From Leisingera sp. S132 (GTDB taxonomy: Bacteria > Pseudomonadota > Alphaproteobacteria > Rhodobacterales > Rhodobacteraceae), in contig NZ_CP083553.1 in the NCBI RefSeq assembly GCF_025144465.1, forward strand, positions 2,912,001 to 2,976,000: DNA of 64,000 nucleotides, written 5' to 3'. The position numbers and the translations under genes were made by a program. Below are positions 1 to 64,000 of this stretch, in pieces. Position 1 is the first letter of the stretch, and each line of letters opens with the position of its first letter. Below the pieces are notes generated by a model. The model saw only the letters and a program-made list of their open reading frames with translations, had not been told where the DNA came from and made no database searches.

Positions 1-1110
1 GCAGTGGACAAAGCCGGTGCCTTCGGTGTCGGTCACGAAAGGCGCGGCGCGGAAGTCGCGCGGTTCGTCCCATTCGCCATTTGAGCCTTCGGTGCCTGCC
101 AGCGGGTGGGTGAGGCCAGAAATTGTCGAAGGGTCAACATCACGAACCCGCGTATATTGGTCTTCGCTCAGGCGCGCGCGCTTGAACACCTCAGCCGCCA
201 GATTGTCGGCCAGGATGTACTTGTCACCCACGGCGGCCCAGCATTCATCCGGGGTGCCGGTGACTTCATAGAGGCCATAAGCGATGTCAGCACCATAAAC
301 CACAGCCTTGTTCGACGGGATGGTCCAGGGGGTGGTGGTCCAGATCACCACCTGGGCACCAACCAAATCGCGGTTCTGGAGCTCTGCCCCTTCGCCGCCT
401 ACGGGGTCCGCCACCTTGAACTTCACCCAAATGGTGAAGCTTTCCTTGTCGTGGTACTCCACCTCGGCCTCGGCGAGCGCAGTCTTCTCGACCGGCGACC
501 ACATCACGGGCTTGGAGCCTTGATAGAGCGTGCCGTTCATCAGGAATTTCATGAACTCGTCGGCAATGACCGCCTCGGCGTGGTAGTTCATGGTCAGATA
601 AGGATCATCCCAGTTGCCGGTGATGCCCAGGCGCTTGAACTCTTCGCGCTGGATATCGACCCAGCTGTCGGCGAATGCGCGGCACTCCTGGCGGAATTCC
701 ACAACCGGCACCGCGTCCTTGTTCTTGCCCTTCTTGCGGTACTGCTCCTCGATCTTCCACTCAATGGGCAGGCCGTGGCAGTCCCAGCCCGGCACATAAC
801 GCGCATCAAACCCCATCATCTGATGGGAGCGGACGATCATATCCTTGATGGTCTTGTTCAGCGCGTGGCCGATGTGCAGGTGGCCGTTGGCGTAGGGCGG
901 GCCGTCATGCAGAGTGAAGGGCTTGCGTTCCGCGTCGCCGCCCTTGGCCGCGGCGGCCTTGTCGCGGAGTTTGTCGTAGACGCCGATCTCGGCCCAGCGC
1001 TCCAACCAGGCAGGCTCGCGCTTGGGCAGGCCTGCGCGCATCGGGAAATCGGTTTTCGGCAGGTTCAGGGTGTCTTTGTAGTCAGGCGTCTGGGGCGTGT
1101 CGGCGCACAT
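1..1110 (-). CDS. ileS: Isoleucyl-tRNA synthetase, N-terminal part (cut by window edge)
   Basis: Class I aminoacyl-tRNA synthetase that charges tRNA-Ile in the cytoplasm. Only the first 370 codons lie in the window; the rest continues past the left edge. The protein begins [18 protein letters not shown] and has the class I ATP-binding HIGH motif at residues 79-82 within a [11 protein letters not shown] context. It is followed by the [11 protein letters not shown] segment and the start of the CP1 editing region ([14 protein letters not shown]), all typical of IleS. The ATG at 1108-1110 is the only plausible start. A terminator-like hairpin at 1315-1350 separates it from the upstream minus-strand operon, so it probably has its own promoter. 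Confidence 0.97.
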
Positions 1111-1314
1111 CGGGGGCGTCCTTTGGATGATCAAGGTCGGAAATGGGGATATTCGGTTCGGCGCGATGGCTCAAGCGCCTTTGCCCGGCGGCTCAATGGT
1201 TTCAGAGCGCCGGGGATATAATTCGAATAATGATGGCCGCGAATAGGGACATGAAGCGCCTTATAGGACGGGGCTGCGGCAGGGTAAAGCGGCAGATGCG
1301 CCGCATTGTGATGA

Positions 1315-1350
1315 GGGCAGTGCCCGTTCCGCACGGGGCGGGCGCTGCCC
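1315..1350 (-). terminator. Hairpin terminator after the DUF2269 gene
   Basis: A 16-bp stem, three of whose pairs are G-T, with a GCAC loop (arms 1315-1330 and 1335-1350) lies about 30 bases downstream of the DUF2269 stop codon. It separates that gene from ileS on the same strand. No clear U-tract follows. Function as a terminator is inferred from position and stem strength. Confidence 0.6.
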
Positions 1351-1377
1351 GGCCTGCGGCCAGGCAATAACTAAGAA

Positions 1378-1866
1378 CTAACGTACCAGCCAGATACCCA
1401 GATCCGGACGCGCCAGCATCAGCCAGAGGATCATCAGCACCGCAGCAAAGGCGGGAATGCCGCAGGCAAACCAGACCGCGAACAGGCGGTGATAGCGCGC
1501 TGGCAATTCTTCACCTGCCTGTGCTGCCGCGCGCGCCAGATTGCGCAGCCGCAGCTGGATCCAGACCACCGGCAGCCAGAACGCTCCGGTCAGAACATAA
1601 AGCCCCAGCGACAGCGCCTGCCAGCCGGCGCTCAGCGGCCAGCCCAACCGCCAGGCCAGAAGCCCGCCGGTGATTGGCTGCGCTATCACCGCTGTGGCGG
1701 TGAACAGGAGGTCGGCCGCCACCACCACGCTGGCGGTGTGGGCAATCAGTGCGGCATCCCGTGTCCGGTGTGCCATCAGCATGAAAAAGGCGATGCCCGC
1801 ACCGGTTCCCAGCAGCACGCAGGCGCCGATCACATGCAGCCAGCGCAAGGCAAGGTCCAGGTCCAT
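1378..1866 (-). CDS. DUF2269 family integral membrane protein
   Basis: A 162-residue protein with four hydrophobic segments (about residues 5-30, 45-65, 80-105 and 130-155). It begins MDLDLALRWLHVIGACVLLG, and the WLHVIG start and the PITGGLL segment match the DUF2269 family, whose function is unknown. Its ATG lies one base after the stop of the epimerase/DoxX gene, so the two are probably translated together. In other bacteria DUF2269 genes often sit beside DoxX-like NAD(P)-binding proteins, which supports a shared but unidentified role at the inner membrane. Confidence 0.85.
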   Translation of the reverse strand: MDLDLALRWLHVIGACVLLGTGAGIAFFMLMAHRTRDAALIAHTASVVVAADLLFTATAVIAQPITGGLLAWRLGWPLSAGWQALSLGLYVLTGAFWLPVVWIQLRLRNLARAAAQAGEELPARYHRLFAVWFACGIPAFAAVLMILWLMLARPDLGIWLVR

Positions 1867-1867
1867 C

Positions 1868-3175
1868 TCAGCGCTCCTGCAGCAGCTGATGGGTGATCAG
1901 CGCCAGCAGCAGCCCCGGCAGCACCTTGACCAGCGGCCCCAGCGGATCCGCCCACATCTGCGGAGTGACCGCCGTGGCTGCAGCCAGGTAGATCAGCGAA
2001 ACCGCTGCCATCCCCAGGCAGGCCCGCGCCGCCCAGGGCCGCCACAGGATTGCCAGCCCCAGGGCGATGTCGGCCAGCGACCAGAAGGCGACGCTGGCTT
2101 TCGCCGGCAGGCTGCCCCAGCCTGCATCCGTCAGCACCTTGGCGGCAGCCTCCAGCTGCCAAAGGCCGATCAGGCCCGAGGCCAGCCAGAACAGGCTCAG
2201 TACCGCGACAGCGGCCGGCATCAGCAGCGCCATCCGCGCGTCCAGCCGCTGGGCGCGTCCCGAAGGCAGCGGCTGATAGATGGCCTTGAGCGAGGCAATC
2301 CCCTGCCCCATGACGGCCCGGTACGGTGCGGGATCGCCGCGCACACCGCTCCGGATTTCGGCCATTGCGGTGGATCGCAGCGGGGAACGCCAGCCCAGCC
2401 GCCCCAATGCGTCAGCACATCCCGCCACCGGCGGCAGCAGCCAGTCCGGCAAACGCAGCAGCCAGCCCGCCGGGGCAAACCCCAGCCACGCCCGGGTCTC
2501 TGCCAGCACCTCCGCCAGGGTTTGCGGCTGATCCTCCACCAGATCAAATGTGCCTTGCAGCAGCTCCCCCCGCAGCGCGGCAACCACCGCCGCGGCCAGA
2601 TCGGCCATGCCGATGCATTGCACCGGCGCGCCTGCCAGCGCCACGGGCTGCACCAAGGGCACCGCCGCCAGCATCCGCAGCAGACCCGTGCCGCCATAGG
2701 CATTTTGCCCGATCACCAGCCCCGGCTTCAGGATCCGCAGCGGCACACCAGCGGCCCGCAAGGCGGCATCCCCGCGCGCCTTGCTGCGCATGAACTCTGT
2801 CCCGGCATCCGGACCTGCCCCGGCCGCTGAAATCTGCACCACGGCGATGTTCCGCTCTGCACAAGCCACCCCCAGGGCAGCAATGGCCGTGTGATGCACG
2901 GCCTCCAGCTCGCCCGGCGCCATATCCTGCAGAATGCCGACGCAGTTGACCACGGCGTCCGCGCCCTGCAGCAGCGGCACCCACTCTTCGGGCTGCAAAA
3001 GCTGCAGCAAGTCGCCCTGCACAAACGGCACACCCGGCAGCACCCGGGCAGCCTGCACGGCGCTGCGGCCCAGGCCGGTCACATGCATTCCAGCGGCCCG
3101 CAGGGCGCATACCACCTCAGCCCCGATAAACCCGCAGGCGCCCAGAACCAGCACGCGCTTTGCGCTCTCCGCCAT
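1868..3175 (-). CDS. NAD(P)-binding epimerase-like protein fused to a DoxX-like membrane domain
   Basis: A 435-residue two-part protein. Residues 1-280 form an atypical short-chain dehydrogenase/NDUFA9-like Rossmann domain with GACGFIGAEV near the N-terminus. The remainder holds four hydrophobic segments of the DoxX-like type. The classical YxxxK catalytic pair is not evident, so it may bind a nucleotide without being a standard epimerase. The ATG at 3175 is preferred over a TTG at 3196, because it has an AAGG ribosome site and starts directly before the Rossmann strand. It forms an operon with the DUF2269 gene and is divergent from the truncated haemoglobin. Substrate unknown. Confidence 0.8.
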   Translation of the reverse strand: MAESAKRVLVLGACGFIGAEVVCALRAAGMHVTGLGRSAVQAARVLPGVPFVQGDLLQLLQPEEWVPLLQGADAVVNCVGILQDMAPGELEAVHHTAIAALGVACAERNIAVVQISAAGAGPDAGTEFMRSKARGDAALRAAGVPLRILKPGLVIGQNAYGGTGLLRMLAAVPLVQPVALAGAPVQCIGMADLAAAVVAALRGELLQGTFDLVEDQPQTLAEVLAETRAWLGFAPAGWLLRLPDWLLPPVAGCADALGRLGWRSPLRSTAMAEIRSGVRGDPAPYRAVMGQGIASLKAIYQPLPSGRAQRLDARMALLMPAAVAVLSLFWLASGLIGLWQLEAAAKVLTDAGWGSLPAKASVAFWSLADIALGLAILWRPWAARACLGMAAVSLIYLAAATAVTPQMWADPLGPLVKVLPGLLLALITHQLLQER

Positions 3176-3329
3176 CAATGAATACCTTTTTGCCAAATCT
3201 CCCGCTCACCATAACGGCAGCCGCAGCAGGCGCCAGCAGAGGCTTGAACAAGCGCTGCGTCAGAGACGCCCCCTTCCGTTGGTCTCTGCTTCAGCATATC
3301 TAGCGGCAGATGGCAGGCCGGAGCAGACA

Positions 3330-3752
3330 ATGACAGACACCGGAACACAAAACCCGCTGGCGCGGTTCGAGATCACCGCAGAGGAGATTTCCCGCGTTGT
3401 TGCCGTGTTTTACATGCAGGTGCGTGCGGACGATGTGCTGGGTCCGGTGTTTGCCGCCCATGTCACCGACTGGCCGGAGCATGAGGAAAAGATCGCAGAC
3501 TTCTGGCGCAATGCCATCCTGCGCGAGCGCAGCTACAGCGGCAATCCGATGCGGGTGCACGTCTCACGCCCCGATGTGAAGGCAGAGCATTTCCCGCTGT
3601 GGCTGGGGCTGTTCCACCAGGTGCTGCGGGCGGAGCTGCCCGAGCGCACCGCGCTGCAATGGGGAGCCCTGGCTGACCGCATCGGCGAGGGTTTCCGCAC
3701 CGGCGTGGTGGCCATGCGCCAGCCCAAGAACCAGCCGCCGCAGCTGTTCTGA
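3330..3752 (+). CDS. Group III truncated haemoglobin
   Basis: A 140-residue globin of the short two-over-two fold. Residues 10-100 show the group III pattern: an ITAEEISRVVAVFYMQVRAD helix, VLGPVF, an FW segment, and the proximal-histidine region EHFPLWLGLFHQVL. Group III proteins bind haem and O2 or NO; their physiological role is not settled. The ATG at 3330 has GGAG 8 bases upstream. A longer open frame upstream is ignored because the globin fold begins here. Two short inverted repeats in the divergent promoter region (3242-3253 and 3257-3269) could be regulatory. The gene ends in a convergent gap filled by a hairpin repeat. Confidence 0.9.
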   Translation: MTDTGTQNPLARFEITAEEISRVVAVFYMQVRADDVLGPVFAAHVTDWPEHEEKIADFWRNAILRERSYSGNPMRVHVSRPDVKAEHFPLWLGLFHQVLRAELPERTALQWGALADRIGEGFRTGVVAMRQPKNQPPQLF

Positions 3753-3765
3753 TCCCCCGGACCGG

Positions 3766-3840
3766 GGCTCCCACGCCCGCAGGCGTTTGCACGCCCTGGC
3801 GGCCTTGGGCATGGCTCATGCTGCGCATGAGCTTGAGGCG
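3766..3840. repeat. Intergenic hairpin repeat, copy 1
   Basis: The gap between two convergent genes holds the core GGCGGCCTTGGGC followed by a perfect hairpin (arms 3814-3821 and 3825-3832, loop TGC). Another small stem lies at 3782-3795. Related sequence occurs in the convergent gaps near 42.8 and 50.6 kb. It may act as a two-way terminator. Confidence 0.6.
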
Positions 3841-3844
3841 CGCG

Positions 3845-4834
3845 TCACTTCTCCTTGAAAAACAATCCCGTCAGCGCCCGCTGCACCACCTTGCGGGTGC
3901 TGGGCTTGTGCTGCGGCGAGAACGGCATCGGGCGGCAGACCTCCATCGCGGCGATGCCGACGCGGGCGGACAGGGCGCCGTTGACCAGCCCCTCGCCGAA
4001 GCGGCGGGAGAGTTTGGACAGCACAGACCCGCCCAGCACCGGCTCCAGCAGGTCATCGCCAGCGGCCACCGCGCCGGTAGCGGCCAGATGCGCCAGCACC
4101 GCGCGGGTCAGCCGCCAGGAGCTGAAGAACCCGGGGCGGCCGCCATAGATGCCTGCGACCCGGCGGATCATCCTGAGCGAGGACACCAGTGCCGTCAGGA
4201 TATCCGCCAGCGCCATTGGCACCAGCGCCGTCACCGTGGCGACCTGGCGGGCCGCAGCCTCCACCTCGCGCAGGGCCAAGGCATCGAGCGGCACCAGCAG
4301 TTCCTCCTCCGCCAGCAGGAGGAGCGCGTCGCCGTCCATCACTTCGGCCTGCCGCTCTGCCAGCCGGGCCTGATGCCAGGCGAGATCCTCGCGCCCGCTG
4401 TAGAAAGCCCCCAGCCGGGTGGTGAAGGCACGCGCAGCGGCCAGACCGGCGGCCTCAGCTGCCTGATGGCGCAGCGCATCGACGCGGCGCAGCCGGGAAA
4501 GTGCGGCCAGTTCGCGCAAGGCCATGGCCAGCGCCAGCAGCAGGAGCAGCGCCAGACCTGCGGTGACGGCCCAGCCCAGCAGCGGCACCCGCGCAATCAG
4601 CCCGGCGGCAAAATCCCAGGCCGCGACGGAGGCCATGGCGCCAATGACGGCAACCAGCAATGCCCAGAACCAGCGGGCCAGCCGCGAGGGGCGGCGCGCA
4701 GCAATGCGGGCGGCCTGCTCCATGGCCGTTGGCGGGGCTGCCAGCGGTGCGGGATCGGGCACCGGCGGCGCCTCGGCCACGGGCGGCGCGGCGCCCTCCT
4801 CCTCCAGATCAAACAGGACCGGTTTGCTGCTCAT
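3845..4834 (-). CDS. ycjF: YcjF-family (TIGR01620/DUF697) inner membrane protein
   Basis: A 329-residue protein with a proline/alanine-rich cytoplasmic N-terminus, two adjacent hydrophobic segments (about residues 65-115) and a C-terminal domain typical of TIGR01620/DUF697. The ATG at 4834 overlaps the stop of the upstream acetyltransferase gene (ATGA). With ycjX it forms the conserved ycjX-ycjF pair found in many proteobacteria, often linked to stress responses, whose biochemical role is unknown. A longer frame starting at 4861 is rejected because it would overlap the acetyltransferase further with no clear benefit. Confidence 0.85.
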   Translation of the reverse strand: MSSKPVLFDLEEEGAAPPVAEAPPVPDPAPLAAPPTAMEQAARIAARRPSRLARWFWALLVAVIGAMASVAAWDFAAGLIARVPLLGWAVTAGLALLLLLALAMALRELAALSRLRRVDALRHQAAEAAGLAAARAFTTRLGAFYSGREDLAWHQARLAERQAEVMDGDALLLLAEEELLVPLDALALREVEAAARQVATVTALVPMALADILTALVSSLRMIRRVAGIYGGRPGFFSSWRLTRAVLAHLAATGAVAAGDDLLEPVLGGSVLSKLSRRFGEGLVNGALSARVGIAAMEVCRPMPFSPQHKPSTRKVVQRALTGLFFKEK

Positions 4835-5286
4835 GCCGCGGCCTCCCGCAGGGCCCGCCATTCATAGGCGATGTCGGGCAGGCCCTCTTCATTGCCGGAG
4901 CCATCGCCGCGGGCAACCTCGGCAAACCCCTCCCTCAGATAAAACCGCTGCGCCCTTGTGTTGGCGGCAAAAGTGTTCAGCACCAGCCGTGGCGCGGCCG
5001 CCTTGGCCGCATCCAGCAGCCTCTTTCCCGCGCCCTGCCCACAAGCCCCGGATGCGAGATAGAGAGAGCAGACCTCCTGCTCCTTGCGGGCCAGGAAACC
5101 CAGTACCGTCCCCTCTCGCACAGCGACGGTGACCCAGCCCCGGTCGATCATCATGCCGCAGAACATGATCGTCTGGGCCGATGAATAGAGCTTGGGCATC
5201 CAGGCGGTATCCTGCTGGAAGCGGTAAAGAATATCACCGGTTGCCCCCGCATCGAGAGGCGTGGCTGGACGCAAGGCAAGGGTCAC
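4831..5286 (-). CDS. GNAT family N-acetyltransferase
   Basis: A 151-residue protein with a GNAT fold. Residues 60-110 contain GFLARKEQEVCSLYLASGACGQGAGKRLLDAA, in which GxGxGKxLL is the acetyl-CoA pyrophosphate loop. The family signature FYLREGF follows near residue 125. The start is taken as GTG at 5286, which overlaps the ycjX stop (GTGA); upstream ATG-initiated extension would run into ycjX and looks non-coding. It is translationally coupled on both sides, to ycjX and to ycjF. The substrate cannot be told from sequence. Confidence 0.85.
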   Translation of the reverse strand: MTLALRPATPLDAGATGDILYRFQQDTAWMPKLYSSAQTIMFCGMMIDRGWVTVAVREGTVLGFLARKEQEVCSLYLASGACGQGAGKRLLDAAKAAAPRLVLNTFAANTRAQRFYLREGFAEVARGDGSGNEEGLPDIAYEWRALREAAA

Positions 5287-6719
5287 AGGGCATCTCCGAT
5301 CAGGAAGTCTGCGGCGCGGTCCAGGCGGATATGCGGCGGGCCGCTGCCGTGTTTCAGCGTGAGCGGCGCGGGCGCGAAGGCCATCGCCTGATAATCGCCT
5401 TCCAGCCATCGTTCAGCGCCTTGCCGTGCGGGAGTGAGCAGCTGCGCCGGGTCCCGCGGCAGGTCGCCGGGGTAGAAGGCCGCCTGCTTGCCGCTCTCCA
5501 GCAAGGTGCCGCGCACACAGGGCAGCTCGGCGCCATTGTGCAGTCGTATTTCTTCCGTTGTGGTGCGCAGTGAAGCGATCGCCAGTGCAGCGGTCTCAGC
5601 ACCGGCAAAGCGGGCCCGGTCCTGCGCCTCGCGCGTCAGCGCCTCAATGATGGCGGTCATCTGCGGGTGCTGGGCATGGTGCAGATGGTCAGCCTTGGTG
5701 GCGGCAAACAGGATCTTCTCCACCCGCTTGCCGCCCAGCAGCCGGGTCAGGAAATGGTTGCGGCCCGGTTTGAAGGCGCTGAGAATATCCGTCATCGCAT
5801 GGCGCAGATCCTCTACCGCCTGCGGGCCGGAATGGATCGCCGAGAGCGCATCCACCAGAACCACCTGCCGGTCGATACGGGCGAAATGGTCGCGGAAGAA
5901 CGGCTTCACGACCTTGGATTTATAGGCTTCGTAACGCCGCTCCATCTCGCGCCAGAGACTGCCGCGCGGGGCGCCGGCCTCCGGTGGCAGCGGGGCGCCG
6001 GCCTCCGGTGGCAGCGGGGCGAAGGTCAGCACCGGCGAGCCTTCCAGATCTCCGGGCAGCAGGAAACGGCCCGGTGTGCAGTCGTAGAACCCTGCCGCGC
6101 GGGCGGCGGTCAAGTAATCCGTGAAGGCCGCGGCAAGCGCCTGCGCCTGCAGCTCGTCATGCGTCCCTGCGGGGACAGCCTTGGATTGCTCTGCCAGGAA
6201 GCGGTCCGCCTGCGGACGGCTGGCAATGCGGGACAGCACATCTGCAGACCACTCGGCGTAGGTCTTGTCCAGCAAAGCCAGATCCAGCAGCCATTCGCCG
6301 GGATAGTCGACAATATCCAAATGCAGTGTGCGCGGCCCCTGCAGGCCCGCCAGGAGGCCTGCGGGCCGCACCTTCAGGCTGAGACGCAGCTCGGAAACCG
6401 CCCTTGTGCTGTCCGGCCAATGGGGTGACGGCCCGGTCAGCGCCGCGAGGTGGTTTTCATAGTCGAACCGCGGCACGGTGTCGTCGGGCTGGGGCTGCAG
6501 GAAGGCGGCCTCGATCCGGCCCTCGCGCGCTGCGCCGAGCTGCAGCATCCGGCCCCGGTCCATCAGGTTGGCGACCAGCGAGGTGATGAATACCGTCTTG
6601 CCGGAACGCGCCAGCCCGGTGACCCCCAGCCGGACCGGCCGGTCGAACAGCGCCGCGGAAAGGCCGCTGGCGGCGCTCTCCACCCCGCTCATCACCCCGT
6701 CTGCAAGGGAGGTTATCAC
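5283..6719 (-). CDS. ycjX: YcjX-like P-loop GTPase/ATPase
   Basis: A protein of about 478 residues of the YcjX/DUF463 family. The Walker A motif GLARSGKT lies about 30 residues from the start, followed by VFITSLVANLM. LHLDIVDYPGEWLLDL serves as the Walker B/switch region, and the later FAATKADHLHH is an NKxD-like motif. The GTG at 6719 is the chosen start (VITSLADGVMSG); ATG at 6692 or TTG at 6722 are alternatives. It heads the ycjX-GNAT-ycjF operon, divergent from truA. A perfect 24-base tandem duplication (5971-6018) adds a second LPPEAGAP octapeptide. Confidence 0.88.
   Translation of the reverse strand: MITSLADGVMSGVESAASGLSAALFDRPVRLGVTGLARSGKTVFITSLVANLMDRGRMLQLGAAREGRIEAAFLQPQPDDTVPRFDYENHLAALTGPSPHWPDSTRAVSELRLSLKVRPAGLLAGLQGPRTLHLDIVDYPGEWLLDLALLDKTYAEWSADVLSRIASRPQADRFLAEQSKAVPAGTHDELQAQALAAAFTDYLTAARAAGFYDCTPGRFLLPGDLEGSPVLTFAPLPPEAGAPLPPEAGAPRGSLWREMERRYEAYKSKVVKPFFRDHFARIDRQVVLVDALSAIHSGPQAVEDLRHAMTDILSAFKPGRNHFLTRLLGGKRVEKILFAATKADHLHHAQHPQMTAIIEALTREAQDRARFAGAETAALAIASLRTTTEEIRLHNGAELPCVRGTLLESGKQAAFYPGDLPRDPAQLLTPARQGAERWLEGDYQAMAFAPAPLTLKHGSGPPHIRLDRAADFLIGDAL
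5971..6018 (-). repeat. 24-base tandem duplication inside ycjX
   Basis: Two perfect adjacent copies (5971-5994 and 5995-6018) encode a duplicated LPPEAGAP octapeptide. The repeat is in frame, so the protein is lengthened and not broken. Confidence 0.9.
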
Positions 6720-6834
6720 CAAGGCCCTGATCCTGCTCTGTTCTTGCTGCTGACAAGATAGGCAGCATCCCGCCCGGATACCAGAGCGCACACGGGGCTT
6801 GCCCCGGCCCGGCCCTGTTGCTAGGTGCCCGTCC

Positions 6835-7602
6835 ATGCCGCGTTTTGCTTTGAAAGTCGAATATCACGGGAAGCCTTTTGCCGGCTGGCAAAGGCAGAAG
6901 GACCTGCCGTCGGTGCAGGGTGCGATCGAGGCAGCGCTGGCGCGGCTGGAGCCTGGGGAGCACACCATCGCTGCGGCCGGGCGCACAGATACCGGCGTGC
7001 ACGGGCTGGGACAGGTTGCCCATTGCGACATGGCCAAGGAGTGGGACCCGTTCCGCCTGTCGGAAGCGCTGAATTACCATCTGAAGCCCGATCCGGTCGC
7101 CATCGTGGACTGTGCCCGGGTGGAGGGGGACTGGCACGCACGGTTCTCAGCCGTGGAGCGGCAGTATCTGTTCCGCATCCTGATCCGCCGCGCACCGGCC
7201 ACCCATGACGCGGGCCAGGTCTGGCAGATCAGCCATGATCTGGATGCGAACGCCATGCAGGAAGCCGCCAAGCACCTGATTGGAAAGCATGATTTCACCA
7301 CCTTCCGTTCCTCGATCTGCCAGGCGGCCAGCCCGGTCAAGACGCTGGATGAACTGCGGGTGGAGCGGGTGCAGGGCTTCTCCGGGCCGGAAATCCATTT
7401 CCATGTCCGCGCCCGCAGCTTCCTGCACAACCAGGTCCGCAGCTTTGTGGGCACGCTGGAACGGGTGGGCGCCGGGGCCTGGGAACCGGCGGATGTGAAG
7501 GCCGCGCTGGAGGCCTGCGACCGCGCAGCCTGCGGACCGGTGTGCCCGGGCCATGGCCTGTATCTTGCCCGGGTGGGCTACCCGGACGATCCCTTTGCCT
7601 GA
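6835..7602 (+). CDS. truA: tRNA pseudouridine(38-40) synthase
   Basis: A 255-residue enzyme that isomerises uridines 38-40 in the tRNA anticodon stem-loop. The catalytic aspartate is D52 in GRTDTGVHG, and the N-terminal [12 protein letters not shown] and C-terminal [15 protein letters not shown] are family signatures. Length is normal for bacterial TruA. The ATG at 6835 is chosen because [12 protein letters not shown] starts at the conserved first strand; an earlier in-frame ATG at 6799 would add 12 unlikely residues. It is divergent from ycjX. Confidence 0.97.
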
Positions 7603-7808
7603 CCTCCGAAGCGGGGTGGCATCCGTACACCCCCTGTGCACCTCCTGTGCACCACCTTGTGCATCGGGCGGTTTCCTGACCGGGCCGCCATTGAATCGCC
7701 ACAAGGGTATTTCATACTTTCCCGGCAAACACCGGACCGGCAGCTGCCTGGAAGCGCACCTCTCCCCGCGCTGCAAGCCTGCCCAATAACATGAGGCAAG
7801 ACCCCTGA

Positions 7809-8543
7809 ATGCCAGCTGCAACCAAACCGCCGCTCTTGGCCGTGCTGATCGACGCCGACAATATTTCCGCAAAATACGCCGAGGCGATGTTCGAGGAGAT
7901 CGCCTCCTTTGGCGAGGCCAGCATCCGGCGCATCTACGGCGACTTTGCCGGCGGGGGCCCTCAGGGCTGGAACAAAGAGAAGCTGGCGGCGCTGGCGATC
8001 GTGCCGCATCAGCAGTTTGCCAATACCACCGGCAAGAACGCCTCTGACATTGCGCTGGTGATCGACGCAATGGACATCCTGCATTCCGGCCGCTTTGACG
8101 GGTTCGTGCTGATCTCTTCGGACAGCGATTTCACCCGGCTGGCCAGCCGCATCCGCGAACAGGGGGTGGATGTGTTCGGCATGGGCATGCGCAAGACGCC
8201 TGCCGCCTTTGTGCAGGCCTGCAAGCGCTTCATCTATGTGGAGAACCTGCTGGAGGAGCCGGCCAAGGCGAAGGCCAAGCCAAAGAAAGAAGAGGGCAAC
8301 GGCAACGCGCCATCGGAGCTCGCGGACCCTACCAAGCTGGTGCTGCGGGCAATGGACGCGATCGGTCAGGAGGACGAATGGTTCACCCTGGGCCAGATCG
8401 GCCAGTATGTCACCGCTGCGTTTCCAGACTTCGACACCCGCAGCTATGGCCAGCGCAAGCTGAGCGACCTGATTGCCACGCTGAAACTGTTTGAGACCAA
8501 GCGCGGCGAAGGCAATCAGATCCTGGTGCGGCGGCTGGACTGA
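7809..8543 (+). CDS. NYN domain protein with C-terminal OST-HTH/LOTUS-like domain
   Basis: A 244-residue protein. Residues 8-150 form a LabA/DUF88-type NYN (PIN-like) nuclease domain with the acidic residues expected for metal binding: LIDADNIS, KNASDIALVIDAMD, and LISSDSDFTRLASRIRE. A lysine-rich linker (about 155-170) leads to a C-terminal domain with LGQIGQYVTAAFPDFDTRSYGQ, which resembles OST-HTH/LOTUS RNA-binding domains. An RNA-targeting role is inferred from the domain pair; the target is unknown. It stands alone between truA and the dehydrogenase gene. Confidence 0.88.
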   Translation: MPAATKPPLLAVLIDADNISAKYAEAMFEEIASFGEASIRRIYGDFAGGGPQGWNKEKLAALAIVPHQQFANTTGKNASDIALVIDAMDILHSGRFDGFVLISSDSDFTRLASRIREQGVDVFGMGMRKTPAAFVQACKRFIYVENLLEEPAKAKAKPKKEEGNGNAPSELADPTKLVLRAMDAIGQEDEWFTLGQIGQYVTAAFPDFDTRSYGQRKLSDLIATLKLFETKRGEGNQILVRRLD

Positions 8544-8623
8544 GGCCGCGATTACCACCTTCCGTTTGCGGGCAAACCGTGGCTTAGTCCCGCAATGGGA
8601 CGCGGCGGCGGGGAGGAACGCAT

Positions 8624-9559
8624 ATGGCAATGCTGATCAGCATCGGCCACGACGGCTGGTACACCGAGGAACAGCTGGCGGAGGAACTGCGGGCGATGGC
8701 GCCCGGTGCCGATATCCGGCCGGTCTCTGCCCCCGGCAATCTGGACGACATCACGGTGCTGGCGGTCTCTGCCCTGAAGGGCGATCTGCCGGCGCATTTG
8801 CCGAACCTGAAGCTGGTGCAGAAACTGGGTGCCGGGGTAGACACCATCGTGGCGCACCCCAGCCTGGCACCGCATGTGCGCGTGGCCCGGCTGCGCCCGC
8901 TGGAACCTGCGCATGAGATCGCGGAGTTCTGCCTGGCCTATGTGCTGCGCGATCAGCGCAATATGCTGGCCCATGCCGCCTCGCAGTCCCGCAGCGCCTG
9001 GGAACCGCTGGCGCCAAAACGCCCGCAGGAGAGCACCGTGGGTGTTCTGGGACTGGGCCATATCGGCGGCATGACGGCGCGGCTGATGCGCAGCCTCCGG
9101 TTCCGGGTTCTGGGCTGGAGCCGCTCGCCCAAGGAGATCGAGGGCGTGGACTGCCGCCATGGCGCAGCGGCGCTGCCGCAGATGCTGGGCGAATGCGATT
9201 ATGTCTGTGCGATCCTGCCCTCCACCCCCGCCACCCGGCAGCTGATGAACGCGGAGAGGCTTGCAGCGATGAAGCCCGGCGCGGTGCTGATCAATGCAGG
9301 CCGCGGCGATCTGGTGGATGAACCGGCCTTGCTCGCGGCGCTGGACACGGGCACGCCCGGCCATGCGGTACTGGATGTGGTGAGCAAGGAACCCCTGCCC
9401 GCGGACAGCCCGCTGTGGGCGCATCCGCAGGTCACCATTACCCCGCATGTGTCGGGCTGGCACCTGGGTGATGCGCTGAAGGACGTGGTGGAAAACCTGC
9501 GGCGGCTGGAAGCGGGCGAAGACCTGCTGCACGAAGTGGACCGTGAGCGGGGGTACTGA
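8624..9559 (+). CDS. D-2-hydroxyacid dehydrogenase, glyoxylate/hydroxypyruvate reductase A-like
   Basis: A 311-residue NAD(P)-dependent dehydrogenase. The nucleotide-binding loop is GLGHIGG (about residue 145). The catalytic Arg, Glu and His lie in NAGRGDLVDE, VVSKEPLP and TPHVSGWH. The pattern resembles GhrA, which reduces glyoxylate or hydroxypyruvate, but the 2-oxoacid used here cannot be fixed from sequence. The ATG at 8624 follows a GGAGG ribosome site. It converges on gcvH across a bidirectional hairpin. Confidence 0.88.
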   Translation: MAMLISIGHDGWYTEEQLAEELRAMAPGADIRPVSAPGNLDDITVLAVSALKGDLPAHLPNLKLVQKLGAGVDTIVAHPSLAPHVRVARLRPLEPAHEIAEFCLAYVLRDQRNMLAHAASQSRSAWEPLAPKRPQESTVGVLGLGHIGGMTARLMRSLRFRVLGWSRSPKEIEGVDCRHGAAALPQMLGECDYVCAILPSTPATRQLMNAERLAAMKPGAVLINAGRGDLVDEPALLAALDTGTPGHAVLDVVSKEPLPADSPLWAHPQVTITPHVSGWHLGDALKDVVENLRRLEAGEDLLHEVDRERGY

Positions 9560-9616
9560 GCAGGCGCGGCAGCGCGCCTCTGCTTCTTTCTGACCTGAAT
9601 TACCCCGGCGGAGGCA

Positions 9617-9646
9617 CCGCCTTGTTTCCCGCAGGAAACAAGGCGG
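9617..9646. terminator. Bidirectional hairpin terminator between the dehydrogenase gene and gcvH
   Basis: A perfect 13-bp stem with loop CGCA (arms 9617-9629 and 9634-9646) lies in the gap between convergent genes. ATTT follows on the plus strand. It probably ends both transcripts. Confidence 0.75.
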
Positions 9647-9666
9647 ATTTCGACAGGGCAGCCGGA

Positions 9667-10026
9667 TCAGCCGATGAAATCCTTGTAGCCGGCCTCATCC
9701 ATGTAATCGTCCATCGGCGACAGGTCCGCAGGCTTCATCTTGAAGAACCAGGCACCGCCCTCGGGGTCGTCGTTCACCTTGCCGGGATCGTCGGCCAGCG
9801 CCTCGTTCACCTCGACGATCTCGCCGTCCAGCGGGGCGAGGATGTCGGAGGCGGCCTTGACCGACTCAATCACCACGATCTCGTCATCCTTGGACACCTC
9901 GGTGCCCGGCTCGGGCAGCTCGACATAGACAACCTCGCCCAGCTGCTCGGCGGCGTGGGCGGTGATGCCGACGGTGATCAGGTCGCCCTCGGGCAGCAGC
10001 CACTCGTGTTCCTCGGTGTATTTCAT
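9667..10026 (-). CDS. gcvH: Glycine cleavage system H protein
   Basis: A 119-residue lipoyl carrier that shuttles the aminomethyl group of glycine between the P, T and L proteins. The lipoylated lysine lies in [10 protein letters not shown], and the start MKYTEEHEW and [19 protein letters not shown] are characteristic. The ATG at 10026 has an AAGGA ribosome site; a longer open frame reaching 10167 is not used. gcvT and gcvP are not in the window. I see no glycine riboswitch in the 170 bases upstream. Confidence 0.96.
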
Positions 10027-10166
10027 TGGGGTGTTTTCCTTCGAAGAGGCGTGGGTTTCAATGTCTCTGGCCGCCGGAAATGGCGCCGCACATGGCAAGG
10101 GAGCCCCCTCGCATACGCGGGTATACGGTATCAACGGGCGGGGCTGCCGATCAAGACGGCAAATCA

Positions 10167-10197
10167 CCCGGAGGCTGAGATTTTGCAGCCCTCCGGG
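10167..10197 (-). terminator. Hairpin terminator after the glutamine synthetase-like gene
   Basis: A GC-rich stem (arms 10167-10177 and 10186-10197, one bulged base) starts directly after the stop codon of the glutamine synthetase family gene. It separates that gene from gcvH downstream. There is no long U-tract. Confidence 0.6.
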
Positions 10198-10200
10198 GCT

Positions 10201-11649
10201 TCAGAACAGGTTGAAATACTCCGCCTGCTCCCATTCGCTGACGGTATCGAGGTAGCGTTCCCACTCAAAGGTCTTGAGCTGCAGCAGGTAGTCTGCGGTC
10301 TCCGCGCCCAGCGCCTCGCGGCACAGGGTTGAGCCTGCGAACCCTTCCAGCGCCTGGCCCAGCGAGCGCGGCAGGCGGTCGGCGTCTTCGCTGTAAGGCG
10401 ACAGGGTGGGTTTCGGGGCCTCCAGACCTTCGCGGATGCCCGCCGCGCCCGCGATGATCTGGGCGGCCAGCGCGTAATAGGGGTTGGCGGAACTGTCCGG
10501 GGCGCGGTTCTCAATCCGGCTGGCGGGGTCATGGGGCTGCATCAGCGCGCGCAGCATGGCGCCGCGGTTGTCCTCGCCCCAGCCGATGCGGCTGGGGGCC
10601 AGCTGGAACGGCAGGTAACGTTTGTAGCTGTTCACCGTGGGCGCGATCAGCAAGGAGGTCTCGGACGCGTATTTCAGCAGACCAGCCATCCAGGCGCTAG
10701 CAGGCGGGCTGAGCATTCCGGCGGTTTCCGGCATGAACAGGTTGCGTCCGGTGGCCAGTTCCTGCAGCGACTGGTGGACGTGCCAGCCGTTGGCCATGGC
10801 GTTGTCCAGCCGCGGCTTGGCCATGAAGCTGGCGTGCAGGCCATTGCGGGCGCAGACCTCCTTGACCATGGTGCGGAACATCACCATCGCATCCGCCTGC
10901 GCCATGGCACTGTCGGGGGCAAATGTGAACTCGACCTGGCTGGGGCCCATTTCGATTTCCACCGAGCGCACGGGCAGGCCCAGTTTCTGAGCGTTGCGGC
11001 GCAGCAGGTCCAGGATCCCCTCAACCTCGCCATAGCGGGTTTCGGTCAGATACTGGTAGCCCTGCGTCAGGTTGCGGGTCTGCACCGGGGCGCCGGGGCG
11101 GGAGGCTTGCGTATGGGCAGCGGATTTATCGGCAAGTTCGAACAGGTGAAATTCCACCTCCAGCCCGAAGGTGGCAGCCATGCCCTGCGCGGCCAGCATC
11201 TCCACCTGCCGCTGCAGCACCGCACAGGGCGCAAACGGGATGGGCTGGCCATCCGGGTAGACCGGGGTGCAGAAAATCCAGGCGGAATGGCCGGACCAGG
11301 GCAGCGCCCGCCAGGTGTCCGGGCGCGGCACCAGCAGCACATCGCCCGCCCCCTGCATCGGCCCGGCCAGGTCCGCGCCCTCCTCCCACACCGGGAAGGC
11401 GGTGCGGTGCGAGGTATCCTTGAGCAGCAGGGTTGCGGGCACGTTGAGGCCGCGATCGAAAACGCCGGCGAAGGCGTCCGCCATCACCGTCTTGCCGCGC
11501 AGCAGGCCGTGCTGGTCGGGGAACAGCACCCGCACCGTCTCGATCCCGTCGAACTGGGCGCGCGACGCGATCTCCGCCGCCTTGCGGCAGTCCTCGGGGG
11601 TCAGCAGCCCCAGACGGGCCAGTTTGCCGGATGTGAAATCTTCTGCCAT
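10201..11649 (-). CDS. Glutamine synthetase family protein (GlnA-like ligase)
   Basis: A 482-residue protein of the glutamine synthetase superfamily, which forms gamma-glutamyl or related amide bonds using ATP. The C-terminal catalytic domain shows FGLEVEFHLFE and SVEIEMGPSQVEFTF (metal-binding glutamates), NGWHVHQSL (the HxH ATP/metal motif), and NSYKRY followed by NRGAMLRA and ENRAPDSSANPYYALAA. The N-terminal domain has PDQHGLLRGKTVMAD, usual in the gamma-glutamylpolyamine-synthetase-like branch. It is probably not the nitrogen-assimilating GlnA. The ATG at 11649 precedes MAEDFTSGKLARLG. It is divergent from an IclR regulator, which may control it. Substrate unknown. Confidence 0.85.
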   Translation of the reverse strand: MAEDFTSGKLARLGLLTPEDCRKAAEIASRAQFDGIETVRVLFPDQHGLLRGKTVMADAFAGVFDRGLNVPATLLLKDTSHRTAFPVWEEGADLAGPMQGAGDVLLVPRPDTWRALPWSGHSAWIFCTPVYPDGQPIPFAPCAVLQRQVEMLAAQGMAATFGLEVEFHLFELADKSAAHTQASRPGAPVQTRNLTQGYQYLTETRYGEVEGILDLLRRNAQKLGLPVRSVEIEMGPSQVEFTFAPDSAMAQADAMVMFRTMVKEVCARNGLHASFMAKPRLDNAMANGWHVHQSLQELATGRNLFMPETAGMLSPPASAWMAGLLKYASETSLLIAPTVNSYKRYLPFQLAPSRIGWGEDNRGAMLRALMQPHDPASRIENRAPDSSANPYYALAAQIIAGAAGIREGLEAPKPTLSPYSEDADRLPRSLGQALEGFAGSTLCREALGAETADYLLQLKTFEWERYLDTVSEWEQAEYFNLF

Positions 11650-11768
11650 GGGCGGCCTCTCGGGTGTGGAGCCACTTGAAATTGCACCGGAAATGCCCTG
11701 CCGTCCAGCCAGCAGCCATTTTTGCCGCAACCCGTTGCGCAATCTGGATATTGCGGGGCCTTTGCGCC

Positions 11769-11797
11769 TTGACAGCGTTCGCAAAGCGAACATTGTT
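11769..11797 (+). promoter_or_regulatory. Candidate promoter with an IclR-type palindromic operator
   Basis: TTGACA at 11769-11774 is followed by a perfect inverted repeat GTTCGC-AAA-GCGAAC at 11777-11791, and by an AT-richer stretch near 11790-11797 where a -10 box would lie. IclR-family operators are often GTTCGN-type palindromes. Its position between the divergent ligase and regulator genes fits shared control and autoregulation. Confidence 0.5.
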
Positions 11798-11832
11798 GCC
11801 AGCATCCGCACAATGCCCGGCCGGGCAGCGGC

Positions 11833-12639
11833 ATGACGGGAACAGAACGGGACGGCCAGGTAATGACAGCGGCAGATCAGGACAGGAATATTTCGTCAAG
11901 CTTTGCCAAGGGGCTGGCGGTACTGGCGGTGTTTGACGCCGAGACCCCCAGCATGACGCTGGCAGAGATTGCCCGGCGCAGCGGCCAGGACCGCGCCACC
12001 GCCCGCAGGGGCGCGCTGACGCTGGTGCAGGCGGGCTATCTGCGCCAGGACGGGCGGATGCTGTCGCTGACGCCGCGGGTGCTGGCACTGGCGGGCGGGT
12101 TCCTGCAGGCCAACCAGTTCGGCCGCCGGGTGCAGCCGGTTCTGAACCGCCACGCCCGGCAGATGGAAATCGAGGTGACGCTGGCGATGCTGGATCAGGG
12201 CCGGGTGCTGCTGCTGGCGCAATCCACTGTCGAGCACGGTCACATCACCTATGGCTTCACCGCCGGTTCGCATATTCCGCTGGCGCACACCAGCCTGGGG
12301 CGGATGCTGCTGGCCGGGCTGCCGGAGGACGAGGCTGCCCAGCTGCTGGCAGAAACGGACCTTCCGCGCCACACAGAGGCCTCGCTGACCGATCCCGCCG
12401 CCATTCTCGAGCGCGTGGCAGGCGCCCGCGCGCAGGGGTATTGCCTGACGGACAGCGAATTCGAGTCCGGGATCACCGGCTATGCGGTGCCGGTGTCGCG
12501 GCCCGGCCAGACGCCAATCGTGGCCGGCTGTTCTGCGCCGCGGGGCCAGCAGCCGGAGGCGGATGCCGAGCGGCTGCTGCGCGGGCTGCAGCTGTGCGCG
12601 GCAGAGCTGCGCCAGGCGGAAGCGGTGGATCACCTTTAG
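11833..12639 (+). CDS. IclR family transcriptional regulator
   Basis: A 268-residue regulator. Residues 22-85 form the winged-helix domain (SSFAKGLAVLAVFDAE, MTLAEIARRSGQDRATARRGALTLVQAGYL). The rest is the IclR effector-binding domain with HTSLGRMLLAGL and QGYCLTDSEFESGITGYAVPV, closest in style to PcaR/PobR-like members. ATG at 11833 is used; ATG at 11863 is possible. It is divergent from the glutamine synthetase-like gene, with a palindrome in the shared region, so it likely regulates that gene and itself. The effector is unknown. Confidence 0.9.
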   Translation: MTGTERDGQVMTAADQDRNISSSFAKGLAVLAVFDAETPSMTLAEIARRSGQDRATARRGALTLVQAGYLRQDGRMLSLTPRVLALAGGFLQANQFGRRVQPVLNRHARQMEIEVTLAMLDQGRVLLLAQSTVEHGHITYGFTAGSHIPLAHTSLGRMLLAGLPEDEAAQLLAETDLPRHTEASLTDPAAILERVAGARAQGYCLTDSEFESGITGYAVPVSRPGQTPIVAGCSAPRGQQPEADAERLLRGLQLCAAELRQAEAVDHL

Positions 12640-12653
12640 GGTCAGGACCCTAA
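12636..12653 (+). terminator. Short palindromic hairpin at the end of the IclR gene
   Basis: Arms TTAGGGTC and GACCCTAA with a two-base centre overlap the stop codon of the regulator gene. It could be a terminator or, being so compact, a protein-binding palindrome for the gene downstream. Confidence 0.35.
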
Positions 12654-12719
12654 GCAGCACCTTGCAAAGCCCCTGCCCTGCGCTAGGCTGAGGCCAGTGA
12701 TTTCCGCAGGAGCATTTCG

Positions 12720-13034
12720 ATGATGAAACAGACTGCATTGGCAGCGGCACTTTGCGCTGCGCTGGCCCCGGCTGCCGGGGCCAAGGGCGTAGAAGGCAAG
12801 CAGGTTACCGTGCTGGGCCGCGATTGGGTGGTGGCCCCGGTGGAGGACGACCCGGGCCGCTACAGCGCCACCCGGATGAACCTGGAGCATTTGGCCTTCC
12901 GCCCGCCCGCGGTGCTGACCGCGCGCCAGGCGGTCAGGGCCATTCGCACCGCTACCGGCTGCAGCGTCAACCTGGACACGATGGTGCGCAACATCACCGG
13001 CACCTACTATGCCCGGGTGATCTGCCGCAAATAG
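12720..13034 (+). CDS. Small secreted protein of unknown function
   Basis: A 104-residue protein with a clear signal peptide (MMKQTALAAALCAALAPAAG, cleavage near AGA). The mature part of about 80 residues has two cysteines (in ATGCSVNLD and ARVICRK) that could form a disulphide in the periplasm. AGGAG lies upstream of the paired ATGATG start. I do not recognise the family. It stands alone between the IclR regulator and the GAPDH-family gene. Confidence 0.7.
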   Translation: MMKQTALAAALCAALAPAAGAKGVEGKQVTVLGRDWVVAPVEDDPGRYSATRMNLEHLAFRPPAVLTARQAVRAIRTATGCSVNLDTMVRNITGTYYARVICRK

Positions 13035-13155
13035 GAACATGCCTGTCGCTTGCGCGGTTTGGCAGGGTTTTTCTGAAACATCCTCTTGGGAAATGTGATC
13101 ATTTTCCGGAGGACAGCGGATTGAGCGGCGCCAATGCGCCTGCCATAGATTGCCC

Positions 13156-14139
13156 ATGAAACTTGCTATCAACGGATTCGGCCGCATCGGCCGCGCCATC
13201 CTGCGCCAGATTCTGACCACCGCGCGCGGAGACGGCATCGAAGTGGTGCGGATCAATGATATCGCACCCTTGGACATGTGTGCCTATCTGTTTCAGTACG
13301 ACAGCACCTTTGGCCCTTTTGCCCATCCGGTGGAGCATGGCGGCGATGCGCTGCAGGTGATGGGCCGGTCCATCCCTGTCAGCCATGAACCGGATCTGAC
13401 CAAGGTGGACCTGAGCGGCGTCGATCTGGTGCTGGAATGCACTGGCATTGCGCGGACGTCCGATGTGGCGGAGCGCGGTCTGAAGGCGGGCGCTGCCAAG
13501 GTGCTGATCTCCGGCCCCTCCCCGGCGGCTGAGCTGACCGTGGTGCTGGGCGCCAACGAGGAGACCCTGGGCGATGCGCGGATCGTCTCCAATGCCTCTT
13601 GCACCACCAACGGGCTGACGCCGCTGGTCAAACTGCTGGACAGCATCGCAGGTATCGACACCGCGCATATGACCACCATCCACTGCTACACCAACTCGCA
13701 GCCGATGGTGGACGCGCCGCGCGGCGATTTCGCGCGCTCGCGCGGTGGCGCGCAGTCGATGGTGCCGACCACCACCTCCGCCATGCATCTGATCGACGAG
13801 GTGCTGCCGCATCTGAAAGGCCGGGTCAGCGGCGCCGCGGTGCGGGTGCCGACGGCCAGTGTTTCAGCGGTGGACCTTGTGGCGCAGCTGAAAACCCCGA
13901 TGAAGGCAGCGGAGTTCGACGCCGCCCTGCGCGAGGGTGTTGCCGCGTCCAAGGTGCTGGGCTGGACCGACATGCCGCTGGTCTCCTCCGACCTGCGGGC
14001 GCGGCCTGAATCGCTGGTGATTGCCGGGCCGGAAACCCGCATGGCCGGAGAAAGCCAAGTGCGGGTCTTCGGCTGGTATGACAACGAATGGGGGTTCTCC
14101 GCCAGGATGCTGGATGTGGCGCGGCTGATGGCCGGGTAA
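13156..14139 (+). CDS. Glyceraldehyde-3-phosphate dehydrogenase family protein (divergent)
   Basis: A 327-residue enzyme. It has the NAD-binding NGFGRIGRAIL and the active-site SNASCTTNGLTPLVKLLD with its catalytic cysteine. The catalytic histidine lies in TTIHCYTNSQP. Classical glycolytic enzymes have YTxxQ followed by RRxRAAxxNIIPxxTGAAKAV; here the segment reads NSQPMVDAPRGDFARSRGGAQSMVPTTTSAMHLI. This lacks GAAKAV and resembles erythrose-4-phosphate dehydrogenase-like members (AQSxxP). It may therefore not be the main glycolytic GAPDH. The ATG at 13156 is used; an in-frame TTG at 13150 is less likely. No strong ribosome site is visible. Confidence 0.85.
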   Translation: MKLAINGFGRIGRAILRQILTTARGDGIEVVRINDIAPLDMCAYLFQYDSTFGPFAHPVEHGGDALQVMGRSIPVSHEPDLTKVDLSGVDLVLECTGIARTSDVAERGLKAGAAKVLISGPSPAAELTVVLGANEETLGDARIVSNASCTTNGLTPLVKLLDSIAGIDTAHMTTIHCYTNSQPMVDAPRGDFARSRGGAQSMVPTTTSAMHLIDEVLPHLKGRVSGAAVRVPTASVSAVDLVAQLKTPMKAAEFDAALREGVAASKVLGWTDMPLVSSDLRARPESLVIAGPETRMAGESQVRVFGWYDNEWGFSARMLDVARLMAG

Positions 14140-14163
14140 TCCCTTGTCCACCGCCCCGGCTGC

Positions 14164-14185
14164 AAGCCCGCCTTTGGCGGGCTTT
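14164..14185. terminator. Bidirectional terminator
   Basis: The stem AAGCCCGCC-TTT-GGCGGGCTT is flanked by A and T residues on the proper sides. It lies in the 47-base gap between the convergent GAPDH-family and membrane-protein genes. Confidence 0.85.
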
Positions 14186-14186
14186 G

Positions 14187-14795
14187 CTATTCCTGCGGGC
14201 AGCGCCGCTTGCCGGCCAGGCGCAGCCAGCGGAAGATCAGCGTCAGCGCCAGCATGCAGACAGCAAGGCCGATCAGATCGCCCGCGGCATAGACCGCCAT
14301 GACCGGCATCTGATCGCCGGGAAAGATGAGGCCCGAAAACACCACCGACTGCCCCGCCGAGTTGATCAGCGAGGCAAGCGCGCCAATAGCAAGCAGGCTG
14401 GTCCAGGAAATCCGCCGCGACTGGCCGGCATAAAGGGTCCAGCCGAACATCCCCGCGATTTCAAAGGCCGCAAAGGCTGAAACCGCGCTCACGGCAATGG
14501 ATTGCAGAAGCACCGGCTCCATCACCTGCCGCACGCCGTCGTCGGTGAAAATCAGTTCCGACAGGAACGCGCCGGCGGCCAGCGGCAGCACCGCACGCCA
14601 TCCCAGCAGCCAGACCGCCAGCACCCGCACCCCGTGGGGCAGGTAGACCAGGCTGGCAAAGACCGTGATTTCCGGCAGGAACACCCCCTGCACGGGGGTC
14701 ACAACCCAGGCAGTGAGGCCGTGGCAGATGATATAAGCGGCGGTGATCACCGCAAAACTTTGAAGGCCAGCAAACAGCTGCAAAACTCGTCTCAT
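14187..14795 (-). CDS. Integral membrane protein, MASE1-like sensor region without output domain
   Basis: A 202-residue protein that is almost entirely hydrophobic, with about six predicted membrane segments. The segment PEITVFASLVYLPHGVRVLAVWLLGWRAVLPL resembles the start of MASE1-type membrane sensor domains, but no kinase or GGDEF part follows. The ATG at 14795 (MRRVLQLFAGLQSF) is preferred; 14831 would add a short charged extension. It lies 66 bases downstream of the small winged-helix gene on the same strand, so the two may form a sensor-regulator unit. The assignment is tentative. Confidence 0.65.
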   Translation of the reverse strand: MRRVLQLFAGLQSFAVITAAYIICHGLTAWVVTPVQGVFLPEITVFASLVYLPHGVRVLAVWLLGWRAVLPLAAGAFLSELIFTDDGVRQVMEPVLLQSIAVSAVSAFAAFEIAGMFGWTLYAGQSRRISWTSLLAIGALASLINSAGQSVVFSGLIFPGDQMPVMAVYAAGDLIGLAVCMLALTLIFRWLRLAGKRRCPQE

Positions 14796-14861
14796 GCCGC
14801 TCCCTTTAGACGGGAGCGGGAAAACCTGCAATCCGCGGAATGCAGGACCGGTGCGGCGCCG

Positions 14862-15164
14862 TCACTTTGCCGCAGGATTGAAACTCACCACGTAATGCTT
14901 GGCCTTGCTGCCGCCGGCCCGCTTGATCAGCCCCAGCTCCAGCAGCGACTTGAGCGTGCGGTGGAAGGTGGCCTGGGCGAGCCCCTTGACCAGCCGGTGA
15001 TTGCGGATCTGTTCGGATTGCACCGCCTCGCCCGGCGTCTTTGTCAGCGCATTGGCCGCCAGCAGCACATCCCGCTCTGACCGGCTCAGGCGGTCCAGGC
15101 CAAGATCACGCTCCATCTGGTGAAGCATGTCGCGAAGTTCGAAAATTGGTCTCAACCGGTCCAA
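14862..15164 (-). CDS. Small winged-helix (MarR-like) DNA-binding protein
   Basis: A 100-residue protein. Residues 25-95 look like a winged helix: LSRSERDVLLAANALT, then VKGLAQATFHRTLKSLLELGLIKRAG as the recognition helix, and SKAKHYVVSF as the wing. Similar small regulators are common in roseobacters, mostly uncharacterised. It starts at ATG 15164 or possibly 15128. An 11-base inverted repeat pair (15215-15225 and 15270-15280) in its upstream region is a candidate operator. Confidence 0.7.
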   Translation of the reverse strand: MDRLRPIFELRDMLHQMERDLGLDRLSRSERDVLLAANALTKTPGEAVQSEQIRNHRLVKGLAQATFHRTLKSLLELGLIKRAGGSKAKHYVVSFNPAAK

Positions 15165-15214
15165 AACCGCTCTCCCGGATCCTCATAAACCGCGCCCCGG
15201 CAGGGCCAGGGTGA

Positions 15215-15280
15215 AATGATACCACACAACTTTATCAAACTGACAATTATATGGACAGTAAAATCATGCGTGGTATCATT
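15215..15280. promoter_or_regulatory. Spaced inverted repeat in AT-rich promoter region
   Basis: Perfect arms AATGATACCAC (15215-15225) and GTGGTATCATT (15270-15280) flank a 44-base AT-rich segment, which contains TATAAT on the minus strand and CTGACA on the plus strand. This looks like two operator half-elements bracketing a promoter, most simply for the winged-helix gene at 15164. The gap between the winged-helix gene and tamA (15165-15597) holds this element and the hairpin at 15339; no gene is visible. Confidence 0.5.
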
Positions 15281-15338
15281 CCAGTCAGGCTGGCTGCGTT
15301 GTGAGTGGTGGCTGCGCCTGACGTTGCTCTTGTTCTTT

Positions 15339-15386
15339 GTTAAACAGTGACAGCTCCGGCGGGATACCCGCTGGAGCTGGTTTAAC
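15339..15386. other. Orphan terminator-like hairpin
   Basis: The inner stem at 15351-15379 (13 bp, one G-T pair, loop ATA) is extended by outer arms GTTAAAC (15339-15345) and GTTTAAC (15380-15386), leaving five bulged bases on one side. It resembles a bidirectional terminator, yet no annotated gene ends here on either strand. It could close a small RNA transcribed from the AT-rich region at 15226-15269, or insulate tamA. Confidence 0.45.
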
Positions 15387-15597
15387 TTATCACATACCCC
15401 GTTCCGCTTTCCAATGCTGATTGGCTGCCGCCGCAGCCCCGCCGCCCATGCGCGGCAATCCGCCGTTGCCGGACGCCGGCGGATTGCCGCCGCTTTGCCG
15501 GTTCCATCCCTCAATTTTCCCGTGCTAGGCTTGCTTTGGAACGCCTGGGCCTCAGCCGGGGTCAGGCGGCAATTTTACGCCCGCTGCCGGAGCAGAC

Positions 15598-17400
15598 ATG
15601 AATTTTCCCTTTCGCCCGCGCCCCTTGGCGTGCGCTCTCGCCTTCAGTCTCCTGACCCTGCCGGCGCTGCCGGGCAACGCGGCCGAAGCAACCTTGCAAG
15701 CCCCCGGTGCGGACGCGGCCCTTGCGGAAAAGCTGCGCGGCGCGTCGGCTTCGGTTGCGGCCAGCGGCGAGACCAGCGTGCAGGAACTGCTGGCAGCCGC
15801 GCTGTCGGATTACCGGACGCTGGTCCAGGTGCTTTATGATGCCGGGCATTTCTCGCCGGTGGTGAACATCCGCCTGGACGGGCGCGAGGCCGCGCAGATT
15901 CAACCGCTGAACCCGCCGAAGACCGTAAATAAAGTTGAAATCACCGTAAAACCCGGCCCGCGGTTCGCCTTTGGCCGGGCCGAACTGGCACCGTTCCCGC
16001 AAGACAGCGATGTGGAGATCCCCGAGGGATTCGCCCCCGGCAAGCCTGCCGGAACCGGGGTGATCCGCGATGCTGCCATTGCCGGTGTCCGCGCCTGGCG
16101 CCGCAGCGGCCATGCCAAGGCGGAGGTTTCGGAGCAGAACATCACCGCCAATCACCTGCAGGCGCGGCTGGATGCCCGGCTGCACCTGGCACCGGGGCCG
16201 AAACTGCGCTTCGGGCAGATGCGGATCACTGGCGATACGGCCGTGACCGAAGACGCCATCCGCCGCATCGCCGGGTTCCCGGCGGGAGAAGACTTCCACC
16301 CCGACCTGATTTCGAAGTCTGCCACAAGGCTGCGGCGCACCGGCACGTTCTCCAGCGTTGTCCTGCGCGAGGCGGAACAGCCGAACCCGGACGGCACCCT
16401 CGATTTCGTGGCCCAGGTTGAGGACCTGCCGCCCCGCCGCCTGACCTTTGGCGCTGAGGTCAGCTCCTCCGACGGGCTGGAGCTGTCGGGCAGCTGGATG
16501 CACCGCAACCTGTTCGGCAATGCCGAGAAGCTGCGGATTGAGGCGCGGGTCAGCGGCATCGGCAGCAGCAACGACATCGATGGCCGCATCGCGGTGCGGC
16601 TGGACCGGCCCGCAAAACTGGGCCCCGATGACAGCATCTTCTACCTGGCAGAGGCCGAGCGGCTGGATGAAGAGCATTACACCGCCACCCGTGTCTATGG
16701 CGCCATCGGGGCGCGGCGGACCTTTTCGGAAACCTTCTATGCCGAGGCCGCCCTTGGCGTCTCCTCCACACTGGCGGAGGACGTGTTCGGCAAGCGCCGG
16801 TTCAAATACGTGGCAGGCAGGTTCCGCGCCGAATATGACGCCCGCGACAGCCGGGTGAACCCGGCCAGCGGCTACTTCCTGCAAGGCGCCGCCACGCCCT
16901 TCATCGGAATTGACGGCAGCAAGTCGGGCCTGCAGGTGAAAGCCGACGGGCGCGCCTATTACGGGCTGGGCGCGGAGGACCGGATCGTGCTGGCGGGCCG
17001 CATGCAGCTGGGCTCAGTCGTGGGGCCGTCGCTCAGCGAAATCTCCCCAACTCTTCTGTTCTTCTCCGGCGGTGCGGGCACCGTGCGCGGGCATGAATAC
17101 CAGTCGCTGGGGGTGCCGGCCAACGGCGGCACTGCGGGCGGGCGCAGCTTTGCCGCCCTGTCCGCCGAAGTGCGCGGCAAGGTCACCGACAAGATCTCTC
17201 TGGTCGGCTTTTACGACCTCGGCTTTGTCGACGCGGACAGTTTCGTCTCCGGCTCTTCCGCGCGCCATGCGGGCGCGGGCATCGGCGTGCGCTATGACGT
17301 TGCTGGCATCGGCCCGATCCGGCTCGACCTTGCCTATCCGGTGGACGGCGGCTCCGAGGACGGGCTGCAATTCTATATCGGGATAGGACAGGCGTTTTGA
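15598..17400 (+). CDS. tamA: TamA, Omp85-family outer membrane translocation protein
   Basis: A 600-residue outer membrane protein of the translocation and assembly module. A signal peptide (residues 1-29, ending GNAA) is followed by POTRA repeats (about 95-270, with KVEITVKPGPRFAFG and LRFGQMRITGDTAVTEDAIRRIAGF). A C-terminal 16-strand Omp85 barrel (about 285-600) has the characteristic FSGGAGTVRGHEYQSLG segment and ends in phenylalanine. The last codons overlap the TTG start of tamB, so TamA and TamB are made together. TamA/TamB span the envelope and are known in autotransporter assembly and lipid transport. Confidence 0.93.
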   Translation: MNFPFRPRPLACALAFSLLTLPALPGNAAEATLQAPGADAALAEKLRGASASVAASGETSVQELLAAALSDYRTLVQVLYDAGHFSPVVNIRLDGREAAQIQPLNPPKTVNKVEITVKPGPRFAFGRAELAPFPQDSDVEIPEGFAPGKPAGTGVIRDAAIAGVRAWRRSGHAKAEVSEQNITANHLQARLDARLHLAPGPKLRFGQMRITGDTAVTEDAIRRIAGFPAGEDFHPDLISKSATRLRRTGTFSSVVLREAEQPNPDGTLDFVAQVEDLPPRRLTFGAEVSSSDGLELSGSWMHRNLFGNAEKLRIEARVSGIGSSNDIDGRIAVRLDRPAKLGPDDSIFYLAEAERLDEEHYTATRVYGAIGARRTFSETFYAEAALGVSSTLAEDVFGKRRFKYVAGRFRAEYDARDSRVNPASGYFLQGAATPFIGIDGSKSGLQVKADGRAYYGLGAEDRIVLAGRMQLGSVVGPSLSEISPTLLFFSGGAGTVRGHEYQSLGVPANGGTAGGRSFAALSAEVRGKVTDKISLVGFYDLGFVDADSFVSGSSARHAGAGIGVRYDVAGIGPIRLDLAYPVDGGSEDGLQFYIGIGQAF

Positions 17401-20400
17401 GACAGCTTCTTGGCTATACGCTCGCACTGGGCCTGACCGTAGCACCGGTTGCGGCGCAGGAAACCACCGAAGAGGATGCCGGCGGGCTGCTGGTTGATTT
17501 CCTTGAGGACACCCTGTCCGGCGACAGCCGCTATATCAGCGTGAGCGGCCTGGAGGGCGCGTTTTCCTCTGAGGCCAAGATCAAGAAGATCACCGTGGCT
17601 GACGAGGACGGCATCTGGCTGACCGTCGAGGGCGCGGTGCTGGACTGGAACCGGCTGGATTTGCTGCGCGGACGGTTCTCGGTCAATGAACTGTCAGCCG
17701 AGCGCATCGAGGTGGCGCGCGCGCCGGAGCCGCTGCCGCCGGACCCGGAGCTGCCGGAGGCCGAAACCACACCCTTTGCCCTGCCGGAGCTGCCGGTGGC
17801 CATCGAACTGGGGCAGATCAAGGCAGCGCGGATCGAACTGGGCGCGGAACTGGCCGGCACCGCGGCAAGCCTGCGGGTCGAGGGGTCGCTGAAACTGGCG
17901 GATGGCACGCTGGACACCAAGCTGGAGGCCGCGCGGCTGGACAAGCCCGGCGACCACATCCGGCTGCAGGCCGCCTATGCCAATGAAACCCAGCAGATCA
18001 CCCTGGATCTGTCGGTGGATGAGGCTGCAGGCGGACTGATTTCGCGCGGGCTGGACCTGCCCGGAAACCCCGACTTGCAATTGACCGCCAAGGGCAGCGG
18101 CCCGGTCACGGATTTCACCGCCGATATCGCCTTCAGCACCAATGGCACCGAGCGGCTGGGCGGCCAGGTGGTGCTGGCAGCCCGTCCCCTGCCTGCAGAT
18201 TCCGCGCCGGAAACGCCGCGCGACATCGGGTTTTCCGCCGATCTGGGCGGCAACATCGACGTGCTGCTGCCGCCGGTGCACCGGCCGTTCTTTGGCCCCG
18301 GCCTGCGCCTGAACGTCAAAGGCCTGCGCGAAGGCAGCGGCGCTGTGACGCTGGATACGCTGGTCCTGCGCACCAACGCCCTGCGGATCACCGGCGCCGC
18401 AGCGCTGGATGCGGGCGGCAAGCTGGCCACCGCCAACCTGAAGACCGCGATCTCCCCGCCCGCAGGCCAAGCAGCGGTCACGCTGCCGACCAGCGACGGC
18501 CAGACCACACTGGCCAAGGCCGACCTGCAGTTGCAGAAAACTCTCGAAGGCCGCTGGGTGCTGGACGGGGTTCTGAACCAGCTGAGCCACCCCGGCGCAC
18601 TGGTGGATACGGCTGAAATCGCCGGCCGCGGCACCCTGGACCAGACCAGCGGCTTTGCGCTGGAGGGCCGGCTGAGCGCCGGCCTCAGCGGGTTCCAGCC
18701 GCGCGACCCGGCACTGGCCAAGGCCACCGGAAATGAGATCCGGTTTGAAGGCACGCTCAGCACCGACGGCCCCGGCGCGCTGCATATCACGGATATGGAG
18801 CTGCGCGGCAGCGACTATCAGGCCGCGGGCGATGTCGCCTTTGACGGTCTGGAAGAAGGGCTGAAAGTGACCGCGGACCTGACGGCGGGCGCTGCGGATC
18901 TTGGCCGTTTTTCCGATCTGGCAGGCCGCCCGCTGGGCGGCGCCGTGCAGGCGGAGGTCACGGGATCCTTCATCCCGCTGACCGGCGGGTTCGACACCGA
19001 TCTTTCACTGCAGGCGCAGGACCTGTCCGCGGGCATTGCCCAGGCGGACGAACTGCTGGCAGGCGCCACCACGCTGGACCTGAAGGCCGCACGGGATGAA
19101 AACGGCGTCAGCATCGACCAGTTTAACCTGGCCGGCAGCGCGCTCGCGGCCACCGCCAAGGGCACGCTGAACAACCAGGCCGGCCAGCTGGACATCACGG
19201 CCAGGCTGAACCGGCTGGAAGTGCTGGTGCCGCAGGCGCCCGGCACGCTGGAGCTGGCCACCACCCTCAGCCGTTCCGGCGATACCTTCAGCGGTGTGGC
19301 GGAACTGAAGGGGCCGCATACCTCCAGCGCTAAACTGGACGGCTCTGTGACGCTTCAGGGCGACGCGGATTTCACCTTTGCCGCAGCCTGGAACGAGCTG
19401 GAACGCTTTGTGCCGCAACTGGCAGGCAAGCTGAGCGCTGAGGGTGTGGCGGAACGGCGCAATGGCGAATGGCAGGTGACTGTTCAAGCCAAAGGGCCTG
19501 CGGGGATTGCGGTGGAGACCGAGGCCCGTTTCACGGAGAGCAACGGCAGCACCGATCTGAAGTTCGACGCGGTGATGGCAGAGCTGCAGCGGCTGGTGCC
19601 GGACCTGCCCGGCCGGCTGGCAGCCGCCGGCACCGCCACCCGGCGCGACGGCACCTGGACGGTGGACAGCACCGCCAGCGGCCCGGCAGGCATCGACAGC
19701 CGCATCGCAGGCAGCTGGAACGAAGCCAAAGGCACCGCTGATGTGACCGCCAAGGGCACTCTGCGGCTGGAGGGGCTTAATCCGTTTCTCTCGCCCAACC
19801 TGATCCAGGGGCCCGCGAATTTCGACATGGCCCTGCGCGGTGTTCCGGCGCTCGATGGGGTCAGCGGCACTATCTCCATCCCCGGCGCCTCGCTGGCCGT
19901 CCCGGCCGCAGCGCAGCGGGTGGATGATATCAATGCGACGGTCTCCATCGCCCGGTCAAATGCACAGGTGCAAGTCTCTGCCCGCCCCCGCGACGGCGGC
20001 ACGGTGCGGATCAGCGGTCCGGTCGGGCTGCTGCCGCCGTTCAACGGCAGCCTGCAGATTGCCATCGGCGACGTGGTGGTGACAGATCATCTGTCCTATG
20101 AAACCCTGCTGAATGGCAGCCTGGCAATGTCCGGCGCCATGGCGGGCAACAACCGGATTGCCGGCCAGATCAATGTGGGTGAAACCAATATCAACCTGAA
20201 CACAGCAGGCGGTTCGGTCTCCTCTGCGCCGATTCCGCCGATCCGCCATGTGGGCGCACCGCGCGAGGTGCGCCGGACACTGGCCCGTGCCGGGCTGACC
20301 GGCAGCAGCAGCGGCAGCGCAGGCGGCTCCGGCAGGACCGACCTGGACATCATGATCAGCGCACCGTCGCGGATCTTTGCCCGCGGCCGCGGGTTGCGCT

Positions 20401-21026
20401 CAGAACTGGGCGGCCAGATCCACCTGCGCGGCACCACCGCGCGGCCCTCGCCTTCCGGCCAGATCAGCCTGATCCGCGGCACCTTTGATATCCTCGGCCG
20501 GCGGCTGGAGCTGGATGAGGGCCGGATCACCCTCTTGGGCGACCTGAAACCCTACCTGGAGTTCAAATCCACCGCGGCCACGGAACAAGGCACCGCGACG
20601 CTGGAAATCTCCGGCCGGGTCGATGCGCCGGAGATCAAGGTGACCTCGGACCCGCCGCGGCCCAGCGAAGAGGCGCTGGCCTTGCTGCTGTTCGGCGACA
20701 ATATCGGGGATATTTCACCGCTGGCGCTGGCGCGGCTGGCGGGCTCTGCCCTGACCCTCAGCGGCCGCGGCGGCGGCGCCCAGAGCAAGGTGCGCGACGC
20801 CACGGGCGCGTCGGATGTTGATATCGGCACCGACAACCTGGGAACCGGGCAGCTGGGGCTGGGAGGGTATGTGGCAGAGAACGTCTATACCGATTTCAAC
20901 ATCAACACCCAAGGCGACAGCGAACTGAGCATCAATCTGGACGTTACCAAAAGCCTGACCGTTCAGGGCACTGTCGACAGCGAGGGGGAAACCGGCGTCG
21001 GCCTGTTCTTCAAGCGGGACTATTGA
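17397..21026 (+). CDS. tamB: TamB, translocation and assembly module inner membrane component
   Basis: A 1209-residue AsmA/DUF490-type protein. The N-terminal hydrophobic segment (MRQLLGYTLALGLTVAPVAAQ) acts as signal anchor. A long periplasmic beta-helical body follows, with repeated short beta-strands (for example three similar RLVPDLPGRL / RFVPQLAGKL-type repeats around residues 660-760). The C-terminal TamB domain (about 850-1209) has GLRSELGGQIHLRGTTARPSPSGQISLIRG and ends GLFFKRDY. The start codon is TTG, overlapping the tamA stop (TTGA). Likely role: bridging the periplasm with TamA, or moving lipid along its groove. Confidence 0.93.
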   Translation: MRQLLGYTLALGLTVAPVAAQETTEEDAGGLLVDFLEDTLSGDSRYISVSGLEGAFSSEAKIKKITVADEDGIWLTVEGAVLDWNRLDLLRGRFSVNELSAERIEVARAPEPLPPDPELPEAETTPFALPELPVAIELGQIKAARIELGAELAGTAASLRVEGSLKLADGTLDTKLEAARLDKPGDHIRLQAAYANETQQITLDLSVDEAAGGLISRGLDLPGNPDLQLTAKGSGPVTDFTADIAFSTNGTERLGGQVVLAARPLPADSAPETPRDIGFSADLGGNIDVLLPPVHRPFFGPGLRLNVKGLREGSGAVTLDTLVLRTNALRITGAAALDAGGKLATANLKTAISPPAGQAAVTLPTSDGQTTLAKADLQLQKTLEGRWVLDGVLNQLSHPGALVDTAEIAGRGTLDQTSGFALEGRLSAGLSGFQPRDPALAKATGNEIRFEGTLSTDGPGALHITDMELRGSDYQAAGDVAFDGLEEGLKVTADLTAGAADLGRFSDLAGRPLGGAVQAEVTGSFIPLTGGFDTDLSLQAQDLSAGIAQADELLAGATTLDLKAARDENGVSIDQFNLAGSALAATAKGTLNNQAGQLDITARLNRLEVLVPQAPGTLELATTLSRSGDTFSGVAELKGPHTSSAKLDGSVTLQGDADFTFAAAWNELERFVPQLAGKLSAEGVAERRNGEWQVTVQAKGPAGIAVETEARFTESNGSTDLKFDAVMAELQRLVPDLPGRLAAAGTATRRDGTWTVDSTASGPAGIDSRIAGSWNEAKGTADVTAKGTLRLEGLNPFLSPNLIQGPANFDMALRGVPALDGVSGTISIPGASLAVPAAAQRVDDINATVSIARSNAQVQVSARPRDGGTVRISGPVGLLPPFNGSLQIAIGDVVVTDHLSYETLLNGSLAMSGAMAGNNRIAGQINVGETNINLNTAGGSVSSAPIPPIRHVGAPREVRRTLARAGLTGSSSGSAGGSGRTDLDIMISAPSRIFARGRGLRSELGGQIHLRGTTARPSPSGQISLIRGTFDILGRRLELDEGRITLLGDLKPYLEFKSTAATEQGTATLEISGRVDAPEIKVTSDPPRPSEEALALLLFGDNIGDISPLALARLAGSALTLSGRGGGAQSKVRDATGASDVDIGTDNLGTGQLGLGGYVAENVYTDFNINTQGDSELSINLDVTKSLTVQGTVDSEGETGVGLFFKRDY

Positions 21027-21113
21027 CCATGCTGCCTGAGCGGGGCTTGCAGAGGACGGAATAAGCCGGCAAGCTGCCAGCGGTATTCCGGGCAACCGCA
21101 GATTGGGGACGCT

Positions 21114-22151
21114 GTGGGCAGAACACTCACCCAGAAGCTGGCAGGCCGCGCCAGCCGTATCGCGCACCGCGCCAGGTTCCGCGCCTCGCTGCGCCATCTG
21201 CACGGGCCGGCGCGCCGCTTTGCAGCGCCCGGTCAGGTGGTGCTGATCGCCCTGGTGCGCGACGGGTCCTATTATCTGGATGTGTTCTTCGGCCATTACC
21301 GGCAGCTGGGTGTCTCTGCCTTTGTGTTCTTTGACAATGGCTCCGCTGACGGCACCATCGAGCGTATCCGGCAGGAGCCGGACACTGCGGTGCTGCAGTC
21401 CTCCCTGCCCTGGCTGCAATACGAAAACACCTTTCGCGCCTATGCGGCGGACCGCTACGGCCGGGACCGATGGTGCCTGTTTGCCGACATGGATGAGCTG
21501 TTCGACTTTGAGGGCGGCGAAACCGCCGGGCTGACCGGGCTGACACGCTACCTGACGCAGCGAGGATACACTGCCCTGCAAGCCGAAATGCTGGAAATGT
21601 TCCCCCAAGGCCCGCTGTCCGCGGCCCGCGGGCTGTCTTACGGCGAAGCGGTGCAGAGATTCCGGTTTTCTGACATCAGCGCTGTGAGGCAAGTGGATTA
21701 CGCTGCCGAGGACACCGGCTTTGCCTATTACCTGCGCCAGAACGCCCTGCCGCCGGGCGGCGCAAGGATGCTGTTCGGCGGGGTGCGCGGCAAGGTGTTC
21801 GGCGAGACCTGCTGCCTCAGCAAGCACCCGCTGGTGTTCAACGGGCCGGGCGTCCAGGCAGCGGTGCATCCGCACGCCTCTGCAGGCGTGCGGGTCGCTG
21901 ATACTGAAGGGCTGATCCGCCACTACAAATTCGCCGGTGACAGCCTGGCGCGGGATCTGAAGATCCAGGCTGAGGCCGTGTCTGCCCACGGCGAGGACCG
22001 CCAGCGCAGCGGCGTGATGCAGGCGCAGCCGGATCTTGGCCTGTGGTCCTCAGACGCAATCGAGGACCCGGAAATTGCGGATCTGCAGCGCCTGGGCTTC
22101 CTGCGCGGCTCGTCCGCATACAGCGAATTTCTTGCCGGAGAGGCCGCATGA
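21114..22151 (+). CDS. Family 2-like glycosyltransferase (Glyco_tranf_2_4 type)
   Basis: A 345-residue protein with VVLIALVRDGSYYLDVFFGHYRQLGVSAFVFFDNGSADGTIERI near residue 42, and CLFADMDELFDF carrying the DxD nucleotide-sugar motif. This is typical of PF13704-type transferases in capsule and EPS loci. GTG at 21114 is the start. The gene ends with an ATGA overlap into the next glycosyltransferase. It marks the left boundary of the polysaccharide region; donor and acceptor are unknown. Confidence 0.82.
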   Translation: MGRTLTQKLAGRASRIAHRARFRASLRHLHGPARRFAAPGQVVLIALVRDGSYYLDVFFGHYRQLGVSAFVFFDNGSADGTIERIRQEPDTAVLQSSLPWLQYENTFRAYAADRYGRDRWCLFADMDELFDFEGGETAGLTGLTRYLTQRGYTALQAEMLEMFPQGPLSAARGLSYGEAVQRFRFSDISAVRQVDYAAEDTGFAYYLRQNALPPGGARMLFGGVRGKVFGETCCLSKHPLVFNGPGVQAAVHPHASAGVRVADTEGLIRHYKFAGDSLARDLKIQAEAVSAHGEDRQRSGVMQAQPDLGLWSSDAIEDPEIADLQRLGFLRGSSAYSEFLAGEAA

Positions 22152-23098
22152 GCGCGGCTGCCATCGCCGCGGTGGTCATCGGCCGCAACGAGGGCGCGCG
22201 GCTGATCCGCTGCCTGCGCGCCCTGCAGGGCCAGGTGCAGCAGCTGATCTATGTCGACAGCGGTTCCACGGATGGTTCGGCGGAGGCAGCCCGGAAACTG
22301 GGCGCCGAAGTGGTCGCGCTGGACCTCAGCCGGCCGTTCACTGCCGCCCGCGCCCGCAACGCCGGACTGGCGGCGCTGGCATCCGGGACTGAATTTGTGC
22401 AGTTCGTGGATGGCGACTGCGAGGCGGATCCGGACTGGATCGCCACTGCCGCGGATTTCATGCAGGCACATCCCAGGGCAGCAGTGGCTTGCGGGCGGCG
22501 GCGGGAGCGGTTCCCCGAGGTGTCCGTCTACAACCGGCTGTGTGATGCGGAATGGGACACGCCCGCTGGCGAGGCCAAGGCCTGCGGCGGCGACGCGCTG
22601 ATGCGGGTGGCGGCGGTCTATACCGCGGGCGGCTACCGTGAGGGGCTGATCGCGGGTGAGGAGCCGGAATTGTGCCTGCGCCTGCGCCGGGCGGGCTGGC
22701 AGGTCTGGCGGCTGGAGGCTGAAATGACCCTGCATGACGCGCAGATGCTGCGCTTCACCCAATGGTGGAACCGCAGCCGCCGCGCAGGCCACGCCTTTGC
22801 CGAAGGCGCCGCCTTGCACGGCACCGGGCCGGAGCGCCACTGGGTGGCCGAGACCCGCCGCGCGCTCCTGTGGGGCGCCGCGCTGCCTGCCGGCATCCTG
22901 ATGGCCGGGCTGCTCAGCCCCTCTTTGGCGCTGGCGGCATTGATCTACCCCGCCCAGGTGCTGCGCCTGTCCCGCCGCATGGGGTTTGAACAGGCGCTGT
23001 TCACGGTGCTTGGGAAGTTCGCCGAGGCCGCAGGCGCGCTGGAATTCTACTGGCGCCGCTGGCGCGGCAGCGCGCGCGGCATACTGGAGTACAAGTAG
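22148..23098 (+). CDS. Family 2 glycosyltransferase with C-terminal membrane segment
   Basis: A 316-residue GT-A transferase. The N-terminus is AIAAVVIGRNEGARLIRCLRALQ, then YVDSGSTDGS, and FVDGDCEADPDWI is the DxD region near residue 85. GLIAGEEPELCLRLRRAGWQVW carries the catalytic ED-like motif. Hydrophobic segments occur around residues 240-275. ATG at 22148 overlaps the preceding stop (ATGA). Related proteins work in exopolysaccharide assembly at the inner membrane. The stop lies only 7 bases from the convergent wecG-like gene, with no terminator between. Confidence 0.87.
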   Translation: MSAAAIAAVVIGRNEGARLIRCLRALQGQVQQLIYVDSGSTDGSAEAARKLGAEVVALDLSRPFTAARARNAGLAALASGTEFVQFVDGDCEADPDWIATAADFMQAHPRAAVACGRRRERFPEVSVYNRLCDAEWDTPAGEAKACGGDALMRVAAVYTAGGYREGLIAGEEPELCLRLRRAGWQVWRLEAEMTLHDAQMLRFTQWWNRSRRAGHAFAEGAALHGTGPERHWVAETRRALLWGAALPAGILMAGLLSPSLALAALIYPAQVLRLSRRMGFEQALFTVLGKFAEAAGALEFYWRRWRGSARGILEYK

Positions 23099-23105
23099 CC
23101 CGCCG

Positions 23106-23858
23106 TCAGCGCGCCCGGATGCGCCAGGCTGCGAGGGTAAGCCCGGGCAGGATCGCCAGGCATTTGACATAGCGCGGCAGCAGCCGGACAGGGCTGGACA
23201 GCGCCCGCCACAGCCATTCCATCGCAATCGCGCGGACCCAGGCGGGGGCGCGTTTCTGGTGACCGCCGAGGAAATCCAGGCCGGCCCCGACCGAGGCAAA
23301 ACCGGCTGCAGGCGCCAGCTTGCGGCCGCGCTGGGCAAACTGCTCCTGTTTCGGCGCGCCCAGCGCCAGGAAACACAGGCAGGGGCCTGTGGCGTCCAGC
23401 CGGTGAAGGATCTGATCCGCCTCCTGCCCTTCCGGATCAAAGCGGCCGGAGGGCGCATGGGTCCAGGCAATCTCCAGCCCTGGCACCGCATCGGTCAGCG
23501 CGTCCCCGGCATCCTGCAGCGCCTCCTCCGTGCTGCCCGCCAGCACCACCGGCACCTTGGCCTCCGCCGCCAGGCGGCACAGCGGCAGCACCATGTCCGA
23601 CCCCGGCATCAGCTCCACCGGGCGGCGGGCAAGATGTGACAGCCAGACAATCGGGCGCCCGTCCGCCACCACCAGGTCCTGCGCCTGATAGGCAGACAGG
23701 AACTCCGCCGACGCAGCCATCTTGACCAGGTGATCCAGGTTCAGCGTCGCCAGCGCAAAGCCCTGCCCCGCCTTGAAACGGGCCCGGATTTCGGCTTCCA
23801 GCCCGGTCCGCGTGGCTGTGTTCACCGCTACCCTGCGGCCTTGGCATTCAAAAAACAT
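23106..23858 (-). CDS. WecG/TagA/CpsF family glycosyltransferase
   Basis: A 250-residue GT26 family enzyme. Signatures are FALATLNLDHLVKMA, VVADGRPIVWLSHLARRP, and FLALGAPKQEQFAQ followed by GVGAGLDFLGG-like VGAGLDFLGGHQKRAPAWVR. Family members transfer a sugar (for example N-acetylmannosaminuronic acid) to a lipid-linked acceptor, usually as the second step after a priming transferase. ATG at 23858 is chosen because MFFECQGRRVAVNT begins the domain; an upstream frame to 23948 looks non-coding. It is likely a partner of the ExoY-type gene at 48 kb. Confidence 0.9.
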   Translation of the reverse strand: MFFECQGRRVAVNTATRTGLEAEIRARFKAGQGFALATLNLDHLVKMAASAEFLSAYQAQDLVVADGRPIVWLSHLARRPVELMPGSDMVLPLCRLAAEAKVPVVLAGSTEEALQDAGDALTDAVPGLEIAWTHAPSGRFDPEGQEADQILHRLDATGPCLCFLALGAPKQEQFAQRGRKLAPAAGFASVGAGLDFLGGHQKRAPAWVRAIAMEWLWRALSSPVRLLPRYVKCLAILPGLTLAAWRIRAR

Positions 23859-24050
23859 GGGCGTCCCCGGGTCTGCTTTGCCCCGTGATACAGCCGCCGC
23901 TGCCGCCCGGCCAGTGCCCGGGGCACAGCACCGCAGCCAGCGTGGCAAAGCTGCACACCGTTAACCCGTTGTTGCAAATCCGCGCGACAGCGCCGCGCGC
24001 AACAGCTAAACTTTGATGCAAATACCGGGGAACTGAGGGAGCACGGGGCT

Positions 24051-25514
24051 TTGCCCAACGCTTTGGCCTATCTGATGCTGCTGGCCTGGCCGCTGGCCAG
24101 CCTGATCCTGTTCCGGCGCCTGCCGCTGGAGCGGGCCATCCTGTGGTGCATCATCGCAGGCTACCTGCTGCTGCCGCCGCTGGCAGAGTTCGACCTGCCG
24201 CTGGTGCCGGACATGGACAAGTTCGCCATCCCCTCAGTGATGGCCTTTTTGCTGTGCGTTTTTCTGCTGCGCAATCCGGTGCCGCTGCTGCCGCGGCACC
24301 CTGTCGTGCGGATGCTGGTGCTGCTGTTCGTGTTCGGGGTCATCCCCACCGTTCTGACCAACGGCGAGCCGATCCTGTTCCGCAAGATTGCCAACTCCGA
24401 CCCGATCATCTTTCTGACCGATCAGCTGCCGGGGCTGCGCTGGCGCGATCTGGGCTCGGTGATCATCAACCAGGTGATTGTGCTGATCCCCTTCCTGCTG
24501 GCCCGCCGGTATCTGTCCACGCCGGAAGCCCAGCGGGAACTGCTGCTGGCGCTGATGGCCGGCGGCCTCGCCTATACACTCCCGTCGCTGATCGAAATCC
24601 GCTTCAGCCCGCAGATCAACGTCTGGATCTACGGCTTCTTCCAGCACGACTTCAGCCAGATGATGCGTCAGGGCGGCTTCCGTCCCATCGTGTTCCTGCC
24701 GCATGCGCTGTGGCTGGCGTTCTTCATGCTGTCGGCGCTGCTGGCAGCCACCGCGCTGGCCCGCACCGCAGCAGGCGGAGACCGCATCCGGCTGGCACTG
24801 GCCGCAGGTTACCTGTTTGCGGTGCTGGTGCTGTGCAAAAGCCTCGCCTCGCTGGCCTATGCGCTGGCCTTTGTGCCTGTTGTTGCCCTGGCGCCGCTGC
24901 GCTGGCAGCTGCGTACGGCCCTGCTGCTGGCTTTGATTGCCGTGGTCTACCCGATGCTGCGCAACGCCGGGCTGGTGCCAACCGAGGAACTGGTGGCCCA
25001 GGCCGGCACCATCAGCGCCGAACGGGCGCATTCGCTGAACTACCGGTTCGAGAACGAGGCGCAGATGCTGGCCCGCGCCGCCGAAAAACCCTGGTTCGGC
25101 TGGGGCGGATGGGGCCGCAACCTGGTCCGGCACGAAGAAACCGGCCAGATCCTGTCGATCCCGGATGGGCGCTGGATCATCGTCTTCGGCACCTTCGGCT
25201 GGCTTGGCTACATCGCCGAGATGGGGCTGCTGGCGGCACCGCTGGTGCTGCTGGCCGCGGCGGCGGCCCGCGCGCCGCGGGGCAGCGTGTCGCCCTATGC
25301 GGCTCCGATCGCGCTGATCCTGGCAGCCACCATGGTGGACATGCTGCTGAATGCGACGCTCATTCCAATCACTTGGATGTGCGCAGGAGCCGTGCTGGGC
25401 TATGCTGAGAGGCTGCTCTACCCCGGCTTGTTCCAGAAGAAACCCGCGCTATTTGGCGGAGCGCAGGCGATGATGCCTGACACCGCCGGGCCGGAACGGC
25501 GCAGCATCCTGTGA
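24051..25514 (+). CDS. O-antigen ligase/polymerase-like multi-pass membrane protein
   Basis: A 487-residue protein with about eleven hydrophobic segments and one larger loop (about residues 305-375) containing NYRFENEAQMLARAAEKPWFGWGGWGRN. Such a W/G-rich loop is seen in Wzy-type polymerases and WaaL-like ligases. It is therefore the best candidate for the repeat-unit polymerase of this locus. The start is TTG at 24051 with GGAG about 10 bases upstream; ATG at 24075 is an alternative. It precedes the PKS gene by 261 bases, where I see no gene or clear terminator. Confidence 0.75.
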   Translation: MPNALAYLMLLAWPLASLILFRRLPLERAILWCIIAGYLLLPPLAEFDLPLVPDMDKFAIPSVMAFLLCVFLLRNPVPLLPRHPVVRMLVLLFVFGVIPTVLTNGEPILFRKIANSDPIIFLTDQLPGLRWRDLGSVIINQVIVLIPFLLARRYLSTPEAQRELLLALMAGGLAYTLPSLIEIRFSPQINVWIYGFFQHDFSQMMRQGGFRPIVFLPHALWLAFFMLSALLAATALARTAAGGDRIRLALAAGYLFAVLVLCKSLASLAYALAFVPVVALAPLRWQLRTALLLALIAVVYPMLRNAGLVPTEELVAQAGTISAERAHSLNYRFENEAQMLARAAEKPWFGWGGWGRNLVRHEETGQILSIPDGRWIIVFGTFGWLGYIAEMGLLAAPLVLLAAAAARAPRGSVSPYAAPIALILAATMVDMLLNATLIPITWMCAGAVLGYAERLLYPGLFQKKPALFGGAQAMMPDTAGPERRSIL

Positions 25515-25775
25515 TGCCGCAATGTTTCCGCTTTTCCGGCCGGAATTGACACAATGCGTCCACAGGACAGCCGCATGGATTGACGAAAGTAAATTTGAGT
25601 TCACCCGGCCCCGCGGAACAGATGGGGATCCAAGCCGCCAGGCCGGGCCAGCAGCCGGGGAGAACTCCGGCACCCGAAAATAAACCCGTCCGGCGGGCCC
25701 TGCCATCTTCGCAAAGCGGATTGGCTGCGGCGTGCCGGGTTGTTTGCGAAGGGCTAGTGGGGTCAGGTATTGACG

Positions 25776-32216
<6,441 letters not shown>

Positions 32217-32221
32217 CCGGC

Positions 32222-33238
32222 ATGGCCCAGCAGCGCATCCTCATCATCCTTCTGAACTTCCGCACCCCGGAAATGACAGTGCAGGCCGCCGAAGCGGCCC
32301 TGCAGGAGCTGGAGGACCTGCCGGGCGAGCTGCTGATCATCGACAACGGCTCCGGCGACAGCTCCTTTGACCAGCTCCAGGCGGCTGCCCGGGCGCGCGG
32401 CTGGCTGGACAGCAACCGGGTGCGGGTGATCGCCTCGCCGGTGAACGGCGGCTTTGGCGCGGGCATGAACATCGGCCTCAGCACAGGCCTCGCGGACGGC
32501 AGCGCGCCGGAGTTCTGCTATCTCCTGAACTCCGACGCCTTTGTGCAGGGGGACACCATCCGCACCCTGCGCGATTTCCTGCTGGAGCGTCCGGGTGCCG
32601 GCCTTGCAGGATCTTATGTGCGCGGCACCGACGGGGCGCCGCACCGCACCGCCTTCCGCTTTCCCTCCATCGCGGGCGAATTTGAGGCCAGCGCGCGCAC
32701 CGGAATCTTCACCCGGCTGCTGAAACCCTGGGTGGTCGCCATGGAGATGCCGCAGGCAGAGGTGCAGGTCGACTGGACCGCCGGCGCCAGCCTGATGATC
32801 CGCCGCGAGGCGATTGAGGCCGCTGGCGGTTTCGACGAGACATTCTTCCTTTATTTTGAGGAGACGGACCTCTGCCGCCGGGCCGCCCGGGCGGGCTGGC
32901 GCACCCACTATGTGCCCGCCAGCGAAGTGGCGCATATCGGCTCCGCCTCGACCGGAATGAAGGGCTGGCAGCGCACGCCGAGCTACTGGTTCGACTCGCG
33001 CCTCCATTACTTCGTCAAGAACCACGGCCGCATCTATGCCGCCGCGGCCACGCTGGCCCGCATCAGCGGCAGCCTGATCTATGGCCTGCGCCGCCTGATC
33101 CAGAACAAGCCGCAGGCCGATCCGCCGCATTTCCTGCGCGATCTCTGCCTGCACAGCCTGCGTGCGCTCTTTGCGCCGCGCCACCGCCCGTCTTCGGAAA
33201 CGCGCCTCCCTTCTCCGCTTGCAAAGGAGCAGAAATGA
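32222..33238 (+). CDS. Family 2 glycosyltransferase, rhamnosyltransferase-like
   Basis: A 338-residue GT-A transferase: ILIILLNFRTPEMTVQAAEAAL, then LLIIDNGSGDSSF, NGGFGAGMNIGLS, CYLLNSDAF (DxD-type), and GGFDETFFLYFEETDLCRRAARAGW. The last is typical of rhamnosyltransferase-like family 2 enzymes. ATG 32222 has GGAG 8 bases upstream; a GTG at 32213 overlaps the PKS stop and is also possible. It lies between the PKS and NRPS genes and overlaps the NRPS start (ATGA). This close coupling suggests that a sugar is added to, or near, the polyketide-peptide product. Confidence 0.88.
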   Translation: MAQQRILIILLNFRTPEMTVQAAEAALQELEDLPGELLIIDNGSGDSSFDQLQAAARARGWLDSNRVRVIASPVNGGFGAGMNIGLSTGLADGSAPEFCYLLNSDAFVQGDTIRTLRDFLLERPGAGLAGSYVRGTDGAPHRTAFRFPSIAGEFEASARTGIFTRLLKPWVVAMEMPQAEVQVDWTAGASLMIRREAIEAAGGFDETFFLYFEETDLCRRAARAGWRTHYVPASEVAHIGSASTGMKGWQRTPSYWFDSRLHYFVKNHGRIYAAAATLARISGSLIYGLRRLIQNKPQADPPHFLRDLCLHSLRALFAPRHRPSSETRLPSPLAKEQK

Positions 33239-36200
33239 CCGCATTCACCTGTGCCCTGATTGGCAATGAATCCCTTCTCATCGGCTGCGCCGACGCGCTG
33301 CTGGCCCGCGGCCACCAGATCCGGGCGGTGGTATCGCAGCATGCGGACATCCGCGCCTGGGCCGCGGACAAGGGGCTGGCGCTGCTGGACAAACCCGCGG
33401 ACCTCAGCGGCGGCTTCGACTGGCTGCTGTCGATTGCCAACCTGACGGTGATCCCTGATGCGGTGCTGGCGCAGGCCGCCAGGGGCGCCGTCAATTTTCA
33501 CGACGGGCCGCTGCCCCGCTATGCGGGCCTCAACACCCCGAACTGGGCGCTGATCAACGGCGAGCCGCAGCACGGTATCACCTGGCACCTGATCGAGGGC
33601 GGCGTGGATGAGGGCGATATCCTTGCCCAGCGGCTGTTTGATGTGGCCGGGGATGAGACCGCTTTCAGCCTCAACTCCAAATGCTATGCCGCCGCAATGG
33701 ACAGTTTTGGCGAGGTCGTCTCCCAGCTGGAAACCGGGGAGCTGAACCGGCGGCCGCAGGACCTGAGCCAGCGCCGCCTGTTCAAGAAGTCAGACCGGCC
33801 TGCCGCAGGCGGGATGCTGGATTTCACCCGGCCGGCGGCGGAACTGGCCCGGCTGGTGCGGGCGCTGGACACCGGCGGCTACTGGAACCCGCTGTGCGCC
33901 GCCAAGCTGCGTCTTGGCCGGACCGTTGTGGTGGCCGGTGCTGCGGATGCAGCTGAGGGCAGCGGCGCGCCGGGCATCGTGCTGGAAGTCAGCAAGTCCA
34001 CCATAAAAATCGCAACCGGCAGCGGCGCCCTCACACTGTCCCGCCTGACCACACCCGCAGGCCAGGCGCTGGACGTTTCAAAACTGACCGCAACCGGAGA
34101 CCAGGTTCCCTCCCTGACCGCAGCAGAGACCGGGGCACTCACCGCCCGTCTTGCTGCGGTCCAAGGGGGCGAAAGCCACTGGCGCCAGCGGCTCGCCGCG
34201 ATGCAGCCGATGCAGGTGCCGCTGGCCTCAGGCAGCTGCAGCGGTGAATACAGCCGCCGGGACATCGCCCTGCCCGGCGGCCTCAGCCAAGAGCAAGCCG
34301 CCGCAGCCGTCCTCGCCTTTGCCCTGCTCAGCTGCGGCGCGGACACCGGCGATATTGCGCTTTCCGCTGAAGGCGCGGAGGGCCTGCCCGGCCTGATCTC
34401 TGCTTGGGTGCCACTGCAGGCGCAGCGGCAGGATAGTGTTGCCGCCCTGTTGGAGCGCACCGCACAAAGCATTGAGACAGCCAGGAAATATGGCGGTTTT
34501 GCAGAGGATCTGGTGGCCCGCGCACCGGAGGTATCCGCACAGGCCCAGCCTGCCATCGGCCTGATGCTGGGCGATGATGCGGCGGTTGCGGGCTGTGCCG
34601 TCACGGTCTCCCTGAACGCTGGCGCCCTTGCACTGCACTGCGACGCGGCCGCCCTGACGCCAGCCGCTGCAGACCTGCTCGCCGCACGGCTGGAACTGGT
34701 TCTGAGCGCCCTTGCAGAGGACAGCAGCAGAACCGTGGCAGAGCTGCCAATCCTGCCCGGGGCCGAGCGCAAGATGCTGCTGGAGGACTGGAACCAGACC
34801 GCAGCGGACGTCCCGGCCGGCCTGACCATCCACGCAGCGTTCGAGGCACAGGCTGCAAAGACCCCGGATGCCACCGCGCTGGTGTTCGAGGACCAGAGCT
34901 TCACCTACGCTGAGGTCAACATCCGCGCCAATGCGGTGGCCGGCCGCTTGCGTGAAATGAACGTGAAACCGGGCGTGCATGTGGGCCTCCACATCCGCCG
35001 CGCGCCAGAGCTGGTGTTTGCCGCGCTTGGGGTGATGAAGGCCGGCGGCGCCTATGTGCCGCTGGACCCGGCCTACCCGGCCGACCGCATCGCGCATTAC
35101 ATCACCGACAGCCAGGCGCAGGTGATCGTGACCCAGGGCGCGCTGGCCGCCAGCCTGCCGCCATCGGATGCGCAGGTGCTGAAAACAGAGGACGTCCCTG
35201 CGGGGACAGAGGGGGAAAACACCGATGGCGGCGCCACCGGCAGCGATCTGGCCTATCTGATCTACACCTCAGGCTCCACCGGCCTGCCCAAGGGGGTGAT
35301 GGTCACCCACGACAATGTTGCGAACTTCTTTGCCGGTATGGACCAGCGCGTCCCGCACCAGCCCGGCGATGCGTGGCTGGCGGTGACCAGCCTCAGCTTT
35401 GACATCTCGGTGCTTGAGCTGTTCTGGACCCTCTCGCGCGGGCTGAAGCTGGTGCTGTCCAGCGACGAAAGCCGGCTGGAGCTGTCCAAGGGGCCGGTGG
35501 CCCTCAGCAGGCGCAAGATGGACTTCAACCTGTTCTACTGGGGCAATGACGACGGGCCGGGGCCGCAGAAATACCATTTGCTGCTGGAAGGCGCCAAATT
35601 CGCCGACCGGCACGGGTTCAACGCAGTCTGGACGCCGGAGCGGCACTTTCATGCGTTTGGCGGGCCTTACCCGAACCCGTCCGTCACCGGCGCCGCGGTT
35701 GCGGCTGTAACGCAGAACATCGGGGTGCGCTCCGGCTCCTGCGTGGCGCCGCTGCACCACCCGGCGCGGATTGCCGAGGAATGGGCGGTGATCGACAATC
35801 TGACCGCGGGACGGGCCGGCATCGGCTTTGCTTCCGGCTGGCAGCCGGATGATTTCATCCTGCGCCCCGAAAACACCCCGCCCGCCAACAAGCCCGCGCT
35901 GTTTGAAACCATCGAAACCGTGCGCAAGCTGTGGCGCGGCGAGGAAGTGGCCTTTCCCCGCGGGGACGGCGGACAGCACAGCGTCCTGACCCAGCCCCGC
36001 CCGGTGTCCAAGGAACTGCCGGTCTGGGTGACGACCGCGGGCAACCCGGAAACCTGGCGCGAGGCCGGGTCAATCGGGGCCAATGTGCTGACCCACCTCC
36101 TGGGCCAGAGCATCGAGGAGGTCGCGGGCAAGATCCGCATCTACCACGACGCCCTGCGCGCGGCCGGCCATGACCCTGCGGATTTCAAGGTCACGCTGAT

Positions 36201-37800
36201 GCTGCACAGCTATTTGGCACAGACCCGCGAGGAAGCCCGCCGGGTGGCGCGGGAGCCGATGAAGGACTACCTCCGCTCTGCCGCCGGGCTGATCAAGCAA
36301 TACGCCTGGGCCTTCCCCGCCTTCAAGAAACCCGAAGGCGTGAAGAACCCGTTTGAAATGGACCTGGGCTCGCTGTCGGAGGAAGAGCTGGAAGCCATCC
36401 TCGACTTCGCCTTTGAGCGCTATTTCGAGGACTCCGGGCTGTTCGGCACCATCCAGGATGCCTGCCAAAGGGTGGAGCAGCTGAAGCGCATTGGCGTTGA
36501 TGAGATCGCCTGCCTGATCGACTACGGCATCGCGCCGGATGTGGTGCTGGAGGGGCTGAAACCGCTGGCTGAGGTTCTGCGCCTGTCAAACGCGCCGCAG
36601 GAACTGGCGGCGGATGACTTTTCGCTGGCGGCACAGATCGTGCGCCATGGCGTCAGCCACCTGCAATGCACGCCCTCGATGGCGCGGATGATTGCCGCGG
36701 ACGGGGATGCCAGCGCCTGCCTGGGCCAGCTGCAGCATCTGCTGGTGGGCGGCGAGGCGCTGCCGGGGGATCTGGTACAGGCCTTGCAGGACGCCACAAA
36801 CGCGGAGCTGCACAACATGTACGGGCCGACCGAGACAACGATCTGGTCGACGGTGGAGAAAATCAGCGCCGTCCCTGCGGGGACAGCCGGCATTGGCACG
36901 CCAATTGCCAATACGCAGGTCTATGTGCTGGATGAAAAACAAATGCCTGTCCCCGCGGGGACTCCCGGTGAATTGTATATCGGCGGCGCGGGTGTCACGG
37001 CGGGCTATTGGCAGCGGGAGGAGCTGACCTCTGAACGCTTCGTAAAGGCACCGTTCGCTGCAACACCCCTTTACCGCACCGGCGATCTGGTGCGCTGGAC
37101 AGCGGGGGGCAGCCTCGCTTTCCTGGGCCGTACCGACCACCAGGTGAAAATCCGCGGCCAGCGGATCGAACTGGGCGAGATCGAGGCCGTGCTGGCGGCG
37201 CAGGCGGGTGTGACGGGCGCCGTTGTGGTGCCGCGCGGCGAAACTGGCACAGAGCAGCTGGTGGCCTATGTCACTGCCTCCGCACCGGTATCCGGAGAGG
37301 CCCTGAAACAGGCGCTGGCGGCGCGACTGGCGGAGGTCATGGTGCCTGCGCATTTCGTCACCCTGGACGCTTTCCCGCTGACCCCGAACAAGAAAATCGA
37401 CCGCAAAGCGTTGCCGGATCCGCAGCCCGCGCAGGCCAAGGCCGCCCCGGCAGTGGCACTGGACGCAGGCGCGCAGGCCCGGATTGCCACGGTCTGGAGC
37501 CGCATTCTGGGGGTCAGCGGCATCGGCGCGCAGGACAATTTCTTTGCTCTTGGCGGCCACTCCCTGCTGGCGGTGCAGGCGCACCGGGAACTGCGCGAAG
37601 AACTGGGCACCGCGAAGCTGTCGATCACCGATATTTTCCGCTTCCCGACCCTGGCCGGGCTGGCGGCGCATATCGAAGGGCTTGCAGGCACCCCGGCAAA
37701 TACGGAACAACAGCCTGAGGCAGCCGCAGCCCCGGACCGCAGCGACATGATGTCGAAACGGCGGGCAATGCGGGCAAACCGCAGGACAAGGACCGGATGA
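33235..37800 (+). CDS. NRPS-like protein: formyltransferase, half condensation, adenylation split by luciferase-like monooxygenase, carrier
   Basis: A 1521-residue protein. Residues 1-290 are formyltransferase-like with the catalytic N87/H89/D125 of methionyl-tRNA formyltransferase (NFHDGPLPRYAG; GVDEGD), including the same His-to-Asp spacing of 36. Residues 300-515 resemble only the C-terminal half of a condensation domain; there is no HHxxxDG. The adenylation domain begins near 520 (YTSGSTGLPKG about 675; SFDISVLE D723). A luciferase-like flavin monooxygenase domain of the MupA/Atu3671 type is inserted at about 761-1122. Adenylation then resumes (MYGPTETTIW, YRTGD, NKKIDRKALP). The carrier serine is Ser1443 in ALGGHSL. 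Pocket residues read D-I-L-Q-L-G-M-I-W, close to glycine codes. ATG 33235 follows AAGGAG. Confidence 0.92.
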   Translation: MTAFTCALIGNESLLIGCADALLARGHQIRAVVSQHADIRAWAADKGLALLDKPADLSGGFDWLLSIANLTVIPDAVLAQAARGAVNFHDGPLPRYAGLNTPNWALINGEPQHGITWHLIEGGVDEGDILAQRLFDVAGDETAFSLNSKCYAAAMDSFGEVVSQLETGELNRRPQDLSQRRLFKKSDRPAAGGMLDFTRPAAELARLVRALDTGGYWNPLCAAKLRLGRTVVVAGAADAAEGSGAPGIVLEVSKSTIKIATGSGALTLSRLTTPAGQALDVSKLTATGDQVPSLTAAETGALTARLAAVQGGESHWRQRLAAMQPMQVPLASGSCSGEYSRRDIALPGGLSQEQAAAAVLAFALLSCGADTGDIALSAEGAEGLPGLISAWVPLQAQRQDSVAALLERTAQSIETARKYGGFAEDLVARAPEVSAQAQPAIGLMLGDDAAVAGCAVTVSLNAGALALHCDAAALTPAAADLLAARLELVLSALAEDSSRTVAELPILPGAERKMLLEDWNQTAADVPAGLTIHAAFEAQAAKTPDATALVFEDQSFTYAEVNIRANAVAGRLREMNVKPGVHVGLHIRRAPELVFAALGVMKAGGAYVPLDPAYPADRIAHYITDSQAQVIVTQGALAASLPPSDAQVLKTEDVPAGTEGENTDGGATGSDLAYLIYTSGSTGLPKGVMVTHDNVANFFAGMDQRVPHQPGDAWLAVTSLSFDISVLELFWTLSRGLKLVLSSDESRLELSKGPVALSRRKMDFNLFYWGNDDGPGPQKYHLLLEGAKFADRHGFNAVWTPERHFHAFGGPYPNPSVTGAAVAAVTQNIGVRSGSCVAPLHHPARIAEEWAVIDNLTAGRAGIGFASGWQPDDFILRPENTPPANKPALFETIETVRKLWRGEEVAFPRGDGGQHSVLTQPRPVSKELPVWVTTAGNPETWREAGSIGANVLTHLLGQSIEEVAGKIRIYHDALRAAGHDPADFKVTLMLHSYLAQTREEARRVAREPMKDYLRSAAGLIKQYAWAFPAFKKPEGVKNPFEMDLGSLSEEELEAILDFAFERYFEDSGLFGTIQDACQRVEQLKRIGVDEIACLIDYGIAPDVVLEGLKPLAEVLRLSNAPQELAADDFSLAAQIVRHGVSHLQCTPSMARMIAADGDASACLGQLQHLLVGGEALPGDLVQALQDATNAELHNMYGPTETTIWSTVEKISAVPAGTAGIGTPIANTQVYVLDEKQMPVPAGTPGELYIGGAGVTAGYWQREELTSERFVKAPFAATPLYRTGDLVRWTAGGSLAFLGRTDHQVKIRGQRIELGEIEAVLAAQAGVTGAVVVPRGETGTEQLVAYVTASAPVSGEALKQALAARLAEVMVPAHFVTLDAFPLTPNKKIDRKALPDPQPAQAKAAPAVALDAGAQARIATVWSRILGVSGIGAQDNFFALGGHSLLAVQAHRELREELGTAKLSITDIFRFPTLAGLAAHIEGLAGTPANTEQQPEAAAAPDRSDMMSKRRAMRANRRTRTG

Positions 37801-38486
37801 CGGACAGCAACAGCAAACTCGCAGAGCGGCTGGCCCTGGTCCGGCCGCTTTTTGCCGCGGATGTGGCGCTGGCCGGGACGGACCCGCTGGGTATGCCTCC
37901 GGCGCCGCTGGCAGAGGAGGCCGCCGGGCTGTCCCCCAACGCGGTTGAAAAAAGACGCAAGGAGTTCGCCGCAGGCCGCGACGCCGTGCATCAGGCGATG
38001 CGGCAGCTGGGCGTGCCCCCCGCCCCGGTTCAAATCGGCAGCGACCGGGCGCCGGTCTGGCCTGCGGGGGTGGTGGGCTCCATCACCCATACCAAGAGCT
38101 GCGCCATGGCGGTGCTGGCACGGTCCGGCGCGGTGCAGGGGCTGGGCATCGACGTAGAGGAAGACACCCCGCTGAAGAATGAGCTGCTGCCCGCCATCTG
38201 CTCTGACCGGGAGCAGGCCTGGCTGAGGCGGCAGGACAATCCCGGCCAGATGGCCAAGGTGATCTTTTCCGCCAAGGAAGCGGCTTACAAGGCGCAGTAC
38301 ACAATAAGCCGGGCGTTTTACGGCTTTGACGGGATGGAGCTGGAGTTTGATCTGGCCGCAAGCGCCTATCAGGCGTTTTTCACCGCCGGCCGCGCGCCTT
38401 TCAAGCGCGGCGAGGCGGTGGGCGGGCGCTTTGCCATTGGTGCGGGGCTGATCATGACCACTGCGGAAATCCGGGGGCGCGGATGA
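37797..38486 (+). CDS. 4'-phosphopantetheinyl transferase, EntD/Sfp-type
   Basis: A 229-residue enzyme that loads coenzyme A-derived phosphopantetheine onto carrier-domain serines. It shows the family motifs GIDVE (D119) and FSAKEAAYK (K160, magnesium/CoA binding), with SITHTKSCAMAVLA before them. ATG 37797 overlaps the NRPS stop (ATGA). Its place in the operon makes it the likely activator of the ACP (PKS Ser1805) and the carrier domain (NRPS Ser1443). Confidence 0.93.
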   Translation: MTDSNSKLAERLALVRPLFAADVALAGTDPLGMPPAPLAEEAAGLSPNAVEKRRKEFAAGRDAVHQAMRQLGVPPAPVQIGSDRAPVWPAGVVGSITHTKSCAMAVLARSGAVQGLGIDVEEDTPLKNELLPAICSDREQAWLRRQDNPGQMAKVIFSAKEAAYKAQYTISRAFYGFDGMELEFDLAASAYQAFFTAGRAPFKRGEAVGGRFAIGAGLIMTTAEIRGRG

Positions 38487-39421
38487 TGGGGCGGCGCGGG
38501 CTTCTGGCCGCGGGCGCCGCCATCGCCACACTGGGACTGATGGCGTTTGCAACCCGCAGCCGTTCCGTGCCGGTGCCGCCGCCCCTGGCCCCGCCGCAAG
38601 GGCCGCTGAAGGTGTTTCACCTCGGACATTCACTGGTCGGGCCGGACATGCCGCATATGCTGACGCAGCTTGCGCCTGACGGGCACGCCTACAATAGCCA
38701 GCTGGGGTCGGGCACTTCGCTGCGGGGGCATTGGGAGCCGGACGAGGCGATCCTCGATTTTGAGACCGCCAATCAGGCGCCCGCTTACCGGGATGCGGGT
38801 GAGGCCATCGGATCGGGTGAATACGGCGCGGTGGTGCTGACCGAAATGGTCGAACTGCGCGATGCGCTGAAATATTTCGATGCCGCCAAGTATCTGGGAA
38901 AATGGGCAGACCTGGCGCGGCAGGCCTCGCCGCAGGCGCGGCTGTATCTCTACGAGACCTGGCACCGCCTGGATGATCCGGATGGCTGGCTGCGGCGGAT
39001 TGACGGGGATCTGGAAACACTTTGGACACGTCAGCTGCTGGGCACGGACAGCCGCCGAAACCCGGAGCAGCCGGTCTATCTGATCCCCGGCGGTCAGGTG
39101 CTGGCGGCGGTTGCGCGTGCTGCGGAGGCTGGGGAGATCCCGGGGCTGGTGTCACGTGAATCGCTGTTTGCCCGGACACCCGAGGGAGACCTGGACACGA
39201 TCCACATCAATGATTTGGGTGCCTATGTCGTGGCTCTGACACACTATGCGGTGCTGTATCAGCACACCCCCTGGGGCCTGCCGCATCAGCTGAGCCGCGC
39301 GGATGGCAGCCCGGCGCAGGCCTTCAGCGCTGACGCCGCGGCCAGGGTGCAGCAGATCGTCTGGGAGACCGTGCGCACCCTGCCCCGCACCGGCATTGCC
39401 GCCGCCGGAGCACCGGCATGA
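38483..39421 (+). CDS. SGNH hydrolase-like protein, membrane-anchored or exported
   Basis: A 312-residue protein. MMGRRGLLAAGAAIATLGLMAFAT is a signal or anchor. VFHLGHSLVGPDMPHML carries the presumed nucleophile Ser50 in a GHSL block (GDSL in typical members). The late DTIHINDLGAY gives the DxxH pair. It is clearly related to the first 260 residues of the next gene product (GHSLxGPDxPxML; YLYETWHxL; IHxNxxGxY). Such esterases commonly remove or add acyl groups on polysaccharides; here the substrate is unknown. ATGATG starts overlap the upstream stop. Confidence 0.75.
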   Translation: MMGRRGLLAAGAAIATLGLMAFATRSRSVPVPPPLAPPQGPLKVFHLGHSLVGPDMPHMLTQLAPDGHAYNSQLGSGTSLRGHWEPDEAILDFETANQAPAYRDAGEAIGSGEYGAVVLTEMVELRDALKYFDAAKYLGKWADLARQASPQARLYLYETWHRLDDPDGWLRRIDGDLETLWTRQLLGTDSRRNPEQPVYLIPGGQVLAAVARAAEAGEIPGLVSRESLFARTPEGDLDTIHINDLGAYVVALTHYAVLYQHTPWGLPHQLSRADGSPAQAFSADAAARVQQIVWETVRTLPRTGIAAAGAPA

Positions 39422-41928
39422 ATCTGGAGGCGCTGATCACCTCGGTTGTGATGATCGGCCACTCGCTGTTCGGGCCGGACAATCCGCAGATGCTGGAGCA
39501 GCTGCTGGACACCCAGGCAGAGGCCCGGGTCGAGGCGCAGATCATCAATGGCGCGCCTCTCAGCTACAACTGGCAGCACAGCAGCAGTGCCGAAGGCGTT
39601 GATTCACGTGAAAGGCTGCAGATGCCTGCCGATGCGGTGATCGTGACAGAGGCGATCCCGCTGGCCAATCACCTGGAATGGAGCGGCACGGAACAGGCGG
39701 TGGCGCAGTTTTATGAACTCGCGCGCGCCGCCAATCCGGATGTGCGCTTCTATCTGCAGGAGACCTGGCACAGCCTGAACAGCGGCTCCGGCACCGATGT
39801 GCCCTTTGACAAGGGCGCCGGAGTGCCCTGGCGGATTCGGCTGGAGCAGGATCTGCCGCGCTGGCAGGCGGTGGTGGCAGAGGTGAACACGGCCACCGGC
39901 GGCACGGTGAAGCTGTTGCCCGCAGGCCAGGCGATGGCGCGGCTGGATGATGCGATTCAGGCGGGGACCATGCCGGGGCTGTCCAGTATCCGCGATGTCT
40001 TTGCCGATGATATCCACCCCAATGCAACCGGCTTCTACTTTCTGGCGCTGCTGCAATATGCGGTGCTGACGGGCAAGGACCCCGCCGGGCTGCCGCACCG
40101 GCTGACGGACCGCTGGGGGGAACCCTATCCTGCGCCGCCCCGCGAATTGGCAGCCCGTCTGCAAGCCGTCGCCTGGGAGGCCGCGCAGGCACGCGGCGCG
40201 CGCGTTCCGGCCTTGCCTGCCGACCCGCCGCCGCTGCCGCAGGATCCGCCTGTGCCTGTGCTGAACGCGTCTGTACTGGAGGCTGTTTCCTCTGCCGCGC
40301 CGCCCCAGTCCGCAACCCGCCAGCCCATCGCCATCAACCTTGCGGGCATTGCCGACTGGAGCACCCAGGCACCGTTCCTGGATCATTTCAAGACCGCCCG
40401 CCCCTGGATCGGCCATCTGCCCGGGCAATGGGGCGGTGTGGATCATGCCAGCCTGATGGCGGCCGGCTACCTGGATCCGGCGGGCTGGCCCACCGCAATC
40501 CCGCCGGAGCTCAGCTCGATCGGCACGGTGATCCTGACCGACCTGCCCGGGCAAGCGGTATCGCTGGCGGGCCGCTATGTGCTGCGCTTCGAGGGAGAGG
40601 GGATTGTCGAAGTTCTCGGCAGGGCAGAGAACGTCCGCTATGGCAAAGGAGAGGTGCGTTTCGATTTCACCCCCGGCCCGGGCCCCGTGGAAATCCGCAT
40701 CCAGCGGATGGGCCGCAGCGGCGGGTATGTGCGCAATATCACGGTGGTAAAGGAAGAGCATCTGGACGCCTATGATGGCGGCGCGCTGTTCAATCCGCTG
40801 TGGCTGGAGCGGCTGGATGGTTTTGCCGCGCTGCGGTTCATGGATTGGATGGCCACCAATGGATCCGGGCAGACCGGGTGGGAAGAGCGGCCGCTGGTGT
40901 CGGACTATACATGGGCGCTGAAGGGGGTCCCGGCGGAAGTGATGCTGGCACTGGCCAACGAGCTGGATGCCGATCCCTGGTTCAACATGCCCCATATGGC
41001 AGATGACACCTATGTGCGGCGCTTCGCACAGCTGGCAGAGCAAAGATTGAACACTGCCCTGCGTGCCTATGTGGAATACTCCAACGAGGTCTGGAACTGG
41101 CAGTTTCAGCAGGCCGCCTGGGCCGATGCCCAGGCCCGGGCGCGCTGGGGCGGCGAGGGATTGTGGATGCAGTTCTATGGCGGCCGCGCGGCGGAAGTGG
41201 CACAGATCTGGACCGCTGTGTTCGGCGACGGCAGCGCACGGCTGGTGCGGGTGATTTCGTCTCAAACCGGCTGGCTGGGGCTGGAAGAACAGGTGCTGAC
41301 AGCCCCTTTGTGGCAGGCGGAGAATTCCGGACGGCGGGCACCCGCCGCCTATTTTGATGCCTATGCGGTTACCGGGTATTTCGGCGGAGTGCTGGGCCTG
41401 GAGGAGCGTTCCGGGCAGCTGCGTGCCTGGATCGAAGACAGCCGTGCGCAGGCCCACGCGCGCGCGGCAGAGCGCGGGCTGACAGGCGCGGCAGCCGCGG
41501 AGTTTGCAAAACGGCACCAATACGCCGCCGCCAGTGCCCAGGCCGCGGCTGAGCTGCGCGACGGTCTGATCTCCGGCGATCCAGCCGACACGCTGGCGGA
41601 TCTGCTCGGCCGCGTGCTGCCCTACCACGCGGATGCCGCGCAAAAGCACGGGCTGGATCTGATCATGTATGAGGGCGGCAGCCATGTGGTGGGTATTGGC
41701 CCGATGACAGAAGACGCGGAGCTGACCGGCTTTTTCACCCATTTCAATTACACGGATGAGATGGGCGGGCTGTACCGCGACCTGCTGGCAGGCTGGCAGG
41801 CGCTTGGCGGCAGCCTGTTCACCGCCTATGCGGACGTCGGCGCACCCGGAAAATGGGGCAGCTGGGGGGCATTGCGCACCCTAAGCGACCGCAACCCGCG
41901 CTGGAATGCACTGGAGGCGGTGAAATGA
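39418..41928 (+). CDS. SGNH hydrolase fused to a clan-A glycoside hydrolase-like domain
   Basis: An 836-residue fusion. Residues 1-260 are an SGNH domain (GHSLFGPD with Ser16; DDIHPNATG as DxxH), paralogous to the preceding gene product. A proline-rich linker (about 265-290) and a beta-rich segment (about 370-440) lead to a TIM-barrel-like region (about 450-836). That region has two glutamates in clan-A positions: E557 in VEYSNEVWN and E752 in IMYEGGSH. No signal peptide is evident at this start, although the neighbour has one. It may trim or remodel the polysaccharide. ATG overlaps the preceding stop and the following start (both ATGA). Confidence 0.75.
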   Translation: MNLEALITSVVMIGHSLFGPDNPQMLEQLLDTQAEARVEAQIINGAPLSYNWQHSSSAEGVDSRERLQMPADAVIVTEAIPLANHLEWSGTEQAVAQFYELARAANPDVRFYLQETWHSLNSGSGTDVPFDKGAGVPWRIRLEQDLPRWQAVVAEVNTATGGTVKLLPAGQAMARLDDAIQAGTMPGLSSIRDVFADDIHPNATGFYFLALLQYAVLTGKDPAGLPHRLTDRWGEPYPAPPRELAARLQAVAWEAAQARGARVPALPADPPPLPQDPPVPVLNASVLEAVSSAAPPQSATRQPIAINLAGIADWSTQAPFLDHFKTARPWIGHLPGQWGGVDHASLMAAGYLDPAGWPTAIPPELSSIGTVILTDLPGQAVSLAGRYVLRFEGEGIVEVLGRAENVRYGKGEVRFDFTPGPGPVEIRIQRMGRSGGYVRNITVVKEEHLDAYDGGALFNPLWLERLDGFAALRFMDWMATNGSGQTGWEERPLVSDYTWALKGVPAEVMLALANELDADPWFNMPHMADDTYVRRFAQLAEQRLNTALRAYVEYSNEVWNWQFQQAAWADAQARARWGGEGLWMQFYGGRAAEVAQIWTAVFGDGSARLVRVISSQTGWLGLEEQVLTAPLWQAENSGRRAPAAYFDAYAVTGYFGGVLGLEERSGQLRAWIEDSRAQAHARAAERGLTGAAAAEFAKRHQYAAASAQAAAELRDGLISGDPADTLADLLGRVLPYHADAAQKHGLDLIMYEGGSHVVGIGPMTEDAELTGFFTHFNYTDEMGGLYRDLLAGWQALGGSLFTAYADVGAPGKWGSWGALRTLSDRNPRWNALEAVK

Positions 41929-42761
41929 CCCCGCACGTCTCCGTTCTGATTCCGGCCCATAATGAGGCGGACTATATCGGAAGCTGCCTGCAGGCAGTCT
42001 TTGCGTCAGATCCGCTGCCCGCGGGCATGACGGCAGAGGTGCTGGTGCTGGCCAATGGCTGCACCGACGCCACTGCAGAACTGGCCCGTGCTGCTGTTCC
42101 GCCCGAAGGCTGGGAGCTGCAGGTTCTGGAGCTGCCGGAAGGCGGCAAGCTGGGCGCGCTGAATGCCGGTGACGCCGCCGCGCGCGGAGATCTCCTGATC
42201 TATCTGGATGCCGATGTGCAGGTCTCCCCGGAGCTGATCGCGCAGATTGCGGCAGCCTTGGACGGCCGCGCACCGTGCTATGCCAGCGGCTGCCCGCAAG
42301 TGCCCCCGGCCCGCAGCCTGGTGACCCGCGCCTATGCACGGTTCTGGATGCGGCTGCCGTTCTTTTCGGGCGGTGTGCCGGGGTTTGGCGTCTTTGCCAT
42401 GAACCGTACCGGGCGGCAGCGCTGGGGCGTCTGGCCGGACATCATTGCCGACGACATCTTTGCGCGGCTGCACTTCACCCCGCAGGAGCGGGTGCAGGTA
42501 ACGGCTTCCTACAGCTGGCCGATGGTGGAAGGGTTCCGCAATCTGGTGAAAGTGCGGCGGCGGCAGAATGCCGGTGTGGCGGAAGTCGCAGAGAGCTGGC
42601 CGCAATTGATGCAGAACGAGGACACGCCGCGGGTTGGTCCCGGCAGGGCTCTGCGCCTGCTGCTGCGCGATCCGGCCGGGTTCCTGGCCTATGCCGCGGT
42701 TGCGCTGGCGGTGAAAACGCCGCTGTTCGCCTCCCGCAGCCGCTGGACCCGCGGCCGCTGA
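41925..42761 (+). CDS. Family 2 glycosyltransferase
   Basis: A 278-residue GT-A enzyme with VSVLIPAHNEADYIGSCLQAV at the N-terminus, VLANGCTDAT, and LIYLDADVQVSPELI carrying DxD near residue 93. Its later part holds WPDIIADDIFARLHF and ends with a weakly hydrophobic tail. ATG 41925 overlaps the stop of the hydrolase gene (ATGA), closing the coupled series that began with the PKS. It converges on the GT4 gene. Confidence 0.88.
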   Translation: MTPHVSVLIPAHNEADYIGSCLQAVFASDPLPAGMTAEVLVLANGCTDATAELARAAVPPEGWELQVLELPEGGKLGALNAGDAAARGDLLIYLDADVQVSPELIAQIAAALDGRAPCYASGCPQVPPARSLVTRAYARFWMRLPFFSGGVPGFGVFAMNRTGRQRWGVWPDIIADDIFARLHFTPQERVQVTASYSWPMVEGFRNLVKVRRRQNAGVAEVAESWPQLMQNEDTPRVGPGRALRLLLRDPAGFLAYAAVALAVKTPLFASRSRWTRGR

Positions 42762-42785
42762 CAGCCCTTCCGCCGACAGCCCCCG

Positions 42786-42936
42786 CTGCTGACGGGAGGT
42801 CCTCCCGCGCCCGCAGGATGCCCTGGCTGCGCCAGAACACCCTTGGCGGCCTTGGGCGTGGCCCGGCGCAAGGCGCCGGGCCACGCCCAACGGGAGCGGT
42901 GCATCTGCAGATGCGCCGGCGACGGGCGGGAGGGCA
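42786..42936. repeat. Intergenic hairpin repeat, copy 2 (strong stem)
   Basis: The convergent gap holds a perfect 18-bp stem, TTGGGCGTGGCCCGGCGC (42852-42869), a 3-base loop and its complement (42873-42890). GGGAGG and GCGCCCGCAGG-like sequence precede it, and GGGCGGGAGGG follows. The core GGCGGCCTTGGGC matches the copies near 3.8 and 50.7 kb. Confidence 0.75.
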
Positions 42937-42942
42937 GCGCGG

Positions 42943-44151
42943 CTATGTCCCTATGGTTTGGCGGAAATGCCCGGCCAGGCGGGCGGCTTCCCTGGCGCTG
43001 TCATGCCGCTCAAGCACCCTGGTGCGGCCGGCCTGGCCCAATTCGGCACGCCGCTCCTTCGGTGTTTCCGACAGCTCCAGAAGAGCCTCTGCCAGCGCCG
43101 TTTCATCGCCCGCAGGGATCAGCCAGCCCGTTTTGCCCGGCTGCACCAGCTCCGGTGTGCCTGCAACATAGGTGGCAATGACCGGCCGGGCGGCGGCCAT
43201 TGCCTCCATTACCACCATCGGCAGCCCCTCGGCAAAGGAAGGCATCACCAGCGCATGGGCGCGGCCCAGCTCCTGCCGCACGCCGTCTTCTGCCAGCCAG
43301 CCGGTCAGCGTGATATTCCGCTGCAGCCCGAGTTCGGCAATGGCCGCCTCCAGGTCCGGGCGCATTTCCCCGTCGCCGATCAAAGCCAGCTGCGCATCCG
43401 GGACCTGCGCCACCAGCTGAGCCATGGCCCGGACCAGCACCATTTGCCCCTTCTGCTCGACAAACCGTCCGATGGCGGCAAGCCGCAGCGGTCCGCCGGG
43501 CAGCGGCACCGGGCCGGCAAAGCGCTCTGGTTCGATGCCGCAATGCACCACTTTCAGGCTGTCCCATTTGGCAAACGGCGCCCAGCGGCTGAGCTGGCTC
43601 TTGCCGAAACTGCTGACACCCGCTGTGAAGGCCGCGCGGCTGATCTTCTCGCCCAGCGACAGCGCATGGGGGGCATCGAATTCCTCCGGCCCATGCACGG
43701 TGAAACTGTAGGCGGGGCCGCCCAGCACATGCGCCAGCATCGCCACCGCCGCAGAATTGGTGCCGAAATGCGCATGCATGTGCTGCACGCCTTCCGCCGC
43801 GCAGCGCTGTTTCACATGGGCCGCTTCAGCCAGATAGATGAGGTGGCGCAGCCCCCCCTTGTCCGAGGCGCGTGCCAGTTGAAGCGCCAGCGCCAGCGCC
43901 TTCGGAAAACGGCGCGGCGCCGCCAATGCCTGCCGCACCAGCGCCGCCAGAAGGCGGACCGGGCCAGCCTGCAGCACATATTCCGTGCGCGCGGCCTCTG
44001 CCTGATCGCCGGGGTCGGCCAGCGCGCTGTCAGAGGGCCGCATCGCCAGGCGCAGGACCTCCGCGCCCTGCTGCTCCAGCGCCTGCAGCTCGCGGCGGAT
44101 AAAGCTGTGCGAGGGCTGCGGATAGGTGTTCAGGACATAGGCGATTTTCAA
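42943..44151 (-). CDS. Family 4 glycosyltransferase (GT-B fold)
   Basis: A 402-residue enzyme. The N-terminal domain is MKIAYVLNTYPQPSHSFIRREL, then HMHAHFGTNSAAVAMLA and VHGPEEFD. The C-terminal domain has LAAIGRFVEQKGQMVLVRAMA, LIGDGEMRPDLEAAI, and VMPSFAEGLPMVVMEAMAAARPVIAT, the E-x7-E donor-binding motif. Length and motifs are standard for EPS transferases. It is divergent from the flippase gene across a 236-base promoter region in which I see no other gene. Confidence 0.92.
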   Translation of the reverse strand: MKIAYVLNTYPQPSHSFIRRELQALEQQGAEVLRLAMRPSDSALADPGDQAEAARTEYVLQAGPVRLLAALVRQALAAPRRFPKALALALQLARASDKGGLRHLIYLAEAAHVKQRCAAEGVQHMHAHFGTNSAAVAMLAHVLGGPAYSFTVHGPEEFDAPHALSLGEKISRAAFTAGVSSFGKSQLSRWAPFAKWDSLKVVHCGIEPERFAGPVPLPGGPLRLAAIGRFVEQKGQMVLVRAMAQLVAQVPDAQLALIGDGEMRPDLEAAIAELGLQRNITLTGWLAEDGVRQELGRAHALVMPSFAEGLPMVVMEAMAAARPVIATYVAGTPELVQPGKTGWLIPAGDETALAEALLELSETPKERRAELGQAGRTRVLERHDSAREAARLAGHFRQTIGT

Positions 44152-44387
44152 CGCGGCGGCTTCCCGGCAAATGCATGTATCCGCGGCAGGTTAGCGGTGG
44201 TTTGGCGGCTTGCCCAGCACCCTGTGCCGCTTGTCCAGCGGGCGTGGAGAATGCAGCACAGGCGCCGGGATTGTCGCTGAATTTCAGCCGCTTGCGCATC
44301 GCTCAGCCGCCATTGCCGCCGCAAGATTGACGCCCCTGCCCCGCCCGCCTAGCCTGCAGCATACAGGTTTAGGGGATTTGCGCCGGA

Positions 44388-45758
44388 ATGCAGCGGGTTG
44401 CTTCGCTTTTTGCCGGTCAGGGGATGATGGCGCGGGTGCTGCGCTCGGCCTCCTGGCTGATGATCGGGTATGGCGGCAGCCAGGCCTTGCGGCTGGCCTC
44501 CAACCTGATCCTGACGCGCATCCTGTTTCCCGAGGCCTTTGGCCTGATGGCACTGGTCACGGTGGTGACGGTGGGTCTGTCGCTGTTTTCGGACGTGGGC
44601 ATCGGGCCGTCGATTGCCCAGAACACGCGCGGCGACGATCCGGCGTTTCTGGACACCGCCTGGACCATTCAGGTGATCCGCGGATTTGCCCTGTGGGCGC
44701 TGACGGCGCTCCTGGCCTGGCCTGCGGCCGCATTCTATGGCACGCCGGAGCTGCTGATCTACCTCCCCATCGCGGGGGCTGGCCTGGCCATTGCCGGCTT
44801 CAACCCGACCCGGATCGAAACCGCGCACCGGCATCTGCTGGCGGGGCGGGTCACGGCGCTGGATCTGGCGGGCCAGGCCATTGGGCTGGCGGCGATGGTG
44901 CTGCTGGCACTGGCCACGCAATCGGTGATCGCACTTGTGCTGGGCGGGGTCATTCAGGCCGCGGCCAAGCTGGTGCTGTGCCACTTCGGCCTGCCGGGGG
45001 CGGCCAACCGGTTCCGCTGGGAGCAAGCGGCAGCGCGGGAGCTCATCCATTTCGGCAAGTGGATCTTCCTGTCCACCGCCTTCTGGTTCCTGACCTCGCA
45101 GGGGGACCGGGCGATCCTGGGCAAGTTCGTGCCGCTGGAAGTGCTGGGGATCTACAACATCGGCTATTTCCTGGCGAGCTTTCCGATGCTTCTGGGCCAT
45201 GCGGTGAACCAGCGGCTGATGATCCCGGTTTACCGCGACAAGCCTGCGCGGGAGGCGCCTGAGAACCTGCGGCGGCAGCGGCAGCTGCGCTGCGGGCTGA
45301 CGGGCGCCATCCTGGGATTGCTGCTGCTGATGGCCTGGGCCGGGCCGTGGCTGGTCCAGTTCCTTTATGATGACCGCTATGTGCAGGCCGGGCCGATGAT
45401 CGTGCTGATCGCCCTGGCGCTGGCGCCTGCGGTGATCACCATGACCTATGACCAGGCGGCGCTGGCGGCGGGCGACAGCCGCGGGTTCTTTGTGTTTTCA
45501 GCCGCCCGCGCCTGCCTCCAGACAGGTCTGTTTCTGGGCGGTGTGGCCTGGTTCGGGCTGGCAGGCGGAATTGCTGCACTGGGGCTGGCGATGCTGGCGG
45601 CCTATCCGGTGCTGGTGCGGCTGGCGCGCAGGCATCACGTCTGGGACCCGCTGCATGATGCCGGTTATGTGCTGCTGAGCGGCGCGGCAGGCGGCGCTGC
45701 CCTCAGCTGGCATTGGGCGGAAATCACGGAGATGGCATCAGCTCTGGGAACGCCTTAA
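44388..45758 (+). CDS. Wzx-like oligosaccharide flippase
   Basis: A 456-residue membrane protein of the polysaccharide transport (MATE/MOP) superfamily. About twelve to fourteen hydrophobic segments begin at residue 20 with WLMIGYGGSQALRLASNLILTRILFPEAFGLMALV, the usual Wzx start. Charged residues on the loops (ETAHRHLL, RDKPAREAPENLRRQRQ) fit an inner membrane topology. It probably flips lipid-linked repeat units to the periplasm. ATG 44388 is used; ATG 44424 would remove a short N-terminal tail. It converges on the wzz-like gene with no strong terminator between. Confidence 0.88.
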   Translation: MQRVASLFAGQGMMARVLRSASWLMIGYGGSQALRLASNLILTRILFPEAFGLMALVTVVTVGLSLFSDVGIGPSIAQNTRGDDPAFLDTAWTIQVIRGFALWALTALLAWPAAAFYGTPELLIYLPIAGAGLAIAGFNPTRIETAHRHLLAGRVTALDLAGQAIGLAAMVLLALATQSVIALVLGGVIQAAAKLVLCHFGLPGAANRFRWEQAAARELIHFGKWIFLSTAFWFLTSQGDRAILGKFVPLEVLGIYNIGYFLASFPMLLGHAVNQRLMIPVYRDKPAREAPENLRRQRQLRCGLTGAILGLLLLMAWAGPWLVQFLYDDRYVQAGPMIVLIALALAPAVITMTYDQAALAAGDSRGFFVFSAARACLQTGLFLGGVAWFGLAGGIAALGLAMLAAYPVLVRLARRHHVWDPLHDAGYVLLSGAAGGAALSWHWAEITEMASALGTP

Positions 45759-45865
45759 ACACAGCCTGCAAACCAGGTTAAACTGCAACCGGAAGACGAA
45801 AGACAGCCGCGGGTGGAAGCGGCGCTCATTGCTTGCCCGCCGCAAGGGCAGAAACCCAATACCGT

Positions 45866-47107
45866 CTAGGACTTGCGCCGGAACAGCCCGCGGCGCGGCG
45901 GGCGGGTGTCCAGCACCGGGATGGAAACCACCGGCACCAGGCCGGTTTCCCGCTCCATCTGTGCGGCGGTGCGCAGCACCGGGTGGCGCAGTTCCTGCAG
46001 GAAGGCGGCCAGCAAGGCCAGGATGACGCTGGCCGCGGCCCCCATCAGCGCCTTGGTTTTGCGGGCGCCGGTCACCGGGTAGTCGGGCAGCGGCGCGGGT
46101 TCGATCACCGTCAGCCGCTCTGCCTGATGGCTGGTCTCCAGCCGGAAGCCAACCTCGGCCTCGTTGCGGCGGGCGGTCATCTGTGCCAGCTCGCCCTGCA
46201 ACTGCTCCAGCCGGCGGTCATATGCGCCGAGCTGGCGCTCAACTTCCGGAGTGGTCTGCAAGGAGGCCTCCAGCCCGGTCTTGCGCTGGGTCAGCAGCGC
46301 CTCCTGCGCGTCCAGCGTCGCCAGCTGCTGTTCGGCCTCCTCCTGCAGGCGGCGGGCGGTGGCGGCGCGTTCTGTCGACTGGGCGCGGTCGGCAGCGCGG
46401 CGGATTTCGATCCGCTCGCGGGCAATTTCCAGAAGGCCCTCGTTCATCGCGGCGATTTCAGCCCTGCGGAATTCGATGGTTCCGGGCAGGGTCACGTCGT
46501 TTGCGTTGCGGTAGGCGGCGATCTCATCCTCCAGCGCTGCAACCTGATCCGCCAGGGCCGCTTCCTTCTGAACAAAGAAGCTGAGGGTTTCCCGGGCCTG
46601 GTCAATACGGGTCGCCATGCTGAGTTCAATCGTGCGGCGTCCGAACTCGCTGGCGACCTGCTGCGCCTGCTCTGCTGTGGGCATCCGGGCGGTGATGGTC
46701 AGCACCGAAATTGTGCCGTCATCGGCAAACCCCTCGCGGGCGGCCGCAACGCCAGTGATCTGCACCGATGTCCGCAGCTGCACCACTTTCTGCAATTCGG
46801 TCAGGGAGTCCTGGTCCGCATAGAGGCCGAATTTCCCGATAATTTCGAGCAATGTCCCACGGGCCATCAGCCGCTGCTCTATCAGCTGCATGCGCCGCGC
46901 CGAGGAGCCTTCGACCGTGGATTTGGCAAGTTCGCCTGCAATCTGCGGCTGGGTGATCTGAAGCACCTCTGCCGTTTCATATTCATGCTGCTGGCTGGCG
47001 GCGAACCACAGGGACACAAGACAGCCGAAGACAAACACGCAAGCGATGGTGAACAGCCTGCGCCGCACCATGTCGAGAAAATCGCCCAGTGAGTAGATCG
47101 GCCCCAT
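45866..47107 (-). CDS. Wzz-like polysaccharide chain-length/co-polymerase protein
   Basis: A 413-residue protein. The N-terminus has the Wzz pattern with a membrane segment (residues 19-37, FTIACVFVFGCLVSLWF). A long periplasmic coiled-coil follows (about 155-310, rich in A, E, Q and R), and a second membrane segment lies near residue 370 (ALMGAAASVILALLAAFL) before a basic cytoplasmic tail. The proline-rich PDYPVTGARK just before the second segment is typical. It has no kinase domain; the next gene upstream supplies an ATPase-like protein, giving a split co-polymerase/kinase arrangement. Confidence 0.87.
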   Translation of the reverse strand: MGPIYSLGDFLDMVRRRLFTIACVFVFGCLVSLWFAASQQHEYETAEVLQITQPQIAGELAKSTVEGSSARRMQLIEQRLMARGTLLEIIGKFGLYADQDSLTELQKVVQLRTSVQITGVAAAREGFADDGTISVLTITARMPTAEQAQQVASEFGRRTIELSMATRIDQARETLSFFVQKEAALADQVAALEDEIAAYRNANDVTLPGTIEFRRAEIAAMNEGLLEIARERIEIRRAADRAQSTERAATARRLQEEAEQQLATLDAQEALLTQRKTGLEASLQTTPEVERQLGAYDRRLEQLQGELAQMTARRNEAEVGFRLETSHQAERLTVIEPAPLPDYPVTGARKTKALMGAAASVILALLAAFLQELRHPVLRTAAQMERETGLVPVVSIPVLDTRPPRRGLFRRKS

Positions 47108-47225
47108 CTGTCTGCTCTCATGCCGCCGGGGTCCCCGGCCGTTCCAATCCGTTCAAGCCGCACACAAGGCCGCCGTTCCCGGTTTTACACCATAGCAACC
47201 GGGCGAAACTATGGCGCATCAGCGC

Positions 47226-48152
47226 TCAGTTCAGCGGGCTGTCCGACCTGCGCGCGCGGTTCAGAACCACCCCCAGCAGCTCCGTTTGGCCTGCAAGCAT
47301 CTTCTCGCAGGCGGCCAGTTGCGCCGCGGTGGTGCTGGTGCCGTCAGATATCAGCAGCACGCCGTCCACCTGCGGCAGGAAGGCGGCGGTGTCGTCATGT
47401 TCCAGCACCGGAGGCAGATCGAACAGCACGGTGTCCGCGCCGCTGCGCAGCATCAAGTCGTCCACGGCTGCGCTGCAGCTCCGGCTATGAAGGATCTCGG
47501 CGGCGTCCTGGTCCAGCGCGCTGTTCAGCCCGACCGCCAGCGATGGCAGCGGGCGCAGCAGCTGGTCTTCCATTTGAACTGCGCCGGACAGGAAAGCCGC
47601 CATATCAGCAGTTTCCTCAATCCCCATCGCCCGTGCAATTCCCGGGCGGCGGAAGTTCATGTCCATCAGCACGGTGCGGCTGCCGGGCACCCGGGCCAGG
47701 CTCAGCGCGAGGTTGACCGCTGAGAAGGTGCTGCCGCAGCATGCGGCCGGGGCAGTCACGGCAACCCGTTTCCAGCCGCGCGCCCTGAGAGTGTGCGACA
47801 GCCGGGTGCGGAGCAGATCGAAGGATTTGGCGGCGGGCGCAGCGCGGAACCGGCTGACCAGCGGCAGCCGCGTCTTATGCTCCGCTGTTCCCGGGAAGGG
47901 AACCTGCCGGATCCGCTCCCAGGGTTCCGGCAAAGCGGCGGGCAGTTGAATGGAACCAGCCGAAGAGGGCGCGTCCAGGGGACGCTGCCGCGGCGCGCCG
48001 GATGCCGCGGGTGCAGCCTCCGCCGGAGCACGGCGGCGGCGGAACCGCTTGAACCCTTGCTCGCTCATGCCGACCTCGTCATCCTTCTCCAACATCCGGG
48101 TGCCGCGCACCGGGCTGGCAGTGGCGGCCCCTGATACAGCAAAATGCTTCAC
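47226..48152 (-). CDS. BY-kinase/CpsD-like ATPase with degenerate P-loop
   Basis: A 308-residue protein related to capsular tyrosine kinase domains. The region around residues 125-165 reads VAVTAPAACCGSTFSAVNLAL and VLMDMNFRRPG. These sit where normal members have PGEGKSTxAxNLA (Walker A) and LLIDxDLRRP (Walker A'). The Walker A lysine is missing (GKST becomes CGST). A Walker B-like VLFDLPPVL remains, and no tyrosine cluster is found at the C-terminus. It may regulate chain length without kinase activity. GTG 48152 is preferred for its AAGGAG site 7 bases upstream; ATG at 48095 or 48068 are alternatives. Confidence 0.8.
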   Translation of the reverse strand: MKHFAVSGAATASPVRGTRMLEKDDEVGMSEQGFKRFRRRRAPAEAAPAASGAPRQRPLDAPSSAGSIQLPAALPEPWERIRQVPFPGTAEHKTRLPLVSRFRAAPAAKSFDLLRTRLSHTLRARGWKRVAVTAPAACCGSTFSAVNLALSLARVPGSRTVLMDMNFRRPGIARAMGIEETADMAAFLSGAVQMEDQLLRPLPSLAVGLNSALDQDAAEILHSRSCSAAVDDLMLRSGADTVLFDLPPVLEHDDTAAFLPQVDGVLLISDGTSTTAAQLAACEKMLAGQTELLGVVLNRARRSDSPLN

Positions 48153-48226
48153 AACCGTGCTCCTTGCAATGGCCGAACAGTCTGATGCCGGCGCGCAGGA
48201 CGCAGGCAGAGCATACTGGAAACGCG

Positions 48227-49033
48227 TTAATATCCTGTCCCCTTCAGCACCACGCCGGCTGTGCGCCAGATCAGCGCCAGGTCCCCGGCCAGCGACAGCC
48301 CGCGCCGGTAATCCGCATCCGCCCGGGCGCGGCTTGCAAAACTGCCCTCGTTGCGGACGGAGACCTGCCAGACGCCGGTTAGTCCCGGCCGCAGGGCAAA
48401 ATAGGCCCGCGCATCGCCGTAGAGCGGCAGCTGCTGCGGCATCATCGGGCGCGGACCGACCAGGCTCATCTCCCCCTTCGCAACGTTCCACAATTGCGGC
48501 AGTTCATCCAATGAGGTGGCACGCAGGAACCGGCCGACGCGGGTGATCCGGGGATCATTCTTGAGTTTCTGGGTCTTGTCCCATTCCCGGCGCAAGGCCG
48601 GATCGGTGGCCAGGTAATGCTGCAGCAGCCGGTCCGCATCGCGCACCATGGTGCGCAGCTTCAGGATGCGGAACCGCTTACCGCCGCGGCCCAGCCGGGC
48701 CTGGGTGTAAAAGGGCTGCCCGCCCTCAAGCCAGAGCGCTGCTGCACAAACCGCAATCAAGGGAAGGACGACCGGCAGGCTCAGCAGCACCAGCAGCAGA
48801 TCGAGGATCCGCTTGCCGCTTGCCGGATAGCCGCTTCTAAGGCGGCCGCCCGTGCCCGCCTCTGCGTTCCAGCCGGCCTGTCCCGCCGCCGCAAAACTGT
48901 TCAAAGCAGAGTTCACATTGGCCGGTTGCATCTGCAGCGGACGGAGGAAAGCAACGGCCTTGGACGCCAGCCTTCCCTCAACCTCAACCCGCGCAAAGGA
49001 CAGCCCCGCCCCTCCGGAAGCCGCATCTCTCAT
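48227..49033 (-). CDS. ExoY-type undecaprenyl-phosphate sugar transferase (priming glycosyltransferase)
   Basis: A 268-residue bacterial sugar transferase (PF02397). One hydrophobic segment (about residues 75-100, LLLVLLSLPVVLPLIAVCAAAL) is followed by the catalytic domain: FYTQARLGRGGKRFRILKLRTM, SLDELPQLWNVAKGEMSLVGPRP and YFALRPGLTGVWQVS. Family members transfer a sugar-1-phosphate (galactose or glucose) to undecaprenyl phosphate, the first step of EPS repeat-unit synthesis. ATG 49033 with a GAGG site is used; a longer frame to 49120 is unsupported. It heads the minus-strand exoY-kinase-like-wzz group. Confidence 0.92.
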   Translation of the reverse strand: MRDAASGGAGLSFARVEVEGRLASKAVAFLRPLQMQPANVNSALNSFAAAGQAGWNAEAGTGGRLRSGYPASGKRILDLLLVLLSLPVVLPLIAVCAAALWLEGGQPFYTQARLGRGGKRFRILKLRTMVRDADRLLQHYLATDPALRREWDKTQKLKNDPRITRVGRFLRATSLDELPQLWNVAKGEMSLVGPRPMMPQQLPLYGDARAYFALRPGLTGVWQVSVRNEGSFASRARADADYRRGLSLAGDLALIWRTAGVVLKGTGY

Positions 49034-49711
49034 TCCATATCCCCTCACTCCAGCCAGTCCCCACGGCCGGGCCGCCGCCTGAAACGGCGGGCGTTCACAA
49101 CTCACCCAGACAGTCCGCAAACCTGAGGCCGCAGAATGCCGTTACTGATTTTCTGGTTCGAAACGGGGCGCGCCCCCACGCGCCCGCGTCATTTTCATGC
49201 GGCCGCCCAAAATAAACGGCGGCGGTGCAATCCTGCACTCTGCCCTAATTAGGACATATTTAGACAATTGCGCGTAAAATTTACATTTCACCGCAAAATG
49301 CACCAGAAAGACGGGTTTCACCCGGAAAATGCGGAAACGATAGGGGAAAAATTCGCACATTGTTTCCCGAACGGGCGCTGCATCCCGGGATTAAGGCGCC
49401 GGTCTTGCAAGCTTGCACCGCGAAACTGCGCCGCACCCCCGGGCAATTGGCAAAGCTATGCAGCTGAATGCTCCGCGAATGGGTTTTCTATTTTATATGC
49501 AATTGCCCCTGCGGCCGGCAACTCGCCGGAAATGGGGACCTGCAAAAGCCGTTCACAGCCGTACTTAAAGTCTTCGCGGAGCCGGGCGCCTTGGATGTTA
49601 CGCGCCTCCCGCGGGCTTTTGCATCTCTGCAGCCCGTTTCTGCCTGGCGGCAGACTTGCCGGATCCCGGATTCACGGCCATAACCCGCGGCACGGAATGA
49701 GAAGAGGACGT
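49034..49711. promoter_or_regulatory. Long intergenic region upstream of the exoY-like gene
   Basis: No credible gene is seen in these 678 bases. An AT-rich core (about 49235-49310) holds the perfect palindrome CCTAATTAGG (49244-49253) and TTAGACA-like promoter elements. It is the likely control region of the EPS genes on the minus strand and of the DgoK-like gene on the plus strand. AT-rich promoter regions in this setting are often bound by Ros/MucR-type zinc-finger repressors; that is inference. Confidence 0.5.
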
Positions 49712-50569
49712 ATGGGTATGACGCAGCCCTCCGGCAGCAGCGCCAGCTGGCTGGCCGCCAATCTGGACGGAACAACACTGACCGCTTGGCCTGTAACCGG
49801 TGGAACCGCAGGTCCGGCCCAGGTTCAGAGGCTGCAGGACCGCAGCCCTGCCTCGCTGGCCGCCGGACTCCGGCGGGTCCGGTCCAGCGGGGCGCACCCC
49901 CTGGTTCTCGGCGGCAGCTCCCTGGTGCCGCCGCAAAAGGTGCCGGCGGAACCTGCCGCACTGCACTTGGCAGCGGTAGAACTGGAAGAGCTGACCGTCC
50001 ATGCCCTGCCGGGACTGAGCCAGCCCGCGCCGTGCGGTCTGATACAAGGCGCTGCAGCCCGGCTGCGCGGATTTTTGCAGCTGAACCCGGATTGGGACGG
50101 GGTGGTCTGCCTGCCCGGCGGCACTGTCACCCACTGGGTTCAGGTCAGTGCCAGGGAGGCCGTCAGCTTCCAAAGCGCGCTGACCGGCCAGCTCGCGGCA
50201 GCGGTGATGCAGCCATTGGCACTGGACGCCGAAGCCGGTTGCGGCAGCGCAGAGCTTGCTGCAGCGGCGGCGGATGGAATCGCCAGGCCCGAACTGCTGG
50301 CGGCACGGCTGGCTGCCCTCCAGGCAGAGGCCAGGCTGGGGCATCTGCCGGCAGAGGACGCATGCGGCAGGCTCTGGGGACTGCTGCTTGGGGCCGAGCT
50401 GGCAGCGTCCCGGCCCTATTGGCTGGGCCAGAATGTGGCTCTGCTTGCCGATGCGCCGCTTCAGGCGGTCTATTCCGCCGCGCTGGACGCCCAGGGACTG
50501 CCCGTAACCGTGGCGGACCCGCAGCGCATGACGCTGGAAGGGCTGACCAGGGCCTGGGCCGCGGCGTAA
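49712..50569 (+). CDS. 2-dehydro-3-deoxygalactonokinase-like protein
   Basis: A 285-residue protein related to DgoK, which phosphorylates 2-keto-3-deoxygalactonate in D-galactonate catabolism. The N-terminal phosphate-1-like segment is SWLAANLDGTTLTAWPV. LPGLSQPAPCGLIQGAAARLRGFL and VVCLPGGTVTHWVQV correspond to the PGMSQ and LPGTHSKW blocks of the family, though they are changed. The asparagine/aspartate pattern is divergent, so activity is uncertain. ATG 49712 is chosen (GAGG about 6 bases upstream); ATG 49697 or 49718 are alternatives. No other dgo genes are next to it. It ends in a gap with copy 3 of the hairpin repeat. Confidence 0.65.
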   Translation: MGMTQPSGSSASWLAANLDGTTLTAWPVTGGTAGPAQVQRLQDRSPASLAAGLRRVRSSGAHPLVLGGSSLVPPQKVPAEPAALHLAAVELEELTVHALPGLSQPAPCGLIQGAAARLRGFLQLNPDWDGVVCLPGGTVTHWVQVSAREAVSFQSALTGQLAAAVMQPLALDAEAGCGSAELAAAAADGIARPELLAARLAALQAEARLGHLPAEDACGRLWGLLLGAELAASRPYWLGQNVALLADAPLQAVYSAALDAQGLPVTVADPQRMTLEGLTRAWAAA

Positions 50570-50582
50570 GCCAGGCCCGTAC

Positions 50583-50745
50583 CTCCCGCTGCTGCAGCAC
50601 AGCGTTACCGGGAGGTCCAGCGGCGCACTCCCGCGCCTGCGGGCCCACCGGCTGCGCCGGGCGGCCTTGGCAGCCTTGGGCGCCGCGCCCAACGGGCTGA
50701 AGCCTTCCGTCAGGAAGGGAAAGCCGGGCGGGAGCCCCCTGCCAG
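50583..50745. repeat. Intergenic hairpin repeat, copy 3
   Basis: The convergent gap between the DgoK-like gene and the TIGR03084-type gene holds GCGGCCTTGGCAGCCTTGGGC, then a hairpin (TTGGGCG 50676-50682, CGCCCAA 50686-50692) and GGGCGGGAG. Order and wording parallel the copy at 42.8 kb: an upstream GGGAGGTC, the core, and a trailing GGGCGGGAG. Confidence 0.65.
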
Positions 50746-50767
50746 AGGTGCCGCTGCCCCTTCCGGC

Positions 50768-51577
50768 CTAAGGTTTTGCCGGGCCGGCCCTGTACCGTGT
50801 TCCCTTCAGCGGCGGAGTCTCTGGCGGGCCTGCAAAACACTGGGCGATTTGCAGCCAGCATTCGGCAGCAGTGCCGGAGACCAGCAAACCAGTGTCCTCA
50901 AAGCTGCGCACCTGGGTGACAACCTGGGCAAACTCCACCGCAGAGCCTTTGACAAAATTCTCATCCTGCGGAGCATTCCAGTCCCAAACCGCCCCCGACG
51001 GCCCGGTCAGCTGGACAAAGGGCGCAGGCTCCGGCACGTCCAGCCCGCGGTTGCGGAAGCTCCAGCCGTAGGTCGCCACCCCCAGATGCGCGATGTTGCG
51101 GATGCGGTCCTGCTCCTGCCGCTCATGCCCCAGGAGGTCGAACACCTCCTGCCCGTGCGCCCAGGTCTCCATCTGCCGGGCAGTCACGGAACTGAGCGCG
51201 CTCATGTCCGGACCGATCCATTTCAGCCGCGCCTTGGGATCAGCGGCGGCGAAAGCACCGGCACAGCGCTCTGCCCCGTCCTGCCAGGCCGCAAACAGGG
51301 CCCGGCCGCTGAGACCATCCAGCCAGGGAAACTGGCATTCGAGGATGGAGCGGCCCGCCTGCATGTCCCGCAGAACCGGCGCGATGAAGGCGGTAAAGGC
51401 GGCCTCGCCCTGCAAAGACGCCTCCGCCGCTGCGTTGAACAGATGCAGGTGCCCCAGCACATGATCGATGGTCCAGCCCTTGAACTGGGTTTCGCGGTGG
51501 AACTCGGCCTCTGGCAGATCTTCAAGAATGGCTGCCAGGGCGCGGCTCTCTGCGCGGAAATCTTCGGCCTGCTGCAT
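50768..51577 (-). CDS. TIGR03084/DinB-like metal-binding protein
   Basis: A 269-residue protein. Residues 5-150 look like the four-helix DinB/mycothiol-dependent maleylpyruvate isomerase-like fold. The metal-binding histidine lies in TIDHVLGHLHLFNAAAE, and more are in MSALSSVTARQMETWAHGQEVFD, matching TIGR03084 proteins. A C-terminal sterol carrier protein-like region follows (about 170-265). The metal ligand set is conserved, but the thiol cofactor or substrate is unknown in this group. ATG 51577 begins MQQAEDFRAE. It converges on the DgoK-like gene. Confidence 0.8.
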   Translation of the reverse strand: MQQAEDFRAESRALAAILEDLPEAEFHRETQFKGWTIDHVLGHLHLFNAAAEASLQGEAAFTAFIAPVLRDMQAGRSILECQFPWLDGLSGRALFAAWQDGAERCAGAFAAADPKARLKWIGPDMSALSSVTARQMETWAHGQEVFDLLGHERQEQDRIRNIAHLGVATYGWSFRNRGLDVPEPAPFVQLTGPSGAVWDWNAPQDENFVKGSAVEFAQVVTQVRSFEDTGLLVSGTAAECWLQIAQCFAGPPETPPLKGTRYRAGPAKP

Positions 51578-51672
51578 GGCTCTCCCCTTATGCTCCGCCC
51601 CGCAGGATAGCCGGGCCGGCCGCTTGACTGAAACAGGGACGAAGCGTCACGAATTGGGGCGCCGGGACGGGT

Positions 51673-52791
51673 TCAGGGCAGCGGACCGGTCCTGAACAGG
51701 CGGATCTTCAGACCGCCGTGTGCGACTGGCGCACCAAACGGCAGGAATGGCAGATTGGTTGCCTTGGCCAAGCTGGTTTCCGAGGTAACGATACCCACGC
51801 GCCAGCCGGAGAACCGCTCCGTCAGCACCTGTCCCAACGCGCCGTAAAGGGCATAAAGCAGTTTCTTGTTGCCGATCCGGGCGCCATAGGGCGGGTTGAC
51901 GATGACCAGGCCCGGCGGGCCGTCCGGGCGCTGCAGGTCGCTGACCGCAGCCTGGGTAAAACGGGTGCAATCGGCCACGCCCGCCCGGTCCGCGTTGGCA
52001 GCGGCCATCTCCACGGCGCCCGCGTTGCGGTCAGAGCCATGAAACAGCAGGTCCGTTTCCCGCGCCTCGCCCTGCTGCTTCAGCGCAGCCCAGGCGTCCG
52101 CATCAAAGGTTGCCAGCTGCTCAAAGGCAAAGCTGCGGCTGCGGCCAGGCAGCAGGCCCTTGGCGATCTCTGCCGCCTCGATCACGAAGGTGCCGGAGCC
52201 GCACATCGGATCGACCACAGGCTCAGCCCCGTCATAGCCGCATTCGCGCAGGAACAGAGCGGCGAGGTTTTCCCGCATCGGCGCCTTGCCGACAGCGGAT
52301 TTGTGGCCGCGCTTGTGCAGCCCCTCACCCGAGGTGTCGACGCTGAAGACGCAGAGGTTGTCCTCGATCCTGAGCTTGACGGTCAGCTCCGCGTCTTTGG
52401 TCACAGGGGCGCCGAGGGTCTCAGTAATCGCCTTTTCCACCCGCTGGGCGGCAGCACCAGCATGGTAGATCTTGGATTTCTTGTTGGTGGAGACCTCTAC
52501 CTTCAGCGGCACATCCGGGCGCAGCACATCGCCCCACGGGAACTTGCGCGACCGTTTGTCGAGCTGAGCCAGGTGGAAGGCACGGAATTCGCCGATCCGC
52601 GCCAGCACCCGCGCCGCGCCGCGCACCGACAGGTTGGCGCGCCAGACCTCCGCCCAGTTGCCCTGCACCGTGACCCCGCCCGGTACCGCCTTGGGCGCGG
52701 CAAAGCCCAGCTCCCTGGCCTCGGCCAGCAGCGCCTGTTCCAGCCCTGGCGCTGCGGTCAGGAAGATCTCGAATGTGGTGTCTTGCGTCAT
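51673..52791 (-). CDS. THUMP-domain class I RNA methyltransferase, RlmL/TrmN-like
   Basis: A 372-residue enzyme. Residues 5-160 hold a ferredoxin-like/THUMP RNA-binding region (TTFEIFLTAAPGLEQALLAEARELGF). Residues 165-370 hold a SAM-dependent methyltransferase with RGHKSAVGKAPMRENLAALFL, VDPMCGSGTFVIEAAEIA (SAM loop) and the NPPYG motif typical of N-methylation of guanine or adenine. It corresponds to the first half of RlmL (m2G2445 of 23S rRNA), without the second methyltransferase half. It could target 23S rRNA or tRNA. It is divergent from the glp operon. Confidence 0.88.
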   Translation of the reverse strand: MTQDTTFEIFLTAAPGLEQALLAEARELGFAAPKAVPGGVTVQGNWAEVWRANLSVRGAARVLARIGEFRAFHLAQLDKRSRKFPWGDVLRPDVPLKVEVSTNKKSKIYHAGAAAQRVEKAITETLGAPVTKDAELTVKLRIEDNLCVFSVDTSGEGLHKRGHKSAVGKAPMRENLAALFLRECGYDGAEPVVDPMCGSGTFVIEAAEIAKGLLPGRSRSFAFEQLATFDADAWAALKQQGEARETDLLFHGSDRNAGAVEMAAANADRAGVADCTRFTQAAVSDLQRPDGPPGLVIVNPPYGARIGNKKLLYALYGALGQVLTERFSGWRVGIVTSETSLAKATNLPFLPFGAPVAHGGLKIRLFRTGPLP

Positions 52792-52880
52792 GCTGCCCTC
52801 CTTAGACGCAAAGCCCAGCCGCGGCGACTGTTTTTTCTGATCCCGCCTTTGGAGAAACTGCCGGTGCGTTACAACCGCAG

Positions 52881-52918
52881 ATGCCGCAATGCGGCATCGC
52901 CCACCCGCACTGCGGCAT
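52881..52918. promoter_or_regulatory. Cluster of three TGCGGCAT/ATGCCGCA elements
   Basis: An inverted pair ATGCCGCA-A-TGCGGCAT (52881-52897) is followed by a third TGCGGCAT (52911-52918). It lies between the divergent methyltransferase and glpV genes. This arrangement suggests a regulator-binding site, the pair being a full palindrome and the third a half-site. Confidence 0.45.
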
Positions 52919-52954
52919 CAGAAATTACACTTTAAATTCAAGTTCTTACTTATT

Positions 52955-52974
52955 ACTAAAAAATTAGTTTGACA
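52955..52974 (+). promoter_or_regulatory. Candidate glp promoter with ACTAA-N4-TTAGT inverted repeat
   Basis: The inverted repeat ACTAA (52955-52959) and TTAGT (52964-52968) abuts TTGACA (52969-52974) in a strongly AT-rich stretch 85 bases before glpV. No good -10 box is found at 17 bases. The repeat overlaps the -35 region, where a repressor such as a DeoR-type GlpR could act. Confidence 0.4.
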
Positions 52975-53058
52975 ACATAATCCAACCTATGAAAGCTCTA
53001 TGCCAGTCAGGTGCAGCCAACGCGCAGCTGGCCTCAAGAGACTTTCAGGGAGGAAGAG

Positions 53059-54792
53059 ATGCGTAAGTATCTTCTCTCCGCAGCAGCCGTTTGTGCGGTG
53101 GTTGCGGGATCAATTGGCTATGCCGACGAAATGGCGGCCAAAAAATGGATTGATGAAGAATTCCAGCCGTCGGCTTTGACCAAGGATGAACAGCTGTCAG
53201 AGATGCAGTGGTTCATCAAGGCCGCGGAACCTTACAAAGGCATGGAGATCAACGTGCTGTCGGAAGGCATTCCGACGCATAGCTATGAATCCGAAGTGCT
53301 GACCAAAGCGTTTGAGGAAATCACCGGCATCAAGGTGAACCACCAGATCCTGGGTGAAGGCGAGGTCGTTCAGGCCGTGCAGACCCAGATGCAGACCAAG
53401 CGGAACCTCTATGACGGCTACGTCAATGACTCCGACCTGATCGGCACCCACTCGCGCCTGCAGCTGGCGTACAACCTGACCGACATGATGGCAGGCGAGT
53501 TCAAGGACGTGACCAACCCCGGCCTCGACCTGGATGACTTCATGGGCACCCAGTTCACCACCGGCCCGGACGGCGACCTGTACCAGCTGCCCGACCAGCA
53601 GTTCGCGAACCTCTACTGGTTCCGCAAGGACTGGTTCGACCGCGAAGACCTGCAGGCCGCGTTCAAGGAAAAGTACGGCTATGACCTGGGCGTCCCGGTC
53701 AACTGGTCCGCATATGAGGACATCGCCGAATTCTTCAGCGAGCAGGTCAAGGAAATCGACGGCACCGCGATCTATGGCCACATGGATTACGGCAAGCGCG
53801 CGCCGGACCTTGGCTGGCGGATGACCGATGCCTGGCTGTCGATGGCCGGTGCCGGCTCGAAAGGTGAGCCGAACGGCGTGCCGATCGACGAATGGGGCAT
53901 CCGCATGGAAGAAGGCTCCTGCAACCCGGCTGGTGCCAGCGTGACCCGCGGCGGCGCGGCAAACGGCCCGGCGGCGGTCTATGCGATCCGCAAGTGGGAC
54001 GAATGGCTGCGCAAATACGCGCCTCCGGGTGCCGCGTCCTATGACTTCTACCAGTCGCTGCCGGCACTGGCCCAGGGCAACGTGGCGCAGCAGATCTTCT
54101 GGTACACCGCCTTCACCGCCGACATGGTGAAGCCGCAGTCCGAAGGCAACAACACGGTTGACGCCGAAGGCAACCCGCTGTGGCGGATGGCGCCCAGCCC
54201 GCACGGCCCCTACTGGGAAGAAGGCCAGAAGGTCGGTTATCAGGACGTGGGCTCCTGGACCTTCCTCAAGTCCACCCCGCTGGACCGCGCCCAGGCTGCC
54301 TGGCTTTACGCCCAGTTCGTGGTGTCCAAGACCGTGGACGTGAAGAAATCGCACGTTGGCCTGACCTTCATCCGCGACTCTTCCGTCAGCCACGAGAGCT
54401 TCACCGAGCGCGCACCCAAGCTGGGCGGTCTGGTCGAGTTCTACCGCTCGCCTGACCGCGTGGCATGGTCGCCGACCGGCATCAACGTTCCGGATTACCC
54501 GAAGCTGGCCCAGATCTGGTGGCAGCAGATTGGTGACGTGAACTCCGGCGCCTTCACGCCGCAGGAAGCGATGGACCGTCTGGCCGAGGAAATGGACATC
54601 ACCATGGGCCGTATGCAGCGTGCAGACGAGCAGGCGAATGTCTATGGCGGCTGCGGCCCGCGCCTGAACGAAGAGAAAGACGCGGAGTGGTGGTACGCCA
54701 ATGGCGGCGCCAAAGCCCCGCTGGAGAACGAGAAGCCGCAGGGCCAGACCGTCAACTATGACGAGCTGGTGGCCCGCTGGGCAACCAACTAA
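53059..54792 (+). CDS. glpV: ABC transporter substrate-binding protein, glycerol-type GlpV
   Basis: A 577-residue periplasmic binding protein with signal peptide (residues 1-23, ending GYADE). It is longer than usual sugar-binding proteins, as is typical for GlpV of the rhizobial glycerol transporter GlpSTPQUV. Segments such as INVLSEGIPTHSYESEVLTKAFEEITGIKVNHQILGEGEVVQ and PDQQFANLYWFRKDWFD are characteristic. ATG 53059 has GGGAGGAAGAG upstream. The other five subunits follow in order. Two hairpins separate it from glpS and may set its higher expression. Confidence 0.88.
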   Translation: MRKYLLSAAAVCAVVAGSIGYADEMAAKKWIDEEFQPSALTKDEQLSEMQWFIKAAEPYKGMEINVLSEGIPTHSYESEVLTKAFEEITGIKVNHQILGEGEVVQAVQTQMQTKRNLYDGYVNDSDLIGTHSRLQLAYNLTDMMAGEFKDVTNPGLDLDDFMGTQFTTGPDGDLYQLPDQQFANLYWFRKDWFDREDLQAAFKEKYGYDLGVPVNWSAYEDIAEFFSEQVKEIDGTAIYGHMDYGKRAPDLGWRMTDAWLSMAGAGSKGEPNGVPIDEWGIRMEEGSCNPAGASVTRGGAANGPAAVYAIRKWDEWLRKYAPPGAASYDFYQSLPALAQGNVAQQIFWYTAFTADMVKPQSEGNNTVDAEGNPLWRMAPSPHGPYWEEGQKVGYQDVGSWTFLKSTPLDRAQAAWLYAQFVVSKTVDVKKSHVGLTFIRDSSVSHESFTERAPKLGGLVEFYRSPDRVAWSPTGINVPDYPKLAQIWWQQIGDVNSGAFTPQEAMDRLAEEMDITMGRMQRADEQANVYGGCGPRLNEEKDAEWWYANGGAKAPLENEKPQGQTVNYDELVARWATN

Positions 54793-54806
54793 GGCCTCCT
54801 CCCGGT

Positions 54807-54878
54807 CCGGCCAGCGATCCCCATCATCTGGCCGGGCTGCATCAGGCCCCGGAAGACCCTTTCCCGTCATCCGGGGCC
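54807..54878 (+). other. Two hairpins in the glpV-glpS intergenic gap
   Basis: The stem CCGGCCAG/CTGGCCGG (54807-54814, 54828-54835) and the stem GGCCCCGG/CCGGGGCC (54845-54852, 54871-54878) lie right after glpV, the second followed by GTTTCCCC. In binding-protein-dependent operons such hairpins often cause partial termination or protect the upstream mRNA, raising binding-protein levels. Confidence 0.6.
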
Positions 54879-54959
54879 GTTTCCCCTAAGATACCGCGCG
54901 CGCAAGCCTGACCCGGCAACTGCGCGCAAACAGGCCGCCTGCCGGAAAGTCAAAGCAAG

Positions 54960-56036
54960 ATGGCACTCGAACTCAAGGGTGTGACCAAGCGCGTCGGCGC
55001 CATTCAGCACATCAAGGAAACCTCCCTGCTGCTGGGACCCGGTCACTTCAACGTCCTTCTCGGCGCCACCGGCTCCGGAAAGACCTCACTCATTAAACTG
55101 ATGGCGGGCCTTGACCCGATGGCCAGCGGCCAGGTGCTGATGGATGGCGAGGATGTCAGCCGTCTCAGCACCCAGAAGCGCAACATCAGCCTGGTGCATC
55201 AGTTCTTCATCAACTACCCGCATATGACGGTGTTCGAAAACATCGCCTCGCCGCTGAAGGTGGCCGGAATGGCGAAGTCGGAAATCGAGGCCCGTGTCGA
55301 GGAAGCCGCGGCGATCCTGCAGCTGAAGCCGATGCTGCACCGCCGCCCGCATGAGCTGTCCGGCGGCCAGCAGCAGCGCTGCGCCCTGGCCCGGGCAATT
55401 GCCAAGGAAAGCCGCGCGGTGTTCCTGGACGAGCCGCTGGCCAACCTCGACTACAAGCTGCGCGAGGAATTGCGCGACCAGTTGCCCGAACTGTTTGCCG
55501 GCCGCGGCGCGGTGGTGGTCTATGCCACCTCGGAACCCGAAGAGGCGCTGCTTCTGGGCGGCAAGACCGCGCTGATGCGCGACGGCCGGGTGACCCAGTT
55601 CGGCCCCACCGCCGAGATCTACCGCAATCCAGGCAATGTCGATGCGGCGCGGGTGTTCTCCGATCCGCCGATCAACACCGCCGAGATCACCAAGCAGGGC
55701 ACCATGGCGCGCCTTGGCGCCGGCGTCACCTGGGAGCTGGCCGGCGCCGCCGCCGGGCTGGCCGATGGCACCTACACCATCGCAATCCGGCCGCACCACG
55801 TGCTGCCGCAGCCCCGCAACGGCGCCGATGTGCAGCTGTCGGGCCAGGTGCAGGTGACCGAACTTTCCGGCTCAGAAAGCTCTGCCCATTTCGACATGGG
55901 CACAGGATCGGCTACGGGCAGCTGGGTCTCGCTGGCCCACGGCGTCCACCCTTACCAGGTGGGTGAGCAGCACGACTTCTACATGGACCCCGCGCAGGCA
56001 TATTTCTTTGCCCCCGACGGCAGCCGCGCGGCGTGA
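54960..56036 (+). CDS. glpS: ABC transporter ATP-binding protein, GlpS-like, H-loop His replaced
   Basis: A 358-residue importer ATPase: Walker A GATGSGKT (K41), Q-loop LVHQFFINYPHMTV, signature LSGGQ at 133-137, Walker B AVFLDEPLANLD. The H-loop reads YATSEPEEA, with Ser191 in place of the histidine found in nearly all ABC ATPases. A C-terminal regulatory OB-like domain follows (about 240-358). It corresponds to GlpS in the glycerol system. Its start is ATG 54960 (AAGCAAG context). It pairs with GlpT, which has the opposite defects. Confidence 0.9.
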   Translation: MALELKGVTKRVGAIQHIKETSLLLGPGHFNVLLGATGSGKTSLIKLMAGLDPMASGQVLMDGEDVSRLSTQKRNISLVHQFFINYPHMTVFENIASPLKVAGMAKSEIEARVEEAAAILQLKPMLHRRPHELSGGQQQRCALARAIAKESRAVFLDEPLANLDYKLREELRDQLPELFAGRGAVVVYATSEPEEALLLGGKTALMRDGRVTQFGPTAEIYRNPGNVDAARVFSDPPINTAEITKQGTMARLGAGVTWELAGAAAGLADGTYTIAIRPHHVLPQPRNGADVQLSGQVQVTELSGSESSAHFDMGTGSATGSWVSLAHGVHPYQVGEQHDFYMDPAQAYFFAPDGSRAA

Positions 56037-56043
56037 GGCATCA

Positions 56044-57143
<1,100 letters not shown>

Positions 57144-57144
<1 letters not shown>

Positions 57145-58007
57145 TGAAAACCGAAAACCAGAAAGCCTGGTTCTTTGTCCTGCCGGTGCTGGCGCTGGTC
57201 GCCTTCAACGCGCTCATTCCGATGATGACAGTGGTCAACTATTCGGTGCAGGAGACCTTTGGCGACAACGTGTTCTTCTGGCAGGGCCTGGACTGGTTCC
57301 AGCAGATCCTGCGCTCCGACCGGTTCCACGCGGCGCTTGGCCGCCAGTTCCTGTTCACCTTCCTGATCCTGATCATCGAGGTGCCGCTGGGCATCGCGAT
57401 TGCGCTGTCGATGCCGCGCAAGGGGTTCTGGGTGCCGGTGTGCCTGGTGCTGATGGCGCTGCCGATGCTGATCCCGTGGAACGTGGTCGGCGCGATGTGG
57501 AACATCTTTACCCTGCCCGACATCGGCCTCTTGGGATACTTCCTGAACCACGTGCTGGGCATCAACTATGACATGACGCAGGATCCGGTTGCGGCCTGGG
57601 TGACCATCGTCACCATGGACGTCTGGCACTGGACCTCGCTGGTGGTGCTGCTTGCCTATGCCGGCCTGGTGTCGATCCCCGACGCCTATTACCAGGCGGC
57701 CAAGATCGACGGCGCCTCCAACTGGGCGGTGTTCCGGTTCATCCAGCTGCCGAAGATGAAGACGGTGCTGACCATCGCCATCCTGCTGCGCTTCATGGAC
57801 AGTTTCAACATCTACACCGAACCGTTCGTGCTGACCGGCGGCGGTCCCGGCAACTCCACCACGCTGCTGTCGATCGACCTGGTGAAAATCGCGCTTGGCC
57901 AGTTCGACCTCGGCCCCGCTGCTGCCATGTCGCTCATCTATTTCGCAATCACGCTCCTGGTCTCCTGGCTGTTCTACACGCTGATGACCAAGGACGATCT
58001 GAACTAA
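57144..58007 (+). CDS. glpP: ABC transporter permease, GlpP-like
   Basis: A 287-residue inner membrane permease with six hydrophobic segments. The cytoplasmic EAA-type loop is DAYYQAAKIDGASNWAVFRFIQLPKM (about residue 180), where the ATPases dock. ATG 57144 shares one base with the preceding stop. It forms a heterodimeric channel with the next permease. Confidence 0.9.
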
Positions 58008-58020
58008 GGGAGGGATCCAG

Positions 58021-58818
58021 ATGCAGAAACGATCCATCGTCCCCATCGTCTATATCCTGTTCCTGATGCTGCCGATCTACTGGCTGGTGGCGATGAGCTT
58101 CAAGACGACCAATGAAATCTTGTCGGGCTTCTCGCTGTTCCCGCAGACCTTCACGCTGGACAACTACAAGACCATCTTCACCGATCCCAGCTGGTACTGG
58201 GGCTACATCAACTCGATCCTTTACGTGTCGATCAACACGGTGATCTCCATCGCGGTGGCGCTGCCGGCGGCCTATGCCTTCAGCCGCTACCGGTTCCTGG
58301 GCGACAAGCAGCTGTTCTTCTGGCTGCTGACCAACCGGATGGCGCCTGCCGCGGTGTTCGCGCTGCCGTTCTTCCAGCTTTATTCCGCGGTGGAACTGTT
58401 CGACACCCACCTGGCCGTGGCCCTGGCGCACTGCCTGTTCAACATTCCGCTGGCGGTGTGGATCCTCGAGGGCTTCATGGGCGGCGTGCCCAAGGAGCTG
58501 GACGAGACCGCATTCGTTGACGGTTATTCCTTCCCGCGCTTCTTTGCGACGATCTTTGTGCCGTCGATCAAGGCGGGCGTGGGTGTGGCGGCCTTCTTCT
58601 GCTTCATGTTCTCCTGGGTAGAACTGCTGCTGGCCAAGACCCTGACCGCGGTTGCCGCCAAGCCGATTGCCGCCACCATGACCAAGACCGCCTCCAGCGC
58701 GGGCTATGAACTGGGGCTGCTGGCAGCTGCGGGAACACTGACAATCATTCCGGGCGCCATCGTGATCTGGTTCGTCCGCAACTACATCGCGAAGGGTTTC
58801 GCGATGGGGAGGGTGTAA
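58021..58818 (+). CDS. glpQ: ABC transporter permease, GlpQ-like
   Basis: A 265-residue permease with about six hydrophobic segments and the EAA-type loop VPKELDETAFVDGYSFPRFFATIFVP near residue 160. GGGAGGGATCC precedes ATG 58021. Its stop (TAA) shares one base with the start of glpU. The name here follows the rhizobial transporter and does not refer to the E. coli phosphodiesterase GlpQ. Confidence 0.9.
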   Translation: MQKRSIVPIVYILFLMLPIYWLVAMSFKTTNEILSGFSLFPQTFTLDNYKTIFTDPSWYWGYINSILYVSINTVISIAVALPAAYAFSRYRFLGDKQLFFWLLTNRMAPAAVFALPFFQLYSAVELFDTHLAVALAHCLFNIPLAVWILEGFMGGVPKELDETAFVDGYSFPRFFATIFVPSIKAGVGVAAFFCFMFSWVELLLAKTLTAVAAKPIAATMTKTASSAGYELGLLAAAGTLTIIPGAIVIWFVRNYIAKGFAMGRV

Positions 58819-59096
58819 TGCTTTCATGGATGGCCTGGACCTGGCCCACTGCCCTGCTGTTCATCGGTATTTTCAGCGCCATCGGCGTGCTGATCATCGC
58901 TGAAGTCCGCCACCCCGGCGGCGCGGCCCGCAAGGGCGTGCTCGGCCTCACCACCACCCGCGGCGACCGGCTGTTCATCAGCCTGCTGGGAACCTCCTAT
59001 ATCTTCCTGGCCTGGCTGGGACTGGTGGGGATGCCGCTGTGGTGGCCGCTGGGGCTGTCGATTGCCTGGGGCATCTTCTGCTTCTGGAAGGTCTGA
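58818..59096 (+). CDS. glpU: DUF2160 small membrane protein, GlpU-like
   Basis: A 92-residue protein with three hydrophobic segments (about 5-25, 50-70 and 73-90) and the DUF2160 pattern MAWTWPTALLFIGIFSAIG and GVLGLTTTRGDRLFISLLGTSYI. It is the last gene of the transporter operon, as in the rhizobial glycerol system, where GlpU is a small membrane protein of unclear role. ATG 58818 overlaps the glpQ stop by one base. No glpD, glpK or glpR is next to the operon in this window. Confidence 0.88.
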   Translation: MLSWMAWTWPTALLFIGIFSAIGVLIIAEVRHPGGAARKGVLGLTTTRGDRLFISLLGTSYIFLAWLGLVGMPLWWPLGLSIAWGIFCFWKV

Positions 59097-59123
59097 CCCG
59101 CGACCTCAAACCAAATCGGGACA

Positions 59124-59154
59124 GGCCTTGAAGGCAAACGCGTCCTTCAAGGCC
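59124..59154 (+). terminator. Hairpin terminator of the glp operon
   Basis: A perfect 11-bp stem GGCCTTGAAGG/CCTTCAAGGCC with a 9-base loop lies 27 bases after glpU. It lacks a U-tract, but no other operon-end signal is present. Confidence 0.6.
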
Positions 59155-59340
59155 GTCTCAGCCAAGACCCCGAACGGATGCGCCAGGCACCATCGCGAAG
59201 ACTGGCCATCACCCCGCAACCTGCTGAGAAGACTCGCGCGGCAGCGCATATTTTGACAACAAAAGCCCCGCTGCAGCGCATCTTCTAAAAAAATAGTTTT
59301 CACGGAAGCCTGCTTCCCCTAGCATGACTGGAACGATCAC

Positions 59341-59757
59341 ATGAGCCGGACTGCCGAGGCGATGCGCAAGAAACACGACACCTCCCTGCTGACCGAGGTT
59401 GAGCTGGAATTCATGACCGTGGTCTGGGACATGGGCGGCGGCACCGTGCGCGATATCCTGGCCGAGCTGAACAAGATGCAGGAACGCGCCTACACCTCGG
59501 TGGCCACAGTTCTCAAGATTATGGAACAGAAGGGCTTCCTGACCAGCGAGCGCAAGGACCGCTCCCTGGTGTACCGCCCCGCCGTTCCCAAGGCAGAGTA
59601 TCAGAAAACATCTCTGAAAAACCTTTCGAGCAAGCTTTTCAACGGCGCGCCCGCCGCATTGGTGGCGCGGCTGGTCGATGATGAGGATGTGACCGACGAG
59701 ATGCTCGAGGAGATGCGGGCGCTCTTGGAGGAAAGGCTGGGGGATAATGAACGCTGA
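59341..59757 (+). CDS. BlaI/MecI/CopY family winged-helix repressor
   Basis: A 138-residue repressor. Residues 15-85 hold the winged helix (LTEVELEFMTVVWDMGGGTVRDILAELN, then AYTSVATVLKIMEQKGFLTSERKDRSLVYRP), followed by a dimerisation helix region. Family members repress a target operon until a partner BlaR1-type protease inactivates them. The AT-rich upstream sequence (59280-59310) with TTGACA at 59253 is the likely promoter; no textbook BlaI box is evident. It overlaps the following M56 gene by 11 bases. Confidence 0.9.
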   Translation: MSRTAEAMRKKHDTSLLTEVELEFMTVVWDMGGGTVRDILAELNKMQERAYTSVATVLKIMEQKGFLTSERKDRSLVYRPAVPKAEYQKTSLKNLSSKLFNGAPAALVARLVDDEDVTDEMLEEMRALLEERLGDNER

Positions 59758-60889
59758 TGTTCTGCTGAATGCCTATATTGATCTGAATATCCTGCTGCTG
59801 GCGGGCACCCTCTTGTGGTTCGCCGCCCGCAGGGCGCTGGCGCGCAGCCCGCTGGGGCGCGCCTACCGGCCGCAATTGCGGCTGTTGAACGGGATGACGG
59901 TGCTGCTGGCGGCCTCGCCGCTGCTGATCCTGGCCTTTACGCGCTTTGTCATCGCCCACCCGCCGAATTTCTCCGACATGCTGGTTTCCCAGTATCTGCA
60001 GGGCAATGTCAGCATGAGCGCCGGCACTTTTGAGGCGACCCTGGGCCTGCGCGAGGATGCGGTGCGCGGCCTCACCAGCCTGCAGCCGGCCTGGGCGCAG
60101 ATGATTGCCGCGGGTTTTGCCGCCGGGGCGCTGATCTGCCTGGCGCATGTGGCGGTTTCCATCTTCCGGCTGCGCCAGAATCTGGCGGGCGCCTTTGTCT
60201 GGAAACGCATCGGCCGCGTGCAGCTGATGGTGTCTGACGACATCCGCGTGGCCTATTCCACCCGCGGGCTGCTGCTCCGCTATGTGGTGCTGCCCTCATC
60301 GCTTCTGAACGACACGTGCGACCTGCGCCTGACCATCGCACACGAGCTGCAGCATTTCCGCCAGCGCGACATCGAATGCGAGTTTCTGCTGGAGATGCTG
60401 CGCCCGCTGCTGTTCTGGAACCCCGCCTTTTACCTGTGGCGGCGCGAAGTGCGGCTGCTGCGTGAATTTGCCTGCGATCAGGCGCTGATGGCGCGGTCTT
60501 CTTTCGATGTGCGCGCCTATTGCGAATGCCTGATCCGCGCCTGCGCCCACGCAGCCCGCGGCCCGGCCCTGTTCATGCGCCGCAGCCCTGCGGTGGCGCT
60601 GGTCGACCGCCGCGAAACCCGCCGCGGCGCGTCGCTGCAACGGCGCATCATCGCAGTGACCGCGGTTCAGCCGCAGGGGCCGAACTCGCTCGGCTGGGGC
60701 GTCGTTTCACTGGCGATGGCCGGGGTGGTGCTGGCCACCGCGATGCTGCTGCAGCGCCCCAGCGACTGGAGCCACGACCGCATCATGCTGTCGACCATCG
60801 TCAACCTGGAGCGTATGGCAACCCGCAACAGCGCACCGGAGCTGGCTGTCAGCGCCTTGAACGGCGGCTTTGCAGTCCCTTCGCAATAG
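59747..60889 (+). CDS. BlaR1/MecR1-like M56 family membrane metallopeptidase
   Basis: A 380-residue membrane protein. Several hydrophobic segments flank an M56 zinc peptidase domain with the HELQH motif near residue 200 (LRLTIAHELQHFRQRDIECEF) and the third ligand region LREFACDQALM. A C-terminal segment (about residues 320-340) is hydrophobic, and the tail is short. No penicillin-binding sensor domain is present, unlike BlaR1/MecR1, so the signal it senses is unknown. Coupled to the repressor by an 11-base overlap. Confidence 0.87.
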   Translation: MNADVLLNAYIDLNILLLAGTLLWFAARRALARSPLGRAYRPQLRLLNGMTVLLAASPLLILAFTRFVIAHPPNFSDMLVSQYLQGNVSMSAGTFEATLGLREDAVRGLTSLQPAWAQMIAAGFAAGALICLAHVAVSIFRLRQNLAGAFVWKRIGRVQLMVSDDIRVAYSTRGLLLRYVVLPSSLLNDTCDLRLTIAHELQHFRQRDIECEFLLEMLRPLLFWNPAFYLWRREVRLLREFACDQALMARSSFDVRAYCECLIRACAHAARGPALFMRRSPAVALVDRRETRRGASLQRRIIAVTAVQPQGPNSLGWGVVSLAMAGVVLATAMLLQRPSDWSHDRIMLSTIVNLERMATRNSAPELAVSALNGGFAVPSQ

Positions 60890-61310
60890 GCTCTGAGCCA
60901 GCAGCTCACTTACAGTCTGCCACAGCGTTGGCCCGGCTTGCCCGCGGCACCCCAGCCCCGGGGCTCCAGTTGCAGCTGATTGGCCTGCGTTCGACTCACC
61001 AGGTATTCACACCATTTGGCCTCCGCTGATTTCAGCGGAACCTGTCATGGCGGGGCGCTCCCGCATGGAGACGCCGGAACGGGCGAAAACCTGCAGGGCG
61101 GGCCCAGCGGCATGAGCGGAGAAAGGACCAGCGGAATTTCAAGGCGGCAATGCGCCGGGCAAACGGGGCCGTTCCGGCAGCCAGGTGCCTGAAACACCCA
61201 GCCTTCATCGACAGCATGGAAGCCGGCTCCGGCCCGGCCTAGCACTAGGCCACGGCACGCGGAACACCGCGGCCGCAGGAAGACCCGAACCTTTAACTGG
61301 AGTGTCTCAC
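60890..61310. other. Intergenic region without a recognised gene
   Basis: These 421 bases hold only short open frames with no family resemblance. An 8-bp perfect palindrome TCCGCTGA-TT-TCAGCGGA (61022-61039) could be a terminator for the blaIR-like pair or an operator. The promoter of the EF-hand gene should lie at the right end, but I see no clear -35/-10. Confidence 0.4.
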
Positions 61311-61559
61311 ATGAAAACCTTCGCACTGACCGCTGCCGCTTTTGCGGCTTTGACCGCGTCACCGCTGGCGGCAATGGACGCCATCACCGAGGCCGATTCC
61401 GACGGCAATGGCACCTATTCGCTGGAAGAGCTGCAGGCGGCGTTTCCCGACCTGACAGAGGAAACCTTTGCAACCATCGACGCCAATGCCGACGGCGAGG
61501 CGGATCTGGCTGAGGTGAAGGCAGCGGAGGAAGCCGGTCTGCTGCCAACAGCCGGCTGA
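61311..61559 (+). CDS. Small periplasmic EF-hand protein
   Basis: An 82-residue protein with a signal peptide (MKTFALTAAAFAALTASPLAA, cleavage near LAA). Two EF-hand calcium loops follow: DSDGNGTYSLEE and DANADGEADLAE, each with the acidic residues at positions 1, 3, 5 and 12. Similar small EF-hand proteins are common in roseobacters and presumably bind calcium in the periplasm; no role is assigned. ATG 61311 is preceded by ACTGGAGTG. It is followed by a 12-bp hairpin. Confidence 0.85.
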   Translation: MKTFALTAAAFAALTASPLAAMDAITEADSDGNGTYSLEELQAAFPDLTEETFATIDANADGEADLAEVKAAEEAGLLPTAG

Positions 61560-61565
61560 TGCCGC

Positions 61566-61603
61566 GGCAAGGCGGCTCCCCCCCTTAAACCAGCCGCCTT
61601 GCC
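61566..61603 (+). terminator. Hairpin terminator of the EF-hand gene
   Basis: A perfect 12-bp stem GGCAAGGCGGCT/AGCCGCCTTGCC with a 14-base loop lies just after the EF-hand stop codon, followed by a T-rich stretch (ACTTGTGTTT). Confidence 0.8.
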
Positions 61604-61633
61604 ACTTGTGTTTCCCCCTGATGCCGAACGGTT

Positions 61634-61658
61634 CAAGGCCCTGCGCTGCAGGGCCTTG
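61634..61658 (-). terminator. Hairpin terminator of the nor accessory operon
   Basis: A perfect 11-bp stem CAAGGCCCTGC/GCAGGGCCTTG with a 3-base loop lies 18 bases beyond the stop of the last small membrane protein gene on the minus strand. It faces the EF-hand terminator in the same gap. Confidence 0.75.
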
Positions 61659-61676
61659 CTGCATGAAGACAAGCGG

Positions 61677-61901
61677 TCAGCCGCCGTCCGCCTGCCGCTT
61701 CAGCCGCTCGATATGGCGGGCAAAGACGAAGGTCAGGGGCAAGCCCAGCAACAGCCCACAGGCCACCGATTCATAAGGGGTCAGCACCCGCCAGCCGATC
61801 CAGCTGGCAATCAGCGAGGCAAAGAAGATGTTGACCGCAGCGGCCCCCGCCCCGAACGGGTAAAGCGCCGCCAGCAGCCGCCAGGAAGGCCGCGGTGTCA
61901 T
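61677..61901 (-). CDS. Small two-segment membrane protein in the nor operon
   Basis: A 74-residue protein with two hydrophobic segments (about residues 10-30 and 40-62) and a basic C-terminus (FARHIERLKRQADGG). ATG 61901 overlaps the stop of the preceding small gene (ATGA), which ties it to the norD operon. Its size and topology are NorF-like, but the sequence similarity is not clear enough for a name. It is probably involved in assembly or regulation of nitric oxide reductase. Confidence 0.7.
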   Translation of the reverse strand: MTPRPSWRLLAALYPFGAGAAAVNIFFASLIASWIGWRVLTPYESVACGLLLGLPLTFVFARHIERLKRQADGG

Positions 61902-62089
61902 CGCCGGCTCACCAGGTATTGGACAAACCCCAGGCTGACGATCAGGGCGATGGAGCCGATCAGGAACCAGAACTCCGCGGTTTCGGTCTGCGGCTGCGGG
62001 ATGGGCCGCTCGAAGGCGGCGGCAAAGGCGCTGGAGGGGGCCAGCAGGGGCAGGCACAAGGGAAGAGTATGAGAGAGGATGCGTTTCAT
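61898..62089 (-). CDS. Small exported single-span protein, NnrT-like
   Basis: A 63-residue protein with a signal peptide (MKRILSHTLPLCLPLLAPSSAFA) followed by FERPIPQPQTETAEFWFLIGSIALIVSLGFVQYLVSRR, which has one further membrane segment. The FERPxPQ and TAEFWF pattern recalls NnrT-type proteins near nor genes in Rhodobacterales; the name is tentative. The start is one base after the norD stop. It is coupled to the next gene by an ATGA overlap. Confidence 0.72.
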   Translation of the reverse strand: MKRILSHTLPLCLPLLAPSSAFAAAFERPIPQPQTETAEFWFLIGSIALIVSLGFVQYLVSRR

Positions 62090-62090
62090 C

Positions 62091-63971
62091 TCAGTGCTCC
62101 ATAGTCAGGGATTGATAGATTTCCGGCAGCGCGCGCGGCAGCCGGTCCGGGTCGGGCAGCAGGGTGAAGCCGGCGCGCCCGAAGATGCGGGCAAACCAGT
62201 CCTGCCCGTCGGCGTCGATCACCACGCCATGCACCGACTGGCCCAGGGCACGCGCCTCGCGCACCGCCATGCGGCTGTCCTCGATGCCGTGGACGCCTTC
62301 ATAGTGGTCCAGATCGTTGGGCTTGCCATCGGTCAGCACCAGGAGCAGGCGGCGTTCGGACCCCTCCTCGGCCAGCTGGGCAGAGGCATGGCGGATTGCC
62401 GCGCCAAGGCGGGTGTAGTGGCCGGGTTTGAAGCCGCCGATGCGGGCGGTGACCGCCTCGGACATCGGATCCTCGAAGCCTTTGGCGCGGGTCAGGAACA
62501 CCCGGTCGCGGCGCAGGGAGGAGAACCCCCAGATGCCCAGCCGGTCGCCCGCGGTGGCAATGCCGCCTGCCAGTGCCGCAAGGGACTCGCGGGCGGTCTC
62601 GATCACCGGGCGGTCGCCGACCGTGGCCTCAGTCGAGCGGGAGCAGTCCATCAGCACCGCCACGCTCAGGTCGCGGGCCATCGGGCGGCTGGCCTGCCAG
62701 ACCCGGTCGCTGCCCTGCTGGCCGCAGGCCAGATCGACATGGGATTTCACCACCGCTTCCAGATCCAGCTCATCGCCGTCCAGCTGCCGCGGCAGCATCA
62801 CCCGGCGCGGGTGCAGCGGCGCGAACTGGCGGCGCACGCGGGACACCAGCCGCGGGTCGGGCTGGAAGCTGTCCGCGGGCTTGCCTTCGGCTTCCAGCAC
62901 GCAGGTGTGGGCAGGCATGTGCCTGCCCAGCCGGTGATTCCATTCGGGATAGGTGAACTGCCCCGCCAGCCGTTCATGCTCGGCATCCTGCGGCGACAGA
63001 TCCAACGAGATCCGCAGCTTTGACGCCGCGCGCTTCATGTGCTGCGAGAGGGTGAGGTTGTCCTGATCCTCCGCCGCTTTCTGGGCGTTCTCGTTGTCGT
63101 CGTCATCCACCATCCGGTTGATGTTCAGGCTTTCGGCCCAGGACAGGATGGATTCGAACCGGTGGACGATGAAGCTGTCCTTGCGGGTGGTCTGATCCTG
63201 GTCCTGCCGGTTGGCCGTCTTGCGGGTGGAGACGGCCAGGCCAGGGGATTTCATTTCCTCATCCGCTGCGGGGGCTGCACCCCTACCCGCCTGCGGTGCA
63301 GCCAAGCGCAGCCAGAATGGCACCGGCTGAAACGTCCGGTAGCCGCGCGGCGCGGTGCAAGTGCACGACTCGGCAACCCGGCAGTCAGTGCCGATCTGAT
63401 CCAGCACCATCCGCTCGATCCGTGCCTCGAACCGCGGCAGGCCGTTGCGTTTGCGGGTCACCGCGGTATGGGCACAGAAGGCGCCATAGGCAGACCGCAG
63501 CCCGGGACAGGCGGCAAACACCCTGTCCGCGGCGCGGGCATTGGCGGCGATTTCCAGCTGATCAGCCTGATAGCGGTCCTCGTTGTGACCCGGCAATTCG
63601 ACCGAGGCAGCCATCGCGGCCAGCCACAGGTAGGCCTTGCGGTTCAGCCCGGGGCTGGGAAAGACAGCCATTTCCGGCGGCAGGCGCAGGCGCTCGCCGT
63701 CGAAACTGGCGGTATACACCATTTCCCGAGGGGTGCCGATACGGCGCAGCCGGTCCGGGCGATGGTCCGACAGCACCGCGGGCGCCGCCTGAATCTCCAC
63801 GCCCCCGGCCCCGCCCAGCGCCCGGAACAAGGCCGCCACGCTGGCGCGCATGTCCTCGAACCGGACGGTGTGTTCGGCCCCGTCCTCTGCGGCGCCGATC
63901 CGTGTGGCCATGCCATGCCACAGGTTGCCAACCGTTTCTTCGGGTTCCAGAAGGTCGAGAGCGTGGATCAT
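62091..63971 (-). CDS. norD: NorD, nitric oxide reductase activation protein with VWA domain
   Basis: A 626-residue cytoplasmic protein. The C-terminal third is a von Willebrand factor A domain with MIDAS motif LMDCSRSTEA (DxSxS) and later VLTDGKPNDLDHYEG. The N-terminal part (HALDLLEPEETVGNLWHG) matches NorD. NorD works with the AAA+ ATPase NorQ, probably to insert metal into the NorB subunit of cytochrome c-type nitric oxide reductase. ATG 63971 is chosen; an open frame continues to 63998 only through a TTG. norC and norB would lie beyond the right edge. Confidence 0.92.
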   Translation of the reverse strand: MIHALDLLEPEETVGNLWHGMATRIGAAEDGAEHTVRFEDMRASVAALFRALGGAGGVEIQAAPAVLSDHRPDRLRRIGTPREMVYTASFDGERLRLPPEMAVFPSPGLNRKAYLWLAAMAASVELPGHNEDRYQADQLEIAANARAADRVFAACPGLRSAYGAFCAHTAVTRKRNGLPRFEARIERMVLDQIGTDCRVAESCTCTAPRGYRTFQPVPFWLRLAAPQAGRGAAPAADEEMKSPGLAVSTRKTANRQDQDQTTRKDSFIVHRFESILSWAESLNINRMVDDDDNENAQKAAEDQDNLTLSQHMKRAASKLRISLDLSPQDAEHERLAGQFTYPEWNHRLGRHMPAHTCVLEAEGKPADSFQPDPRLVSRVRRQFAPLHPRRVMLPRQLDGDELDLEAVVKSHVDLACGQQGSDRVWQASRPMARDLSVAVLMDCSRSTEATVGDRPVIETARESLAALAGGIATAGDRLGIWGFSSLRRDRVFLTRAKGFEDPMSEAVTARIGGFKPGHYTRLGAAIRHASAQLAEEGSERRLLLVLTDGKPNDLDHYEGVHGIEDSRMAVREARALGQSVHGVVIDADGQDWFARIFGRAGFTLLPDPDRLPRALPEIYQSLTMEH

Positions 63972-63975
63972 GGCA

Positions 63976-64000
63976 TCACCCGTAGACGCTTGCGGCAAGG
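63976..64000 (-). CDS. norQ: Probable NorQ, C-terminal end only
   Basis: The frame reading LAASVYG followed by TGA (63976-63978) enters from the right edge and ends 4 bases before norD. A short Ala/Val/Gly tail like this is usual at the C-terminus of NorQ/CbbQ AAA+ proteins, and norQ precedes norD in related operons. Only seven complete codons are visible, so the call rests on context. Confidence 0.45.

Follow-up and report, generated by a model that had tools for sequence, protein, structure and literature searches.

Why would a polyketide synthase (PKS) and non-ribosomal peptide synthetase (NRPS) assembly line lie inside an exopolysaccharide (EPS) locus, and what would it contribute there? 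The question is raised by a 64,000-nucleotide stretch of the Leisingera sp. S132 genome (contig NZ_CP083553.1, positions 2,912,001 to 2,976,000; hereafter the window), in which a first-pass annotation reported a run of seven plus-strand genes between EPS genes. We consider it likely that this run holds an NRPS-PKS line dedicated to EPS synthesis, supplying an acyl group for the repeat unit. The genes concerned are as follows, in window coordinates.

21114..22151, plus strand: GT2 glycosyltransferase (PF13704)
22043..23098, plus strand: GT2 (PF00535)
23106..23948, minus strand: WecG/TagA/CpsF glycosyltransferase (PF03808 151 bits; TIGR00696 103.5 bits, cut-off 69)
24051..25514, plus strand: Wzy-like polymerase candidate (PF04932 24.6 bits, below the cut-off of 31.7)
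25770..32216, plus strand: PKS of one module, KS-AT-KR-DH-carrier-TE (Pfam; ATG at 25776 also a possible start)
32213..33238, plus strand: GT2P, the GT2 of the triad, between PKS and NRPS (Pfam)
33235..37800, plus strand: NRPS module (Pfam; TIGR04020)
37797..38486, plus strand: Sfp-type 4'-phosphopantetheinyl transferase, PPTase (PF17837, PF01648)
38483..39421, plus strand: SGNH-fold protein with an N-terminal hydrophobic segment (predicted fold)
39418..41928, plus strand: SGNH domain fused to a GH51-like (alpha-L-arabinofuranosidase-type) barrel (predicted fold)
41925..42761, plus strand: GT2, last of the run (PF00535; ORF open from 41853, ATGA start at 41925)
42943..44151, minus strand: GT4, EpsE-like (PF13692; NF041876 EPS_EpsE 247.8 bits, cut-off 400)
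44388..45758, plus strand: Wzx-type flippase (PF13440 144.5 bits)
45866..47107, minus strand: Wzz-like chain-length determinant (TIGR03007 74.3 bits, below the cut-off of 278.85)
47226..48491, minus strand: tyrosine-autokinase-like protein (TIGR03018 67.2 bits, below cut-off)
48227..49120, minus strand: initiating sugar-phosphate transferase, Bac_transf, ExoY-type (PF02397 192.6 bits)

The run (25770/25776-42761) comprises, in order, the PKS, GT2P, the NRPS, the PPTase, the SGNH protein, the SGNH-GH51-like protein and a GT2, and Pfam and NCBIfam domains bear out this layout as well as the identities first given to the PKS, GT2s, NRPS and PPTase. Direct reading of the junctions likewise confirmed five ATGA overlaps (33235, 37797, 38483, 39418, and 41925) and, between PKS and GT2P, a GTGA overlap at 32213 or, with the alternative ATG at 32222, a 5-base gap. 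The EPS genes on both sides also held up, with the Wzy-, Wzz-, and kinase-like matches lying below curated cut-offs. Over 259 residues the tyrosine-autokinase-like protein shares 60% identity with an annotated CpsD/CapB kinase, and its true start is probably inside the ORF. Among the compared loci, the gene most often found to the left of the PKS is the Wzy-like one. An initiating sugar-phosphate transferase and a flippase, both identified by Pfam, fit a Wzx/Wzy-type EPS locus. Pfam found no efflux gene in the seven-gene run, and no Wza/OPX export channel among the subset of ORFs scanned between 15.6 and 56 kb. A Wza/OPX channel is annotated in Aminobacter (L035).

These PKS and NRPS genes are genuinely linked to EPS genes, and widely so. 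Among 292 Rhodobacterales genomes sampled evenly across the order, 125 carry the NRPS (50/112 genera), as do all 20 other same-genus genomes searched. In Phaeobacter inhibens, Inhi_1972/Inhi_1974 may be the corresponding genes. PKS, GT2P, and NRPS are consecutive in 119 of 125 neighbourhoods (among which five pairs have an identical NRPS end), and core EPS homologs lie beside the triad in 120, four of the five exceptions being short contigs of 5.3-12.4 kb. A recount without the reference L034_GT38769 (a cut gene read out of frame) gave 120/125 for core EPS genes and, by a strand-and-gap rule, 119/125 for triads. The triad misses were L033, L035, G355, G414, L189, and L196 by BLAST labels and L033, L035, G355, G414, L131, and L151 in the recount. 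EPS labels were best BLAST matches to window genes plus annotated plasmid genes at an E limit of 1e-8 (1e-5 for outer relatives). The neighbourhoods cover 19 of 21 other-genus matches (without G042 and G048) and 15 of 20 same-genus matches, and the named loci, being the best 80 of 571, lean to close relatives. At least two of six core EPS classes occur in every neighbourhood from 23 other genera (one genome each), and the flanking EPS gene order differs between genera while PKS-GT2P-NRPS is kept. In 51/60 genomes (the first 60 of 121 positives, four same-genus positives left out) a WecG gene is found at most 20 kb from the NRPS, against 0.79 expected by chance as computed for a 4.1 Mb genome, and Bac_transf lies within 25 kb in 19/27 by hand count. 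By raw counts that ignore kinship, WecG is found in 59/60 NRPS-positive and 12/40 NRPS-negative family genomes, and neither full-length P0004 nor a full-length PKS occurs in any of the 40, which were taken from among the negatives listed and include three under 90% complete. The check proposed at the outset, conserved linkage across roseobacter genomes, was thus strongly positive, which supports a product belonging to the EPS.

The protein first called NRPS-like is an unusual NRPS module, with an N-terminal formyltransferase and a luciferase-like monooxygenase (LLM) that were overlooked. Its order is formyltransferase (residues ~1-300), a condensation C-lobe remnant (300-530), an adenylation domain split by the LLM, and a carrier. 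The LLM, of the MupA/Atu3671 family, spans residues 764-1114, matches TIGR04020 at 475.5 bits (cut-off 244.45) and has PuwE (6ket, E 1.7e-103) as the nearest solved structure by sequence; its insertion separates code position 239 (residue 727) from 278 (residue 1144). The formyltransferase matches PF00551/PF02911 above cut-off, and the Asn-His-Asp site, which we take to be catalytic from residues of the methionyl-tRNA formyltransferase family, is kept across 118 sequences (N in 117, H in 116, D in 117), each column having a single gap and one sequence having F in place of H. Pfam detects no condensation domain at E up to 10 and only the last ~60 residues of the 300-530 remnant match C-domain ends in PDB, which rules out a plain C-A-T NRPS. 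The adenylation code obtained by motif anchoring, DILQLGMIWK, is exact in 55/118 relatives, with seven of ten positions fixed, and because it equals the code of four glycine domains with MOX (PMC12283262, in excerpt) the domain is predicted to be glycine-type. This FT-A(LLM)-T protein offers a compact, conserved module in which to study glycine alpha-oxidation.

The checked catalytic residues are nearly invariant across relatives. In the PKS, the active-site residues of KS (C/H/H), AT (S), KR (S/Y/N), and DH (H/D), together with the carrier S and the TE S/D/H, are kept in 111/111 sequences, with K at the putative KR Lys position in 104 and R in seven. The PKS carrier motif (LGGHSL) is PCP-like, and the Pks13 and Pks2 models gave sub-threshold NCBIfam matches only. 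In GT2P, the N and D of the NSD motif are present in 114/114 sequences. For the two run proteins that have no Pfam match (38483..39421 and 39418..41928), sequence searches against PDB returned chance-level matches only, and the predicted folds were informative. The model of the former (pLDDT 92.4) has 4i8i (DUF4886) as its top Foldseek match with carbohydrate esterases among the next, and S50, D238, and H241 are invariant in 31 aligned members. Since the predicted folds are SGNH and SGNH plus GH51-like, their earlier description as two hydrolases seems right in kind, with the activity putative.

From these genes, domains, conserved residues, linkage, and co-occurrence we infer a route in which the PPTase would prime both carrier domains and the NRPS would activate glycine and N-formylate it on the carrier. 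The LLM domain may then oxidise the glycine alpha carbon, after which the PKS would take over the glycine unit, add one malonate, reduce (KR), and dehydrate (DH). This NRPS-first order is favoured by the PKS lying directly after the NRPS in G355, G414, and G733. The TE would move the short C4 acyl group onto a sugar, or it could instead release a free acid; the group is predicted to be 4-formamido-but-2-enoyl, 4-hydroxylated, or, should the formamide be lost, 4-oxo. GT2P might put the modified sugar, or the acceptor of the modified sugar, into the undecaprenyl-linked repeat unit, which the ExoY-type, WecG, GT2, and GT4 enzymes would complete, Wzx flip, and Wzy polymerise, and the SGNH and SGNH-GH51-like proteins may edit acyl groups or chains. 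Judged from sequence, the EPS repeat unit most likely receives a short acyl group made from N-formylglycine and malonate. Starter modules that pass formylglycine to a KS have been described (PMC4504003, in excerpt), and formyl, N-acetylglycyl, 3-hydroxybutyryl-alanyl, and 3,5-dihydroxyhexanoyl groups are known on surface-glycan sugars (PMC3210612, in excerpt). An extension that we regard as rather improbable is that the LLM turns carrier-bound N-formylglycine into an N-acyl hemiaminal or, once formamide is lost, a glyoxylyl starter, so that every repeat unit of the EPS would bear a reactive aldehyde/enal group or an aldehyde in masked form. If so, the EPS could cross-link to itself, to amines, or to the surfaces of algae and minerals, with the SGNH and GH51-like enzymes serving for release, and much of the Rhodobacterales would have an assembly line dedicated to making the sugar coat chemically sticky.

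It is possible, though unlikely, that the product is a small free metabolite, perhaps glycosylated (a signal, a siderophore-like compound, or an antibiotic), which is only co-regulated and co-inherited with EPS, for example in biofilm life. The observation that the first-pass annotation named as refuting, PKS and NRPS genes without EPS genes, does occur in two distant relatives, neither of which has a GT2P match beside the pair. In G414 (NRPS 44% identical) the NRPS is followed by the PKS amid zinc-uptake, TPP-enzyme, GST, EamA, DctP, and MFS genes (10 neighbouring ORFs scanned with Pfam); in G733 the same order lies amid TRAP-transporter, thiamine-type transport and kinase, glutamate dehydrogenase, and MFS-type genes (12 ORFs), and the PKS continues into a further C-A-carrier-TE, as would be expected of a free metabolite line. 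The NRPS-PKS pair can therefore exist without EPS, and in these natural relatives its chemistry, seemingly unchanged, seems to have another use. Both adjoin the EPS-linked G355 in a tree of 76 of 128 sequences, left after removal of 12 same-genus rows by name and of 40 named loci at random, and made by a quick method with a midpoint root and two long branches (G721 and G759). Clear EPS context was absent beside these two outer relatives, and the LLM-NRPS of G721 sits in a large NRPS cluster. A free product would also fit the TE at the end of the PKS and the genome papers that, in the excerpts seen, describe homologous or probably homologous PKS/NRPS genes solely as secondary-metabolite clusters (PMC4062626, PMC8273931). 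However, GT2P is locked between PKS and NRPS, predicted polysaccharide-editing proteins lie downstream, EPS genes remain near despite their changing order, WecG, P0004, and the PKS co-occur with the NRPS, and the run is without an efflux gene by Pfam. Counting against the EPS reading, in Rhizobium (L033), Aminobacter (L035), and Shinella (L202) the PKS is divergent from the NRPS with no GT2 between them, though EPS homologs are present.

A distinctly improbable alternative is that the line provides an unusual primer, carrier, or anchor for the polysaccharide and not a repeat-unit decoration, a role proposed for the RkpA/WcbR capsule PKS. A PKS in a capsule locus is a known arrangement (PMC3908369, in excerpt), and GT2P could glycosylate a released product. 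Nevertheless, the separate initiating sugar-phosphate transferase, flippase, and Wzz-like gene suggest a normal undecaprenyl route, and a single PKS module that lacks an ER would be expected to yield an acyl group that is short and polar instead of a lipid. That a secondary-metabolite cluster was inserted by chance into this strain's EPS locus would be the default reading of a single genome, but it has a probability close to nil: an insertion in one strain is ruled out by the NRPS in all 20 other same-genus genomes searched, and chance adjacency by these together with the order-wide presence, the conserved triads, and the excess of WecG linkage. Overall, because the triad stays beside EPS genes, a small group is probably built into the coat rather than released. 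The polysaccharide with a polyketide-amino acid decoration suggested by the first-pass annotation is partly supported: the linkage favours an EPS product, its chemistry stays at the level of prediction, and the pair in G414 and G733 lies among non-EPS genes.

If this EPS reading is true, the line carried by so many genomes of the order would serve surface-polysaccharide synthesis and not be an antibiotic factory, and many clusters mined as unknown NRPS-PKS metabolites would need a new label. A new class of polysaccharide modification would be established as well, and the attachment of roseobacters to algae and surfaces would become directly accessible to genetics.

Several known systems share parts of this arrangement. 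In mycobacterial glycolipid loci (LOS, GPL, Pks13) PKS/NRPS products are joined to envelope sugars, and the TE of Pks13 acylates trehalose; those loci make lipids, whereas the product predicted here is a short, polar acyl decoration of a Wzx/Wzy polysaccharide. The loading modules of conglobatin and oxazolomycin likewise combine a formyltransferase with glycine adenylation and a carrier, an F domain is found in the initiation module of rhizopodin too, and for conglobatin the formylglycine unit has been proposed to pass to a KS (PMC4504003, in excerpt). Unlike these, the present module has the LLM built in, is followed by one PKS module, and belongs to an EPS locus and not an antibiotic cluster. 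The myxothiazol/melithiazol MOx modules also have a glycine adenylation domain interrupted by a monooxygenase, where the oxidised glycine ends the chain, the amine is lost, and glyoxylate is left on the carrier (PMC11342130, in excerpt). In contrast to that chain-end module, the one here is starter-like, with a formyltransferase at its N-terminus and no intact condensation domain. Its code is that of the glycine-MOX domains, and its insertion lies between code positions 239 and 278, whereas the gap between motifs A8 and A9 is given for insertions generally (PMC12283262, in excerpt). O-antigens of Flavobacterium, Vibrio cholerae, and others similarly carry 3,5-dihydroxyhexanoyl, N-acetylglycyl, and formyl groups on sugars (PMC3210612, in excerpt). 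Among the matches listed from the open-access literature (titles and abstract openings), we found no NRPS-PKS line for O-antigen acyl groups and no link of these PKS/NRPS genes to EPS. The rkp/wcb capsule clusters use ABC-type export, whereas the neighbours here are of Wzx/Wzy type. The statement that secondary-metabolite and EPS genes are normally separate was too strong, as those clusters hold a type I PKS (RkpA or WcbR) among polysaccharide synthesis and export genes (PMC3908369, in excerpt). Compared by description, the locus here additionally has a dedicated NRPS module, a GT2 locked in between, and a single KS-AT-KR-DH-carrier-TE module. A PKS in capsule loci is thus already known, and the NRPS-GT2-PKS line in a Wzx/Wzy-type EPS locus is the new part.

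The gene run comprises seven plus-strand genes set between two groups of exopolysaccharide (EPS) genes, with further genes beyond:

15598-21026: TamA (Omp85) and TamB, directly upstream of the EPS genes
Upstream flank: GT2, GT2, WecG (minus strand) and a Wzy-like gene
25,770-42,761, plus strand: PKS, GT2 (GT2P), NRPS, PPTase, two proteins without Pfam domains, and GT2
Downstream flank: GT4, flippase, Wzz-like, tyrosine-kinase-like and ExoY-type genes
49268-50569: DGOK (2-keto-3-deoxy-galactonokinase) homolog, after the EPS genes

Read directly, the junctions of the run are as the first-pass annotation described them, with ATGA overlaps at five and either a GTGA overlap or a 5-base gap between PKS and GT2P. 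In profile searches, the Wzy, Wzz and kinase calls in the window score under curated cut-offs, and the best matches of the Wzz-like and kinase-like genes are exosortase-associated models. A VPLPA-CTERM exosortase (XrtD) or VPLPA-CTERM protein lies close to the PKS-GT2P-NRPS triad on two Ruegeria plasmids (L034, 2246-3898; L203, 21089-21775). TamA/TamB keep their position upstream of the EPS genes across the 15 same-genus neighbourhoods compared, and the DGOK homolog is also present in the same-genus loci.

The proposed linkage of the PKS/NRPS with EPS genes proved to be conserved across relatives. We compared 125 neighbourhoods (40 genome stretches of 38-40 kb, five plasmids and 80 named contigs, the best 80 of 571 relatives), including five pairs with an identical NRPS end. 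PKS, GT2P and NRPS were consecutive recognised genes in 119 of the 125 and EPS homologs were found in 120, and a recount under a stricter rule, with one faulty reference dropped, gave the same two figures. The five neighbourhoods without EPS genes were four contigs of 5.3-12.4 kb and genome G414. In 23 other genera, represented by one genome each, the triad was present in 23/23, WecG in 22, Wzz-like in 21, kinase-like in 20 and flippase in 18; no representative had fewer than two of six core EPS classes, and gene order clearly differed between them. A constant triad within rearranged EPS surroundings is the pattern predicted by functional coupling. On annotated plasmids from Parasedimentitalea, Paracoccus, Ruegeria, Aminobacter and Shinella, too, the PKS and NRPS lie close to EPS genes, among them a flippase, WecB, a sugar transferase, a kinase or an O-antigen ligase, though not every plasmid has every one of these. 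In Paracoccus-type loci (L032, 1-2552; G978; G966, as pieces only) a second adenylation-domain protein adjoins WecB and flippase genes near the triad.

Across an even sample of the order, the NRPS was found in 125/292 genomes and 50/112 genera, with one match each. WecG lay within 20 kb of it in 51 of the first 60 non-Leisingera positives, vs 0.79 expected by chance, and a Bac_transf gene within 25 kb in 19/27 genomes counted by hand. WecG occurred in 59/60 positives vs 12/40 family negatives (Fisher p 3e-14, uncorrected for shared ancestry). Among the 40 negatives neither P0004, a protein tested alongside, nor the PKS was found at full length, with partial relatives in two and six, respectively. 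One genome (G000) has two Bac_transf genes of equal score on different contigs (G000:C1:3734885, G000:C7:24859), possibly a duplicated polysaccharide locus.

The NRPS (1,521 residues) consists of a formyltransferase, a degenerate region of ~230 residues, an adenylation domain split by a luciferase-like monooxygenase (LLM), and a carrier domain. No condensation domain was detected by Pfam in the degenerate region at E up to 10, and only its final ~60 residues match C-terminal ends of PDB condensation domains. The 350-residue insert belongs to the MupA/Atu3671 family (475.5 bits vs a cut-off of 244.45). Anchoring on conserved motifs gave the adenylation code DILQLGMIWK, which an adenylation-domain survey reports as shared by four glycine domains with a monooxygenase (MOX) insertion (PMC12283262). 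That survey places insertions between motifs A8 and A9, whereas the insertion here separates code position 239 (residue 727) from 278 (residue 1144). The MOX of myxothiazol/melithiazol sits in glycine domains and is described as hydroxylating the alpha carbon (PMC11342130), and conglobatin is proposed, on the oxazolomycin model, to start from a formyltransferase-glycine-carrier module handing formylglycine to a KS (PMC4504003). Because of this domain set, code, MOX chemistry and conglobatin-type starter, the NRPS looks like a loading module for oxidised N-formylglycine.

The PKS is a single module, KS-AT-KR-DH-carrier-TE. Across all 111 full-length relatives there is no variation at the KS (Cys-His-His), AT (Ser), KR (Ser-Tyr-Asn), DH (His, Asp), carrier (Ser) or TE (Ser-Asp-His) residues; a putative KR Lys is kept in 104 and replaced by R in 7. 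In 118 NRPS sequences the formyltransferase retains Asn in 117, His in 116 and Asp in 117; the carrier Ser is found in 117, and seven of ten code positions are fixed. The roles given to individual residues are those usual in their families; at the checked sites both enzymes look free of decay. In the window PKS (25770-32216) KR precedes DH, where the usual PKS order is DH before KR, and the carrier motif, LGGHSL, is NRPS-like.

The path that we favour, inferred from substrate to product, would begin with glycine being loaded, N-formylated and alpha-oxidised on the NRPS. The PKS would then extend the unit by one malonate, reduce it and dehydrate it. The TE would pass the resulting short acyl chain on to a sugar, GT2P would take up the acylated sugar or its acceptor, and Wzx/Wzy assembly and export would follow. 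Decorations of such kind exist: O-antigen sugars bear formyl, N-acetylglycyl, 3-hydroxybutyryl-alanyl and 3,5-dihydroxyhexanoyl groups (PMC3210612).

The wider family supplies the main argument against a strictly EPS-bound function. Outside the family the NRPS is rare (2/380 such genomes in a class sample). A tree of 76 sequences groups the Rhodobacterales proteins in a single clade (support 100). Its sister group (99) consists of four proteins from other families, all linked to EPS, and genomes G355, G414 and G733 come next. The G355 protein neighbours GT4, aminotransferase and epimerase genes. The other two have non-EPS surroundings: in G414 (10 ORFs) the NRPS and then PKS sit amid zinc uptake, TPP enzyme, GST, DctP and MFS genes, and in G733 (12 ORFs) amid TRAP transport, thiamine-type, glutamate dehydrogenase, RTX-repeat and MFS-type genes. 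Either EPS use was lost in G414 and G733 or it is the derived state; the PKS/NRPS pair can evidently function outside an EPS setting. The G733 PKS (L221, 6123-15359, 3078 aa) reads KS-AT-KR-DH then C-A-carrier-TE, after an FT-A-LLM-carrier protein, and has the KR-DH order of the window PKS. This longer line suggests a free metabolite, perhaps built on the same starter. The NRPS-then-PKS order in all three genomes agrees with the NRPS acting first.

Parts of these loci have been reported before. In Phaeobacter inhibens T5, Inhi_1972 (PKS) and Inhi_1974 (NRPS), one locus number apart, appear among secondary-metabolite genes (PMC4062626); we infer that they belong to the triad. The hybrid cluster of Paracoccus marcusii CP157, from Cancer pagurus, lies on a 225-kb plasmid and is discussed as a possible antimicrobial source (PMC8273931). 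A word search of that paper found no word beginning with "polysaccharide" or "exopolysaccharide". Our searches also found a record of 225,058 bases likewise from Cancer pagurus (NZ_CP065894.1). Among the matches listed in the open-licence literature, no paper connects EPS with a PKS-GT-NRPS triad of this kind. The triad at EPS loci is widespread and open to direct test, and PKS genes in capsule loci are already known from rkpA and wcbR (PMC3908369).
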